Assembly: GCA_017469685.1 (NCBI GenBank) | Contig: JAFUFW010000029.1 | Span: forward strand, 1-55,112 | Origin: Bacteroidaceae bacterium | GTDB lineage: Bacteria; Bacteroidota; Bacteroidia; Bacteroidales; Bacteroidaceae | Direction of reading: 5' to 3' | Length of the DNA stretch: 55,112 nucleotides | Shown here: piece after piece, positions 1 through 55,112 of the stretch | How the letters are laid out: every line of letters begins with the position of its first letter | Numbering within the stretch: position 1 is the stretch's first letter | Position numbers and translations under genes: made by a program | Notes under the pieces: model-generated | What the model was told of the DNA's origin: nothing | What the model saw: only the letters and a program-made list of their open reading frames with translations | Databases searched by the model: none

Positions 1-142
1 AGGTACAATGGTGGTACAAAATTACTCTAATCGGGGCAAATCTGCAATAGGCGAAGAATAAGGTTAGTTAAGCGGAGTTAATTGTAAGACAGCGTTTTAC
101 ACGCTTTGATTTAAGGTTTGTTTCGGTCTCTTTAGACCCAAT

Positions 143-412
143 TTAAACGGTGATGAATTCATGTGGAATCATTTCCACCTCTGGCAGAGGATCCATATAA
201 TCCCGAATCTTACTACTGATAGCTTCGCAAACATACTGCACGTCACCAAGACCTTTGACTATGCCATCATTATCAATGCCGAAGAAAAGGGAACCACCCA
301 AGCCATTGGCGAAGGCACTTACACTCTTCAACCAACTCTTAGGTTTCTTCTCTTCAAGCATTACTTTGAAGTCGTATGCTGTACATTCCGCTATCAGAGT
401 CTTTAATTCCAT
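143..412 (-). pseudogene. AlbA_2 (Schlafen-like) domain protein, N-terminal fragment
   Basis: This 89-residue reading frame matches from memory the start of the AlbA_2 (divergent AAA_4/Schlafen-like) putative DNA/ATP-binding proteins common in Bacteroidales. The visible family signature is the run EEKKPKSWLKSVSAFANG followed by GGSLFFGIDNDG. Full-length members are usually about 380-480 residues, whereas this one stops after PHEFITV, so nearly all of the protein is missing. A promoter-like element lies just upstream on the same strand (443-450). I infer a 3'-truncated relic left by a rearrangement. Expression as a short protein cannot be excluded. Confidence 0.6.
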
Positions 413-442
413 TTAATATGAGTTCTCGTTTTTTTTTTTTTG

Positions 443-450
443 CAAAGGTA
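443..450 (-). promoter_or_regulatory. Candidate -7 element for the AlbA_2 fragment
   Basis: On the minus strand this reads TACCTTTG, matching the Bacteroidetes -7 consensus TAnnTTTG, about 30 bp upstream of the ATG at 412. No clear -33 TTG sits at the ideal distance. Confidence 0.45.
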
Positions 451-1006
451 CACTTTTTATTGAGAACAAGGCATAAAACTTTGTTTCGCGCGTGATTTAA
501 GCAAATTTTATCTAAAATCACACCAATATGACACTAAAAGTAGCGATAATTGAAGTTCTTTGAATACCATTGCAACGCATAGTGGCGATATGCCATCTTT
601 GCAAGACATATTGAAATTACGAAGCGTTATGCTTCTCTTGCTATAGGAAACCTGAGAAGTTTCTTAAGCATCGCAAGGGAGTATGATGGTTCGCGCATAT
701 AGCGTGGACAGTTCTACACCATTCAAGATGCAAGGTTTTCTCAGGACCTCCTATAGAAGAGTGGATGTAATCAGTGCCACGCTTCTGCGTAATAATAATC
801 GTCCTATGGAGGTGTTGACGGGACACAGATATTGGAATAGCTATGGCATAACTAAAATCTTCAATTACAGAACTTGAAAAGGACAAGTCTCAAACTATTA
901 CAGAGCCCTTGATCGATATCGCCATAAGAGAATCTAAGATTTTGGGAAAAAGTCGATGAAACCGTACAAAATACAATATTTTTGTGAACAAATTACTCCT
1001 ATACAG
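451..1006. other. Gene-poor, AT-rich interval
   Basis: I see no supportable gene here. Short overlapping frames exist on both strands (about 641-886 minus and 683-877 plus). Neither resembles a family I recognise, and frames on opposite strands overlap completely. A 28-codon stretch ending near 957 looks protein-like but is preceded by a stop. The interval reads like decayed coding sequence. Confidence 0.5.
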
Positions 1007-1028
1007 CAAATGTCAGACAAATGTCAGA
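1007..1028 (+). repeat. Two 11-bp direct repeats upstream of the receptor promoter
   Basis: The 11-mer CAAATGTCAGA occurs twice head to tail (1007-1017 and 1018-1028), ending 7 bp before the candidate -33 element of the next gene. An 11-bp period is one helical turn and is typical of sites for OmpR/PhoB-type response regulators. That role is inference. Confidence 0.5.
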
Positions 1029-1035
1029 TAAATAA

Positions 1036-1068
1036 TTTGGCGCATAAAGGACTATCTGCGTACCTTTG
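1036..1068 (+). promoter_or_regulatory. Bacteroidetes-type promoter for the outer-membrane receptor gene
   Basis: A -33 TTTG (1036-1039) and a -7 TACCTTTG (1061-1068) are separated by 21 bp, about 30 bp before the start codon at 1100. This fits the sigma-ABfr consensus TTTG / TAnnTTTG well. Confidence 0.65.
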
Positions 1069-1099
1069 CCCCCGATTTGATAATCCCTAAAAACATTTC

Positions 1100-3415
1100 A
1101 TGATGAAAGCGAAATTATATTGCATCGTTCTGTCGCTTCTATGTTGTACTCATCTGCGAGCAGAAGACCTCACCGCTATGATATGCGATGAGACCAACAG
1201 CCCCATCGAAGGAGTGAATGTGTCACTCAGATCTTCACGTGGCAACAAGATTGTAGCTGCTACTCTGACTGCGCCCAACGGCTCTTTCGTGCTCCACGAT
1301 GTACAGGCTGGGAAGTACACCTTGCTATGTACTCACGTGGGCTATTCAGACTATTCGGCTAACGTGCACATTGTCAAGGAGCAGGATTTGGCATTGGGAA
1401 CTCTGATTATGTTCACGGAAAGCGTTGAGATAAACGAGGTAGTAGTCTCGGCCAGCCGCAATGTGTTCACTACAGACAAGCAACTTATTTACCCATCCAA
1501 CCAGCAAGCGGAAGCATCCTGCGGCGGGTTGGACTTGTTGCAGAAACTTCCTATTCCGCTATTGAACGTGAATCCTGTTATGCGGACGGTTTCTTCACTT
1601 GACCCGTCTGGTGGCGTTGCACTGTTCATCAATGACATTCCTGCCGATGCCAACGACATCGTCATTCTCGACCCGAAGCAGGTGAAGCGTGTGGAGGTCG
1701 TCCGTAATCCGGGCATGAAATACGGCTCGAATCTGGCTATTGCCCTAAACATCGTCATGAAACAGATGCAGGATGGTATTGCTTTAGGCGTTAATACGAA
1801 CAATTCCACGAAACTCACCTATGGTTACAACAATGCGTTCGCCACATATAATCGCAAGAACTCCCAGTTGACGATTAACCAACGAGAAAACTACCAGAAT
1901 TATTTCGAGCAGACTTCCGACGATGTGCGCGAGTACCTCATGCCAAATGGGGACTGGCACACCGTTCGCTTCCAGAGCCAGGATGCCCGTACTCTTTCCG
2001 CCACGCACGGCACGACCATGAAATACAATCTCACGAAGCCCGACAATTTTGTATTCCAAGCACAAGGCTATCTCAATCTACAGCGAAACCCTAAGCAAAA
2101 GCGCTCGTATCTCGTCAGCGAAACAGGGAAAGGGGACTACATCAACCGCATGGACACCCGCGACCAGTACGAATCGCCCGCACTGAGCATGTACTTCAAG
2201 AAATACCTGCCACACCAGCAAGCACTCATCTTCAACGTCGTTGGCACGTACATTCACTCTGCCTATGACTACTTCTACGAACAAGAGAATAACGGCTTTC
2301 AAGCGGCATACAGCGTAGGTGGCAAGAAGGCATCCGTCATAGGCGAAGCGAAATACTACAAAGGTTTCCAGTGGGGCAGTCTGACATCCGGCATACGCTC
2401 TTTCTACGGTGACACGCGCAACCATTATGTCAGCAACATCGACAACGAGGCAAAGATGGTTAGCTCGAACACCAATGCATACGTACAGGCAGACGGACGC
2501 TGGAAGAAACTCTCAGGCAGTGCCACGCTCTCCCTCGAAGACCAATATTACACCCAGCAGGACGACAAATACCACAAGCTGACTTTTAGCCCGCAAGCCA
2601 ACCTCAACTATGCCGTTGCCCCCAGCATCAGCCTGGGCTATCGATTCAGCCTTGCCTCCCGTCTCCCATCGCTGGCGTCTATGAACGACATCACCATACA
2701 GAAGGACCAGTGGGAACGCCGCGTAGGCAACCCATTCTTGAAGCCCTTCAACCATGTGGAGAATTCACTTCGTGCAACATACTACAAAGCTAAAATATAT
2801 GCAATGCTGAGTGCAACATACGCCATCAACAAGAACGCCATTATGCCCACCATCACTCGGACGGAAACCGACGGAATGGTATTCTTTGACAATGGGGCCA
2901 AGAACCAACGCGACATGAACCAGCTCGTGCTGACCGCCTATCTGCGCTACGCAGCCTTTAACAATAAGCTCATCGTTACGGGTGTGGGTAGCTATAATCA
3001 TTTCAATGCTCAGAGTGACCTGTACACGAACAAACGAGGCTTCTTCTCCGGCAACATCGCTTTGGAAAGCTATCTCGGCAGTTTCTATCTTTCTGCCCGT
3101 TGCTCCAGCCGCGACTACAGCCTTTTTGCAGAAACCATTTGGTACAACGAATACACCAGTTCCATCAGCGCTTCCTACAAATGGAAAGACATCCAAGTGG
3201 GCATGACCTGGGAACAGCCTCTACAGCGGAATGGAACGAACAATCGGGTGGAGACCACCAACGATTTCGTTCATAAAACTGTGCGCCAAAGCAATCCTGA
3301 AGCTGGCAGCCACATCCTCCTTACCTTTGCTTGGCGATGGAGCCACGGTTTCAAGGCCAAGACACAGGAGGCTGAATTGGATAATAGGGATGCTGATGCT
3401 GGCATTCTAAAATGA
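1100..3415 (+). CDS. TonB-dependent-receptor-like outer-membrane beta-barrel protein (OMP_b-brl_3 type)
   Basis: The 771-residue protein begins with a signal peptide (about 1-21). Next come a carboxypeptidase-regulatory-like beta-sandwich (about 22-105, with GKYTLLCTHVGYSDY), a plug-like segment (about 110-215, containing VALFINDIP and RVEVVRNPGMKYG), and a long alternating beta-barrel region. This is the architecture of the Bacteroidetes outer-membrane-beta-barrel family related to TonB receptors, of normal length. No SusD partner follows, so it is not a SusC pair; substrate is unknown, and such proteins are often controlled by two-component systems. It converges on the broken genes at 3.5-4.5 kb. 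No frameshift is visible. Confidence 0.85.
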   Translation: MMKAKLYCIVLSLLCCTHLRAEDLTAMICDETNSPIEGVNVSLRSSRGNKIVAATLTAPNGSFVLHDVQAGKYTLLCTHVGYSDYSANVHIVKEQDLALGTLIMFTESVEINEVVVSASRNVFTTDKQLIYPSNQQAEASCGGLDLLQKLPIPLLNVNPVMRTVSSLDPSGGVALFINDIPADANDIVILDPKQVKRVEVVRNPGMKYGSNLAIALNIVMKQMQDGIALGVNTNNSTKLTYGYNNAFATYNRKNSQLTINQRENYQNYFEQTSDDVREYLMPNGDWHTVRFQSQDARTLSATHGTTMKYNLTKPDNFVFQAQGYLNLQRNPKQKRSYLVSETGKGDYINRMDTRDQYESPALSMYFKKYLPHQQALIFNVVGTYIHSAYDYFYEQENNGFQAAYSVGGKKASVIGEAKYYKGFQWGSLTSGIRSFYGDTRNHYVSNIDNEAKMVSSNTNAYVQADGRWKKLSGSATLSLEDQYYTQQDDKYHKLTFSPQANLNYAVAPSISLGYRFSLASRLPSLASMNDITIQKDQWERRVGNPFLKPFNHVENSLRATYYKAKIYAMLSATYAINKNAIMPTITRTETDGMVFFDNGAKNQRDMNQLVLTAYLRYAAFNNKLIVTGVGSYNHFNAQSDLYTNKRGFFSGNIALESYLGSFYLSARCSSRDYSLFAETIWYNEYTSSISASYKWKDIQVGMTWEQPLQRNGTNNRVETTNDFVHKTVRQSNPEAGSHILLTFAWRWSHGFKAKTQEAELDNRDADAGILK

Positions 3416-3461
3416 ACAGAACATTATAGAATCCAATGGAAATATACATAGAACGCTATCT

Positions 3462-3854
3462 CTATTGCAACCGTGATAGTGGGCCGACAATGTAGAACAG
3501 TATCGTGGAAATCCAGACACTTTCGTTGTTCCTCACAATGTCTGTGAGTCGTTGGCTATGCTTCTGCCAATTCGTTTCTTGCTGCTGGTGATGGTCGGCA
3601 AGCGTCTGTTTCTCTTGCCCCAGCCATTGGGTGTGACTGTCATGGAGCTGTTTCAGGCTTTCGTCATCAAGCCTCGTTTTGACTGGCGTCTGTTGTGCCT
3701 GGACAATTGCGTTGCAAATGCCAGTGATGGCGTTATCTGCGCTTTGGGTTGCAGCATTAAGACCTTTCTGTGTCGTTACACTACTTTCCTTCGCTTCTTT
3801 AATGGCTTCAAGCAATTTCAGCAATAGGGCAAGCGCTTCCTTGATCTGTTCCAA
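3462..3854 (-). pseudogene. Coiled-coil protein fragment with aborted C-terminal membrane segment
   Basis: This frame opens after a stop and lacks an ATG. Its first possible start is TTG at 3854, although coding-like sequence extends a little further upstream. The product is Lys/Glu/Gln-rich and predicted helical over about residues 1-100. It ends with the start of a hydrophobic helix (WISTILFYIVGPL) that stops after a few more residues. The pattern resembles small coiled-coil membrane proteins of Bacteroidales mobile elements, but I do not recognise a named family. It overlaps the end of the DUF1810 frame by 47 bp in another frame, consistent with a recombination joint. Confidence 0.4.
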
Positions 3855-4502
3855 AGTGGCATCGAAGCGGTTCTGTTCTTTCTCTTAAACGTGTTCCTAA
3901 CACAGTGTGTTCGAGGTAAGCCTTAGCCTCTTCTACTCCTTCAAGGCCGTAATACTCTGAGTTGGAGCTACGGCCTAAGCCCTTTATTTGCGGGAAGATG
4001 TACCATATCCAATGGCTTTGTTTCTGCCCAGAACGTATCTCACAGAGTGCGTCCTGATAAGAACCGCAGGTTCCCTCTTGAGCACGGATGAAACGCTGGA
4101 GGTCAAATTGCCGCTCACGCCCAAGCAGAACGTCGACGAAACTACGCGGCAGGCTCACATTATCCATCGCCAGTGCCTCGCGGAAATAAGGCGCTATCAT
4201 CTCGTCCGTGTTTCCTGCTATACCACATCCTATGCGCGTGACGAGGAAATGCAGTTCGGGATGCGAGTTGGCAAACTGCTGGAAACGGTTGATATATGGA
4301 GAGAGATCTTCCTGACCCTGAATCCCAAAATCGGTGGGAATGGCGTAAGTCTGGCCTTGCAGCCCTTCGGCCTGTCCTCGCACGGCGCCGAAGCCCAATG
4401 CGGTCAAGGCAGCGCCACCAGCATGGTACCCAAGATATTGCTGCCGAACACAAAAATCTCATTCGGCTGCAAGCTGTCGATAAAGTCGGGAGTATAGGCC
4501 AT
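3808..4502 (-). pseudogene. Macro-like (A1S_2505-type) plus DUF1810 fusion protein, frameshifted and 3'-truncated
   Basis: Translation from ATG 4502 gives MAYTPDFIDSLQPNEIFVFG, the start of the A1S_2505-like family, then runs into a stop. One missing base near 4424 (GGGTACCATGC where GGGTACCCATGC would be expected) explains this. Restoring it yields GTHAGGAALTALGFGAV and joins the 199-residue frame 4407-3808. That frame continues with LHFLVTRIGCGIAG and then a DUF1810 domain (SHWIWYIFPQIKGLGRS, EAKAYLEHTVLGTRLRE). DUF1810 normally continues for about 50 more residues; here homology stops and unrelated sequence follows. The gene is therefore broken twice. Function is unknown. A sequencing error could explain the first lesion but not the second. 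Confidence 0.75.
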
Positions 4503-4522
4503 GATGGCATTATATTCATCAT

Positions 4523-5572
4523 TCACTTGAAGACGGGGCGGCCGTCGGCGTCCCAGCGGATGGTTTTCAGGAATATGCTGCGCTGTTCGTGCCCATCGTT
4601 GTCCCAAAGTGCATCGAGAAGGAGGTATGTGGTATCCGGGCTTTCGGATGGCACGATGCATATGTTTGATGCCCCATAGAGGTTGTCGTCGACGATGATG
4701 GGTTCCACGGACTTTGTCCAACTTGAGGGGTTCAGAAGGTCAGCCGTAGCTGGTGCTGTGAGCATACCGAGGATGTGGTATCGGGTCCAGATGCCGCTTG
4801 CTGAATAGCATACGCATACGTGGCGGCCGTCTGGCGAGAGGTAGGCCTCGGGGTTTTCGTTTACGTAGATAGGATAAGCAGAGCGACTGCCGTCGGGTTT
4901 TATCCATTGCCGCTCCCACTCGTACTCGGGTTGTGAGAGTAATACACGTTCTGACGCTACGGTGCAAGGGTCGCTCATGCGCGCGATATATATACATTGT
5001 GTCTCATGCTCAACTCGACGCTTGGGCCATCCGGACCAGAAGAGGTATAGTTGTCCGCCCACTTCAAGGACGTTGGGGTGTATGCCGTAGTTCCACTCAT
5101 CATTGGTGTGTAGCGTTCCGCAGATTTCCCAAGTGCCAGTCATGGGATTGTCGCTGTCGCATTGAATGACGTATAGCTGGTGGTTGTCAGTGTTTCCGTT
5201 GTCGGCTTCGAAATAGATGTACCATCTGCCGTGGATGCGGTGGATTTCAGGAGCCCATGCGTGGTAGAGCCCGAGGCTGTCGGTGTTGAATAATATGTGC
5301 TCCGAGGCTTGCGGCAGCAAGTCCAGACTGGTAGTTACTGCAAGGCGAATGTCATCTCCGGGCGACTGCCGTGTGAAGTAGTATTTCCCATCGTAATATG
5401 CTGCATGTGGGTAGCTTCCGTTCTCAAAGAGCATGAGTGGCTTGGCCTCGCCGTCCTGCTCGCGGCCGCAGCCTGCAGTGGAGAAGATGAGCGCTATGAC
5501 GGCAACGGCGGTCATGACTTGATGTGACGTTGTGGCAAGCACTCTTATTGCGCATGGCATCTTGGTTTTCAT
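4523..5572 (-). CDS. GH43-like lipoprotein, probable pseudoenzyme
   Basis: The 349-residue protein has a lipobox (STAGC, Cys35). It follows the GH43 arabinofuranosidase-like five-blade propeller pattern: HAWAPEIH (104-111), LYLFWSGW (175-182), QPEYEWE (214-220), CYSASGIWT and SSWTKS. In active relatives the base Asp lies in an 'ADPWV' motif and the pKa-modulating Asp in 'WAIDGTVL'. Here these positions read SYPHAA (Tyr54) and YGIHPNVL (His165). The acid Glu seems kept in NENPE (Glu239). I infer a sugar-binding or altered-mechanism protein rather than a normal hydrolase. The region downstream is degenerate. It is divergent from the mannan PUL, with which it shares a 238-bp upstream region. Confidence 0.75.
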   Translation of the reverse strand: MKTKMPCAIRVLATTSHQVMTAVAVIALIFSTAGCGREQDGEAKPLMLFENGSYPHAAYYDGKYYFTRQSPGDDIRLAVTTSLDLLPQASEHILFNTDSLGLYHAWAPEIHRIHGRWYIYFEADNGNTDNHQLYVIQCDSDNPMTGTWEICGTLHTNDEWNYGIHPNVLEVGGQLYLFWSGWPKRRVEHETQCIYIARMSDPCTVASERVLLSQPEYEWERQWIKPDGSRSAYPIYVNENPEAYLSPDGRHVCVCYSASGIWTRYHILGMLTAPATADLLNPSSWTKSVEPIIVDDNLYGASNICIVPSESPDTTYLLLDALWDNDGHEQRSIFLKTIRWDADGRPVFK

Positions 5573-5632
5573 TATTTAGCTTTGTTCTAAGTTTTTCGAG
5601 TAATTGGTTATGCAGTAAGCGAACTGCGTCTG

Positions 5633-5640
5633 CAAAGATA
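5633..5640 (-). promoter_or_regulatory. Candidate -7 element for the GH43-like lipoprotein
   Basis: The minus strand reads TATCTTTG, matching TAnnTTTG, about 60 bp before the start codon at 5572. No convincing -33 element is visible. Confidence 0.5.
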
Positions 5641-5765
5641 ATGATTGATTTTAAAAAAGAATAAAAACCGCCCAAGAAAAGTTTGTTTGAATACAAATTG
5701 GGCTCGATGAACACTTTTTTTTGTGTTTTGAAGAGTTTTTCACTTTTCTTTTTTAAAGAATGTGC

Positions 5766-5773
5766 TATTTTTG
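5766..5773 (+). promoter_or_regulatory. Candidate -7 promoter element of the main PUL operon
   Basis: TATTTTTG matches the Bacteroidetes TAnnTTTG consensus, about 37 bp before the first PUL start codon at 5811. The upstream side is T-rich rather than showing a clean TTG, which would suit an activator-dependent promoter. Confidence 0.55.
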
Positions 5774-5810
5774 CGGTGGAAACGCATAATAACTAAAAAA
5801 TATCGAGACT

Positions 5811-8255
5811 ATGAAGCCTACAAATCCTTTCGTAACCATCGCAGCAGCAGTTGCCCTGTTGTGCGGAACAAGCTGTTCGAGCAAGACTGGCGGCACGCCT
5901 GCCGACGCCGTTTTCCAACCTTACCAGTCTACGGCACTTCGTGCTCCGTCCGTGCCGCTGGTGGTCAATGACCCTTATTTCTCCATCTGGTCGCCTTACG
6001 ACAAGCTTACCGATGGCACCACTCGCCATTGGACCAACGACGAGAAGCCGCTCGAAGGCCTGCTCACCGTTGACGGCACCGTGTATCGCTGGATGGGCGC
6101 TGAGCGCTTCACTCTTAAGAGTATTGCCCCGATGGCCGATGAAGAGGCTTGGGAGGCTGACTACAGCCGCACGCCGCAGCACGATGGATGGCAGCTTCCC
6201 GATTTCCAGCCGACAGGCTGGCAGCGCGGCCGTGCTGCCTGGGGATCTGACGGACTCGACTTCGTGCGCACCCACTGGAGCGACCTCAACAGCGACCTCT
6301 ACGTGCGCCGCACCGTAAGCCTCACAGCCGACGACCTCAAGGAGGACCTCTGGATGATCTACTCTCACGACGATGTCTTCGAACTTTACGTCAACGGCAC
6401 AAAGGTTGCCGACACTGGAGAGACGTGGGTTGAAGGTGTACGCCTCCACATGGACGAAGAGCTGAAGGCCTTGCTCCACGAGGGCGAGAACGTCATCGCT
6501 GCCCACTGCCACAATACCACTGGCGGTGCTTACACCGACTTCGGACTCTTCAAGAACATGAGCGAGAAGTCGGAGATCGCCACCGCCGAGCAGAAGAGCA
6601 TCAGCGTGCTGGCCACGAACACCTATTACACCTTTGCCTGCGGCCCCGTGGAGCTTGACGTTGTATTCACGGCTCCGATGCTCATGGACGACTACGACCT
6701 GCTGTCGGCCCCCATCAACTACATCTCCTATCAAGTGCGCTCAACCGACGGACAGAAGCACGACGTAAAGTTCAGCCTCTCGGCAGCCCGCGAGCTGGTG
6801 CTCAACAAGGCTTCGCAGCCCACACGCTCTGAGATTATCACCGAGGGCGGCATCCAATACGCCAAGAGCGGCACCGTTGACCAGCCTATCCTGGCCAAGA
6901 AGGGCGACGGCATCTGCATCGACTGGGGTTATCTCTACATCCCCGCCATCAACGGCGAAGTGTCGATTGCCGAGGCAGACCAGCTCGTGTTCACACGCGA
7001 TCTGGGCAAAGTGGACAAAGCTGCCAGCTACATGATGATAGGCTACGACGAGGTGCAGGACATAGAATATATGTATAAGCGCTACAAAGGCTACTGGGCC
7101 CACGAAGGCAAAGTGAGCATCTTTGACATGTTCCGCCGCCTCGACAAGGAGTATGCCTCAATCATGAAGCGCTGCCGCAAGATGGACCAGCGCATATACG
7201 ACGACGGCTTAGCTGCATGTGACAAGCTCTATGCCGAAGTGCTGTCGGCATCCTACCGCCACGTCATTGCGGCCCACAAGCTCTTCCGGGACGACCAAGG
7301 TAACCTGCTATTCTTCTCGAAAGAGAACAACTCCAACGGCTGCGTCAACACCGTGGACCTGACTTACCCCGAGTCGCCCCTCTTCCTCATCTACAACCCC
7401 GAGCTGCAGAAGGCTCAGATGACCTCTATCTTCGACTATAGCCTCAGCGGCCGTTGGACCAAACCTTTCGCAGCCCACGACCTTGGCACTTACCCCATCG
7501 CTAATGGTCAAGTCTACGGCGGCGACATGCCCTTGGAGGAAGCAGGCAATATGCTGACACTGGCAGCACAGCTCTGCCGCATCGACGACAACACGGAGTA
7601 CGTAGACAAGTACTGGGATGTCATCACCACTTGGGCCGAATATCTATCAGAGAACGGTCAGGATCCCGAGAACCAGCTCTGCACCGACGACTTCGCAGGC
7701 CACTGGGCTCACAACTGCAACCTCAGCGTGAAAGCTATTATGGGCGTAGCCGGCTATGCCGAGATGGCTCGCATCAAGGGAGATAAGGCTACGGCCGAGA
7801 AGTATATGGCCCGCGCCAAGGAGATGGCCGAGAAGTGGGAACAGGACGCCCTCGAGGGCGACCACTACCGCCTGGCCTTCGACCGCGAGGACACCTGGAG
7901 CCAGAAGTACAATATGATCTGGGATAAGCTGTGGAAGACGAACCTCTTCCCCAACGATGCCATGGAGCGCGACGTGCAGTACTACCTGACGAAGCAGAAC
8001 CGCTACGGACTGCCACTCGACTGCCGCAAGGACTACACCAAGAGCGACTGGATTATGTGGACGGCAGGTATGGCCAAGGATAAGGCCGACTTCCTGAAGT
8101 TCGTGGAGCCGCTCTACGACTATATGAACGAGACCGAATCACGCGTCCCCACCAGCGACTGGTACGACACCAAGACCGGCCTGATGGTAGGCTTCAAGGC
8201 CCGCTCCGTAATCGCCGGCCACTGGATGCGTGTGCTTGTTGACAAAGAGAAATAA
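5811..8255 (+). CDS. DUF4964/DUF5127/DUF4965/DUF1793 'glutaminase A-like' lipoprotein, first paralogue
   Basis: The 814-residue protein has a lipoprotein signal (Cys22 in CGTSC). The DUF4964 signature follows at about 38-90 (APSVPLVVNDPYFSIWSPYDK). An inserted jelly-roll, GH2-like sugar-binding segment spans about 125-245 (HDDVFELYVNG, NVIAAHCHN). DUF5127 and the DUF4965/DUF1793 alpha-barrel come next (NNSNGCVNTVDLTYPESPLF, CTDDFAGHWAHNCNLS, HYRLAFDREDTWSQKYN). Databases call these glutaminases after fungal GtaA, but in PULs a glycoside-related role is more plausible; the true reaction is unknown. The residues after Cys22 are not acidic, so it may stay periplasmic. It is first in the operon, 28 bp before the next gene. 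A close paralogue lies at 39966-42665. Confidence 0.85.
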   Translation: MKPTNPFVTIAAAVALLCGTSCSSKTGGTPADAVFQPYQSTALRAPSVPLVVNDPYFSIWSPYDKLTDGTTRHWTNDEKPLEGLLTVDGTVYRWMGAERFTLKSIAPMADEEAWEADYSRTPQHDGWQLPDFQPTGWQRGRAAWGSDGLDFVRTHWSDLNSDLYVRRTVSLTADDLKEDLWMIYSHDDVFELYVNGTKVADTGETWVEGVRLHMDEELKALLHEGENVIAAHCHNTTGGAYTDFGLFKNMSEKSEIATAEQKSISVLATNTYYTFACGPVELDVVFTAPMLMDDYDLLSAPINYISYQVRSTDGQKHDVKFSLSAARELVLNKASQPTRSEIITEGGIQYAKSGTVDQPILAKKGDGICIDWGYLYIPAINGEVSIAEADQLVFTRDLGKVDKAASYMMIGYDEVQDIEYMYKRYKGYWAHEGKVSIFDMFRRLDKEYASIMKRCRKMDQRIYDDGLAACDKLYAEVLSASYRHVIAAHKLFRDDQGNLLFFSKENNSNGCVNTVDLTYPESPLFLIYNPELQKAQMTSIFDYSLSGRWTKPFAAHDLGTYPIANGQVYGGDMPLEEAGNMLTLAAQLCRIDDNTEYVDKYWDVITTWAEYLSENGQDPENQLCTDDFAGHWAHNCNLSVKAIMGVAGYAEMARIKGDKATAEKYMARAKEMAEKWEQDALEGDHYRLAFDREDTWSQKYNMIWDKLWKTNLFPNDAMERDVQYYLTKQNRYGLPLDCRKDYTKSDWIMWTAGMAKDKADFLKFVEPLYDYMNETESRVPTSDWYDTKTGLMVGFKARSVIAGHWMRVLVDKEK

Positions 8256-8283
8256 CTAATATAAACCTTATAAACTTAAGAGA

Positions 8284-10056
8284 ATGAAACTGAAGACAAC
8301 AACATTCTCGTCATTAGCTCTCATCACCGCCGTGATCGTCGGCTTCGCAACCACCGGTTGCGAGTCGTCAACAACGGTCGAGGACTATTATGGCGTACAG
8401 TCGTCGGCACCCTTCGACCCGTCGAAGCCCGTGACGATCACTGAGTTCACTCCCACCTCCGGGAGTGTGGGCCAGCAGATTTGCATCAAAGGCTCAAACT
8501 TCGGAAATGACACCTCGCAAGTGCACGTGACCATCGGTGGCAAGGAAGCCATAGTGGTCAGCTGCCGCAGCGAGGCCCTCTATGCCTACGTTCCCAGCGC
8601 CGCCTACGACCAAGTCGAAGGCACCACGCTCCGCGGCTCCGTAGCCGTCAGCGTAGGAGGCAAGACAGGCACGGCAGCAAACCCCTTCACCTACGAGCGT
8701 AAGATGGTCGTAGGCCGCCTCTGCGGTAAGTTTTACGAGCGCGAAGAAGATGTTGTATGGGCCGATGGCTCTTTCGCTACCGACGTCGAAGGCGTCAGTG
8801 GCTTTAAGAACGACGGTGTGATGCAGTTCTCACCCTACAACCACGACCACCTCTTCATCGTCTACGACCAGGAACCGCACTTCGGCACCGTGGCCCACGG
8901 CATACAGCTGCTCGACCTCAAGAACAAGACCGTGCAGACGATTCTGCCCCTGTCGATGTTCTCCAACGAACGTCTGCGCACAATCGACTTCGCCGTAGAC
9001 CCCTTCGCCTACAACGAGGACGGCTCTTTCGAGACCGACGAGGAAGGCAACATCATCGGACGGGCACCCGAGGGATGGATTGAAACAGCTACGCCCAACC
9101 AGAAACGCTGGCGCGAGCACCTCATCATCTCGGCCGACAACGACGACAGCAACTACCGCGCTCACTCCGTCTACATCGTCGACCGCGACGCTGAAGGCAA
9201 CTTCAGCCGCAACTCGCAGGTACGACAGCTGGCCAACTACCGCCAGTGCAACGGCGCAAGCTTGCACCCGGTCAACGGCGAGCTCTACTTCACCAGCTAC
9301 CAGAAGGGTGAGGTCATCCGTCTGGAAATGGACAAGTACTGGGACACGCTGATTCCCGATGCCTCAGGCGGACGCCTGTCTTGGGACCCCTACGTCAACA
9401 ACAACCTTACCGACGCAGCCTCCGGCAGCACCTCTGGCACGGGAGCTTTTGAAATCCTGTTCACCGTGCAGGACACCTACTGGGAGTTCCAGATCGACAT
9501 CCATCCTTCGGGTAAGTTCGCTTACATCGTCGTCATCAATCGCAACTATATCTTGCGCACCGACTACGACGAGAAAACCAAGAAATTCTCTGCCCCCTAC
9601 GTCATCGCCGGCGACATGAGCGCCGAAGGCTTCACCGACGGCGTCGGCAAGAGCGCCCGTCTGCGCCGCCCATACCAGGGCACCTTCGTCAAGAACGAAG
9701 AGTATGAGGCTGCAGGCAACGACGATATCTACGACTTCTACTTCTGCGACAGCCGTAACGACGCCATACGCCTGCTCACCCCAGAAGGCATCGTTAAGAC
9801 CTACGCCGGCGGTAGCGCCGCCACACACGCTGACGGATACACCTACGGCAACGAGAATGGTGAGTTGCGCGACTTCGCTCGCTTCCACCGTCCGACAGGC
9901 CTTGTAAACGATGTCCACCGCGACGCTATCACAGGCGAGAACACCCTTATATTCTATATCCTCGACACGAGCAACTACTGCATCCGCACCATCACGATGG
10001 AGGAGAACCTCGAAGCAGAAGAACCCAAAGAGGAAGTTATTCCACTCCAACAGTAA
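8284..10056 (+). CDS. IPT/TIG-domain, NHL-type beta-propeller surface lipoprotein
   Basis: The 590-residue protein has a lipoprotein signal (TTGC, Cys26). An immunoglobulin-like IPT/TIG domain follows at about 48-140, with ITEFTPTSGSVGQQICIKGSNFG. A long propeller (about 145-575) contains NHL-like units such as SAEGFTDGVGKSARLRRPYQGTFV and NGELRDFARFHRPTGLV. TIG-plus-NHL lipoproteins commonly sit beside SusC/SusD and are thought to act as surface glycan-binding proteins. Only 14 bp separate it from susC, so they are surely cotranscribed. No catalytic signature is visible. The glycan bound is unknown; alpha-mannan is inferred from neighbours. Confidence 0.8.
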   Translation: MKLKTTTFSSLALITAVIVGFATTGCESSTTVEDYYGVQSSAPFDPSKPVTITEFTPTSGSVGQQICIKGSNFGNDTSQVHVTIGGKEAIVVSCRSEALYAYVPSAAYDQVEGTTLRGSVAVSVGGKTGTAANPFTYERKMVVGRLCGKFYEREEDVVWADGSFATDVEGVSGFKNDGVMQFSPYNHDHLFIVYDQEPHFGTVAHGIQLLDLKNKTVQTILPLSMFSNERLRTIDFAVDPFAYNEDGSFETDEEGNIIGRAPEGWIETATPNQKRWREHLIISADNDDSNYRAHSVYIVDRDAEGNFSRNSQVRQLANYRQCNGASLHPVNGELYFTSYQKGEVIRLEMDKYWDTLIPDASGGRLSWDPYVNNNLTDAASGSTSGTGAFEILFTVQDTYWEFQIDIHPSGKFAYIVVINRNYILRTDYDEKTKKFSAPYVIAGDMSAEGFTDGVGKSARLRRPYQGTFVKNEEYEAAGNDDIYDFYFCDSRNDAIRLLTPEGIVKTYAGGSAATHADGYTYGNENGELRDFARFHRPTGLVNDVHRDAITGENTLIFYILDTSNYCIRTITMEENLEAEEPKEEVIPLQQ

Positions 10057-10070
10057 AGCCCCCGACCACT

Positions 10071-13000
10071 ATGAAAAAATATTTAGCTACAATAATGCTC
10101 CTGCTCGGTACGGCTTTCGCAGCTATGGCACAGCAGGAAGTCACCATAACGGGTGTCGTAAGCGATGATACGGGTCCACTGCCTGGCGTCAACGTAACTG
10201 TTAAGGACGCTAAGGGCTTGGGCGCAATAACCAATGTCAATGGTCAGTACACCATTAAGGTGGAGCAGTACAAGACGCTGGTCTTCTCATACATGGGCTT
10301 CCAAAGCCAGGAAGTCATGGTCAAGGACCAGAAGACAATCAACATTACCCTCTCCGAGGCTAAGATCAGCGCCATGGACGAAGTCGTAGTCACCGGTATG
10401 CAGGCTCAGAAGAAGCTCACCCTGACCGGTGCCGTGACCAACGTAAAGATGGAGGAACTGAAGCACTTCAACACCTCAAACATCACCAATACCCTTGCAG
10501 GTAACGTCGCCGGCGTGCTCGCCTTCCAGAAATCGGGTCAGCCAGGTAAGAACACCTCTGAGTTCTGGATTCGCGGTATCAGCACCTTCGGTGCCAGCAA
10601 CTCGGCCTACATCCTCGTCGACGGCTTCGAGCGCGAAAACCTCGACGACATCAACATCGAGGATATCGAGTCGTTCTCTGTCCTCAAGGATGCCTCCGCC
10701 ACCGCTATCTACGGTTCGAAAGGCGCTAACGGCGTCGTGCTCATCACCACGAAGCACGGCCGTGCCGGAAAGGTCGACATCAACGCCAAGTTCGAGACTT
10801 CGTACAACACGCGCACCATCACCCCCGAATTCGTCAGCGGCTTCGACTATGCCAATTATCTGAACGAAGCCCGAGTGACGCGCAACCTCGGCGTGCTCTA
10901 CCAGCCGGTGGAGCTCGACATCATCCGCTATGGCCTCGACCCCGACCTGTACCCCAACGTCGACTGGCAGGACCTGCTGCTGAAGGACGGCGCCATGAGC
11001 TATCGTGCCAACCTGAACATCAGCGGCGGCGGCGAGACAGCACGCTACTACGTCTCGATGGCCTACACGCAGGACGAAGGTATGTATAAGACCGACAAGA
11101 CACTGCGCGACCGCTACGACACTAATGCCAACTACGACCGTTGGAACTACCGCATGAACGTCGACGTCGACGTCACCAAGACCACCGTCTTGAAACTCGG
11201 TATCAGCGGCAACCTCAACAAACGCAACTCTCCGGGTATAGGCGACGACAAGGTCTGGGGCCAGATGTTCGGCTACAACCCACTCTACACCCCTGTGCTC
11301 TACAGCAACGGAACCTTCCCCGCAAAGGGCGTTTTCAATGAATCTACTGAGAACGGTGTCACGGTTTATAAACTCGACGAGAACTACATCAACCCGTGGG
11401 TCAGTTCGACGCAGACAGGTTACAACACCGAGTGGCAAAACAACATCCAGACGAACGTCACCCTGGAGCAGAAACTGGACTTCATCACAAAGGGCCTGAC
11501 CTTCACCGGCCGCTTCGGTTACGACACTTATAATAATAATAGTATCCAGCACCACCGCCTGCCGCCCCTTTATGCTGCACGCTCCCGCAACACCGAGACC
11601 GGACAGCTCGACTTCCAGCAGGTGCAGTCAGTACAGGACATGACTCAGTCGAGCTACAACGATGGTTCACGTCGCGAGTTCCTCGACCTGCTCCTGCACT
11701 GGGACCGCCAGTTCTGGGACTACCACAACTTCGCCGCCAACGTTAAGTTCACCGAGGACCAGAACATCAGCACCCAGAATCTTGGCACGGACATCAAGAA
11801 CTCCGTATCGCGCAAGAACAAGGGTCTGGCTGCCCAGTTCACCTACAACTTCGCCTCGCGCTACTTCGCCGACTTCAACTTCGGCTACAACGGTTCTGAG
11901 AACTTCGCGGACGGCCACCGCTGGGGCTTCTTCCCCGCTTGGTCTGTTGCTTGGAACGTTGGCGAGGAGCCTTGGGTGAAGAAGAACGTCAAGTGGCTCG
12001 ACATGTTCAAGATCCGCTTCTCCAACGGTCGCGTAGGTTCTGATGCTACTGGCGACAACCGCTTCCCCTACCTCTACACCCTCGAAGAGTCTGGCAACGG
12101 CTACACTTGGGGCCAGAACGGGCAGAACAGCTACGGCTCAGTGCGCTATCGCCAGGTAGCTTCAGAGTACGTAACGTGGGAAGTAGCAACGAAGAACGAC
12201 CTTGGTATTGACCTCGTGCTCTTCGACAACAGGTTCTCCCTGACCGTCGACTACTTCGACGAGAAACGTACCGGCATCTTCCAGGAGCGCCGTTACTTGC
12301 CCACCACCGTCGGTCTTGAATATTGGGACAACAATGGTTGGAACTACCCGAAAGCCAACGTGGGCGCTGTAAGTTCACGAGGCTTCGACGGCAACTTCAG
12401 CTACAACGACAAGTTCGGACAGGTTGGTCTGACTGTACGCGGCAACATCACCTACAGCAAGAACAAAATCGAGGAGTACGACGAAGAGAACAACGTCTAC
12501 GCCTACCAGAATCAGTACGGATATCGCGTCAATCAAGTGCGCGGCCTCATAGCCGAAGGACTCTTCAAAGACTATGACGACATTCGCAACTCTCCCGTTC
12601 AAGAGTTTGGAACCGTGCAGCCTGGTGATATCAAATATAAGGACGTAAACGGCGACGGCGTAGTCAACAACGGTGACGTCTGCGCCATCGGTGCCACCGA
12701 CCGTCCCAGCCTCATCTACGGTCTGGGCTTCACGGTAACCTGGAAGGGATTCGACTTCAATGTCCACCTCCAGGGTGCCGGCAAGAGCACCTTCTCGACC
12801 TACGGCAAGTGTGTCTGGGCCTTCAGCGAGAGCCAGTGGGGTAACATCTTCAAGGGCCAGCTCGACAACCGCTGGGTCGACAGCGAGACAGCAGCCAAGC
12901 TCGGCATTCAGGCCAACGAAGATCCCAATGCCACCTACCCGCGCCTCAGCTATGGCGGCAACAGCAACAACGACCGCAACTCAACCTTCTGGCTGCGCGA

Positions 13001-13223
13001 CGGCCGCTATCTCCGTCTGAAGAACCTCGACATCGGTTACACGCTTCCCAAGCATATTGTAAACCAAATCCACTTCTCGAACATTCGCGTATACCTGGCT
13101 GCCACAAACCTGTTCTTCATCCACAAGAAGTTCAGCACATGGGACCCCGAATCCCTGCAGCCGCGCGGCGAGGACTATCCTATCACCAAGGCCGTCACTG
13201 CCGGTCTGCAAGTTAATATCTAA
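10071..13223 (+). CDS. SusC/RagA-family TonB-linked outer-membrane transporter
   Basis: The 1050-residue protein has a signal peptide (about 1-20, ending AMAQ). A carboxypeptidase-regulatory-like domain follows (about 24-105; GVVSDDTGPLPGVNVTVKD). The TonB plug comes next (about 120-235; FWIRGISTFGASNSAYILVDG and SVLKDASATAIYGSKGANGV), then a C-terminal 22-strand barrel. Length and motifs are normal for SusC. There is no N-terminal STN domain, so anti-sigma signalling is not expected. It imports oligosaccharides across the outer membrane in complex with the SusD encoded next. The gap to susD (85 bp) contains a GC-rich palindrome that could tune relative expression. Confidence 0.95.
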   Translation: MKKYLATIMLLLGTAFAAMAQQEVTITGVVSDDTGPLPGVNVTVKDAKGLGAITNVNGQYTIKVEQYKTLVFSYMGFQSQEVMVKDQKTINITLSEAKISAMDEVVVTGMQAQKKLTLTGAVTNVKMEELKHFNTSNITNTLAGNVAGVLAFQKSGQPGKNTSEFWIRGISTFGASNSAYILVDGFERENLDDINIEDIESFSVLKDASATAIYGSKGANGVVLITTKHGRAGKVDINAKFETSYNTRTITPEFVSGFDYANYLNEARVTRNLGVLYQPVELDIIRYGLDPDLYPNVDWQDLLLKDGAMSYRANLNISGGGETARYYVSMAYTQDEGMYKTDKTLRDRYDTNANYDRWNYRMNVDVDVTKTTVLKLGISGNLNKRNSPGIGDDKVWGQMFGYNPLYTPVLYSNGTFPAKGVFNESTENGVTVYKLDENYINPWVSSTQTGYNTEWQNNIQTNVTLEQKLDFITKGLTFTGRFGYDTYNNNSIQHHRLPPLYAARSRNTETGQLDFQQVQSVQDMTQSSYNDGSRREFLDLLLHWDRQFWDYHNFAANVKFTEDQNISTQNLGTDIKNSVSRKNKGLAAQFTYNFASRYFADFNFGYNGSENFADGHRWGFFPAWSVAWNVGEEPWVKKNVKWLDMFKIRFSNGRVGSDATGDNRFPYLYTLEESGNGYTWGQNGQNSYGSVRYRQVASEYVTWEVATKNDLGIDLVLFDNRFSLTVDYFDEKRTGIFQERRYLPTTVGLEYWDNNGWNYPKANVGAVSSRGFDGNFSYNDKFGQVGLTVRGNITYSKNKIEEYDEENNVYAYQNQYGYRVNQVRGLIAEGLFKDYDDIRNSPVQEFGTVQPGDIKYKDVNGDGVVNNGDVCAIGATDRPSLIYGLGFTVTWKGFDFNVHLQGAGKSTFSTYGKCVWAFSESQWGNIFKGQLDNRWVDSETAAKLGIQANEDPNATYPRLSYGGNSNNDRNSTFWLRDGRYLRLKNLDIGYTLPKHIVNQIHFSNIRVYLAATNLFFIHKKFSTWDPESLQPRGEDYPITKAVTAGLQVNI

Positions 13224-13237
13224 AGGCCCACCCCCTA

Positions 13238-13258
13238 CCCCTCCCTGTGAGGGAGGGG
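13238..13258. repeat. GC-rich palindrome between susC and susD
   Basis: CCCCTCCCT and AGGGAGGGG flank a 3-nt GTG loop, giving a perfect 9-bp stem. It belongs to the same sequence family as the elements at 15512-15590, 16690-16730 and 16824-16865. It has no T-run, so it is more likely an RNA-stabilising or repeat element than a terminator. Confidence 0.65.
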
Positions 13259-13308
13259 AGAGTGGTTAGATAACGAGATTTGATTTCAATAGATTCATTA
13301 GAAAGAAA

Positions 13309-15507
13309 ATGAATACAAATATGAAAACATATAAGAGCTATATCTTTGGGGTAGGTCTTCTGCTTATGATGAGTGGATTATTCTTCTCGTCGTGCGCCGA
13401 CCTCGACTCCGACAAATACTTTGGCGACCGCAAGACTCTCGAGAGTGTCTTTACCGATCGCGTGCAGGTCGACCAGTGGCTCGCTCACGCTTATTCGTTC
13501 CTTACGGGCAGCAACTTTGAAGTCTGTTCAAAGGGCGGCACTGGTGGCGAGAACTCGGCCTGGAACCCCTTCTGCTTCGCCGACGACATCTACTACGGCG
13601 ACCGCGACTATGCCTATGGCGATGCCAAGGATGCCGGTTTCACATCCTACAATACGTTCCGCGAGGGCGGCTACACTGAGGCTGTAGGCCAGGATGCCTG
13701 GGTACGCAGCTATCAGGGCATATACCAAGCCAGCATCTTCCTCAAGAACATCGATATGAACACCGACCTCTCTGATGAGGATCGTATCGACAAGAAAGGC
13801 CAGGCCCGCTTCGTGCGCGCATACTATTATTGGTTACTCCTGCGCAAGTTCGGTCCTATACCCATCATGCCCGACGAAGGCGCCGACTACACTCTTGAAT
13901 ACGACGACCTGGCCACACCGCGCTCTACCTATGAGGAGTGTGCCAACTATATCGCCGAGGAGATGGCAAAGGCTGCAACTGAGATCTCACCCCGATGGAC
14001 CAACAAGCGCGACGAAGCCAACATCGCACGTCCCACCCGTGGAGCTTGCCTCGCAACTCGTGCTATTGCACTGACCTATGCAGCCAGCCCTCTGGCCAAC
14101 GGCCAGCTGAAGAACGGCAAACATCCGTCCAACGTAACTGACGAGATTGCCAAGAACCTTCATAACTTCGATGGCACCCCCTTGCTCTCGATAGACTACG
14201 ACGAAGCAAAGTGGGCACGTGCTGCCGCGGCCTGCAAGGACGTCATGGACCTCGGAGGCTATGAGCTCTACCACGCAGGCCTAAACACCGTAGAGGCTGA
14301 TGGTGCTCCACTGACCGTAGAGCCCGACTATGACCCAGTCTTCTCGGAGAGCAACTGGCCCAATGGCTGGAAAGACATCGACCCATACCTCTCGTATCGC
14401 AACCTGTTCAATGGTACCGCCAGCGCTGTCGACAACCCAGAACTCATCTTCACGCGCGGTTCCAATATGAGCATGGGCGACAACGACAATGGCCTCGGTG
14501 CCATGGTAGCTCATTCCATGCCTGTATCGCTTAACGGTTGGAACACCCATGGCATGACCCAGAAGATGTGCGACACCTACTACATGCGTGACGGCAGCGA
14601 TGTCCCCGGAATGTACCGCGAATGGCGACAGGACGGCGTCGAGGGCAACGACATGGGCAACAATGAAGAGCGCCCCACCGGTTGGACCAGCCGTAGCGAG
14701 ATTCAAGGCGGCGAATACCCCGAACTCTCACAGAACCTGCGCCTGTTCCCTGGCATGAACGTCTCTAAGCAGTACGTGCGCCGCGAGCCTCGTTTCTATG
14801 CGAGTGTAGGGTTTAGCGGCAGCTATTGGGAACAGCTTCAGAATCCTACACAGAGTCAGCGCAATGCCCAGATCTTCTACTACCGTTCAGGCGGCAATGG
14901 ATATATCAATGCCTTCTCATATCTCCGAACTGGTATAGGTATCAAGAAGTTCTATCATCCAGATGACTTCCGCGATGCTCAGCACGACTATTCGCACCTG
15001 CGCACCAAGTTTGAGCCCGCCATACGCTATGCCGACATCCTGCTGATGTATGCCGAGTGCCTCAACGAGCTCACACAGAGCTACACCATCAAGAGCTGGC
15101 AGGGCCAAGACATGACCATCAGCCGAAACGTAGAGGAGATGAAAAAAGGCATACAACCCATCCGCATCCGTGCCGGACTGCACGACTACACCGCCGATGA
15201 GTATGCCGACGCCAACCTGCTTCGTGCCAAGATTAAGCGTGAACGCATGATTGAGTTCATGGGCGAAGGCAAGCGTTACTTCGACCTGCGCCGTTGGATG
15301 GATGCTCCCGTAGAGGAAAACAAGCGCGTCTATGGTCTCAACGTCTTCCAGACATCTGCCAAGCGCGACGAGTTCATGCAGGTAATTCCCGTCTACAACC
15401 TATCAGCCAACTTCAACGACAAGATGTACTTCTGGCCTATATCTCATACTGACCTCAAGCGCAACAAGAACCTTGTGCAGAACCCAGGCTGGACGTACAA
15501 CGACTAA
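13309..15507 (+). CDS. SusD/RagB-family surface glycan-binding lipoprotein
   Basis: The 732-residue lipoprotein has lipobox FSSC followed by acidic residues (ADLDSD), which fits the Bacteroidetes signal for surface exposure. Typical SusD elements are visible: a TPR-rich helical N-terminal half (RIDKKGQARFVRAYYYWLLLRKFGPIP), CLATRAIALTYAASPLANG, the C-terminal YADILLMYAECLNEL, and RLRAKIKRERMIEFMGEGKRYFDLRRW-like sequence. At 732 residues it is longer than the common 500-600. In-frame ATG codons occur at 13309 and 13321; either could be used. It forms the lid of the SusC transporter and binds the target glycan at the cell surface. Confidence 0.95.
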   Translation: MNTNMKTYKSYIFGVGLLLMMSGLFFSSCADLDSDKYFGDRKTLESVFTDRVQVDQWLAHAYSFLTGSNFEVCSKGGTGGENSAWNPFCFADDIYYGDRDYAYGDAKDAGFTSYNTFREGGYTEAVGQDAWVRSYQGIYQASIFLKNIDMNTDLSDEDRIDKKGQARFVRAYYYWLLLRKFGPIPIMPDEGADYTLEYDDLATPRSTYEECANYIAEEMAKAATEISPRWTNKRDEANIARPTRGACLATRAIALTYAASPLANGQLKNGKHPSNVTDEIAKNLHNFDGTPLLSIDYDEAKWARAAAACKDVMDLGGYELYHAGLNTVEADGAPLTVEPDYDPVFSESNWPNGWKDIDPYLSYRNLFNGTASAVDNPELIFTRGSNMSMGDNDNGLGAMVAHSMPVSLNGWNTHGMTQKMCDTYYMRDGSDVPGMYREWRQDGVEGNDMGNNEERPTGWTSRSEIQGGEYPELSQNLRLFPGMNVSKQYVRREPRFYASVGFSGSYWEQLQNPTQSQRNAQIFYYRSGGNGYINAFSYLRTGIGIKKFYHPDDFRDAQHDYSHLRTKFEPAIRYADILLMYAECLNELTQSYTIKSWQGQDMTISRNVEEMKKGIQPIRIRAGLHDYTADEYADANLLRAKIKRERMIEFMGEGKRYFDLRRWMDAPVEENKRVYGLNVFQTSAKRDEFMQVIPVYNLSANFNDKMYFWPISHTDLKRNKNLVQNPGWTYND

Positions 15508-15511
15508 AGTT

Positions 15512-15590
15512 ACCCACCCCGGCCCCAAGCCTCCCCCCCGCCCCCTCTCCAAAGGGCGAGGGGAGAAGAGGGAGGGGCGAGGGGGTACCT
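15512..15590. repeat. GC-rich imperfect inverted repeat downstream of susD
   Basis: A C-rich left half (TACCCACCCC...CCCCTCTCC) and a G-rich right half (GGCGAGGGGAG...GAGGGGGTA) can fold over a short A-rich loop. The ends TACCC/GGGTA pair. It lies in the 120-bp gap after susD and has no T-run. It appears related in composition to the other palindromes of this operon. Confidence 0.5.
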
Positions 15591-15627
15591 GACTGACAAG
15601 AATAGAAATATATTATCACATACAATT

Positions 15628-16680
15628 ATGAAAACAAAGATATTTAATATTCTTTTTGTTGCTGGTGTGGCATTGTTGGGAGGAGTTCTCGTTGCCTGCA
15701 ACGACGAGTGGAAGGAGGAGCAGTACGAGCACTACATTAGCTTCAAAGCTCCATTGAACGACAACGGCGTGACTTCTGTCTACGTACCTTACACCCGCCA
15801 CGATGATGATGGCCAGCCTACCTACGGCCGTACAGGGCTCTCGCACTATGAGCTGCCCGTCATCGTCAGCGGCACTACCAACAACGACCGCGACCTCGTC
15901 ATCCGCTTTGGCCACAGCGACACCCTTGACATCCTCAACTTTGAGCGCTTCGGCTCGCCCGCCTATCGTGCAGACATCGTCGACCTTTATTATAAGGACA
16001 TGAGCGACTATGCCTCATACCCGTCGACACTGAGCATACCCAGTGGCCAGAACATCGGTCTGCTGAAAATCCAGTTCGACTTCAACGGCATCGACCTCAA
16101 AGACAAGTGGGTATTACCTATCGAGATTCTGAAAGACGACAGCTATCAGCCCCACCCGCGCAAAAATTACGCCAAAGCCATGCTGCGCGTGTATCCCTAC
16201 AACGACTATTCTGGCAACTACTCAGCCACGACGCTCACCATCACCAATGCCGACGATCCGACGAACGCCACTGGTATGGAGACCGCTCGCGGCTACGTTG
16301 TCGACGAGAACTCCATATTCTTTTTCGCAGGAAATATTGATGAGACCCGCGTCGACCGCCAGAACTACAAGGTATTCTTCAAGTTTGTTCCAGACGACGA
16401 CAATCCCAACATCGGCCGCGTTGAACTCTCATCAGACAACGCAGAGCAGAACGGCTTTGTCAACGTAGGCCAGACATCCTACCACATCTACGAGCAGATG
16501 GATGAAGTGCAGCCTTGGCTCATGCACCGTTACGTAATCATCAGCGGTATAGAGTACAACTACACCGACTACACCTCCGTAGAAGGGTATCCTATGGAGT
16601 ACACCGTAAAGGGCATTCTCACTCTCGAACGCCAGCTGAACACCCAGATTCCGAACGAGGATCAGGCCATTCAGTGGTAA
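15628..16680 (+). CDS. SusE-like surface lipoprotein (DUF4973-type)
   Basis: The 350-residue lipoprotein has its signal peptide ending at VACNDEWKEEQ; the acidic run right after Cys predicts surface display. The sequence is all-beta. Its N-terminal region resembles the BT_3987-like/DUF1735 fold (YISFKAPLN, LPVIVSG, SIPSGQNIGLLKIQFD). The C-terminal region resembles DUF4973 (NDYSGNYSATTLTITN, ILTLERQ). Genes of this kind follow susCD and encode auxiliary glycan-binding proteins, with known examples in Bacteroides N-glycan loci. The family assignment is from memory and moderately sure. Its 3' end is followed 9 bp later by the left arm of the inverted repeat that surrounds the GH92 start. Confidence 0.75.
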   Translation: MKTKIFNILFVAGVALLGGVLVACNDEWKEEQYEHYISFKAPLNDNGVTSVYVPYTRHDDDGQPTYGRTGLSHYELPVIVSGTTNNDRDLVIRFGHSDTLDILNFERFGSPAYRADIVDLYYKDMSDYASYPSTLSIPSGQNIGLLKIQFDFNGIDLKDKWVLPIEILKDDSYQPHPRKNYAKAMLRVYPYNDYSGNYSATTLTITNADDPTNATGMETARGYVVDENSIFFFAGNIDETRVDRQNYKVFFKFVPDDDNPNIGRVELSSDNAEQNGFVNVGQTSYHIYEQMDEVQPWLMHRYVIISGIEYNYTDYTSVEGYPMEYTVKGILTLERQLNTQIPNEDQAIQW

Positions 16681-16689
16681 GATAAAAAA

Positions 16690-16865
16690 GACTCTCCCCC
16701 GCCCTCCCTGTCAGGGAGGGAGCGATTACCTAACAAGAATTGAAAACAAACAACACGATGAAGTATTATAAGTATTTCCTAACAAACATACTTTTATTAT
16801 CAACGACCCTCCTGCCCGCACAGGTAACCGCTCCCTCCCTGACAGGGAGGGCGGGGGCAGAGTCC
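16690..16865. repeat. Near-perfect 41/42-bp inverted repeat enclosing the GH92 start
   Basis: The left arm is 16690-16730 and the right arm 16824-16865. They are reverse complements except for one substitution and one inserted base. Each arm contains its own palindrome CCCTCCCTG-N-CAGGGAGGG. The 93-nt loop holds the GH92 initiation region. The right arm lies inside the GH92 coding sequence, in frame. Confidence 0.9.
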
Positions 16866-19118
16866 CCTTCTTCTTACGTTAGTCCATTAGTCGGCACCCT
16901 CTCCAAGCACTCTCTCAGCACGGGCAACACATATCCGGCCATAGCTCTGCCCTGGGGCATGAACTTCTGGACGCCCCAGACAGGGCGTATGGGCGACGGA
17001 TGGCAGTACGTTTACACCGAGGATAAGCTCCGCGGCATTAAGCAGACCCACCAGCCCTCGCCTTGGATAAATGACTACGGCCAGTTTGCCATCATGCCAA
17101 CCACCCGCACCGTCTTCCGCGAAGACGATCGCGCTTCATGGTTCAGTCATAAGGCTGAGGTTGCTACACCTTATTATTATAAGGTATACCTTGCCGATTG
17201 GGATGTCGTAGCCGAACTGGCTCCTACAGAGCGTGCAGCCATCATGCGACTGACCTATCCTGAGACCGACGATGCGCGCGTCGTCATCGACCCATTTGAT
17301 GGTGGTTCCTACCTGCAAATCGACGACAGCAAGCGCCGCGTAATAGGCTACACCACCAAGAATAGCGGTGGCGTGCCTGAAAGCTTCAAGAACTACTTCA
17401 TCATTGAGTTCTCACATCCCATCACCTTCGCTGCCACCTATGGCGACAAGAGCACGGGCTCGCTCGACGTTGGCACCGTGGAGCGAAAAGACAACCATGT
17501 GATTGGCGTCGTAGGCTTCCCCCGACTAAAGCGAGGCGAACAGGTGACGCTCCGTATCGCATCCTCTTTCATCAGCTTCGAGCAGGCTGAGCGCAACCTA
17601 CAGGAGCTGGGAGCCCGCACCTTCGACCAGATCTGCGCTGCCGGCCGCCAGCGCTGGGACGACGTCCTTGGGCGCATCCGCATCGAGGACGACGACATCG
17701 ACCACATGCGCACATTCTACAGTTGCCTCTATCGCTCCGTCCTTTTCCCCCGCTCGTTCTTCGAATACGGCACCGACGGGCAGCCCATCCACTACAGCCC
17801 ACATACGGGCGAAATACAGCCTGGCCGCTATTTCACCGACACCGGTTTCTGGGACACCTTCCGCTGCCTCTTTCCGCTCCTAAACCTTGTTTATCCAGAG
17901 ATGAACGTCCAGATGCAGGAGGGCCTCGTCAACTGCTACCGCGAGAGCGGCTTCCTGCCCGAATGGGCCAGCCCCGGTCATCGCGGCTGCATGGTCGGCA
18001 ACAACTCGGCCTCCGTCGTGGCCGATGCCTACCTGAAACTCTTCTCCACGTCCTCGCAGGGAGGGCCTGATGGTTGCGCGTCCTACGACATCGAAGCCCT
18101 CTGGCAGGCCGTCAAGCATGGAGCCAATGCCGTGCACCCGCAGGTCGGCTCCACGGGGCGCATGGGCTTCGAGTTCTACAACAAGCTCGGTTATGTGCCC
18201 TACGATGCTGGCATCAATGAGAGCGTGGCACGAACGCTCGAGTATGCCTACGACGACTGGTGCATCTATCAGCTCGGCCGCAGGCTCGGGAAGAAGGAAA
18301 AAGAGTTGAAGCCATTCCGCGATCATGCCCTCAACTACCGCAACGTCTTCGACCCCGAGACCAAGCTAATGCGTGGTCGCCTGAAGGACGGCAAGTTCCA
18401 GGAGCCCTTCAATCCCTTGAAGTGGGGCGACGCCTTCACCGAGGGCAATGCCTGGCACTACACGTGGTCCGTCTTCCACGACCCCGAGGGCCTCATCCGC
18501 CTGATGGGCGGTAAGGACGTCTTCGTCGCCATGCTCGACTCCGTGTTCAACGTCCCGCCCCTCTTCGACGAGAGTTACTACGGCGGTGTCATCCACGAGA
18601 TACGCGAGATGCAGATAATGAACATGGGCAACTACGCCCACGGCAACCAGCCTATCCAACACATGATCTACCTCTACGACTGGGCCGGCCAGCCTTGGAA
18701 GTCACAACAGCGCGTCCGCGAGGTCATGGACCGCTTCTACACCCCTGCCCCCGACGGCTACTGCGGCGACGAGGACAATGGTCAGACCTCCGCCTGGTAT
18801 GTCTTCTCGGCCCTTGGCTTCTATCCCGTATGCCCCGGCTCTGGTGAGTACGCCATCGGCACGCCCTATTTCCGCAAGGCCACAGTGCAGTTGCCTACAG
18901 GCAATACCATAACGATTGAAAGCACAAACACAAGACTACCATACATCCAGCGGCTGACGGTCGACGGGCAGCCCTACACGCACAACTACCTCCGCCACGA
19001 AGACCTGCTACGAGGGGCCACGCTCCACTTCGACTTAGGCCCGCAGCCCAACCGCTCGCGCGGCACAGCTGCTGACGATGCCCCCTACAGCTTCACGTCC
19101 GAACTCAGCCAGAAGTAA
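16758..19118 (+). CDS. GH92 alpha-mannosidase, probably alpha-1,2-specific
   Basis: I chose ATG 16758 (786 residues) over the upstream TTG 16740 because it begins a good signal peptide ending LLPAQ. The N-terminal beta-domain starts at YVSPLVGT; the (alpha/alpha)6 domain carries the family core. By spacing from Bacteroides BT3990, Glu562 (FTEGNAW) matches the catalytic acid and Asp671/Asp673 (GDEDNGQTSAWYVFSALG) the base pair. His613-Glu614 (VIHEIREM) match the pair that recognises an alpha-1,2-linked mannose. The usual HGNEPSHH reads HGNQPIQH. Residues shortly after the signal peptide come from a GC-rich repeat element. It would trim mannosides released by GH76. There is no C-terminal sorting tail. 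Confidence 0.9.
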   Translation: MKYYKYFLTNILLLSTTLLPAQVTAPSLTGRAGAESPSSYVSPLVGTLSKHSLSTGNTYPAIALPWGMNFWTPQTGRMGDGWQYVYTEDKLRGIKQTHQPSPWINDYGQFAIMPTTRTVFREDDRASWFSHKAEVATPYYYKVYLADWDVVAELAPTERAAIMRLTYPETDDARVVIDPFDGGSYLQIDDSKRRVIGYTTKNSGGVPESFKNYFIIEFSHPITFAATYGDKSTGSLDVGTVERKDNHVIGVVGFPRLKRGEQVTLRIASSFISFEQAERNLQELGARTFDQICAAGRQRWDDVLGRIRIEDDDIDHMRTFYSCLYRSVLFPRSFFEYGTDGQPIHYSPHTGEIQPGRYFTDTGFWDTFRCLFPLLNLVYPEMNVQMQEGLVNCYRESGFLPEWASPGHRGCMVGNNSASVVADAYLKLFSTSSQGGPDGCASYDIEALWQAVKHGANAVHPQVGSTGRMGFEFYNKLGYVPYDAGINESVARTLEYAYDDWCIYQLGRRLGKKEKELKPFRDHALNYRNVFDPETKLMRGRLKDGKFQEPFNPLKWGDAFTEGNAWHYTWSVFHDPEGLIRLMGGKDVFVAMLDSVFNVPPLFDESYYGGVIHEIREMQIMNMGNYAHGNQPIQHMIYLYDWAGQPWKSQQRVREVMDRFYTPAPDGYCGDEDNGQTSAWYVFSALGFYPVCPGSGEYAIGTPYFRKATVQLPTGNTITIESTNTRLPYIQRLTVDGQPYTHNYLRHEDLLRGATLHFDLGPQPNRSRGTAADDAPYSFTSELSQK

Positions 19119-19146
19119 AACATTAATGTTATCGTTAACCTTGAAC

Positions 19147-19228
19147 AAGCGACCATACGCATTGGTCAATTCATCCAATCGGGAAAGCAAACACGACTGG
19201 ACGCATTGTCCTGCGCGACTGGTCGCTT
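19147..19228 (+). promoter_or_regulatory. Possible RNA hairpin in the 135-bp gap after GH92
   Basis: AAGCGACCA (19147-19155) pairs perfectly with TGGTCGCTT (19220-19228), followed by an AT-rich tract (TATTATTTA). The sequence ACGCATTG is repeated within it. A leader, processing or attenuation role for the downstream genes is possible, but the loop is long and the evidence weak. Confidence 0.3.
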
Positions 19229-19253
19229 TATTATTTATCCGCAGTACAGAGAA

Positions 19254-21137
19254 ATGAAGAACATAGCAAGAAGCATCACCACAATCTGCTTGTTACTGAC
19301 ATTCGCCGCCCTGCCAGCCCTGGCGCAGGACTATCGCACAGGCATACGCATTGGTTGGGACTATCGCACTCAACGTTTCGTCTCTGGCGGAGCTTATGGA
19401 AGGCTCAAGGTGCTCAGCAACGGGCTCGAAGCCTTTGTCTATGACGAAGGCGGCACTTGCAAGATACGTTTACGTCGCAGCGGAGTCAGCAGCTTTGCCT
19501 CAGCTATAACCGTTGCAACACCCCCGTCAGGCTCGGGCTATACGAATTGTGAATTGCTTGAACTGGCCGACGGCACACTTATGTATGCCTACAACGAGCG
19601 CATCAATGGCACAGGCGTGAAGATAAAGGTCAAATACTCCGTTAATGGCGGCCGCACATGGCGCGACGAGCAGACCGTCTACGAAGTTCGTGAGAGCGAC
19701 TTCCTTGCCGACGAAGGCTACTATGGCATCTGGGAGCCGGCAATGATTCAGCTGCCGAATGGCGAGGTGCAGCTCTATTTCGCAAGTGAGTACCTCGTGC
19801 CCGGCCACGACCAGAAGATAGTCATGCTACGCTCACTCACTGTTTCCGAGAGCGGAGCCCGCGTGTGGGAGGCGCAGGCTGTCGACGTCAGCTACACCGT
19901 AGGCTACCGCGACGGCATGCCAGTGCCCCTCGTCCTTCGCGACGGCAAAGGCATTGTCTTCGCCATCGAGGACGACGGCTTCGGCGGCGGCTTCCAGCCT
20001 GGCATCATCTATTCTTCGATGACCGACAACTGGACCAGCGGCATACGCTATGGCGACAGCCGCAACCGTTGGCGGGCAATCATCGACGGTGAGCCGCGCG
20101 GAGGCGGAGCGCCCTATATCATACAGCTCACGTCGGGCGAGACGCTAATCTCTACTCAGACCAACTATTTCAACGACCAGCGAGGAGCGCCCTTGGATGA
20201 TATGTACAAGAACCGTCCATTCGTCTACATAGGCGATGCCGACGCCCGCAACTTCAGCCGCTACTCCATCCCCTTCCCATTCATCGACGAGCCCAACCAA
20301 GGCGGCGTCTGGAACGCCTTATGCCAGACCAACGACTCTACCGTAGTCTGCGTCTCCGACGTGCATGGCCACCCTACTCAGAGCGGGCTATGGATTGTCG
20401 ACGGCCATATTATGCACCCGCTGACGGCCTACTCCATACCCGCCGGCACCGCTCTTGAGGGAATAGAATGGGCGCCCCTGATGTCCGACATCATCGTGGG
20501 TGCGCAGACTCAGGCTCAGATGCGCGTGGCCTCATGCTGGTCAACGGACTCGCTCTTCCTCCATTTCGTCGTCAACGACCGCACCCTCCGCTCCGGCTCC
20601 AACGGTGCTCCTGTCTGGGACACCGACGGCGTAGAGTTCTACTGCGACATGTACAACCGTATGACCGACAACGTTCCCACCAACGCAGTGAAATATCTCG
20701 TAAACATTGACGGCGGCACGCTCGTCACGCGCATGGCAGCCCAGGGATGGACAGACGTCGACCCGTCCTTACACCAGATGCACCACATCGTGACCCGCTC
20801 TGACACCCACTACACTATCGACATGGCACTCCCATGGGGCAACCTGCTGCGCCGCCCGACGAGCAAGAAGTTTGCAGCCTACTTCAAGCTCCACAACAAC
20901 GACCTCCACGGCGGTAAGGAATGTATCCACCACGAAGTGCTCTCTGGCGTCGATGAGGGCCGTGTCCGCACATGGTGGCAGGTCACGATGGACAGTGCAC
21001 CCGATGCCATAGAAGCACCTCGCTTCGAGCCCACGGCCGATTCTTCAGCAGCCTTCTACAATCTGCAAGGCCTCCCCACCCGCTTTCCGAGCCGGGGAAT
21101 CTATATTGTAGACGGCAAAAAGGTGGCAATAAAATAG
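19254..21137 (+). CDS. Sialidase-like beta-propeller with C-terminal CBM9-like domain
   Basis: I chose ATG 19254 (627 residues) because MKNIARSITTICLLL...ALAQ is a clean signal peptide; the frame is open further upstream. Residues about 22-400 form a BNR/sialidase-type propeller with an Asp-box-like YSVNGGRTW and IWEPAMIQLPNGEVQLYFASE. The arginine-bearing FRIP motif of true sialidases is absent, so sialic acid is unlikely; GH93-like or another exo-activity is possible. About 430-590 resembles CBM9-type sugar binding (WSTDSLFLHFVVND, WDTDGVEFYCDMYN). The C-terminus carries the shared tail (FYNLQGLPTRF...GIYIVDGKKVAIK). It lies between GH92 and GH76 in the operon. Confidence 0.7.
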   Translation: MKNIARSITTICLLLTFAALPALAQDYRTGIRIGWDYRTQRFVSGGAYGRLKVLSNGLEAFVYDEGGTCKIRLRRSGVSSFASAITVATPPSGSGYTNCELLELADGTLMYAYNERINGTGVKIKVKYSVNGGRTWRDEQTVYEVRESDFLADEGYYGIWEPAMIQLPNGEVQLYFASEYLVPGHDQKIVMLRSLTVSESGARVWEAQAVDVSYTVGYRDGMPVPLVLRDGKGIVFAIEDDGFGGGFQPGIIYSSMTDNWTSGIRYGDSRNRWRAIIDGEPRGGGAPYIIQLTSGETLISTQTNYFNDQRGAPLDDMYKNRPFVYIGDADARNFSRYSIPFPFIDEPNQGGVWNALCQTNDSTVVCVSDVHGHPTQSGLWIVDGHIMHPLTAYSIPAGTALEGIEWAPLMSDIIVGAQTQAQMRVASCWSTDSLFLHFVVNDRTLRSGSNGAPVWDTDGVEFYCDMYNRMTDNVPTNAVKYLVNIDGGTLVTRMAAQGWTDVDPSLHQMHHIVTRSDTHYTIDMALPWGNLLRRPTSKKFAAYFKLHNNDLHGGKECIHHEVLSGVDEGRVRTWWQVTMDSAPDAIEAPRFEPTADSSAAFYNLQGLPTRFPSRGIYIVDGKKVAIK

Positions 21138-21195
21138 GTTTAGTGACAGGTTCTTTTGAGAAACAAAGATTAGATATTAATAATAAAAAAGTGAT

Positions 21196-22677
21196 ATGGC
21201 AACAAAATCATCCCCTTACACAGCCTCACGATGGCTGCTGTGCTTATTCTTGTACTCTATATTCCTATTCATATCAGGCACGAATTCCCTTCTGGCTCAA
21301 AACGTCACTTTCACAATTACTGATGCCATGCAGTGGAAAGCGTATGATGACTTCAACGAAGCTCTCATCGACAAGACAAGCAACATATATATGGCCGATA
21401 CCGAACAGCCCTCTGCCAACCATCGCGGCAACGGAGCACGCGACAACGACCGCTCAGGCTGTGCAGCCGCTATCTGGTGTCAGGCCATATACTACGACAT
21501 GGTCATCAATGCCTACAACCGCGCCAAGGCTGAAGGCAACGAGGAGCTGATGAACAAATACAAGGAGCTGCACGACAAAATATACAGAGGAGAGAAAGCG
21601 CACTACGTGAACTTCAACTTCAACGACGCCAACACCAACACCGGTTGGTTCATATACGACGACATTATGTGGTGGACGTGCGCTCTGGCACGAGCCTATG
21701 AAGCTTTTGGTGCATCAGAGTTTCTGGTTGTATCTGAGCGCAGTTTCTGCCGCGTGTGGTACGGCAGTTCCACCGTTGGCGACGATGGTTCCTATGCCGA
21801 CCCCGCACGTTTCAGCGGCAAGGCCGGAGGAGGAATGTTCTGGGAGTGGCAGCCCATAAATAATCCCAAGCCCCACCAGGCTGGCGACTTCCGCTCTGCT
21901 TGCATCAACTTCCCCACGGTCATCGCAGCCAGCCTCCTGCACCAGCTTGTCCCTGAGGGTCGTCCCGTACCCACGCAGGCGCGCCCGCAGCGTCAGACCA
22001 AGGAATGGTATCTGGAGAAAGCCATAGAAATCTACGACTGGGCGAGCAAGACTCTTGCCCCCTCCAACGGGCGCGTAGCCGATGGCATCCACGGCGGCGA
22101 CCCTGAATACTCCGACCACCTTTATAACCAGGCCACATACATCGGAGCCAGCTGTCTGCTGTATAAGCTCACAGGCGAAGAGAAATATAAGACCAATGCC
22201 ATCGCTGGCACCAGGTATGTATTCTCCAGAATGGTCAATAGCAGACGAGTCCTCAAGTATGAGAACGGCTATGAGCAGGGCATCTACGCCGCAATATTTG
22301 CTCAGTACTTGCCGATGGTGGTCTACGACCTTGGCGAGACATCATTCCTTCAGTATATCCAGCGAAACATGCAGACTGCGTGGGATAATCGCGACCCCGA
22401 GCGGGGGCTTCAGGCAGGCGACTTCACCAAGAAGACTTCCAGCACAGATGTTGTTGAGAGCTATGGCGGCAGTGGTATGCCCGCACTCATGCTCATGTTC
22501 CCCGCCCACAGCATGACCGACGGTATTCATGCTATCAATGAACAGCCTGCTGCCGACAACCTCCAATCCAAGCTTTTCAACTTTCAATCAGCCTTCGACC
22601 TCCACGGCCGCCCTTTTCTGCCCCCTTTTCGCCGGGGCATTTATGTCATGGGCGGACGTAAGATAATAGTGAAATAA
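21196..22677 (+). CDS. GH76-family endo-alpha-1,6-mannanase
   Basis: The 493-residue protein has an N-terminal signal (about 1-34, ending LLAQ). An (alpha/alpha)6 domain carries the GH76 hallmark double aspartate in FIYDDIMWWTCALARAYE (Asp155-Asp156, acid/base and nucleophile in the family). Other conserved-looking parts are GGGMFWEW, DHLYNQATYIGASCLLYKLTG, YENGYEQGIYAAIFAQYLP and SYGGSGMPALML. GH76 enzymes cut the alpha-1,6-mannan backbone of yeast mannan and related glycans. The C-terminus has the shared sorting-like tail (FDLHGRPFLP...GIYVMGGRKIIVK). This gene and GH92 together define the predicted substrate of the locus. Confidence 0.88.
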   Translation: MATKSSPYTASRWLLCLFLYSIFLFISGTNSLLAQNVTFTITDAMQWKAYDDFNEALIDKTSNIYMADTEQPSANHRGNGARDNDRSGCAAAIWCQAIYYDMVINAYNRAKAEGNEELMNKYKELHDKIYRGEKAHYVNFNFNDANTNTGWFIYDDIMWWTCALARAYEAFGASEFLVVSERSFCRVWYGSSTVGDDGSYADPARFSGKAGGGMFWEWQPINNPKPHQAGDFRSACINFPTVIAASLLHQLVPEGRPVPTQARPQRQTKEWYLEKAIEIYDWASKTLAPSNGRVADGIHGGDPEYSDHLYNQATYIGASCLLYKLTGEEKYKTNAIAGTRYVFSRMVNSRRVLKYENGYEQGIYAAIFAQYLPMVVYDLGETSFLQYIQRNMQTAWDNRDPERGLQAGDFTKKTSSTDVVESYGGSGMPALMLMFPAHSMTDGIHAINEQPAADNLQSKLFNFQSAFDLHGRPFLPPFRRGIYVMGGRKIIVK

Positions 22678-22715
22678 TCAAATTTGAAACCTCTAAGACA
22701 CTTACCTATATAAAG

Positions 22716-25700
22716 ATGAAACGTTCCATACTTCTCCTCGTATGCTTCCTATTAGGCTTAGGAAGCAACTTTGCCGCTGTCAACACGAAACAGTGGATGG
22801 CAAACTTAAATGACAATATCTTTATTGCGCAGATGTCGCTACCTGGAGCCCATAATGCGGCAACAAAGAATGTTAGCATTGGCAAATGCCAGGATAAGGA
22901 CATTGCTGGATTATGGGATGCAGGCGTGCGTGTCTTCGATCTCCGACCGACGGATGCCGACGGATGCCCCCTCTATCATGGCATCATCTCTACGGGTATC
23001 AATCTGTCCCAAGCACTCACAACCATAACAGGCAGGCTGTCTACCTATCCCAGCGACTTTGCAATTATCATCATGCGCAACGAGAACGACGGTGGCAGCA
23101 CTGACAACTGGAAGAGCCGCGTGAGCGCTATCATGAACAATTTCTCCGACTTCGTTATTCCTTTGACTCCTAATCTGCGTCTTGCCGATGTGCGAGGAAA
23201 ACTCATAGTCCTTAGTCGCGACTATTACGCTGACGGATATACAATAAGCGGATGGGGCCATAGCACACCGTCGGTTGAGGCATCAGCCAACGGCATTGCG
23301 TTTACCCTTCAGGACTATTATGAGGTAAAAGATACCGATGCCAAGTCGTCGGCTATAGTCTCTCTGCTCGCAAATGCGCGAACCAACAACAGCCTCAGTC
23401 GTATGTTCATCAACCATACGTCCGGCTACGTCCCTGGCCTTATACCTGGCTTAAGCGATGATATCACCGGCAACGCCTCGACCTGCAACACCGCCGCGCT
23501 GAACGCCATCAACGCCAACCCCGGCCCTACGGGCATGGTGCTTATGGACTTCGCAGGCTCCAGCAGCTACAACGGGGCCAACCTATGCAATGCCATCATT
23601 GAGCAGAACAGCAAGATTGCGACCGCTGCAGTCTCCGCGCCCGCTACGGGGCAGTACTACGTCTACAACGTGGAGCGCAAGATGTACATCACCCGCAGCA
23701 ACAACTATGCCACCCGTGCCGGCTTTGACAAGGGCGGAATGCCGATTGCCGTGAACAATGCTGGCGACGGCACGCTTACACTTGTGACAAACGTAAATGG
23801 AACGGGTAAAGGAATCTTCATTGCCGACAACAATGGCGAGACCGTCTACGTGGACAACACACCAACGCCGTGGACTTTCGAGTGCATCGACGAAAGTCAG
23901 GGCATATATACTTTAAAGAATGGCAACAACTACCTCCAGGCCAAGGATGGCCAGACCCGCCTGGAAGCAGGTGCGCTGCCGAGCAACAAGAGTGCCCAGT
24001 GGCAGTTCGTACCGAGGAACGTGCGCGAAGACCTCAGCGGAGCCTCATCCACGAACCCCGTCGACGTCACCTTCCTGCTCGAGAACCAAGGCTTCGACCG
24101 CTACAGCAATGAGCAGAACTCGTGGCGCAACGCCGACAACAGCAATTGGCGTCCGGGCGACGGATGGTGCCACAATGCCGATGCGTCCAACAACTGCGCT
24201 GAAGTTTGGAATGCCAACTTCGATATTCATCAATCGTTCACAGGACTCAAGAACGGTGTCTATGAGCTCAGGGTGCAAGGCTACTACCGAATCAGCGTCG
24301 CCAACAACAGCGACTACATCATAGAGCAGATGCGCGCAGGCAAAGATGTCAGACGAGCCAAGTACTACATCAACGACGCCGAGGCCTACCTCTTGCCGCA
24401 ACTCTCTGCCGACCTGCCTGCCGAATATGCCGACAACAGCGTAGACATCAACGGCACTACCTACCGCTACCCCAACGGTAAGGGCACGGCTTCCATAGCC
24501 TTCCGCGAGGGCTACTACGAGAACGAGCCCATTCAGGTTATTGTCAAGGACGGGAACATCACCATCGGCCTGAAGCTCGAAAACAAGAACGGTGAAGACT
24601 GGACTTGCTTCGACAACGTCCGCCTCTACTATCTTGGAGAGCCTGACATCAGTCAGTTCACCTATGCCCTCGAGCAGGCCATTGCCAGTGCCCAAGCTTT
24701 CAGCGGTAACACCACAACAGCGCTGCAGAATGCCCTTGCCACGGCGCTTGCCGAGGCCATCGCTGTGCGCCAGTCCACCGACACCAACGTGCTGACGGCG
24801 AAGACCGACGCCCTGAATGCAGCCCGCAGCAACGCCGAAGCCGTGGACATCACATTCCTCGCTGCCACGATGCCACTGGCCGAATCTGTCGGCATCAACG
24901 TCACTGATGCCGCCAACGTTATAGCCACAGCCACAACGCTGAGCGCTGTCAACACAGCCCTCAATGCGCTGCGCATAGCCCGCCGCGTGGCGAATGCCGA
25001 GACCCACGCCGACGTCTTCGCAGGCCATGAGCCCGCACCCGGCGACTACTATTTATATAATGTAGGCTCCGGACGCTTCCTTTGCGGGGGTGCTGATTGG
25101 GGCGCTCACGCCGCCCTCGGCTTCCCGGGTATAATAGTAACACTCGAAGCTACCGAGACGGAGGGCGTATATAAGCTGAACACTCATCTGAACAACGGTG
25201 ACCACAACGGGAATCCGAAAGAGTACCTTAACTACGACGGCTACTGCGACACGTGGACTACAGAATCCTGGAAGTTCATCTCGCAAGGCGGCGGCAAATA
25301 CAACATCGTGCGCAGCGCCAACGAAGCTAACCTGCTCGGCTTTGAGGGCGTAACCTACAACAACGTCATCACCAACTGCGTCACACCCACAGGCCCCACC
25401 AACCAATGGAAACTCGTCACCAAGGCCGACCGCGACGCGCTGCTGGCGACAGCCACCCCCGAGGCTCCTCAGGATGCCTCGTACCTCATCCAGTCGCCCA
25501 ACTTCAGCCAGAGAGAGGACGTCAGCGCTTGGACCTTCACCGGCGGGGCAGAGATATGGGGCCGTGGCAACAACCACCCCGACTTCGCCGCCGAAGCCTA
25601 CAACAAAACTGAGGCCAGCGTAGAGCAAACCCTCACTGGATTGCGGCCAGGCATCTACAGGCTTAAGGCTCAAGCTCTCTACCGTGACGGCAACTTCAAC

Positions 25701-26219
25701 ACGCAGGCGCAGACTCTTGTCCAGGGAGGCGACGCGCTACAGCTGGCAACGCTCTATGCCGGCAGCGAGAGCACACTAATCCAGAATGTCTCTGCAGGCG
25801 CTGATCAAGTTCCCGGCATAGGCTCCGCTTCAATCGTAGGATATATGCCCGACGGCATCGACGATGCCTGCCTTTATTTCCAGAACGGCATCTATTGGAC
25901 TACAGTGGATGAGATAGTAGTGGGACAGGACGGCACACTGACCTTTGGTGTACGCAAGACCGAGAAGCGAAACGACGCCGACTGGATGGTGGCCGACAAC
26001 TTCAGGCTCATATATCTCGGGGCGGCAGTAGCTGCGGGCGATGTCAACCGCGACGGCACGGTAACCATTGCCGACGTCACGGCCCTCGTCAACATCATAC
26101 TCGGCAAGGATGAGGCTGAGCCTTACCAGTACGACCACACGGCCGCCGACGTCAACAGCGACGGCACCATAACCATTGCCGACGTCACAGCCCTTGTCAA
26201 CATAATACTCGGAAAGTAA
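22716..26219 (+). CDS. Multimodular PI-PLC-like phospholipase with dockerin
   Basis: The 1167-residue secreted protein (signal 1-21) starts with a PI-PLC X-type domain (about 25-305). Aligned by eye to B. cereus PI-PLC, His46 (MSLPGAHNA) and His88 (LYHGI) match the catalytic histidines, and Asp75 and Arg77 (VFDLRP) match Asp67 and Arg69. Next are a ricin-like YVYNVERKMY module (about 312-440), jelly-roll 1 (about 452-642), a helical Ala-rich linker (645-765), a second YLYNVGSGRFLCGG module (about 775-905) and jelly-roll 2 (about 920-1103). Two dockerin-I EF-hand repeats (1108-1167; GDVNRDGTVTIADV, ADVNSDGTITIADV) end it. It could release GPI-anchored glycoproteins; that is inference. Last gene of the operon. 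Confidence 0.8.
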   Translation: MKRSILLLVCFLLGLGSNFAAVNTKQWMANLNDNIFIAQMSLPGAHNAATKNVSIGKCQDKDIAGLWDAGVRVFDLRPTDADGCPLYHGIISTGINLSQALTTITGRLSTYPSDFAIIIMRNENDGGSTDNWKSRVSAIMNNFSDFVIPLTPNLRLADVRGKLIVLSRDYYADGYTISGWGHSTPSVEASANGIAFTLQDYYEVKDTDAKSSAIVSLLANARTNNSLSRMFINHTSGYVPGLIPGLSDDITGNASTCNTAALNAINANPGPTGMVLMDFAGSSSYNGANLCNAIIEQNSKIATAAVSAPATGQYYVYNVERKMYITRSNNYATRAGFDKGGMPIAVNNAGDGTLTLVTNVNGTGKGIFIADNNGETVYVDNTPTPWTFECIDESQGIYTLKNGNNYLQAKDGQTRLEAGALPSNKSAQWQFVPRNVREDLSGASSTNPVDVTFLLENQGFDRYSNEQNSWRNADNSNWRPGDGWCHNADASNNCAEVWNANFDIHQSFTGLKNGVYELRVQGYYRISVANNSDYIIEQMRAGKDVRRAKYYINDAEAYLLPQLSADLPAEYADNSVDINGTTYRYPNGKGTASIAFREGYYENEPIQVIVKDGNITIGLKLENKNGEDWTCFDNVRLYYLGEPDISQFTYALEQAIASAQAFSGNTTTALQNALATALAEAIAVRQSTDTNVLTAKTDALNAARSNAEAVDITFLAATMPLAESVGINVTDAANVIATATTLSAVNTALNALRIARRVANAETHADVFAGHEPAPGDYYLYNVGSGRFLCGGADWGAHAALGFPGIIVTLEATETEGVYKLNTHLNNGDHNGNPKEYLNYDGYCDTWTTESWKFISQGGGKYNIVRSANEANLLGFEGVTYNNVITNCVTPTGPTNQWKLVTKADRDALLATATPEAPQDASYLIQSPNFSQREDVSAWTFTGGAEIWGRGNNHPDFAAEAYNKTEASVEQTLTGLRPGIYRLKAQALYRDGNFNTQAQTLVQGGDALQLATLYAGSESTLIQNVSAGADQVPGIGSASIVGYMPDGIDDACLYFQNGIYWTTVDEIVVGQDGTLTFGVRKTEKRNDADWMVADNFRLIYLGAAVAAGDVNRDGTVTIADVTALVNIILGKDEAEPYQYDHTAADVNSDGTITIADVTALVNIILGK

Positions 26220-26273
26220 AGGCCACAAGCCCAAAGGCTTTTGAGCCAACAGCCATATAATTCAATAACAAGG

Positions 26274-26321
26274 CCAAGGGTTCGACGGTAAAAACAATTT
26301 GTATTACTGTCGAACCCTTGG
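26274..26321. terminator. Bidirectional hairpin between the convergent PI-PLC and regulator genes
   Basis: Left arm 26274-26291 and right arm 26304-26321 pair over 18 positions with a single G-T mismatch and a 12-nt A-rich loop. It sits midway between two converging genes. T-runs are poor, so termination strength is uncertain. Confidence 0.65.
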
Positions 26322-26337
26322 TCTATGTATTGTAGGG

Positions 26338-29300
26338 CTAATTGCCCTCAGCCGAATCAGTCTGCTCCTTGAGCGATGCGAGATAGTCCTTCGGCAGCAC
26401 TCCGAACTTAGCCCTGAAGCATTTGGCGAAGTAGGAGCTGGAAGTGAAACCCACCTGATCAGCCACCTCGATGATGCGGTGGCCTTGACGCAGCAGTTGT
26501 GCTGCACGCTCGAGGCGTTGCGTCTTCATGTAGTCGACGGGCGTCATGTCGGTGAGCGCCTTTATCTTTCTGTAGAAGCTGCTTCGGCTCATGTTCATCT
26601 GCTCGGCCAGGACGTCGATAGAGAACTCCTCGTCGCGCATGTTTCGGCGCACAAGTTCCTGCAGGCGCTCCATGAACTGGATGTCCTGCTGATTGAGTCC
26701 GAAGTCGGCATCTCCGCCCACGGCCGCTTCAGCTCCGTCCACCTGCCTCATCCGCTCATAGAATCGCTGTCGCATGCGCAGGAGGCTCGTAATCTGCAGG
26801 TGTAGCTGTTTCATCGAGAAGGGTTTCTCGAGATAGATGTCGGCACCGCTTTGCATACCCTCGAGCTTGGCCTCTACGGTGGTCTTAGCCGTCAGCAGGA
26901 TCACAGGCAGGTGGGAGTATCTGATGTCCGACTTGAGCTGTCGGCAGAGTTCGTTGCCGTCCATGCGCGGCATCATGACGTCAGAGACGATAACATCCAT
27001 GTCGTGGTGTTTCAGCAGGTCGAGCGCTTCGACGCCGTCGTGGGCCTTCATGACGTGGAACCATTTGCGCAGGCCGTCGGCAGTGGCGCGCAGAAGCTCG
27101 TCGTTGTCCTCGACAAGGAGAATGCGGAACGAACGTTTTGAATCGATGGAATCGGCGTTTTTTGCATCTTCGCTGTCATTCGCCACTGCCGACTCCGGCT
27201 CCTTGAGCTCATCGGCCGCCGTCTCGTCGGTGCGCAAGGGCAATGTGAGAGTGAAGTTGGAACCTCCGCCTACGGCATCGCTGTAGCTTATGTCGCCGCC
27301 GTGGGCCGTAGAGAGCATCTTGGCGTACGAGAGTCCGAGGCCCGTGCCGAGGTGTGCAGCTGTGGCATCGCCTGCTATCTGGTAGTAGACGTCGAAGATG
27401 CGGTCGCGCTCTTCCTCGGGCACGCCGGGGCCGTCGTCGATGACGGAGATGACAAAGCGCTCGTCGTCTGGCTGATCCAGGCGCAGAATGACCTCTGAGC
27501 GGGCGTACTTGAGAGCGTTGCCCAGCAGGTTCATCAGCACCTTCGACACTTTGTCACCGTCGATCGAGGTCAGCACTGGAGCCTCTGGCAACTGCAGCTG
27601 CAGCGAGAGACCCTGCACCTTCATGGGATCCTTGAACTGGCGATAGATGCCGTCGAGCAGGGCGCCCACGTCGCACGTCCTCATTTGCAGCTTTATACTG
27701 CCGTCGGATTCGGCCTTCTGGAAGTCGAGCAACTGGTTGGTGATGCCGAGCAGGTAGTTGGTGTTGCGGCGTATGGCGTGCAGGTGTATGCGGTCGTCGT
27801 CGCTGAGGTCGCTCTCCTCCATCTGCTCCAGTGGCAGGTTGATGAGGCTGAGGGGGGTACGAATCTCGTGAACGAGATTGATGAAGAAGTCGATTTTCGA
27901 CTGGAACGTGTCCTTCTCCTGCCGCAGCTTGTACTCTTCCATCCGAGCCTCGTATGTGCGCTGCACACGCCTCTGCAGCCATTTGAACAGCAAGAATGCG
28001 AGGGCTGCCAGGCCTATGGCGTAGACGACATAAGCCCACGGCGTGCGGTACCAAGGCGGCAGCACGATGATGCGCAGGCGTGCATAGCGCTGAGGGTCAT
28101 TGATGCCGGCTTCGCGAAGCAGGAAGGTGTAGTTGCCCGAAGGCAGGTTGGAGTAGGTAGCCTCGTACCCTACGGAGCCGCGGGCCCAGGTATGGTCGAA
28201 CCCGTCCATCATATATTCGTAGTTCACCAGTGTGAGGCCGCTGAAACGTGGCGAGGCAAAGTGTAGCGTGAAGTGGTTGTCGGTGTATGGCAGGCGTATG
28301 GCGTCGCAGATATAGAGCGGATGGTTGAGCCCGAGGCGCTCGAGCTCGGCCTGACTGTTCTCGGTATTGGGGAAGCTTATGCTTCTGATGTAGATGGGGC
28401 GCGCCACAGCCGTGACGGCGAAGCGCCGGGGATCCAAGCTTACGAGCTCGCCCGCTACACTGGCGAAGATGCGGCCGTCGGCCGTGCGGCAACATACGTT
28501 CCACGGGCTTTGGGCGTGGCTGTCGAAGTGTATGATGTCGAGTTGCACGCCGCCGTCCGGGTTGACGCGCGCGAAACCATTCTCTGTGCCAAGCCACAGG
28601 CTGCCTTCTCCGTCATCCTGGATGAAGTATATCTGCTCGCGCTGCAGGGGTGTGTCGGGCGAGCCGAAACGCTCGAAGCCGTCGCTCTGTGGTACGTAGC
28701 TGCAAAGCCCCCCGCCCTTCGTGGCTACCCATACGGTGCCTCGGCTGTCACAGGCCACGCTCGTCACGGTGTTGTTAGGCAGCGAGCGGGCATCATCTAT
28801 GAGGGCCTGATAGGCCGCGAATGCGCTTGCGCCCTTGCGCTTCACGAGGAGTCCGTGTCCGTCAGTGGCCACCCAAATACCACCCTCGCGGTCCTCCATC
28901 ATGTCGGTAATGCCCGTCATGGAGCTGATCTCCGAGAAAAACATGAAATGGTCCTGGGCGCGATCGTAGAGGCGAAGCCCCCAACTGGTGCCGACGTAGA
29001 TGTTACCGGCGCTGGAACGCAGGAGGCTCGTCACTTCGTTCGAGGCTATGGTGTAGGGGTGGTCGGCCGAATACGTGTAGTGGCGGAGCGTTTCGCGGCT
29101 CATGTCCAGAACGTAGAGGCCATCGTTGCGAGTGCCTATCCAAAGGTCGTCGCCATCCTCGAGCAGAGCGCACACCTCCTTGAGCTTTGAAGTCATGGCC
29201 TGCGGCTGGTGGAACGCGGCGGTCCCGGGGTCGCATACGTAGAGCCCGCTCTCAGTGCCCGCCCAGATACGGCCGTCGTGGGTGCTGCAGACGGAGAGGA

Positions 29301-30345
29301 TGCGGTTGCGTAGGCTGTGGGCATTGGCCGGTATCGACAGGATGTCGAGGCCTTGAGGTATGGCGGGCTGCATGTTGACGCCGCCCCGCTCGGTGAGGAT
29401 CCACAGCGTGCCGTCGTCGGAAGCCAGAAGCCCGTTCACGCAATCATCGCTCAGCGCAGCCACGACCGACAGGGGGTCGTCGAGGCGCGAGAGGCTGCCA
29501 TCGTCGAGCCTATAGACAAACAGGCCATGGTCGGTCCCGAGCAGGAGCTCGGTATCGCGGGCCATCAGCGAGCGGACATAGGAAACACCGCCGCCGAGCG
29601 GCACGGGGTCGAGCTCCTGCCGCTCGACATTAAGGCTGAAGAGGCCCTTGTTGGAGCCTACGAAGATACGGCTGCCGACGTTCTCGACACACATGTCGCT
29701 CTTGTCGACGACAAAGCCCGGCACCTCATACTGATGCTGAAAGTGCCCATCCTGATTGTAGACGAGCAATTGGCCGTCGAGCGAAACCAGATAGACGAGG
29801 CCGTCGGTGCCTATCGTCAGGTCGGAAATGAAGCCGTTGTGCCGGCTGTCCTGCTTGAGGATTGATGTTGCCGTGTCGTAGAGGAAGAGCCCCTGGCCTT
29901 GGGTACAGATCCAGATAAGGCCGTTCTGCGTACGCTCCATCTTGCTGACGGTGCAGCTTATGGGCACGCCGTAGCGCGTCTGGACGTCGAAGCGTGCGAA
30001 CGAGTTGTCGGCGCGGCTATAGACGTAGAGGCCGAAGTCTCCGCCAAGCCAGATGTTGCCCTCGTGCTCGAAGAGCGACGTGATGAGGTTGTTCTCGAAG
30101 GCCGAACCGTAGCTCACCATGTTGCGGTAGACTGTGTTGTTCTGGCCGTCGAAGCAGTTGAGGCCGTTGGCCGTGCCTATCCACATGAAGCCATAGCTGT
30201 CCTGCAGGGCGCAGAGCACGCGGTTGTCTGAGAGGCCATTGGCGGTCATGTAGCTGCGGAAGCCGTAGGGGGCGGCCTGCACCGTCAGTGCCGTCAGAGC
30301 CACCAGGGCGCTTATCTTAAGTCGTGCGATTAAGTTCGAACTCAT
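26338..30345 (-). CDS. Hybrid two-component system sensor-regulator (HTCS)
   Basis: This 1335-residue fusion is the typical PUL regulator. A signal peptide is followed by two Reg_prop propellers in the periplasm (repeats such as GFMWIGTANGLNCFDG and GSLWLGTENGFARV). A Y_Y_Y domain comes next (about 690-765; YEYMMDGFDHTW), then a transmembrane helix (about 770-795; VVYAIGLAALAFLLF). The HisKA contains His826 (VHEIRTPLSL), and the HATPase contains DDGPGVPEEERDRIFDVYY and GTGLGLSYAK. The receiver has Asp1122 (IVSDVMMPRMDG), and an AraC-type HTH ends the protein (MSRSSFYRKIKALTDMTPVDYM, IIEVADQVGFTSSSYFAKCF). It should bind a released oligosaccharide and activate the flanking operons. All phosphotransfer residues are present. 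Confidence 0.95.
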   Translation of the reverse strand: MSSNLIARLKISALVALTALTVQAAPYGFRSYMTANGLSDNRVLCALQDSYGFMWIGTANGLNCFDGQNNTVYRNMVSYGSAFENNLITSLFEHEGNIWLGGDFGLYVYSRADNSFARFDVQTRYGVPISCTVSKMERTQNGLIWICTQGQGLFLYDTATSILKQDSRHNGFISDLTIGTDGLVYLVSLDGQLLVYNQDGHFQHQYEVPGFVVDKSDMCVENVGSRIFVGSNKGLFSLNVERQELDPVPLGGGVSYVRSLMARDTELLLGTDHGLFVYRLDDGSLSRLDDPLSVVAALSDDCVNGLLASDDGTLWILTERGGVNMQPAIPQGLDILSIPANAHSLRNRILSVCSTHDGRIWAGTESGLYVCDPGTAAFHQPQAMTSKLKEVCALLEDGDDLWIGTRNDGLYVLDMSRETLRHYTYSADHPYTIASNEVTSLLRSSAGNIYVGTSWGLRLYDRAQDHFMFFSEISSMTGITDMMEDREGGIWVATDGHGLLVKRKGASAFAAYQALIDDARSLPNNTVTSVACDSRGTVWVATKGGGLCSYVPQSDGFERFGSPDTPLQREQIYFIQDDGEGSLWLGTENGFARVNPDGGVQLDIIHFDSHAQSPWNVCCRTADGRIFASVAGELVSLDPRRFAVTAVARPIYIRSISFPNTENSQAELERLGLNHPLYICDAIRLPYTDNHFTLHFASPRFSGLTLVNYEYMMDGFDHTWARGSVGYEATYSNLPSGNYTFLLREAGINDPQRYARLRIIVLPPWYRTPWAYVVYAIGLAALAFLLFKWLQRRVQRTYEARMEEYKLRQEKDTFQSKIDFFINLVHEIRTPLSLINLPLEQMEESDLSDDDRIHLHAIRRNTNYLLGITNQLLDFQKAESDGSIKLQMRTCDVGALLDGIYRQFKDPMKVQGLSLQLQLPEAPVLTSIDGDKVSKVLMNLLGNALKYARSEVILRLDQPDDERFVISVIDDGPGVPEEERDRIFDVYYQIAGDATAAHLGTGLGLSYAKMLSTAHGGDISYSDAVGGGSNFTLTLPLRTDETAADELKEPESAVANDSEDAKNADSIDSKRSFRILLVEDNDELLRATADGLRKWFHVMKAHDGVEALDLLKHHDMDVIVSDVMMPRMDGNELCRQLKSDIRYSHLPVILLTAKTTVEAKLEGMQSGADIYLEKPFSMKQLHLQITSLLRMRQRFYERMRQVDGAEAAVGGDADFGLNQQDIQFMERLQELVRRNMRDEEFSIDVLAEQMNMSRSSFYRKIKALTDMTPVDYMKTQRLERAAQLLRQGHRIIEVADQVGFTSSSYFAKCFRAKFGVLPKDYLASLKEQTDSAEGN

Positions 30346-30390
30346 TCGTGCAAGCTTGTATGTTTTCTAAATATTGAGTCTATTCCAGCG

Positions 30391-30398
30391 CAAAGATA
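30391..30398 (-). promoter_or_regulatory. Candidate -7 element of the HTCS gene
   Basis: The minus strand reads TATCTTTG, a match to TAnnTTTG, about 45 bp before the HTCS start codon. No clear -33 is seen in the A-rich sequence beyond it. Confidence 0.5.
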
Positions 30399-30537
30399 GG
30401 CATAAAAGTAAAAGTGGAGAAAGGAAAAGAGAAAAAAAGAAAGCCCGGAAAGCAATAAGACAGGCGAAATTGCGCTATTTAATCTGTAGTTTTCTATTTT
30501 TGACCTGTTATTACTCCTATGGCGGCCTCGAAGAGGC

Positions 30538-30545
30538 TACCTTTG
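30538..30545 (+). promoter_or_regulatory. Candidate -7 element of the GH43 gene
   Basis: TACCTTTG matches TAnnTTTG, 31 bp before the GTG start at 30577. A second candidate (TATTTTTG, 30495-30502) lies upstream. The HTCS could act in this 231-bp divergent region. Confidence 0.5.
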
Positions 30546-30576
30546 CATTATCGGAAACAACAAAAACCATATAACC

Positions 30577-31815
30577 GTGAAGAAAAATCTTATTGCACTC
30601 CTGCTTCTGCTTGCCACGACCGCCAGCGCACAGCATCAGTACTCAAACCCGGTCGTCGACCGCAGCCTGCCCGACCCCACCGTGATCCGCGTGGGCAACT
30701 ACTTCTATCTCTACGCCACCGAGGACATCCGCAACGTGCCCATCTACATGTCGCGCGACCTCGTTCGCTGGCAGTACATTGGCACATGCTTCACCGAGGC
30801 TACGCGCCCACAGATGGTTCCCGGCGGCGGCATCTGGGCTCCGGACATCAACCAGATAGGCGATAAGTTTGTGCTCTACTACTCCAAGAGCACATGGGGC
30901 GGCGAATGGGAGTGCGGTATAGGCGTGGCCACGGCCCGCACGCCCCGTGGTCCGTTCACCGACGTAGGCAAGCTGTTCATCAGCAACGAGATTGACGTAC
31001 AGAACAGCATCGACCCGTGCTACTTCGAGGAGGACGACGGGCGTAAATATCTCTTCTGGGGAAGCTTCCGCGGCATCTATGCCATAGAGCTCTCAGACGA
31101 CGGTCTGAGCGTGAAGCCCGGTGCCGAGAAGGTGAGGGTTGCAGGCACCTACACTGAAGCCACCATGATCATCAAGCGCGACGGCTACTACTATCTCATT
31201 GGCTCTGCAGGCAGCTGCTGCGAAGGCATCAACAGCACCTATCGCCTCGTAGTGGCCCGGTCAGAGAACCTGCTCGGCCCGTATGTCGACAAAGCCGGAC
31301 AGCGAGCGCTCGACAACCATTTCGTCCAGATGCTCACCAAGAGCAAGTATGTCGTCGGTCCGGGCCACTGCTCTGAAATCGTACAGGACGATGCAGGCCA
31401 GGATTGGATCTTCTACCACGGCTTCGACGCCAGCGACCCCGATGCCGGCCGCAAATTGTACATGGACCGCATACAGTGGGTCAACGGTTGGCCGACAATC
31501 CAAAGCCGAATACCCTCGACGACGGCCGACGCTCCACTTTTCGGTTCTGCCGTCGACGTGGACGACTTGCCCGAGGAGGCAGAGGGTTTCAGCGTGAAGC
31601 CCCGCTCAGTGCGCGACAGCTTCTCGATCCGTTCCACCAGCGACTACTCTACCTTCCGCTGGAAGATGTTGAACCTCCAGGGCAAGGTTGTCAAGCAGGG
31701 CAAGGGCAAGCGCGAGGCTCGCGTCAGCGTCAGCGATGTGCCCGAAGGCATGTACGTGGTCAACGTGAAGAGCAAAAAAGGCCAGACAAGCCAGAAAATA
31801 CTGCGCACGCCGTGA
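30577..31815 (+). CDS. GH43 glycoside hydrolase (arabinanase-like) with Por-type C-terminal sorting domain
   Basis: The start is GTG; MKKNLIALLLLLATTASAQ then makes a perfect signal peptide. All three GH43 catalytic residues are visible: Asp33 (SLPDPTVI), Asp146 (NSIDPCYF) and Glu194 (TYTEATMI). The GSCCEGINSTYRLVVARS stretch resembles the endo-arabinanase side of GH43, so alpha-L-arabinosidase or a related activity is likely, but specificity cannot be read. Residues about 335-412 form a Por secretion (type IX) C-terminal domain (FRWKMLNLQGKVVKQGKG...GMYVVNVKSKKGQ). It is divergent from the HTCS gene, and a new promoter follows before the next gene. Confidence 0.85.
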   Translation: MKKNLIALLLLLATTASAQHQYSNPVVDRSLPDPTVIRVGNYFYLYATEDIRNVPIYMSRDLVRWQYIGTCFTEATRPQMVPGGGIWAPDINQIGDKFVLYYSKSTWGGEWECGIGVATARTPRGPFTDVGKLFISNEIDVQNSIDPCYFEEDDGRKYLFWGSFRGIYAIELSDDGLSVKPGAEKVRVAGTYTEATMIIKRDGYYYLIGSAGSCCEGINSTYRLVVARSENLLGPYVDKAGQRALDNHFVQMLTKSKYVVGPGHCSEIVQDDAGQDWIFYHGFDASDPDAGRKLYMDRIQWVNGWPTIQSRIPSTTADAPLFGSAVDVDDLPEEAEGFSVKPRSVRDSFSIRSTSDYSTFRWKMLNLQGKVVKQGKGKREARVSVSDVPEGMYVVNVKSKKGQTSQKILRTP

Positions 31816-31852
31816 AAAAGAAAAGATTTTTGCATTTCTTGGCCGAGAATTC

Positions 31853-31884
31853 TTGTTCGCAAGTATAATTAATGTTTATCTTTG
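31853..31884 (+). promoter_or_regulatory. Bacteroidetes-type promoter of the 989-residue protein gene
   Basis: TTG (31853-31855) and TATCTTTG (31877-31884) are 21 bp apart, about 70 bp before the start codon at 31954. The gene therefore appears to be its own transcription unit. Confidence 0.65.
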
Positions 31885-31953
31885 CCTCGTCAAAGAATTG
31901 CAAGCAGCATAATTGCAAATAACTAATTACTCACCAATAAACAGTTTTCAACT

Positions 31954-34923
31954 ATGAAGAAACTCCTACTCATCGCGCTGGCTCTCATGGGTGCAACGAA
32001 CATGAGCGCACAGCTGACCGAGTCGCCTTGGACCGGCTCGGAAGTGAAAGAAGGTACATTCTACCTCTACAATGTTGAGTCTGGTATGTGGCTGCAGCAC
32101 AACCGCCGCGACAGAAGCCGCTGGACCACCTCCGCACAGTTAGGTCCTCATGGGTTCGATGTCGATCTCGTACAGATTGACGAAAACCACTGGCAGATCG
32201 ACCCCAAGTTCGGGCACAACCACAGCCTCAACGGTTACGATGACTACGGCTACATGGACACTGGCCGTGACGTCACACCATGGATCTTCAGCAAGACAGA
32301 AAAAGGCTATACCATCGCTACCGACGAGGAGACTGGCGCGCTCTACGTGATTTCAGCTGCTGAGCTGGGCGATGATTTCGCTGGCATCGACGATGGCTGG
32401 TACATCGACAACCTGGGCTGGCCTGAATACTCGACATGGCAGCTCGTGACCAAGGAAGAGCGCATGGCTGACCTCGAGAAGGCCACCAAGGCTGAGCCTA
32501 AGGATGCCACATGGCTTATCGGCGGCTGGGACTTTGCTAATCAGGACGACCGTAACGCCAAATGGCAAAACGAACTTACAGGTTCGGGCTCAGGTGTTGC
32601 CTTCCGTGATGGCTTTGGCGGCTGGATAGCCAACCGCGCTGCAGAAGTATGGAACGGCGGTCATGGCGATTACTACCAGATTGTCACCGGTCTGCCCAAC
32701 GGAACCTATGGTCTCACCGTTCAGGGTTACTATCGTGATGGAGGTACTGGCGGCGTTTATGAAAAGTTCGTCAGCGGCACAGAAGAAATCCGTGCGTGGT
32801 ACTTCGCCAACGATGTTCAGCAGCCCTTCATGTCGATTTGCGACAATGGCGCAACCGAGGAGGTTGATAATTTCTTCCTCTCCACCAGTGGATTCTATGG
32901 TCCTGGAGATGGCGGCGATGCTCTGCCCCGCGCAGCCAATGCCTTCTATGCCGGCTACTACAAGAATCCCGAGATTAAAGTCGTAGTCACCGACGGCACC
33001 CTCCGCATCGGTATTCGCAAGGATTCTGATACGAGCGACGACTGGCTCTGCTTCGACAACTTCGAACTGACCTACTACGGCTCCGACATCGACCTCTCTG
33101 AGGTTCTCGCCAACCTGCAGAACACTCTCGATGAGGCTAACGCCTACGAAGGCACCGTACTGCCCGTGCTGGCAGAAGCTAAGAGCGCAGGCGAAGCTGC
33201 CCTGTCATCATCTGACGCTGCTGCTATCGCTCAAGCAACCACCAACCTGCAGCAAGCCCTCACCGCTGCCAAGGCTATGAACGCAGCCCTTGCAAGCGCT
33301 GAAGAGACAGCAGGTGCCGAGTGGGTTCCCAACTTCTTCAAGACCGCTCTGGCTGAGGCTCAGACTGCCAAGGATGCTACCGAGGCTGCCGCCGTCAGCG
33401 AGGCTGCCGCCACACTGGTGACCGCCGTCAACGACGCCAATGCCTCTATCGACATCCGCAAATTCTACTTCGCAACAGTGCCTTTCGCACGCCAGGACGG
33501 CGTAGCTGAGAGCGTCATCAGCGAGACACAGCCCGTGATTGAAGCCAGCGAGAGCCGCGGCGCAATGAACGATGCACTCGAGACTCTGCGCACTCAGCGC
33601 AAGATTGCCGTGGCTGAGAAGCATGAGGACGTCTTCGCAGGTGTTGAGCCTGCCGACGGCGACCCCATCGCCCGCGACAACGACTTCTACGTCTACAACG
33701 TCGGCCTGAAGCGCTTCCTCTGCGGCGGCGGCGATTGGGGTGCACACGCCTACGTAGGCTTCCCCGGCGTAGAAGTGACCCTCATCTACGACTTCGCACA
33801 ATCTGAGGGCAATCCCGACGAGGGCATTGAAGCCAAGGAGTGGGAAGGCTACCAGATTGACACCCACCTGAACAACGGCGGCGAGAACGAGTTCCTCAAC
33901 TATGGAGGCTACATGGATACCGGCAGCCGCGACCTTTGGGAGTTCGTACCCGTTGAGGGCAAGCCCGGCGTCTACAATATCGCCCGTGCCAACGGCGAGA
34001 CCAACGAGGCTGGCCAGCGTATGCTCCTCGGCTATCGCGACGGCACCTACGGCAACATCGACACCGACATGTACGGCGAGAGCAACCCCAACAACCAGTG
34101 GAAGCTCGTGACCCGCGCCGAGCGCGACGCACTGCTCAAGACCGCTACTGCCGACAAACCTCAGGATGCCTCCTACAAGATTGAATGCCCGAACTTCAAC
34201 CAGCGCGAGGACGACCAGGCCTGGGTACACGACACCGGTACCATCTGGGGCCGCGGCGGCAACAATAAGGACTTCGCATTCGAATGCTGGAATTCATCAG
34301 CCCTCGACCTCTCACAGGTGGTCTATGACCTCGAACCAGGTTGGTATGTGCTCTCTGCTCAAGGTTTCTACCGCGAGGGCGACCACGAATATCAGACTTG
34401 GGCTATCGGCAGCGGTGGCGAGGTTCTGCATGAAGCCATCCTCGTGGCCGACTTCGAAGAGTTGGCCATGATGAACATCACTGACGAGATTGACAAGGCA
34501 CCTGGTCTGGGCTCACAGATTCGCGTAGCCGAAGAGCTCAACGAGAATGGTGATGCTGTGCGCGTGGACAACGGTGGCTACTACGTAGGTGAATATCCCT
34601 ACTGGTGCTGGCAGGCTTGCGACTACTTCGAGTCGGGTCTCTACAAGCATCAGCTCAAGGTGAAAGTGGACAACAGCGGCACCTTGCAGATCGGAGTCAT
34701 CAAGAACCACGAGCAGGCTCGCGACTGGGTTGTCGTTGACAACTTCCGCCTGACCTACTACGGCACCGAGGAGCCCGACATTGACGGCGTAGAGGCCGTG
34801 CGCGACGAGCTCGCATCGCAGAAGAGTGCCGACAACGCCATCTACACCATCGCCGGCCAGCGTGTAAGCAAGGCCGCACGCGGTCTGTACATCAAGAACG
34901 GCCGCAAGGTGGTTGTCAAGTAA
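31954..34923 (+). CDS. Large secreted modular glycan-binding-like protein
   Basis: The 989-residue protein has a signal peptide (about 1-20, ending MSAQ) and no enzyme motif I can recognise. Order of parts: a YLYNVESGMWLQHN module (about 30-180), jelly-roll 1 (about 188-376; GGWDFANQDD to CFDNFELTYYG), Ala-rich FIVAR-like helices (about 380-565), a second FYVYNVGLKRFLCGGGDWGAH module (about 575-735), jelly-roll 2 (about 738-936; CPNFNQRED to DNFRLTYYG) and the tail IYTIAGQRV...GLYIKNGRKVVVK. From the second module on it parallels the PI-PLC protein, so it looks like the same scaffold without the catalytic domain and dockerin. Probable surface binding protein. A strong terminator follows. Confidence 0.7.
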   Translation: MKKLLLIALALMGATNMSAQLTESPWTGSEVKEGTFYLYNVESGMWLQHNRRDRSRWTTSAQLGPHGFDVDLVQIDENHWQIDPKFGHNHSLNGYDDYGYMDTGRDVTPWIFSKTEKGYTIATDEETGALYVISAAELGDDFAGIDDGWYIDNLGWPEYSTWQLVTKEERMADLEKATKAEPKDATWLIGGWDFANQDDRNAKWQNELTGSGSGVAFRDGFGGWIANRAAEVWNGGHGDYYQIVTGLPNGTYGLTVQGYYRDGGTGGVYEKFVSGTEEIRAWYFANDVQQPFMSICDNGATEEVDNFFLSTSGFYGPGDGGDALPRAANAFYAGYYKNPEIKVVVTDGTLRIGIRKDSDTSDDWLCFDNFELTYYGSDIDLSEVLANLQNTLDEANAYEGTVLPVLAEAKSAGEAALSSSDAAAIAQATTNLQQALTAAKAMNAALASAEETAGAEWVPNFFKTALAEAQTAKDATEAAAVSEAAATLVTAVNDANASIDIRKFYFATVPFARQDGVAESVISETQPVIEASESRGAMNDALETLRTQRKIAVAEKHEDVFAGVEPADGDPIARDNDFYVYNVGLKRFLCGGGDWGAHAYVGFPGVEVTLIYDFAQSEGNPDEGIEAKEWEGYQIDTHLNNGGENEFLNYGGYMDTGSRDLWEFVPVEGKPGVYNIARANGETNEAGQRMLLGYRDGTYGNIDTDMYGESNPNNQWKLVTRAERDALLKTATADKPQDASYKIECPNFNQREDDQAWVHDTGTIWGRGGNNKDFAFECWNSSALDLSQVVYDLEPGWYVLSAQGFYREGDHEYQTWAIGSGGEVLHEAILVADFEELAMMNITDEIDKAPGLGSQIRVAEELNENGDAVRVDNGGYYVGEYPYWCWQACDYFESGLYKHQLKVKVDNSGTLQIGVIKNHEQARDWVVVDNFRLTYYGTEEPDIDGVEAVRDELASQKSADNAIYTIAGQRVSKAARGLYIKNGRKVVVK

Positions 34924-34949
34924 ACGAACAGACTACATTTGCATACATG

Positions 34950-34979
34950 AAAAGGGAGGCCGACCGGCCTCCCTTTTTT
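34950..34979 (+). terminator. Strong intrinsic terminator
   Basis: AAAAGGGAGGCC pairs with GGCCTCCCTTTT over a GACC loop and runs into six T residues, 26 bp after the stop codon of the 989-residue protein gene. The A-run on the left would also serve the other strand. Confidence 0.9.
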
Positions 34980-35002
34980 GTGGCCTCAGGCAGGGGGTAG
35001 AA

Positions 35003-35082
35003 AACCCTTAAGGGTTCCGGGCATAACCCTTAAGGGTTCGGCGGATAACCCTTAAGGGTTTTGGCCGAAAGGCTTAAGGGTT
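35003..35082. repeat. Array of four palindromes at a 22-bp period
   Basis: The 14-bp palindrome AACCCTTAAGGGTT is perfect at 35003-35016, 35025-35038 and 35047-35060. A fourth, imperfect copy (GGCTTAAGGGTTT) is centred at 35075/35076. Centre-to-centre spacing is exactly 22 bp each time, close to two helical turns, while the spacer sequences differ. Cooperative binding of a dimeric regulator is a natural reading. Confidence 0.85.
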
Positions 35083-35216
35083 TCCAGCGCAAGGGTCAAG
35101 GCCTCGGCCACTCGGCCCGGAGCGCGGGCGAGCACACAAATTGTTCAATCCGACGCAAAAATCTTTTCAATCTCACCTCCTCGCGCGTCGCGGGCGAAAA
35201 ATAATGTAGCCATGTT

Positions 35217-35247
35217 TTGCTCGTTACGAATGAATGGGCTATTTTTG
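35217..35247 (+). promoter_or_regulatory. Promoter of the CotH-GH43-DUF4965 operon
   Basis: TTG (35217-35219) and TATTTTTG (35240-35247), 20 bp apart, match the Bacteroidetes consensus. They lie 41 bp before the chosen start at 35289 and about 140 bp after the palindrome array. This also argues against the longer frame beginning at 35217. Confidence 0.65.
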
Positions 35248-35288
35248 CAGCACAATCGCCGACTTGGCGGCGAAGGGTTAAGAAAGAA

Positions 35289-38200
35289 ATGATAATGAAA
35301 AAGGCAGGTTTCATAATTGCTACAATAATCTTCGCGGCGACGGTCACCACCGCCCCGGCTGCCACTCGCTGGGTGGACGTAACATCGGAATATTTCAAAA
35401 ACCCCACCTTCTCTACTGGCGACCGCAGCGACTGGACATTCGAGGGCGAGGCCAGCTCGTTCGCCTTTATCCGTGTAGGCTGCATCGAAATGTGGCAGGG
35501 CTGGATGCACATGCATCGCGAGCTTGCGGTGCCCAACGGGCGCTACCGCCTCAGCTTCCAGTCGCTCTACCGCTTCCGCCGCCACGTGTGGGCCTATCAG
35601 CAGTACGTCGAAGGCACCGACGAGCATACGGCTTTCTATTATGCCAACGCCGAGGAGCGCGAGGTGCCCAGCGAGTACACATTCGCCTTCACGGAGGACC
35701 CGGGAGGAGCCACCTACCACCCCGACGACAGCCACTGGTTCTGCAACTCGATGGAGACGGCGGGCATAGCCTTCGAACAGGGAGCCTTCAAGTGCGAGAT
35801 AGAGCTGGAGGTGAGCGACGGCAGACTGAACATAGGCATCTACAACGACAGCGAACAGACGCACACCGACAACTGGCTCGTGGTAGACAACATAAAGCTG
35901 GAGTACCTTACCGAATACAACGAACCCGCGGCCGGCGACCTCTGCATCAACGAGGTGGTGGCAGCCAACGTGGACCTGCAGCTGAGCCCTGCCTACAACT
36001 TCGACAGCTGGATAGAACTCTACAATACTACCGACAAGGTGCTGAACATCGCCGGATGCTACCTTACCGACAATGCCGGCCATCGCTGGCAGATGCCAGA
36101 GGGCGTAGGCTCTGTGCCGCCCCACGGCTTCAAGCAATTGTGGCTGGGAAGCAACGACATAAGACCATCACAGGCTCCCTTCAAGCTCGACTGCGAGGGC
36201 GGCAGCATCGCCATAGAGAGCGCCAGCGGAACTATAATCTGCAGCGCCGACTACCCCGAAGCCATAAGCCGCACGGCCTACGCACGAACAGCCGACGGAG
36301 CTGACGAGTGGAGCTGGACGGCCACGCCCACACCCGCAGCCACCAATGCCACGGCAACCTTCGCCAACGTGCGCGCCGAGGCACCAACCGTGCGCCCCGA
36401 CGGACAGATCTTCGACGGCCAGCTGAGAGTGATAGCACGGGCCCCGCAGGGGACGGTGCTCCGCTACACCACCGACGGCACCACTCCGACACTCGAGAAC
36501 GGACAGACGTCGGCCAACGGCTCGATAAACATCAGCGCCACCACAAGCCTGCGCTTCAGATGCTTCGCCGAGGGGCAGCTGCCAAGCGAAGTTGTCACCC
36601 GGACTTACATACGCAAGGAGCGCGAGCACGTGCTGCCCGTCATCGCCGTGTCGACGCCCGACGACTACCTCTACGATGATATGATAGGCGTCTACACACG
36701 AGGCACCAACGGACGCACGGGCAACGGGCAGTCGAGCCCCGCAAACTGGAACATGAACTGGGACCGCCCAGTGAATTTCCAATATATCCTGCCCGAAACG
36801 AACGAGATGGCCCTGAACCAGGACGTGGACTTCGCCATCTCGGGCGGATGGACGCGCAGCGGATGGATCAAGTCGTTCAAGCTCAAGGCCGATCGCGTCT
36901 ACGAAGGAAAGAACACGCTGCCCTACGCATTCTTCTCTGCGAAGCCCTACATCCGCAACAAGACCCTGCAGGTGCGCTACGGAGGCAACGACACTGGATG
37001 CCGCATCAAGGACGCTGCACTGCACGAGATCATACAGCGCTCGGGCATAGACCTCGACGTGATGTCATACCAGCCCGCCGTGCACTACATCAACGGCCAG
37101 TACCGGGGACTCATCAACATACGCGAGCCCAACAACAAGGACTTCGCCTACGCCAACTGGGCCATCACGAAGAGCGACATTGAAATCTACGAGCAGAGCC
37201 CCGACTCGGGAGCCTTCATGATGATAGGCCGGCCTGACACGCTGCTCTACCTCTACGACCTCTCGGCCACAGCCGCCGACGCCCAAACCTACGCCGAGAT
37301 ATGCCGACTCGTCGACATCGACGAATTCATCAACTACATGGCCGCCGAGCTCTACCTCGGATCGTGGGACTGGCCCGACAACAACCTCAAAGCCTACCGC
37401 CTGCGCGACGGCGGACGCTTCCGCATCACCTTCTTCGACCTCGACGCTGCCTTCGGCACCGACGGGCGCGCCACTGACGAGGAAGGCGAGATCTACATCA
37501 ACGGGAACACCTTCCGATGGATCGACGGCATGCAGTGGCACCGCTACGACTACATCTACGACACTGGCGAGAGCCGCTACGGCGAGATAAAGTTCTGCAC
37601 ATTCTTCCTCAACATGCTCGAGAACGACGACTTCCGCCGCCGCTTCATCGACACCTTCTGCGTCATGGGCAGCGTGTTCGAGCCTACGCGTGCAGCCGAA
37701 ATATGCGACGAACTGGGCGACCGCGTACGCCAGACCATGGCATGGGAAGGCGCCAGCCCCGACGGCTCGCTCAACGAGATCCGCGAGAAGCTGAAAGGGC
37801 GCGCGGCGAAGTTCGTGAAGCAGATGAAGGAGTACACGCGGCTGCGCCTCGCAGGCGCCAAAGAGCAGCAGGTGACGATAACCACCGAGCCGGCTGACGC
37901 GGGCGACATCTATGTCAACGACGTGCGCGTGCCATACGCCGAGTACGACGGCGCCCTGTTCCCGCCCGTTAAGCTACGGGCCGAGGCACGCGGAGGCTAC
38001 CGCTTCGTAGGCTGGCGCGAAGCTGAAAACACGTCGCGCTACATCACGGGCAACGCCGAGATGGACCTGCCTGCGCAAGAAAGCATTAACCTCATAGCAT
38101 CGTTCCGAAAGATGACCTACGCCGACCGCAAGCGCGGATACCCCGACGTGCGCATCAACGAGGTGAGCGCGGCCAACGCCATCTATGCCAACGACAACTA

Positions 38201-38876
38201 CAAACGCAACGACTGGGTGGAACTCTACAACACCACCGACAAGGACATAGACCTCACCGGACTATACCTCAGCGACGACAAGACCGACCCGCACAAGTAC
38301 CAGATTGCATCTGCAAGTGCTGAGATTCCCACCACTATTCCCGCCCACAGCTACATCATCATCTGGTGTGACAAGGCCGAGGCCAAGACGGCACTGCACG
38401 CTCCCTTCAAGCTCGACGCCGACGGCGGATGCGTAAGCATCACGGCAGCCGACGACGCATGGACCGACATCCTCTACTACCCCCCGCACAACGGCCGCCA
38501 GACCGTAGCCCGCTTCCCCGACGGCGACGACAATATCTGCGTGACAAACGTGCCAACAATCAACCAGACCAACCGCCGCAGCAGCTACCTCGAGCCCGTT
38601 GACCAGCTCGCGGTAGGCATCGGTGACGTGGCAGGGAGTGTCTCTGCCGACCTCAGTCTGCGCCGCGTGGGCAACCGCCTCGTAGCCTCCTCGTCAACAG
38701 CCGTGACGGCACGCCTGCAGCTCTTCAGTTCCGACGGCCGCTGCATCCACCTGGCCGAGCTACGCTTCAGCGGCACTCAGGCTACGGCGCCGCTGCCACA
38801 GCTTGCCGGCGGCGTCTACATAGCCCGCGTGACTGACGATCAGGGGCGGACAGCTGTTGCAAAATTAAGAAATTGA
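35289..38876 (+). CDS. CotH-kinase-domain protein with two lamin-tail domains and sorting tail
   Basis: I start at ATG 35289 (1195 residues; 35295 also possible) because a signal peptide follows and the promoter overlaps any earlier start. Parts: jelly-roll (about 20-212, ending VVDNIKLEYL), lamin-tail domain 1 (about 219-335; INEVVAANVDL, WIELYNTTDKVLN) and a chitobiase-like beta segment (about 375-445; TVLRYTTDGTTPT). The CotH domain spans about 448-850 (WIKSFKLKADRVYEGKNTLPYAFF, LQVRYGGNDTG, FRITFFDLDAAFGTD). InlB-like repeat (about 860-925), lamin-tail 2 (about 954-1070) and a type IX-like tail (about 1123-1195) follow. CotH proteins are atypical secreted kinases; the target here is unknown. 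First gene of a three-gene operon. Confidence 0.85.
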   Translation: MIMKKAGFIIATIIFAATVTTAPAATRWVDVTSEYFKNPTFSTGDRSDWTFEGEASSFAFIRVGCIEMWQGWMHMHRELAVPNGRYRLSFQSLYRFRRHVWAYQQYVEGTDEHTAFYYANAEEREVPSEYTFAFTEDPGGATYHPDDSHWFCNSMETAGIAFEQGAFKCEIELEVSDGRLNIGIYNDSEQTHTDNWLVVDNIKLEYLTEYNEPAAGDLCINEVVAANVDLQLSPAYNFDSWIELYNTTDKVLNIAGCYLTDNAGHRWQMPEGVGSVPPHGFKQLWLGSNDIRPSQAPFKLDCEGGSIAIESASGTIICSADYPEAISRTAYARTADGADEWSWTATPTPAATNATATFANVRAEAPTVRPDGQIFDGQLRVIARAPQGTVLRYTTDGTTPTLENGQTSANGSINISATTSLRFRCFAEGQLPSEVVTRTYIRKEREHVLPVIAVSTPDDYLYDDMIGVYTRGTNGRTGNGQSSPANWNMNWDRPVNFQYILPETNEMALNQDVDFAISGGWTRSGWIKSFKLKADRVYEGKNTLPYAFFSAKPYIRNKTLQVRYGGNDTGCRIKDAALHEIIQRSGIDLDVMSYQPAVHYINGQYRGLINIREPNNKDFAYANWAITKSDIEIYEQSPDSGAFMMIGRPDTLLYLYDLSATAADAQTYAEICRLVDIDEFINYMAAELYLGSWDWPDNNLKAYRLRDGGRFRITFFDLDAAFGTDGRATDEEGEIYINGNTFRWIDGMQWHRYDYIYDTGESRYGEIKFCTFFLNMLENDDFRRRFIDTFCVMGSVFEPTRAAEICDELGDRVRQTMAWEGASPDGSLNEIREKLKGRAAKFVKQMKEYTRLRLAGAKEQQVTITTEPADAGDIYVNDVRVPYAEYDGALFPPVKLRAEARGGYRFVGWREAENTSRYITGNAEMDLPAQESINLIASFRKMTYADRKRGYPDVRINEVSAANAIYANDNYKRNDWVELYNTTDKDIDLTGLYLSDDKTDPHKYQIASASAEIPTTIPAHSYIIIWCDKAEAKTALHAPFKLDADGGCVSITAADDAWTDILYYPPHNGRQTVARFPDGDDNICVTNVPTINQTNRRSSYLEPVDQLAVGIGDVAGSVSADLSLRRVGNRLVASSSTAVTARLQLFSSDGRCIHLAELRFSGTQATAPLPQLAGGVYIARVTDDQGRTAVAKLRN

Positions 38877-38894
38877 TAATTTACAGTTTAAAGT

Positions 38895-39944
38895 ATGCTC
38901 AAAAAGATATTAGCTATTATCTGCGGCCTGGCTGCAATCAATGCCGCCGCACAGACGGCCAAAAGCCAAGTGCCACTGGCCGACCCCTATATCCTGCTCG
39001 ACGGCGACACCTACTACGCCTACGGCACCAACAATGCCAATGGCATCGAGTACTGGCGCTCGGCCGACCTGAGGCACTGGGTCTACGGCGGCCTGGCGCT
39101 GAGCAAGAACAACACGAGCGAGAAACAATGGTTCTGGGCACCTGAAGTTTACTTCAAGAACGGGCAGTACTACATGTACTTCTCAGCCAACGAACACCTC
39201 TTCGTGGCCACTGCCAGCTCGCCGCGCGGCCCCTTCAACCAGGTGGGCAGCTATATGATGGAACCCCTCATCGGCAACGAGAAATGCATCGACTCCAGCG
39301 TCTTCTTCGACGACGACGGCAAGGCCTACTGCTTCTTCGTGCGCTTCACCGACGGCAACTGCATCTGGCGATGCGAACTCGAGGACGACTACATAACGCC
39401 GCGGCAAGGTACGCTGCAGCACTGCACCAGCGTCAGCCTCGACTGGGAAAACAAACTCGGACGCGTCTGCGAAGGACCGTTTGTGGTGAAGAACGGACGC
39501 ACATACCTCTTCACCTACTCTGCCAACGACTACCGCAGTCATGACTACGGCGTAGGCTGCGCACGAAACTCTCGCCCTACAGGAGCATGGATTAAGAACT
39601 CACGGCCCATACTGCAGAGGGCGCAGGGCCTCGTAGGAACCGGCCACCACTCATTCTTCACCGACAAGGAAGGACAACTGCGCATCGTATTCCACGCCCA
39701 CAACTCAACCGAGGCCGTAGCCCCGCGCCTGATGTACATAGGCAGCGCCGAAGCCACAACCACAACCATTAAAATCTCCGACGAACCCTTCATAGTGCCT
39801 GACAAGGTGACCGTAGGCGTCGAAAGCCCAGCAGCTCACGCTGCAATCCCATTCTTCTACGACCTCTCAGGCCGCCGCACCACACCTATACACGCCGGGC
39901 TCTACGTATCCGACGGCCGCAAGATAGCTCTCCGACAAAGATAA
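38895..39944 (+). CDS. GH43 glycoside hydrolase with short C-terminal tail
   Basis: The 349-residue secreted protein (signal 1-19, INAAAQ) keeps all GH43 catalytic positions: Asp30 (LADPYILL), Asp133 (KCIDSSVFFDDDG) and Glu193 (VCEGPFVV). WAPEVYFKNGQYYMYFSA and GTGHHSFFTD are also typical. Specificity (alpha-L-arabinofuranosidase, beta-xylosidase, galactan-acting) cannot be told. The C-terminus carries FYDLSGRRTTP...GLYVSDGRKIALRQR, the tail shared across the locus. It starts 18 bp after the CotH gene and ends 21 bp before the DUF4965 paralogue, so all three are one operon. Confidence 0.88.
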   Translation: MLKKILAIICGLAAINAAAQTAKSQVPLADPYILLDGDTYYAYGTNNANGIEYWRSADLRHWVYGGLALSKNNTSEKQWFWAPEVYFKNGQYYMYFSANEHLFVATASSPRGPFNQVGSYMMEPLIGNEKCIDSSVFFDDDGKAYCFFVRFTDGNCIWRCELEDDYITPRQGTLQHCTSVSLDWENKLGRVCEGPFVVKNGRTYLFTYSANDYRSHDYGVGCARNSRPTGAWIKNSRPILQRAQGLVGTGHHSFFTDKEGQLRIVFHAHNSTEAVAPRLMYIGSAEATTTTIKISDEPFIVPDKVTVGVESPAAHAAIPFFYDLSGRRTTPIHAGLYVSDGRKIALRQR

Positions 39945-39965
39945 TAACACAATAATAAAACAGAA

Positions 39966-42665
39966 ATGAAACGACTCCATCACATCATTGCGGCGACTTG
40001 TATCTTATGTGTCGCCACCACAGTAGCACAGGCACAGACCGACGACTACTTCACCCCCTACAAGAACAGCGCACTGCGCCTGCCATCTGTGCCGCTACTT
40101 ACCAACGACCCCTACTTCTCCTTCTGGTCGCCGTTCGACAAACTGACCGACGGCACTACGCGCCACTGGAGCGATATCCAGAAGCCCATCGACGGGCTGC
40201 TGCGCGTCGACGGCACTGCCTACCGCTTCATGGGCACTGGCCGCAGTAGTCTGCTCAACCCTATCGCTGGAATGGCTGACACAGAAGCTTGGGAAGGGCG
40301 AGTAAGCCACACCTTCCAAGACAACACCAACTGGACACAGCGCTCGTTCGACGACAGCTCGTGGGCCGTGGAAAAAGCTGCATGGGGCACACGCAACGAA
40401 TACCCGAACGTGCACAACGACTGGACGGCCCCTAACTCAGACATATACGTACGTCGCACCGTCAACCTTACTGCAGATGACCTGGCCAAAGACCTGTGGA
40501 TACAATTCTCACACGACGATGTCTTCGAACTGTACGTCAACGGCAACCGCGTCATCAGCACAGGCGAGACATGGATACAGGGCGAGACCCACCAGCTCTC
40601 GACAGCCGAGAAACGCTACCTGCGCACTGGCGACAACATCATTGCGGCCCACTGCCACAATACCAGCGGCGGTGCATACATCGACTTCGGCATCTTCGAA
40701 AACACTTACGTGGCTGCACAAGGCGTGCAGACGGCACAGCAACAGAGCTGCAACGTAATGGCCACCTCGACCTACTACACCTTCAAGTGCGGCCCTGTCA
40801 ACCTCGACCTCGTTTTCACGGCGCCGATGGTCATCACCGACCTCGACCTCATATCCACACCCATCAACTACGTCTCCTACCGTGTCAGCTCAACCGATGG
40901 CGCTGAGCACGAGGTGCAGTTATATATCGCCACGACTCCGATACTGACTGTCAACGAGGCTGTGCAGCCCGTCGATGTGGAGCTCGTCAGCGAGCGAGGC
41001 GTGGACTACGTCAAAGCTGGTTCCACAGCCCAAAATGTGCTGGGCCGCGTAGGTGACCTCATCACAATCGACTGGGGATATCTGTACCTGCCTGCCGTCA
41101 ACGGCACTGCCGTTTTTGCTCCAACAGCAATCATGGAGAACACATTCGTGACAACGGGTGCTCTGCCTGCCTGCGCTGAGAAAATCACAGGCCAGACACC
41201 GGCAAACGCCACTACCCTTGCCTACAGCCACGACTTCGGACGCACAGCATCCGCCTCCAGCTTCATGATGATTGGCTACGACGAGGTCTACGACATTCGC
41301 TACTTCAACGTGGACTACAAAGGCTACTGGGCACGCGACGGCAAGACAATTACCCAGGCTTTCGACGACTTCCGCGACAACTACGACAACTACATGCAGC
41401 AGGCACGAGAACAGGACAAGACCATCTACGACGACGCACTAACATCGGGCAACACGAAGTATGCTGAGCTTCTTTCTGGTTCATACCGACAAGTGCTCGC
41501 AGCGCATAAACTCTTCCAGGACAACGAAGGTCACCTACTCTACTTCTCAAAGGAGAACAACTCCAACGGCTGCGTAAACACCGTAGATCTCACCTACCCC
41601 TCCGCACCACTCTTCCTGATGTACAACACCGACTTGCAGAAGGCCATGATGACCAGCATCTTTGAGTATAGCAAGTCTGGACGATGGCGCAAGCAGTTTG
41701 CTGCCCACGACCTCGGCACATACCCCCATGCCAACGGACAGGTCTACGGAGGAGATATGCCCCTCGAGGAATCGGGTAATATGCTCACTCTCGCAGCCAT
41801 GATCTCGAAGATCGACGGCAACACCGACTGGATTGACAACTACTGGGGCATCTGCCAGCAGTGGGTGAGATACCTCGTCAACAACGGGCAGGACCCTGAC
41901 ACACAACTCTGCACCGACGACTTTGCCGGCCACTGGGCGCACAACGCTAACCTCTCAATAAAAGCCATCATGGCCATCGCCGGCTTTGCAGAGATAGCCA
42001 AGATGAAAGGTCTGACTTCAGCTTACGAAACCTACCACCAAAAAGCTGCAGAGATGGCTGCCAAGTGGATGACCGACGCCGACGACGGCAACCACTACCG
42101 CCTCGCCTTCGACCGCGAAGGCACGTGGAGTCAGAAATACAACCTCGTGTGGGACAAGTTATGGGGTCTGAATATCTTCCCTGGCGTTGCAGCCAAAGAA
42201 ATTGCCTTCTACCGCACCCACCAAAACACATACGGACTTCCACTCGACAGCCGCGAGAAGTACTCCAAGAGCGACTGGATAATATGGTCAGCATCGATGG
42301 CAGACAACGTGAGACTCTTCACTAACTTTTCCGACAAAATCTGGAACTGGGTCAATGAGACCACCGACCGCGTTCCGCTCTCCGATTGGTTCTGGACAGA
42401 CAGCAAACACTTCCGCGGATTCCGCGCACGCTCCGTAATAGGCGGTTTCTGGATGAAGGAAGTCATGGACCGTTTCGCCGTTGAACCCGACGCCATAGAA
42501 TCTGTCAACGAAGACGCCGGCACAAACGCCGGCACACCTGCCGCCGCTGGTAATACAGCCGTCTATGACATCTCCGGCCGTCGTATCAGCACAGACAGCC
42601 TTAGCCCTGGCATACGCATCATAAAGAATAGCAACGGCACCTTTAAGAAAGTGGCTGTGAAATAA
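39966..42665 (+). CDS. DUF4964/DUF5127/DUF4965/DUF1793 protein, second paralogue with sorting tail
   Basis: The 899-residue protein has a cleavable signal (ending AQAQ) instead of a lipobox. Domain order equals the 5811-8255 paralogue: DUF4964 (PSVPLLTNDPYFSFWSPFDK), jelly-roll insertion (HDDVFELYVNGNR, NIIAAHCHN), then DUF5127 and DUF4965/1793 (NNSNGCVNTVDLTYPSAPLF, CTDDFAGHWAHNANLS, HYRLAFDREGTWSQKYN). It differs by about 25 extra residues near 400 and a C-terminal extension with YDISGRRIS...IKNSNGTFKKVAVK. Signal and tail suggest a different cellular location from the lipoprotein copy. Activity is unknown; the 'glutaminase' label is by distant homology. Last gene of its operon, convergent with rpoC. 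Confidence 0.85.
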   Translation: MKRLHHIIAATCILCVATTVAQAQTDDYFTPYKNSALRLPSVPLLTNDPYFSFWSPFDKLTDGTTRHWSDIQKPIDGLLRVDGTAYRFMGTGRSSLLNPIAGMADTEAWEGRVSHTFQDNTNWTQRSFDDSSWAVEKAAWGTRNEYPNVHNDWTAPNSDIYVRRTVNLTADDLAKDLWIQFSHDDVFELYVNGNRVISTGETWIQGETHQLSTAEKRYLRTGDNIIAAHCHNTSGGAYIDFGIFENTYVAAQGVQTAQQQSCNVMATSTYYTFKCGPVNLDLVFTAPMVITDLDLISTPINYVSYRVSSTDGAEHEVQLYIATTPILTVNEAVQPVDVELVSERGVDYVKAGSTAQNVLGRVGDLITIDWGYLYLPAVNGTAVFAPTAIMENTFVTTGALPACAEKITGQTPANATTLAYSHDFGRTASASSFMMIGYDEVYDIRYFNVDYKGYWARDGKTITQAFDDFRDNYDNYMQQAREQDKTIYDDALTSGNTKYAELLSGSYRQVLAAHKLFQDNEGHLLYFSKENNSNGCVNTVDLTYPSAPLFLMYNTDLQKAMMTSIFEYSKSGRWRKQFAAHDLGTYPHANGQVYGGDMPLEESGNMLTLAAMISKIDGNTDWIDNYWGICQQWVRYLVNNGQDPDTQLCTDDFAGHWAHNANLSIKAIMAIAGFAEIAKMKGLTSAYETYHQKAAEMAAKWMTDADDGNHYRLAFDREGTWSQKYNLVWDKLWGLNIFPGVAAKEIAFYRTHQNTYGLPLDSREKYSKSDWIIWSASMADNVRLFTNFSDKIWNWVNETTDRVPLSDWFWTDSKHFRGFRARSVIGGFWMKEVMDRFAVEPDAIESVNEDAGTNAGTPAAAGNTAVYDISGRRISTDSLSPGIRIIKNSNGTFKKVAVK

Positions 42666-42792
42666 ACACAGACTGGCGTTTTACAAACGCTGCCGGTTGA
42701 ATAAGACCGATTCAGCAGGCCGAAAGCGCCAATCCGACCAGTTGCTCACCCCAACACGACAGCCTATTTCTGCCGGCATAACCGGTCAAAAC

Positions 42793-42830
42793 AAAAAAAG
42801 CGCCCCAGCCAAGCGAGTTGGCTGGGGCGC
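42793..42830 (-). terminator. Intrinsic terminator of the rpoBC operon
   Basis: GCGCCCCAGCCAA and TTGGCTGGGGCGC form a perfect 13-bp stem over GCGAG. On the minus strand it is followed by seven T residues, 35 bp after the rpoC stop codon. The other strand has only a short T stretch. Confidence 0.92.
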
Positions 42831-42864
42831 TTCATTCTGCCATGTTTGCCCTCAAGGGCTAATA

Positions 42865-45800
42865 TTAATCAATGTCGTAGTCGAGTATGGCCTTGCGGTT
42901 GGAGAGCACACGATCGTAGTCCTCCTTGGAACCGACGACTATCTTGTCGAACTCGCGCAGACCAGTACCGGCCGGGATGAGGTGACCGCAGATGACGTTC
43001 TCCTTCATGCCCTCAAGGTAGTCACTCTTACCGTTGATGGCAGCCTCGTTGAGCACCTTAGTAGTCTCCTGGAAGGAGGCGGCACTCATGAACGATGTCG
43101 TCTGGAGGGCTGCGCGGGTGATACCTTGCAGAATCTGCGTGGAGGTTGCAGGCACGGCATCACGCACTACTACAGGACGAAGGTCACGGCGCTTCAGCAG
43201 TGAGTTCTCATCGCGAAGCTTGCGGGCAGTGACAATCATACCTGGCATCATCGTCTCGCTGTCGCCAGCGTCGGTGACAACCTTCTTACCCCAGATACGA
43301 TCGTTTTCCTCGGCGAACTCGATCTTGTCAACAACCTGTTGTTCGAGGAAGCGGGTATCGCCAGGCTCATCTATCTGAACCTTACGCATCATCTGACGGA
43401 CGATGACCTCAAAGTGCTTGTCGTTGATCTTAACGCCCTGCAGACGATAGACGTCCTGAACCTCGTTGACAATGTATTCCTGTACAGCCGTAGGACCCTT
43501 GATGGCAAGGATGTCAGCAGGAGTGATGGCTCCGTCTGAGAGAGGCGTGCCGGCACGTACGTAGTCGTTCTCCTGAACGAGTATCTGCTTTGACAGAGGT
43601 ACGAGGTAGTGACGCTCGTCGCCCACCTTGGAGGTGACGATAATCTCGCGATTTCCACGCTTGAGCTTACCCATCTTCACCTCACCATCAATCTCGCTGA
43701 CCACGGCCGGGTTGCTCGGGTTACGAGCCTCGAAGAGCTCAGTGACACGGGGCAGACCACCGGTAATATCACCAGCCTTGCCCACAGCACGTGGAATCTT
43801 TACGAGAACATCACCAGCCTTGACCGTTTGCTTGTCCTCTACAGAGATATGACCGCCGATGGGGAAGTTATAGGTGCGCAGGAGTTCACCGTTCTCATCA
43901 AGGATGTGGCAGACGGGAACCTTAGTCCTATCCTTAGACTCAATGACGATGAGCTCACGCAGACCCGTGGCATCATCGGTCTCAACACGATAGGTGACAC
44001 CTTCGATGACATCCTCAAACTCTATGCGGCCTGCGGCTTCTGTGACGATGACTGCATTGAAGGGATCCCACTTGGCCACCATGTCGCCCTTCTGCACCTT
44101 CTCGCCATCCTTCTTGTAGAGGGTAGAACCGTAGGGTACATTTTGGGTGAGGAGCACGATGCCTGTGTTGACATCCACAAAGCGCACTTCAGCCAGACGG
44201 CCAACGACCATCTTAGCAGCTGTGCCAGCCTCATCGACAATGTCAACGGTGCGGAGCTCTTCGAACTCGAGCTTAGAGTCATACTTTGCCTTGATTGTGG
44301 CATTGGCGGCTGCATTGTCAGCCACACCACCGGCGTGGAACGTGCGCAGTGTAAGCTGCGTACCAGGCTCACCGATGGACTGTGCGGCGATGACGCCTAC
44401 GGCTTCACCCTTCTGTACCATACGGGCAGTGGCGAGGTTGCGGCCGTAGCACTTCATGCAGACGCCATGGCGGCTTTCGCAGGTGAGCACAGAACGTATC
44501 TCGACGCTCTCGATGGGGCTGTTCTCTATCTCCTCAGCAATAGCTTCGGTGATCTCTTCGCCGGCAGCCACGATAAGGCGGTTGTTCGACGGGTTGATGA
44601 TATCATGAACACTGACGCGACCAAGGATGCGCTCGTAGAGAGAACTGATGACTTCGTCGCCATTCTTCAGGGCCGTGCAGACGAGACCACGCAGCGTACC
44701 GCAGTCCTCTTCATTGATAATCACGTCGTGCGAAACGTCGACCAGACGACGTGTAAGGTAACCTGCGTCGGCGGTCTTCAGAGCCGTATCGGCAAGACCC
44801 TTACGGGCACCGTGAGTAGAGATGAAGTACTCCAGCACACTCATTCCTTCCTTGAAGTTGGAGAGAATCGGGTTCTCAATGATCTGTGCCTCGGCACCTG
44901 CCTTCTGAGGCTTGGCCATAAGGCCACGCATACCTGAGAGCTGGCTGATCTGACCGGCACTACCACGGGCACCTGAGTCAAGCATCATGTATACGGCATT
45001 GAAGCCCTGGTCGGCCTCGCGCATGGTCTTCATGAGAACGGCAGAGAGGTCGTTATTGACGTGTGTCCAGGCATCGATAACCTGATTGTAGCGCTCTTTA
45101 TCGGTAATGAAACCCATATTGTAGTCACCGGTGATGCGCTCAACCTCGTCGTTACCACGCTGAACGAGGGCCTGCTTCTCTTCGGGGATGATGATATCGC
45201 CGAGGTTGAATGAGAGGCCGCCATCATAAGCGAGCTTATAGCCGAGGTTCTTGATACCATCAAGGAACGAGCAAGCACGGGCAACACCTACAGCCTTGAT
45301 GACATCGGTGATGAGACCGCGGAGGGTCTTCTTAGAGATGATATCGTTGAAGAAACCTACCTCCACGGGGATAATCTCGTTGACGATAACACGACCTACG
45401 GAGGTCTCCACCATGCGCTTGCCGATGGTGCCGTTCTCGAGCTTATCCTCTACGATGACCTTTACGGGAGCGTGAACGTCTACGCGGCGCTCATTGTATG
45501 CGATGATTGCCTCTTCGGGACCGTAGAAAGTGAGGCCCGAACCGAGGGCACCGGGGCGCAACTTGGTGATGTAGTAGAGGCCGAGCACCATATCCTGCGA
45601 AGGCACGGTGATAGGAGCGCCGTTGGCAGGATTAAGGATATTGTGGCTCTGCAGCATCAGGATCTGCGCCTCGAGGATAGCCTCGTTGCTCAGCGGGAGG
45701 TGAACAGCCATCTGGTCACCGTCGAAGTCGGCATTGAAGGCCGTACATGCGAGCGGGTGAAGCTGGATAGCCTTGCCCTCAATCATCTTAGGTTGGAAGG

Positions 45801-47157
45801 CCTGGATACCGAGACGGTGCAGTGTCGGTGCACGGTTGAGGAGCACGGGGTGACCTTTCATGACGTGCTCGAGAATATCCCAGATGACGGGATCCTTACG
45901 ATCGACAATCTTCTTTGCCGACTTCACTGTCTTTACAATACCGCGCTCGATGAGCTTGCGGATGATGAAAGGCTTGTAGAGCTCGGCTGCCATGAGTTTC
46001 GGCAGACCGCACTCACCCATATTCAGCTCAGGACCTACGACGATAACGGAACGGGCCGAGTAGTCGACACGCTTACCAAGGAGGTTCTGGCGGAAGCGAC
46101 CCTGCTTACCCTTGAGGGAGTCGGAGAGTGACTTAAGCGGGCGGTTGCTCTCGCTCTTGACAGCGCTACTCTTGCGGCTGTTGTCGAAGAGGCTGTCAAC
46201 GGCCTCCTGAAGCATACGCTTTTCGTTGCGCAGGATGACTTCTGGAGCCTTAATCTCGATGAGGCGCTTCAGACGATTGTTGCGGATGATGACACGACGG
46301 TAGAGATCATTCAAGTCAGACGTAGCAAAGCGTCCACCATCGAGAGGCACGAGGGGGCGCAAATCGGGTGGGATGACAGGAAGCATCTTCATAATCATCC
46401 ACTCGGGACGGTTGCGCTCGCGGCTGATACGGAAACTTTCGACGACCTGCAGACGCTTCAGGGCCTCGTTCTTACGCTGCTGGGCAGTGTCGCTGTTGGC
46501 ACGGTCGCGCAGTTCGTAGCTGAGCTTGTCAAGGTCAAGCCCTACGAGCAGGTCATAGATTGCCTCCGCACCCATCTTGGCGATGAACTTGTTAGGGTCG
46601 TCGTCTGGCAGGTACTGGTTGTCTGCAGGCAGGCGATCAAGATGGTCCAGATACTCTTCTTCACTGAGAAGGTCGAACTTCTCAAGGTGAACGCCCTCTT
46701 CCTCGCTCTTGAGGAATGGACCCGGGTTGATGACCACGTAACGCTCGTAGTAGATTACAGAGTCGAGCTTCTTGGTGGGCATACCAAGCAGATAGCCGAT
46801 CTTATTGGGCAGGCTGCGGAAATACCAGATGTGAGCCACGGGTACTACAAGCTCAATGTGTCCACTACGCTCACGACGAACCTTTTTCTCGGTCACTTCG
46901 ACGCCGCAACGATCGCAGACAATGCCCTTATAGCGGATACGCTTGTACTTGCCGCAGTGGCACTCATAGTCCTTTGTAGGACCGAAGATGCGCTCGCAGA
47001 ACAGGCCGTCGCGCTCAGGCTTATAGGTGCGATAGTTGATGGTCTCAGGCTTCAGAACCTCGCCGAAGGAATTCTCCTTGATCTCCTCGGGCGAAGCAAG
47101 TCCGACGGTGATCTTGGTGAAATTATTCTTTACTTTACTTTCTTTCTTGTAAGGCAT
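42865..47157 (-). CDS. rpoC: RNA polymerase subunit beta'
   Basis: The 1430-residue protein is full length for Bacteroidetes. Visible hallmarks are the N-terminal zinc-ribbon cysteines ([20 protein letters not shown]), the catalytic NADFDGD metal-binding motif, the bridge/trigger region and a second Cys cluster ([13 protein letters not shown]). It forms the active centre of RNA polymerase with RpoB. It starts 19 bp after rpoB and ends before a strong terminator. The usual Bacteroidetes neighbours after rpoC (DUF3467, rpsL, rpsG, fusA) are not present downstream. Confidence 0.98.
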
Positions 47158-47176
47158 AATTCTATGGATTTATGAA

Positions 47177-50100
47177 TTATTCAAGTGTAACACTGAGACC
47201 TAAGCCACGAAGTTCGTGCAGCAGCACATTCAGCGACTCGGGAATACCAGGAGTAGGCATAGGTTCGCCCTTGACAATGGCTTCGTAAGCTTTGGTGCGG
47301 CCGGTGACATCATCAGACTTGATGGTGAGAATCTCTTGGAGGACGTGTGAAGCACCAAATGCTTCGATAGCCCAGACCTCCATCTCACCGAAACGCTGTC
47401 CACCGAACTGAGCTTTACCTCCAAGTGGTTGCTGGGTGATGAGGCTGTACGGACCTATCGAGCGGGCATGCATCTTATCCTCAACCATGTGGCCGAGCTT
47501 AAGCATGTAGGCAATTCCTACGGTGGCCAGCTGGTCGAACTTCTCGCCAGTAGCACCATCATAAAGCTGCATTGAGCAGTAGCGTGGCAGACCGGCCTTG
47601 TCAGTCCATTCGCAGAGGTCGTCAAGCGAAGCTCCATCAAAGATAGGCGTTGAGAATTTCACGCCCAGCTCCTTACCGGCAGCACCTAAGACAGTCTCGA
47701 ATATCTGACCAATGTTCATACGTGAAGGCACACCGAGAGGATTCAGTACGATATCTACCGGAGTACCATCGGCCAGGAAGGGCATATCCTCTTGACGGAC
47801 AACCTTTGACACAATGCCCTTATTACCATGGCGACCTGCCATCTTATCACCCACGCCAATCTTACGCTTTTTGGCCACATAGACCTTAGCCATCTGGATG
47901 ATGCCTGAGGGTAGCTCGTCACCGATAGTGATGGCAAACTTGTGGCGCTTAAGCTCTGCATCAAGAATCTTATATTTCTTAATGAAGTTGATGATAAGCT
48001 GAGAGATGAGCAGATTTGCATGCTCATCACTCGTCCAGCCGCTGAGTTGGATACCTGTGAAGTCAAGCGATGAGAGATTGTCCTCTGTGAACTTTGCGCC
48101 TTTGGCTATTACCTCTGCACCCACATAGTCCTTAACGCCTTTCGACGTGAGGTTCTTCGTGAGCTCAAGAAGCTTGTCAATAAGGATGGCCTTAAGGTCA
48201 CCGACCTTCAACTCAAACTCTTCGTCAAGCTTGGGCAGGCGCTGCTTGTCACGGAGCTTCTCGGAGCGCGTCTTGATAGCCTTCGAGAAGAGCTTCTTGT
48301 CGATGACTGTTCCCGAGAGTGAGGGTGAAGCCTTCAGAGAGGCATCCTTCACGTCGCCAGCCTTATCACCGAAAATGGCACGCAGCAGCTTCTCTTCAGG
48401 CGAAGGATCGCTCTCGCCCTTAGGCGTAATCTTACCGATGAGGATATCGCCCGGCAACACCTGAGCGCCAACGCGGATGATACCATTCTCGTCAAGGTCT
48501 TTAGTAGCTTCCTCGCTGACATTGGGGATGTCAGAGGTCAGCTCCTCAACGCCACGCTTTGTCTCGCGCACCTCGAGGGAGAATTCCTCAACATGGATAC
48601 TCGTGAGAATATCGTCGCGTACGACACGCTCGTTGAGCACGATGGCATCCTCATAGTTGTAACCCTTCCAAGGCATGTAAGCAACAAGGAGATTCTTTCC
48701 GAGTGCGAGCTCGCCATCTGCGGTGCTGTAGCCTTCAGTGAGGATGTCGCCCGCCTCGACACGCTGACCCTTCTCACAGATGGGACGCAGGTCAATGGTC
48801 ATATTCTGGTTGGTACGGCGGAACTTGGGAATTCGATATTCCTTAAGAGCGGGCTCAAAACTTACAAACTCTTCGTCCTCAGTGCGATCGTAAAGGATAC
48901 GTATGGTAGTGGCATCAACATAATCAACGACACCGGCACCCTCGGCAACAATCATTGTGCGGCTGTCTTCACACACTTGTTTCTCAATACCCGTACCCAC
49001 GATAGGAGCTTCCGTGCGAACGAGAGGCACAGCCTGACGCATCATGTTTGATCCCATGAGTGCGCGGTGGGCATCGTCGTGCTCCAGGAAGGGGATAAGG
49101 GAAGCAGCGATAGAGGCAATCTGCTGAGGAGCAACGTCCATAAGGTCTACCTCCTTCGGGGGAACCACGGGATAGTCATCATCCTGACGACACTTGACAA
49201 CCTTACGGATGAACGAGCCATCGTCCTTCAGCGGGGCGTTACCCTGACCGATAATGAGGCCTTCCTCTTCCTCTGCTGTATAGTACTTCACGCCTTCGTC
49301 GGTGAGATCCACGACTCCGTTATTAACCTTACGGTAGGGAGTGGAGATGAAGCCGAGCTCGTTGATTTTTGCATAGACGCAAAGCGAGGAGATAAGACCG
49401 ATGTTGGGACCTTCAGGCGACTCAATCGGGCACAGACGGCCATAGTGGGTGTAGTGTACGTCGCGCACCTCAAAGCCTGCACGCTCGCGGCTCAGACCGC
49501 CAGGGCCGAGGGCCGAGAGACGACGCTTGTGCGTTACCTCAGCAAGCGGATTCGTCTGGTCCATGAATTGGCTCAGGGCGTTCGTTCCGAAGAACGAATT
49601 AATAACGCTGGAGATAGTCTTGGCGTTTATGAGGTCTGTCGGTGTGAAGACTTCGTTGTCTCGGACATTCATGCGCTCACGGATAGTGCGGCTCATGCGT
49701 GCCAGGCCGATGGCAAACTGGTTAGCCAACTGCTCGCCCACAGTGCGGACGCGGCGGTTCGAGAGGTGGTCAATATCGTCGACTGTAGCCTTTGAGTTTA
49801 CAAGTTCGATGAGGTACTTGATAATCTCAATAATATCTTCATGCGTAAGCACGCGCACATCAGGATCAGTCTGTAGGTTCAGCTTACGGTTGATACGGTA
49901 GCGCCCTACGTCGCCCAGGTCGTAACGCTTCTCGGAGAAGAATAGATTGTTGATAACCTCACGTGCACTGGCATCGTCGGCAGGGTCTGCATTGCGCAGC
50001 TGACGGTAGATGTAGAGTACGGCCTCCTTCTCAGAATTCGACGGGTCCTTGGCAAGGGTGTTGAAGATGATGGAGTAGTCACTGGCATCGGCATCTTCCT

Positions 50101-50986
50101 TGTGCAGGAGGATGGAAGAGGCGCCACTGTCGAGGATGAGAGCTACATTATCCTCGTCAAGCACGGTCTCACGATCCATGATAACCTCATTGCGCTCAAT
50201 GCTCACGACTTCGCCTGTATCTTCGTCAACAAAGTCCTCAACCCAAGACTTCAACACGCGAGCTGCAAGCTTCTTGCCGATGGCTTTCTTGAGGCTGGTC
50301 TTGTTAACCTTCACCTCTTCGGCCAGATTGAAAATCTCGAGAATATCACGGTCGTTCTCGTAGCCTATGGCGCGGAGGAGAGTGGTCACGGGCAGCTTCT
50401 TCTTACGGTCGATGTATGCGTACATGACATTGTTAATGTCCGTAGCAAACTCGATCCACGAGCCTTTAAACGGAATGATGCGTGCGCTGTAGAGCTGTGT
50501 GCCATTGGCGTGCTGGCTCGAGCCGAAGAACACGCCGGGTGAGCGGTGTAGCTGGCTGACCACAACGCGCTCGGCGCCGTTGATGATAAACGTGCCGTTG
50601 GGCGTCATGTAGGGGATAGGACCAAGGAAGACGTCCTGAATCACGGTGTCGAAATCCTCGTGATCGGGATCCGTACAATAAAGCTTAAGCTTTGCCTTGA
50701 GGGGCACAGCGTAAGTGAGTCCGCGTTCGAGACACTCTTCCATGGAGTAGCGTGGCGGATCAATGTAGTAGTCCAGGAATTCGAGGACGAAGTTATTGCG
50801 CGTGTCGGCGATGGGGAAGTTCTCGGAGAACACCTTGAACAAGCCGTCGTTCTTGCGCTGCTCCAATGGCGTGTCGAGCTGCAGGAAGTCGTTGAACGAC
50901 TTGAGTTGCACCTCAAGGAAATCCGGGTAAGCCAGCGGATTCTTCACTGAAGCGAAGTTTACTCGTTGATTAACAATCTTAGCCAT
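47177..50986 (-). CDS. rpoB: RNA polymerase subunit beta
   Basis: The 1269-residue protein begins [16 protein letters not shown]. It contains the rifampicin-region [25 protein letters not shown] and [25 protein letters not shown], the switch/anchor segments [15 protein letters not shown] and [18 protein letters not shown], and ends GLGLSVTLE. It is the catalytic partner of RpoC. The 193-bp gap before it carries two hairpins, one of them terminator-like (51107-51142). The rifampicin cluster keeps the usual wild-type residues (Ser, Gln, Asp, His and Arg positions), so no obvious resistance mutation is seen. Confidence 0.98.
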
Positions 50987-51021
50987 TAATGAAATATGAT
51001 GAGTTTATTATATTCCTTTCG

Positions 51022-51052
51022 TAGGAGAGCCCGTGGGAAGGGCTCCGATGGA
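51022..51052 (-). promoter_or_regulatory. Second hairpin in the rpoB leader
   Basis: On the minus strand GGAGCCC and GGGCTC(T)CC can pair over a short CA-rich loop. It has no T-run. Together with the upstream attenuator it makes the rpoB leader structured; its role is unknown. Confidence 0.4.
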
Positions 51053-51106
51053 TAGCTACGCAGGTCGCTATTTCCTGCTATTTCGGGCGTTGTTGTCTAA
51101 AGACGC

Positions 51107-51142
51107 AAAAAGTAGAGGACTCTCTACCAGAGAGTTCTCTAC
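51107..51142 (-). terminator. Attenuator-like intrinsic terminator between rplL and rpoB
   Basis: On the minus strand GTAGAGAACTCTCT pairs with AGAGAGTCCTCTAC (13 of 14 positions) over GGT and is followed by TTTTT, 37 bp after rplL. It would lower rpoBC expression relative to the ribosomal proteins, as in the E. coli rplL-rpoB region. Confidence 0.85.
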
Positions 51143-51179
51143 CTATGCAATCCTAAGTTGATTAGGCTTGGGGATGAGC

Positions 51180-51557
51180 TTACTTGAGCTCGATCTCGGC
51201 GCCAGCCTCTTCGAGGGTCTTCTTCAGAGCCTCAGCGTCAGCCTTAGGCATACCTTCCTTCAGGGTGCTGGGAGCGCCGTCAACGAGCTCCTTAGCTTCC
51301 TTCAGACCGAGGCCACAAGCCTCCTTCACGGCCTTTACGACCTGAAGCTTAGCAGCGCCTGCGCTCTTGAGGACGACGTCGAAGTCAGTCTTCTCCTCAG
51401 CAGCGGGAGCAGCGCCGGCAGCGGGGCCAGCAGCAACAGCAACAGCAGCTGCTGCGGGTTCAATACCATATTCCTCCTTAAGAAGGTTCTTTAAATCGTT
51501 TACTTCCTTCACTGTCAAGTTAACCAACTCTTCAGCGATAGCTTTGATGTCTGCCAT
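51180..51557 (-). CDS. rplL: 50S ribosomal protein L7/L12
   Basis: The 125-residue acidic protein has the N-terminal dimerisation helices ([20 protein letters not shown]). An Ala/Gly/Pro hinge follows (about 35-52), then the globular factor-binding domain with [37 protein letters not shown] and [10 protein letters not shown]. It forms the ribosomal stalk with L10 and recruits GTPase factors. It follows rplJ by 45 bp and is followed by the attenuator-like hairpin. Confidence 0.98.
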
Positions 51558-51602
51558 AATAATTTATGAAATTTTGTTTTGTTTGACTTTGGGTATTTAA
51601 TT

Positions 51603-52136
51603 CTATTCGCCCTTCTCGGCGAGGGTCTCGAGCACACCGTGGATGGTGGCAGCCCCAGACTCGATTGCAGAAAGAACGCCTTGCATCGGCGACTGCAGCA
51701 TTGCCACGACGTCTGCGATGAGCTCGTTCTTGCTCTTGATAGCAACCAAGGCATCCAGCTGTTCGGCTCCAACGTAGAAGCTCTCCTCAGCATAAGCGGC
51801 CTTCAGTTCGGGAATGGTTACGCCCTTAGGATTCTTGGCATTGAACTCCTTCAGCATTTTAGCCGGTGCATTGGCCACATTTGTGAAGATGACTGCCGTG
51901 GTACCCTTGAGGGTGTCATAGAGGGGTGAATAATCGATCTCGCTGGCCTCAAATGCCTTGTGAAGAAGAGTGTTCTTGACAACCACCATCTTCACCTCAT
52001 TTTTGAAACACTGGCGGCGCATGGCGCTGGTGCGTGCTGCATTCATGCCGGTGACGTCAACGAGGTAGAAGTGAGGGAAGGTCTTCAGGGTCTCGCCCAG
52101 CTTCTCGATAATAAGTGCTTTATCTTCCTTTCTCAT
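51603..52136 (-). CDS. rplJ: 50S ribosomal protein L10
   Basis: The 177-residue protein has the L10 pattern: KALIIEKLGETLKTFPHFYLVDVTGMNAARTSAMRRQCF at the N-terminus, VVKNTLLHKAF, and a C-terminal helix (VVAMLQSPMQGVLSAIESG) that binds L12 dimers. It anchors the stalk to 23S rRNA and in many bacteria represses its own operon. The short 20-bp gap from rplA gives no clear leader structure here. Confidence 0.97.
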   Translation of the reverse strand: MRKEDKALIIEKLGETLKTFPHFYLVDVTGMNAARTSAMRRQCFKNEVKMVVVKNTLLHKAFEASEIDYSPLYDTLKGTTAVIFTNVANAPAKMLKEFNAKNPKGVTIPELKAAYAEESFYVGAEQLDALVAIKSKNELIADVVAMLQSPMQGVLSAIESGAATIHGVLETLAEKGE

Positions 52137-52156
52137 GATTCAAAACGTGTTAAGAA

Positions 52157-52855
52157 TTAGATTTCGTCAACGGCCTTGGAATCAACCTTGACACCACGGC
52201 TCATCGTGCTTGAAAGATAAATGCTCTTGATGTAAGTACCCTTAGCAGCGGCGGGCTTGAGCTTGATGATGGTGTTGATGAACTCGCGTGCATTCTCGGC
52301 AATCTTCTCGGCTGAGAAGGAAACCTTACCGATGGATGTGTGCACGATACCGGTCTTATCGACTTTGAAGTCAATCTTACCCATCTTCACTTCGCGAACA
52401 GCCTGTGCGGGGTTCATGGTCACGGTGCCACTCTTGGGGTTAGGCATGAGGCCACGGGGACCGAGTATACGGCCGAGGGCACCAATCTTACCCATGATAG
52501 AAGGCATAGTGATGATGACGTCGATGTCAGTCCAGCCGCCTTTAATCTTGTCAATGTACTCGTCAAGGCCTACATAGTCTGCGCCAGCCTCCTTGACTGC
52601 AGTCTCCTGGTCAGGAGTGCAGAGGCAGAGCACGCGAACGGTCTTACCCGTGCCGTTGGGCAGGGTGGCAACGCCGCGAACCATTTGGTTGGCCTTACGA
52701 GGGTCTACGCCCAGTCGCATATCGATATCTACGGAAGCGTCAAACTTGGTCGTGGTGATATCCTTAACCAGCTGTGAAGCCTCCTTGAGGGTATATGCCT
52801 TCCCTACTTCAATCTTCTCTGCGACGAGTTTCTGGTTTTTTGTCAGTTTTGCCAT
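52157..52855 (-). CDS. rplA: 50S ribosomal protein L1
   Basis: The 232-residue protein carries the L1 signatures [35 protein letters not shown]-like sequence ([15 protein letters not shown]), [19 protein letters not shown] and KVGKVSF-type sequence. It binds 23S rRNA at the L1 stalk and, in well-studied species, the L11-L1 mRNA. It follows rplK by 21 bp, the standard pairing. Confidence 0.98.
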
Positions 52856-52876
52856 AGTTGGAATTGAAGTTTAATG

Positions 52877-53314
52877 TTATGCAGGGAAGTCACCCTTAAC
52901 TGTGATACCCATACTTCTGGCCGTGCCTGCAACTAATCTCATTGCCGACTCAACGGTGAAGCAGTTGAGGTCGGGCATCTTGTCGGTAGCGATAGCGCGC
53001 ACCTGCTCCCAGGTTACTGATGCAACCTTCTTACGGTTGGGCTCAGCGCTGCCGCCCTTCACCTTAGCAGCCTCCATGAGCTGAATAGCCACGGGGGGTG
53101 TCTTCACGATGAAGTCATACGACTTATCATTGTAGTAGGTGATGACAACAGGGAGAACCTTACCAGCCTTATCCTGAGTTCTGGCGTTGAACGCCTTGCA
53201 GAAATCCATAATGTTGATACCCTTGGAACCGAGAGCGGGACCTACTGGGGGTGATGGATTTGCAGCGCCACCTTTAATCTGAAGTTTGATTAATCCAGCA
53301 ACTTCTTTAGCCAT
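52877..53314 (-). CDS. rplK: 50S ribosomal protein L11
   Basis: The 145-residue protein has the L11 pattern: [36 protein letters not shown], then [35 protein letters not shown], ending [12 protein letters not shown]. It binds the GTPase-associated centre of 23S rRNA. It lies between nusG (56 bp gap) and rplA. Confidence 0.98.
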
Positions 53315-53370
53315 TGTTATGATTCTTTATATAATTAAATATGTGCGAATTTTCGGAGTGTAACAGTCTC

Positions 53371-53925
53371 CTACTCCTTCGCTACCTGCATGAAACCAAG
53401 TTCGAGCGGCGTTTTGCGCCCGAAGATCTTGACGGACACTTTCAGCTTCTTCTTCTCGTCATTAACTTCCTCCACGATGGCATCAAACCCGTTGAACGGA
53501 CCATCCGTAACCTTGACAGCGTCGCCAACAACGTACGGTATCTTGATTTCTTCGGGCACCTCTGCCATCTCGTCGACGACTCCCAGCAGACGCTTCATCT
53601 CTCCCTCGCGTATAGGGAGAGGCTTCTCGCTGCCTTTGGCCTCGCTGAGGAAACCGAGCACATTAGGGGTGTAGCGCAGCATTGCCTGCACCTCAGGGGT
53701 GAGGATGCACTCTACAAGGACATATCCTGGCAGGTGGAAACGCTCCTTCACCACGCGTTTTCCATTACGGAAATCGACGTACTTTTCTTTGGGAATGAGC
53801 ACTTCGGAGACCTTGTCGCCGTAGTCACCTTGAGCGACCTGAGCTTCAATGTACTCCTTAACCTTGCCTTCTTTTCCGCTGATGGCACGCAGTACGTACC
53901 ATCGCATTGTCTGCTGTTCAGCCAT
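53371..53925 (-). CDS. nusG: Transcription termination/antitermination factor NusG
   Basis: The 184-residue protein has the NGN domain (MRWYVLRAISGKEGKVKEYIE, HLPGYVLVECIL, VLGFLSEAKGSEKPLPI). The C-terminal KOW domain reads GDAVKVTDGPFNGFDAIVEEVNDEKKKLKVSVKIFGRKTPLEL. It rides on RNA polymerase and couples it to Rho or ribosomes. It is encoded 11 bp after secE, the universal arrangement. No truncation. Confidence 0.98.
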   Translation of the reverse strand: MAEQQTMRWYVLRAISGKEGKVKEYIEAQVAQGDYGDKVSEVLIPKEKYVDFRNGKRVVKERFHLPGYVLVECILTPEVQAMLRYTPNVLGFLSEAKGSEKPLPIREGEMKRLLGVVDEMAEVPEEIKIPYVVGDAVKVTDGPFNGFDAIVEEVNDEKKKLKVSVKIFGRKTPLELGFMQVAKE

Positions 53926-53936
53926 CTGCTTACGGA

Positions 53937-54128
53937 TTAGTTAGGATAGATGAACTCCATCACGTGCTGGAAAGTGAAATCCATGACGAAAACTACCAGT
54001 GCAATGAGTAGGGAAGCGATTAATACTACAATTGCACTGTTGAAAAGTTCTGAACGCGTGGGCCAAGTGGTCTTATGCACGAGTTCTTCGTATGATTCCT
54101 TGCAGTAGTTGAAAATCTTCTTGAGCAT
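53937..54128 (-). CDS. secE: Preprotein translocase subunit SecE
   Basis: The 63-residue protein has the short single-helix form of SecE. An amphipathic cytoplasmic segment with the conserved ELVHKTTWPTRSEL motif is followed by one transmembrane helix (SAIVVLIASLLIALVVFVMD). It clamps SecY in the inner membrane. It lies directly after the tRNA-Trp gene and 11 bp before nusG. Confidence 0.97.
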   Translation of the reverse strand: MLKKIFNYCKESYEELVHKTTWPTRSELFNSAIVVLIASLLIALVVFVMDFTFQHVMEFIYPN

Positions 54129-54146
54129 AACGATTTCTTTTTATTG

Positions 54147-54219
54147 CACGGGAAGAGAGGCTCGAACTCCCGACACCTGGTTTTGGAGACCAGTGCTCTA
54201 CCAACTGAGCTATTCCCGT
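54147..54219 (-). tRNA. trnW: tRNA-Trp (anticodon CCA)
   Basis: The minus strand folds as a standard cloverleaf. The acceptor ACGGGAA pairs with TTCCCGT, with G as discriminator. The D-arm contains AGCTCAGTTGGTAGAGC. The anticodon stem CTGGT/ACCAG surrounds loop CTCCAAA, so the anticodon is CCA. The T-arm reads GGGAGTTCGAGCCTCTC. CCA is not encoded. A tRNA-Trp between tuf and secE is the usual Bacteroidetes order. Confidence 0.97.
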
Positions 54220-54226
54220 ATTGCGA

Positions 54227-54325
54227 GTTTAAAGTTTAAAGTTTAATGGTTAATGCAAAAAACTTTGCCGGAGGAGGTCCCTCGAAAGAGTTTCCTCATT
54301 AGACCTTAAACTTTAAACTTTAAAC
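54227..54325. repeat. 19-bp perfect AT-rich inverted repeat between tuf and tRNA-Trp
   Basis: GTTTAAAGTTTAAAGTTTA (54227-54245) is perfectly complementary to 54307-54325. Each arm is itself a repeat of the unit TTTAAAG. The 61-nt interior is mixed in composition. It may serve tuf termination, tRNA processing, or be a simple repeat expansion. Confidence 0.8.
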
Positions 54326-54356
54326 GACGTTATTATCGCGAAGCGATGAGAACTAA

Positions 54357-55112
54357 TTAATCGTCGAGGATCTCCGTGATCTGACCGGAACCTACTGTGC
54401 GGCCACCCTCGCGGATAGCGAAGCGCAGACCCTGGTTCAGAGCAACGGCATAGATGAGCTCTACGGTGATCTCCACGTTGTCACCAGGCATCACCATCTC
54501 GGTGCCTTCGGGGAGGTGAATCTCACCCGTGCAGTCCATGGTGCGGAGGTAGAACTGAGGACGATACTTGTTACCGAACGGAGTGTGACGGCCACCCTCT
54601 TCCTTCTTCAGGACGTAGATAGAAGCCTTGAAGTTCTTGTGGGGCTTGATGACACCCGGATGGGTGATAACCATACCACGCTTCACTTCATTCTTGTCGA
54701 TACCGCGGAGAAGCAGACCTACGTTGTCGCCAGCTTCACCCTCATCGAGGATCTTACGGAACATCTCAACGCCGGTGATAACGGACTTCTTGTCCTCACC
54801 AAGACCGAGAATCTGAACTTCGTCGCCAACCTTGACAACACCAGTCTCAATACGACCGGTAGCCACAGCACCACGACCTGTGATTGAGAACACGTCCTCA
54901 ACAGGCATCAGGAAGGGCTTGTCAACGTCGCGCTGAGGCTCCTGGATCCAAGTGTCGCAAGCTTCCATAAGCTCCATAACCTTGTCTTCCCACTCAGGAA
55001 CACCATTGAGTGCACCGAGAGCAGAACCGCGGATAATAGGAGTCTCAGCCTCGAACTGGTAAGCAGCGAGCAGCTCCTGCATCTCCATCTCTACGAGCTC
55101 GAGCATCTCCTC
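54357..55112 (-). CDS. tuf: Elongation factor Tu, C-terminal part (cut by the window edge)
   Basis: Some 251 C-terminal residues are visible; the reading frame continues past the window edge, so the G-domain with its GTP-binding motifs lies outside. What remains includes the end of domain 1 ([36 protein letters not shown]), domain 2 ([37 protein letters not shown]) and domain 3 ([45 protein letters not shown]). It delivers aminoacyl-tRNA to the ribosome. Confidence 0.98.

What the first reader, a model, noticed from the sequence alone, without database searches (positions are those of the whole stretch)
5811..26219. An alpha-mannan PUL carrying a PI-PLC-like enzyme: possible GPI-anchored mannoprotein foraging
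GH76 and GH92 (with alpha-1,2-specific residues) point to alpha-mannan. The same operon ends with a secreted PI-PLC-like protein. GPI anchors join a mannose-containing glycan to phosphatidylinositol and are the classic target of bacterial PI-PLC. A locus that cuts the anchor, then digests and imports the mannan, would handle whole fungal or host GPI-mannoproteins. I do not know of this combination being described.
Basis: partly seen in the sequence, partly recalled or inferred. Interest (0 to 1): 0.85.

Follow-up and report, generated by a model that had tools for sequence, protein, structure and literature searches.

The report
Mannan-digesting operon with GPI-anchor-cutting enzyme
A rumen-type gut bacterium carries, at the end of an operon for eating mannose-rich glycans, an intact-looking enzyme of the kind that cuts proteins off their GPI lipid anchors, and distant relatives pair the same two kinds of enzyme, which makes 'eating GPI-anchored glycoproteins' a testable idea.

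Summary
5811-26219 is a mannan-type PUL of nine genes ending in a secreted 1167-aa protein with an N-terminal PI-PLC domain. GH92 keeps the BT3990 alpha-1,2 triad, GH76 its Asp pair, and the PI-PLC domain the catalytic and inositol-contact positions of Bacillus PI-PLC except D33 to N and K115 to R. The GPI reading is plausible, not shown. Only 3 of 22 examined loci with this PUL carry the PI-PLC, and in 113 of 121 other PI-PLC contexts tblastn finds no GH92, so it could be a hitch-hiker. Against that, PI-PLC and mannosidases are joined elsewhere in other PI-PLC clades: GH92 then PI-PLC in four genomes of genus g20, a GH20/PI-PLC/GH92 cluster, and a PUL of unnamed genus g3 (PI-PLC, ROK, SusC, SusD, GH92, EEP, alkaline phosphatase, MGH1-like, GH125) that reads like a GPI-glycan PUL. 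Ten searches of an open-access library listed no paper describing a PI-PLC in a PUL. Verdict: new variant of a known kind; the boldest reading, PULs built for GPI anchors, is open and testable.

The parts
5811..8255 (+). GtaA-type six-hairpin protein (DUF4964/DUF5127/GtaA_6_Hairpin), first gene of the run
   Evidence: a homologue lies directly upstream of the TIG gene also in L113 and L117
8284..10056 (+). TIG-domain lipoprotein-like protein, probable surface glycan-binding protein
   Evidence: found in all 21 orthologous loci searched
10071..13223 (+). SusC/RagA TonB-linked transporter
   Evidence: TIGR04056 1043 bits
13309..15507 (+). SusD-family protein
   Evidence: PF07980 204.5 bits
15628..16680 (+). 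probable surface glycan-binding protein (DUF4973 + BT_3044-like_C)
16740..19118 (+). GH92 alpha-mannosidase, BT3990-like, alpha-1,2 triad conserved
19206..21137 (+). protein with a weak BNR-like match (below cut-off) and a CBM9-like domain, function unknown
   Evidence: among the 21 other loci searched it is seen only in L102
21196..22677 (+). GH76 protein, nearest solved relatives are alpha-1,6-mannanases; YDD motif kept
22716..26219 (+). PI-PLC-like protein, 1167 aa: signal-peptide-like start, PI-PLC domain (22716-23640), repeat modules, dockerin-type C-terminus
26338..30345 (-). hybrid two-component (HTCS) regulator; more likely belongs to the next locus (GH43 at 30577) than to this PUL
   Evidence: in L008 an HTCS (50%) sits beside GH43a and g31954 homologues; no HTCS match in L041, which ends 3.7 kb after the PI-PLC gene

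Best explanation
The locus is an alpha-mannan-type PUL to which one sub-lineage added a secreted PI-PLC of the calcium-independent bacterial type. Most likely the PI-PLC cuts the inositol phosphodiester of GPI anchors (and of plain PI), setting free GPI-anchored mannose-bearing glycoproteins of eukaryotic cells in the gut (fungi, ciliates, plant or host cells). GH76 then cuts alpha-mannosyl chains outside the cell, the SusC/SusD/binding-protein set imports the pieces, and GH92 removes alpha-1,2-mannose. Shown: gene content, order, same strand, conserved catalytic and substrate residues, adjacency kept in three species, and PI-PLC/mannosidase linkage in other PI-PLC clades. Inferred: co-transcription, secretion, activity on GPI, the order of the steps, and the source of the substrate.
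For: PI-PLC match 5.4e-18 over residues 23-281. By that alignment the Bacillus positions H32, D67, R69, H82, R163, W178, D198, Y200 and D274 are kept (roles recalled); they are invariant or at least 90% conserved among 32 aligned sequences, the window included, and all nine are kept in 12 of 13 proteins compared (L202 departs). GH92 alpha-1,2 triad kept. GH76 Asp pair kept. PI-PLC ends the PUL also in G110 (L041) and G346 (L102; L003 is the matching named record). Other PI-PLC clades sit next to GH92: four genomes of genus g20 (GH92 then PI-PLC, same strand, 123 to 263 bases between ORFs) and G263 (PI-PLC then GH92, 6 bases between), where about 0.30 such neighbours within 1.5 kb are expected by uniform placing. 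In genus g3 the PI-PLC heads a PUL with SusC, SusD, GH92, EEP, alkaline phosphatase, MGH1-like and GH125; 8 of 16 PI-PLC-bearing g3 genomes have both GH125 and alkaline phosphatase within 14 kb on the same strand. GH76 enzymes that act on the GPI core are known in fungi (PMC12295086, passages and section 5).
Against: Only 3 of 22 examined loci with the orthologous PUL show the PI-PLC; close relatives G362 and G222 have the PUL without it. In 113 of 121 other PI-PLC contexts tblastn finds no GH92 (at least two of these, G232 and G269, do have one just beyond the stretch). The tree pairs L003, which is in the PUL, with L004, where no SusC, SusD, GH92 or GH76 was found. In window and G110 the residue beside the catalytic His is Asn where Bacillus has Asp, and the loop that carries a membrane-binding Trp in Bacillus (role recalled) is shorter. 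GH76 is nearest to alpha-1,6-mannanases; no Dfg5 entry is among its PDB matches. The window PI-PLC misses the Pfam cut-off. No activity, expression or growth data were available.
Confidence: 0.45

Rival explanations
1. Hitch-hiker. The PI-PLC is a general secreted phospholipase for membrane phosphatidylinositol (phosphate, inositol or lipid scavenging, or cell lysis) that happened to land behind GH76 and has no part in mannan use.
For: PI-PLC-like genes are common in the family (107 of 301 genomes) and mostly without a detected GH92 (113 of 121 contexts) or GH76 (found only in L041 of 121); near homologues L004 and L005 show no SusC, SusD, GH92 or GH76 match within the stretch held; the gene was not found in most orthologous PULs.
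Against: Adjacency kept in three species whose PI-PLC domains are 68 and 80% identical to the window's; GH92 or PUL linkage in g20, g15 and g3.
Confidence: 0.33
2. The PI-PLC acts on inositol lipids of other bacteria (PI or inositol sphingolipids of neighbouring Bacteroidota) as an antagonism or scavenging tool.
For: Several close relatives are large multi-domain proteins with no PUL match nearby; that Bacteroidota make inositol lipids is recalled, not from a call.
Against: Does not explain repeated linkage with alpha-mannosidases.
Confidence: 0.1
3. It cuts another phosphodiester of the mannan itself, such as the mannose-1-phosphate links of yeast mannan.
For: A GH92 that decaps mannosyl-phosphate of mannan is known (PMC5930347, passage), so mannan carries such bonds.
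Against: The positions that contact inositol (roles recalled) are kept: R168, D200, Y202. The family's mechanism needs a neighbouring cis hydroxyl, which alpha-mannose-1-phosphate lacks (chemical reasoning, not tested).
Confidence: 0.06
4. The domain is no longer catalytic and serves as a lipid- or glycan-binding module.
For: Asn replaces Asp next to the catalytic His in 5 of 32 aligned sequences: window, L012, L007, L009 and L010; the rest of the window protein is repeat modules plus dockerin.
Against: Both catalytic His, the Arg, and the Asp at the D67 and D274 positions are intact; the sister copy L003 in the same PUL has Asp at position 33.
Confidence: 0.06

Closest known systems
Bacillus cereus/thuringiensis PI-PLC (PDB 3ea3, 1gym and others)
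   Same: domain length, catalytic and inositol-contact positions (roles recalled)
   Different: D33 to N and K115 to R, shorter loop after the catalytic His, about 860 extra residues ending in a dockerin-type repeat, gene inside a PUL
Alpha-mannan PULs of Bacteroidota (Salegentibacter Hel_I_6, PMC9213526, passages; B. thetaiotaomicron, recalled)
   Same: GH76 as the endo-enzyme together with GH92; SusC/SusD in the window (recalled for the others)
   Different: one GH92 and one GH76, no GH125 among the 18 window proteins scanned (Hel_I_6 has six GH92 and a GH125), and a terminal PI-PLC; the words 'phosph' and 'GPI' do not occur in the text held of PMC9213526
BT3965 and its PUL of unknown function (PMC5930347, passages)
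   Same: a Bacteroides GH92, here an alpha-1,4-mannosidase, for which the authors name GPI cores as one place where that linkage occurs
   Different: no PI-PLC is mentioned in the passages read; window GH92 is of the BT3990 alpha-1,2 type
Fungal Dfg5/GH76 (PMC12295086, passages and section 5)
   Same: GH76 family; acts on the mannose-glucosamine bond of the GPI core
   Different: window GH76 matches Bacillus-type alpha-1,6-mannanases best; no Dfg5 entry among its PDB matches

Membership tests
Bacterial PI-PLC (1-phosphatidylinositol phosphodiesterase) | sequence match over the whole catalytic domain | tested here: met
   residues 23-281, E 5.4e-18
Bacterial PI-PLC (1-phosphatidylinositol phosphodiesterase) | Pfam PF00388 above its gathering score | tested here: not met
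   18.0 bits (whole protein) and 21.1 bits (first 308 residues) against 23.1; relatives L227 and L202 pass with 30.6 and 30.1, L223 and L045 show no PF00388 match at E 0.01
Bacterial PI-PLC (1-phosphatidylinositol phosphodiesterase) | catalytic set H32, D33, R69, H82, D274 (recalled) | tested here: inconclusive
   H46, R77, H88 and D278 kept; D33 is N47
Bacterial PI-PLC (1-phosphatidylinositol phosphodiesterase) | cleavage of PI or GPI | not testable with these tools
   needs enzyme assay
GH92 alpha-1,2-mannosidase (BT3990 type) | Trp88, His584, Glu585 triad and acid Glu533 | tested here: met
   W109, H619, E620, E568
GH76 | family score and catalytic Asp pair | tested here: met
   77.2 bits against 25.9; YDD kept in 8 of 8 aligned
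PUL | adjacent SusC and SusD with glycan-active genes on one strand | tested here: met
PUL | dedicated regulator | tested here: inconclusive
   an HTCS follows on the other strand but its homologue sits with the GH43 locus in L008
Alpha-mannan PUL | growth on or induction by alpha-mannan | not testable with these tools
   no culture data

The most novel reading that the evidence does not exclude
Gut and rumen Bacteroidota hold PULs built for GPI anchors. In genus g3 (PI-PLC, ROK, SusC, SusD, GH92, EEP, alkaline phosphatase, MGH1-like, GH125; GH20 next in G219 and by look in G269; G232 has a second EEP that also matches the PGAP2IP-type model; G269 ends beside a metallophosphoesterase) nearly every bond of a GPI anchor has a candidate enzyme: PI-PLC for the lipid, phosphatases for the ethanolamine- and inositol-phosphates, the GH set for the alpha-mannoses and a beta-HexNAc side branch. 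The window is the rumen version, where a mannan PUL gained the anchor cutter.
Probability: 0.38. Interest if true: 0.88.

Novelty: new variant of a known kind. Interest (0 to 1): 0.72.

Why it matters
Bacterial PI-PLC is mostly known as a virulence-associated phospholipase and a laboratory reagent for stripping GPI proteins (recalled). If gut bacteria encode it inside glycan-eating operons, GPI anchors become a recognised nutrient source. GPI-anchored proteins of fungi, ciliates and the gut lining (for example intestinal alkaline phosphatase, GP2, LYPD8; recalled) would be possible targets, and a PUL class of unknown substrate would get a concrete, cheap test.

Tried and rejected
Rejected: that PI-PLC and GH76 go together across the family. 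Of 121 contexts only L041 shows GH76 by tblastn, and comparing the coordinates by eye gives two close pairs (window and G110, the same orthologous locus; one search scored at most six candidates per genome). Rejected: that PI-PLC is a core part of this PUL (3 of 22 examined loci; three of the 25 SusD loci, G003, G257 and G258, were not fetched; several contexts are cut by contig ends, for example L108, L111 and L118). Rejected: HTCS as this PUL's regulator by position alone. Uninformative: promoter- and terminator-like sites lay within about 1.2 s.d. of the shuffles (12 against 8.9, 10 against 13.6, 5 against 4.1, 5 against 6.5). Led nowhere: literature look for a mannan phosphatase gene name, Cuskin 2015 not held, PMC9522356 (phospholipase there is a bee-venom test protein) and PMC8100220 passages.

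Limits of the counts. The GH92 search in contexts used the window protein by tblastn (E up to 1e-4, hits of 41 residues or more; hits under that length were dropped) and misses divergent GH92: G232 and G269 count among the 113 without GH92 although and one search show one just outside or at the edge of the stretch. One place listed (G154:C20) was left out; it was fetched later (L239) but not read. For g3 linkage (the list is cut): of 16 genomes, 8 have GH125 and phosphatase near the PI-PLC; G466 and G412 have the phosphatase only; in G456 (two places) and G437 both genes are listed on other contigs; G421 and G489 have no GH125 match and a phosphatase on another contig; G074 has a shortened SusC and neither nearby; G491 is a weak PI-PLC hit with neither on that contig. 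G269 and G232, outside that draw, were read as ORFs. Names such as housekeeping gene, SusD or SusC in L228, L231, L237, and GH125 or GH20 in L231 and L232, rest on start, length and position, not on a profile.
Full report
What is there. The window is one whole contig (C81) of a 94-contig genome, 87% complete. The eight named homologues of the PI-PLC domain are Bacteroidaceae, Prevotellaceae or Prevotella MAGs; those whose titles give a site come from yak, roe deer or rumen samples. The stretch 5811-26219 is one run of nine genes on the + strand: a GtaA-type six-hairpin protein, a TIG protein, SusC, SusD, a BT_3044-like protein, GH92, a BNR/CBM9 protein, GH76, and a 1167-aa protein. The last one has a signal-peptide-like start, a PI-PLC domain, repeat modules related to the protein at 31954-34923, and a dockerin-type end.

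Is the PI-PLC real and intact? Pfam sees it only below its cut-off (18.0 bits whole, 21.1 for the first 308 residues, against 23.1), but against solved structures it matches Bacillus PI-PLC over residues 23-281 with E 5.4e-18. Reading that alignment in the standard numbering (residue roles recalled), H32, D67, R69, H82, R163, W178, D198, Y200 and D274 correspond to H46, D75, R77, H88, R168, W180, D200, Y202 and D278. D33 is N47 and K115 is R121. In 32 aligned sequences, the window included, these nine positions are invariant (H46, D75, R77, H88, R168, D278) or at least 90% conserved (W180, D200, Y202); position 47 is Asn in five of them and Asp in the others. So the window enzyme should bind an inositol phosphodiester; the D to N change could lower its rate.

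Are the glycosidases what was said? GH92 is of the BT3990 type and keeps the alpha-1,2 triad named in PMC5930347 (passages read). GH76 keeps its Asp pair and is nearest to alpha-1,6-mannanases. In the orthologous loci aligned the GH76 slot holds two different GH76 types: L104 at 72% to the window, six others at 22-26%.

How old is the association? SusD orthologues at E up to 1e-100 occur in 25 of 399 genomes. I examined 22 of these loci (window, L041, L101-L120). TIG, SusC, SusD and the BT_3044-like protein are in all; GH92 directly follows in 12 of the 21 non-window loci, and L116 and L117 have a 62-65% GH92 nearby. G362 and G222, close relatives, have the PUL without it. The PI-PLC thus looks like a late addition kept through at least three species. 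Near homologues L004 and L005 show no SusC, SusD, GH92 or GH76 match, and the tree pairs L003 with L004.

Does PI-PLC go with mannosidases elsewhere? PI-PLC-like genes are in 107 of 301 family genomes. In 121 fetched non-window contexts tblastn finds a GH92 in 8 and a GH76 in one. Uniform placing predicts about 0.30 GH92 within 1.5 kb and 1.6 within 8 kb (rough); observed are 5 genomes within 1.5 kb (two lineages) and 8 within the contexts. The linked cases are: (a) this PUL; (b) genus g20, where GH92 (58-60% to the window's) is directly followed by a 338-aa PI-PLC in G240, G200, G101 and G227, with no SusC/SusD match and, by look, among housekeeping genes; six other g20 genomes with a PI-PLC showed no GH92 beside it; (c) G263, where GH20, an EEP-bearing protein, PI-PLC, GH92 and two melibiases lie in a row; (d) G295 and genus g3. 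In g3 genomes G219 and G269 the order is PI-PLC, ROK, SusC, SusD, GH92, EEP, alkaline phosphatase, MGH1-like, GH125, GH20; G232 has the same with a second EEP and a 269-aa protein between SusD and GH92, and its stretch ends in the GH125-like gene (Pfam names for G219 and parts of G232 and G269, the rest by start and length). In G295 it is SusC- and SusD-like, metallophosphoesterase with PA14, GH92, alkaline phosphatase, MGH1-like, GH125, EEP, PI-PLC. Among 119 g3 genomes 16 carry the PI-PLC; 8 have GH125 and alkaline phosphatase within 14 kb on the same strand, 2 have the phosphatase only, and for the other 6 neither is listed on that contig. The PI-PLCs of b-d are only 23-36% identical to the window's, yet 9 of these 10 keep the same nine positions (L202 has Asn at R163 and a gap at D274 in a piece cut at 360 aa; at K115 there is Lys in g3, Arg in g20, Gln in L202 and Asn in L223).

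What it suggests. A GPI core is three mannoses linked alpha-1,2, alpha-1,6 and alpha-1,4 to glucosamine-inositol phosphate, with ethanolamine phosphates and, in mammals, a beta-HexNAc side branch (recalled, except that PMC12295086 gives the Man-Man-Man-GlcN chain and PMC5930347 the alpha-1,4 bond and ethanolamine; passages). The g3 gene set has a candidate for nearly every one of these bonds. Its GH92 (G269) is closest to BT3130, 7zgm and BT3965, not to BT3990, that is to a clade with alpha-1,3 and alpha-1,4 activities (PMC5930347); the authors of that paper name GPI cores and fungal cell walls as the main places with alpha-1,4-mannose. This does not fix its linkage, and it means that the g3 and window GH92 are of different types. 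For the window the simplest working model is PI-PLC release of GPI-linked mannoprotein, then GH76 and GH92. Mannan alone with a hitch-hiking lipase remains a serious rival.

Known or new? Ten searches of the open-access library gave no listing that describes a PI-PLC in a PUL; I judged this from the listings (the best-ranked papers only where there were many) and from the passages cited, and most subscription papers are not held. The parts are all known families; the combination is a new variant of a PUL.

Noticed in passing
L228, L231, L232, L237 (G219, G269, G232, G295): A PUL with PI-PLC, ROK kinase, SusC/SusD, GH92, EEP, alkaline phosphatase, MGH1-like and GH125 (GH20 next to it in G219 and, by look, G269) reads like a GPI-anchor PUL; more striking than the window itself. 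In G295 no ROK gene was seen.
   Followed up: partly
L045, L046, L050, L052: GH92 directly followed by a 338-aa PI-PLC, same strand, with no SusC/SusD match nearby.
   Followed up: partly
L202:21-14136: Cluster of GH20, F5/8+EEP protein, PI-PLC (661 aa), GH92 and two melibiase-type proteins in a row.
   Followed up: partly
L219:941-1762 (-): EEP protein in the G232 PUL also matches the Pfam model of the PGAP2IP C-terminal domain (33 bits, cut-off 27), a eukaryotic GPI-related protein by name; the general EEP model scores higher (61.5 bits).
   Followed up: no
window 21196-22677 and L041, L101-L104, L106, L107: The GH76 slot of the orthologous PUL holds one of two very different GH76 types (72% against 22-26% identity to the window), a non-orthologous swap.
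   Followed up: partly
window 26034-26210; L102:415-5793 (-): The PI-PLC protein ends in a dockerin-type repeat in the window but in a GVYVxxGKKxxVK-type tail in L102; the own genome has six dockerin matches and one cohesin match, the latter in the same 1305-aa frame as a dockerin.
   Followed up: partly
window 30577-42665: Next locus: GH43, 989-aa repeat protein, CotH/LTD protein, GH43, GtaA-type protein; the HTCS at 26338-30345 probably belongs to it.
   Followed up: no
L011:14575-16254: Second PI-PLC-like gene of the own genome (about 34-40% identical), with no GH92 or GH76 match in the 19.7 kb held.
   Followed up: partly
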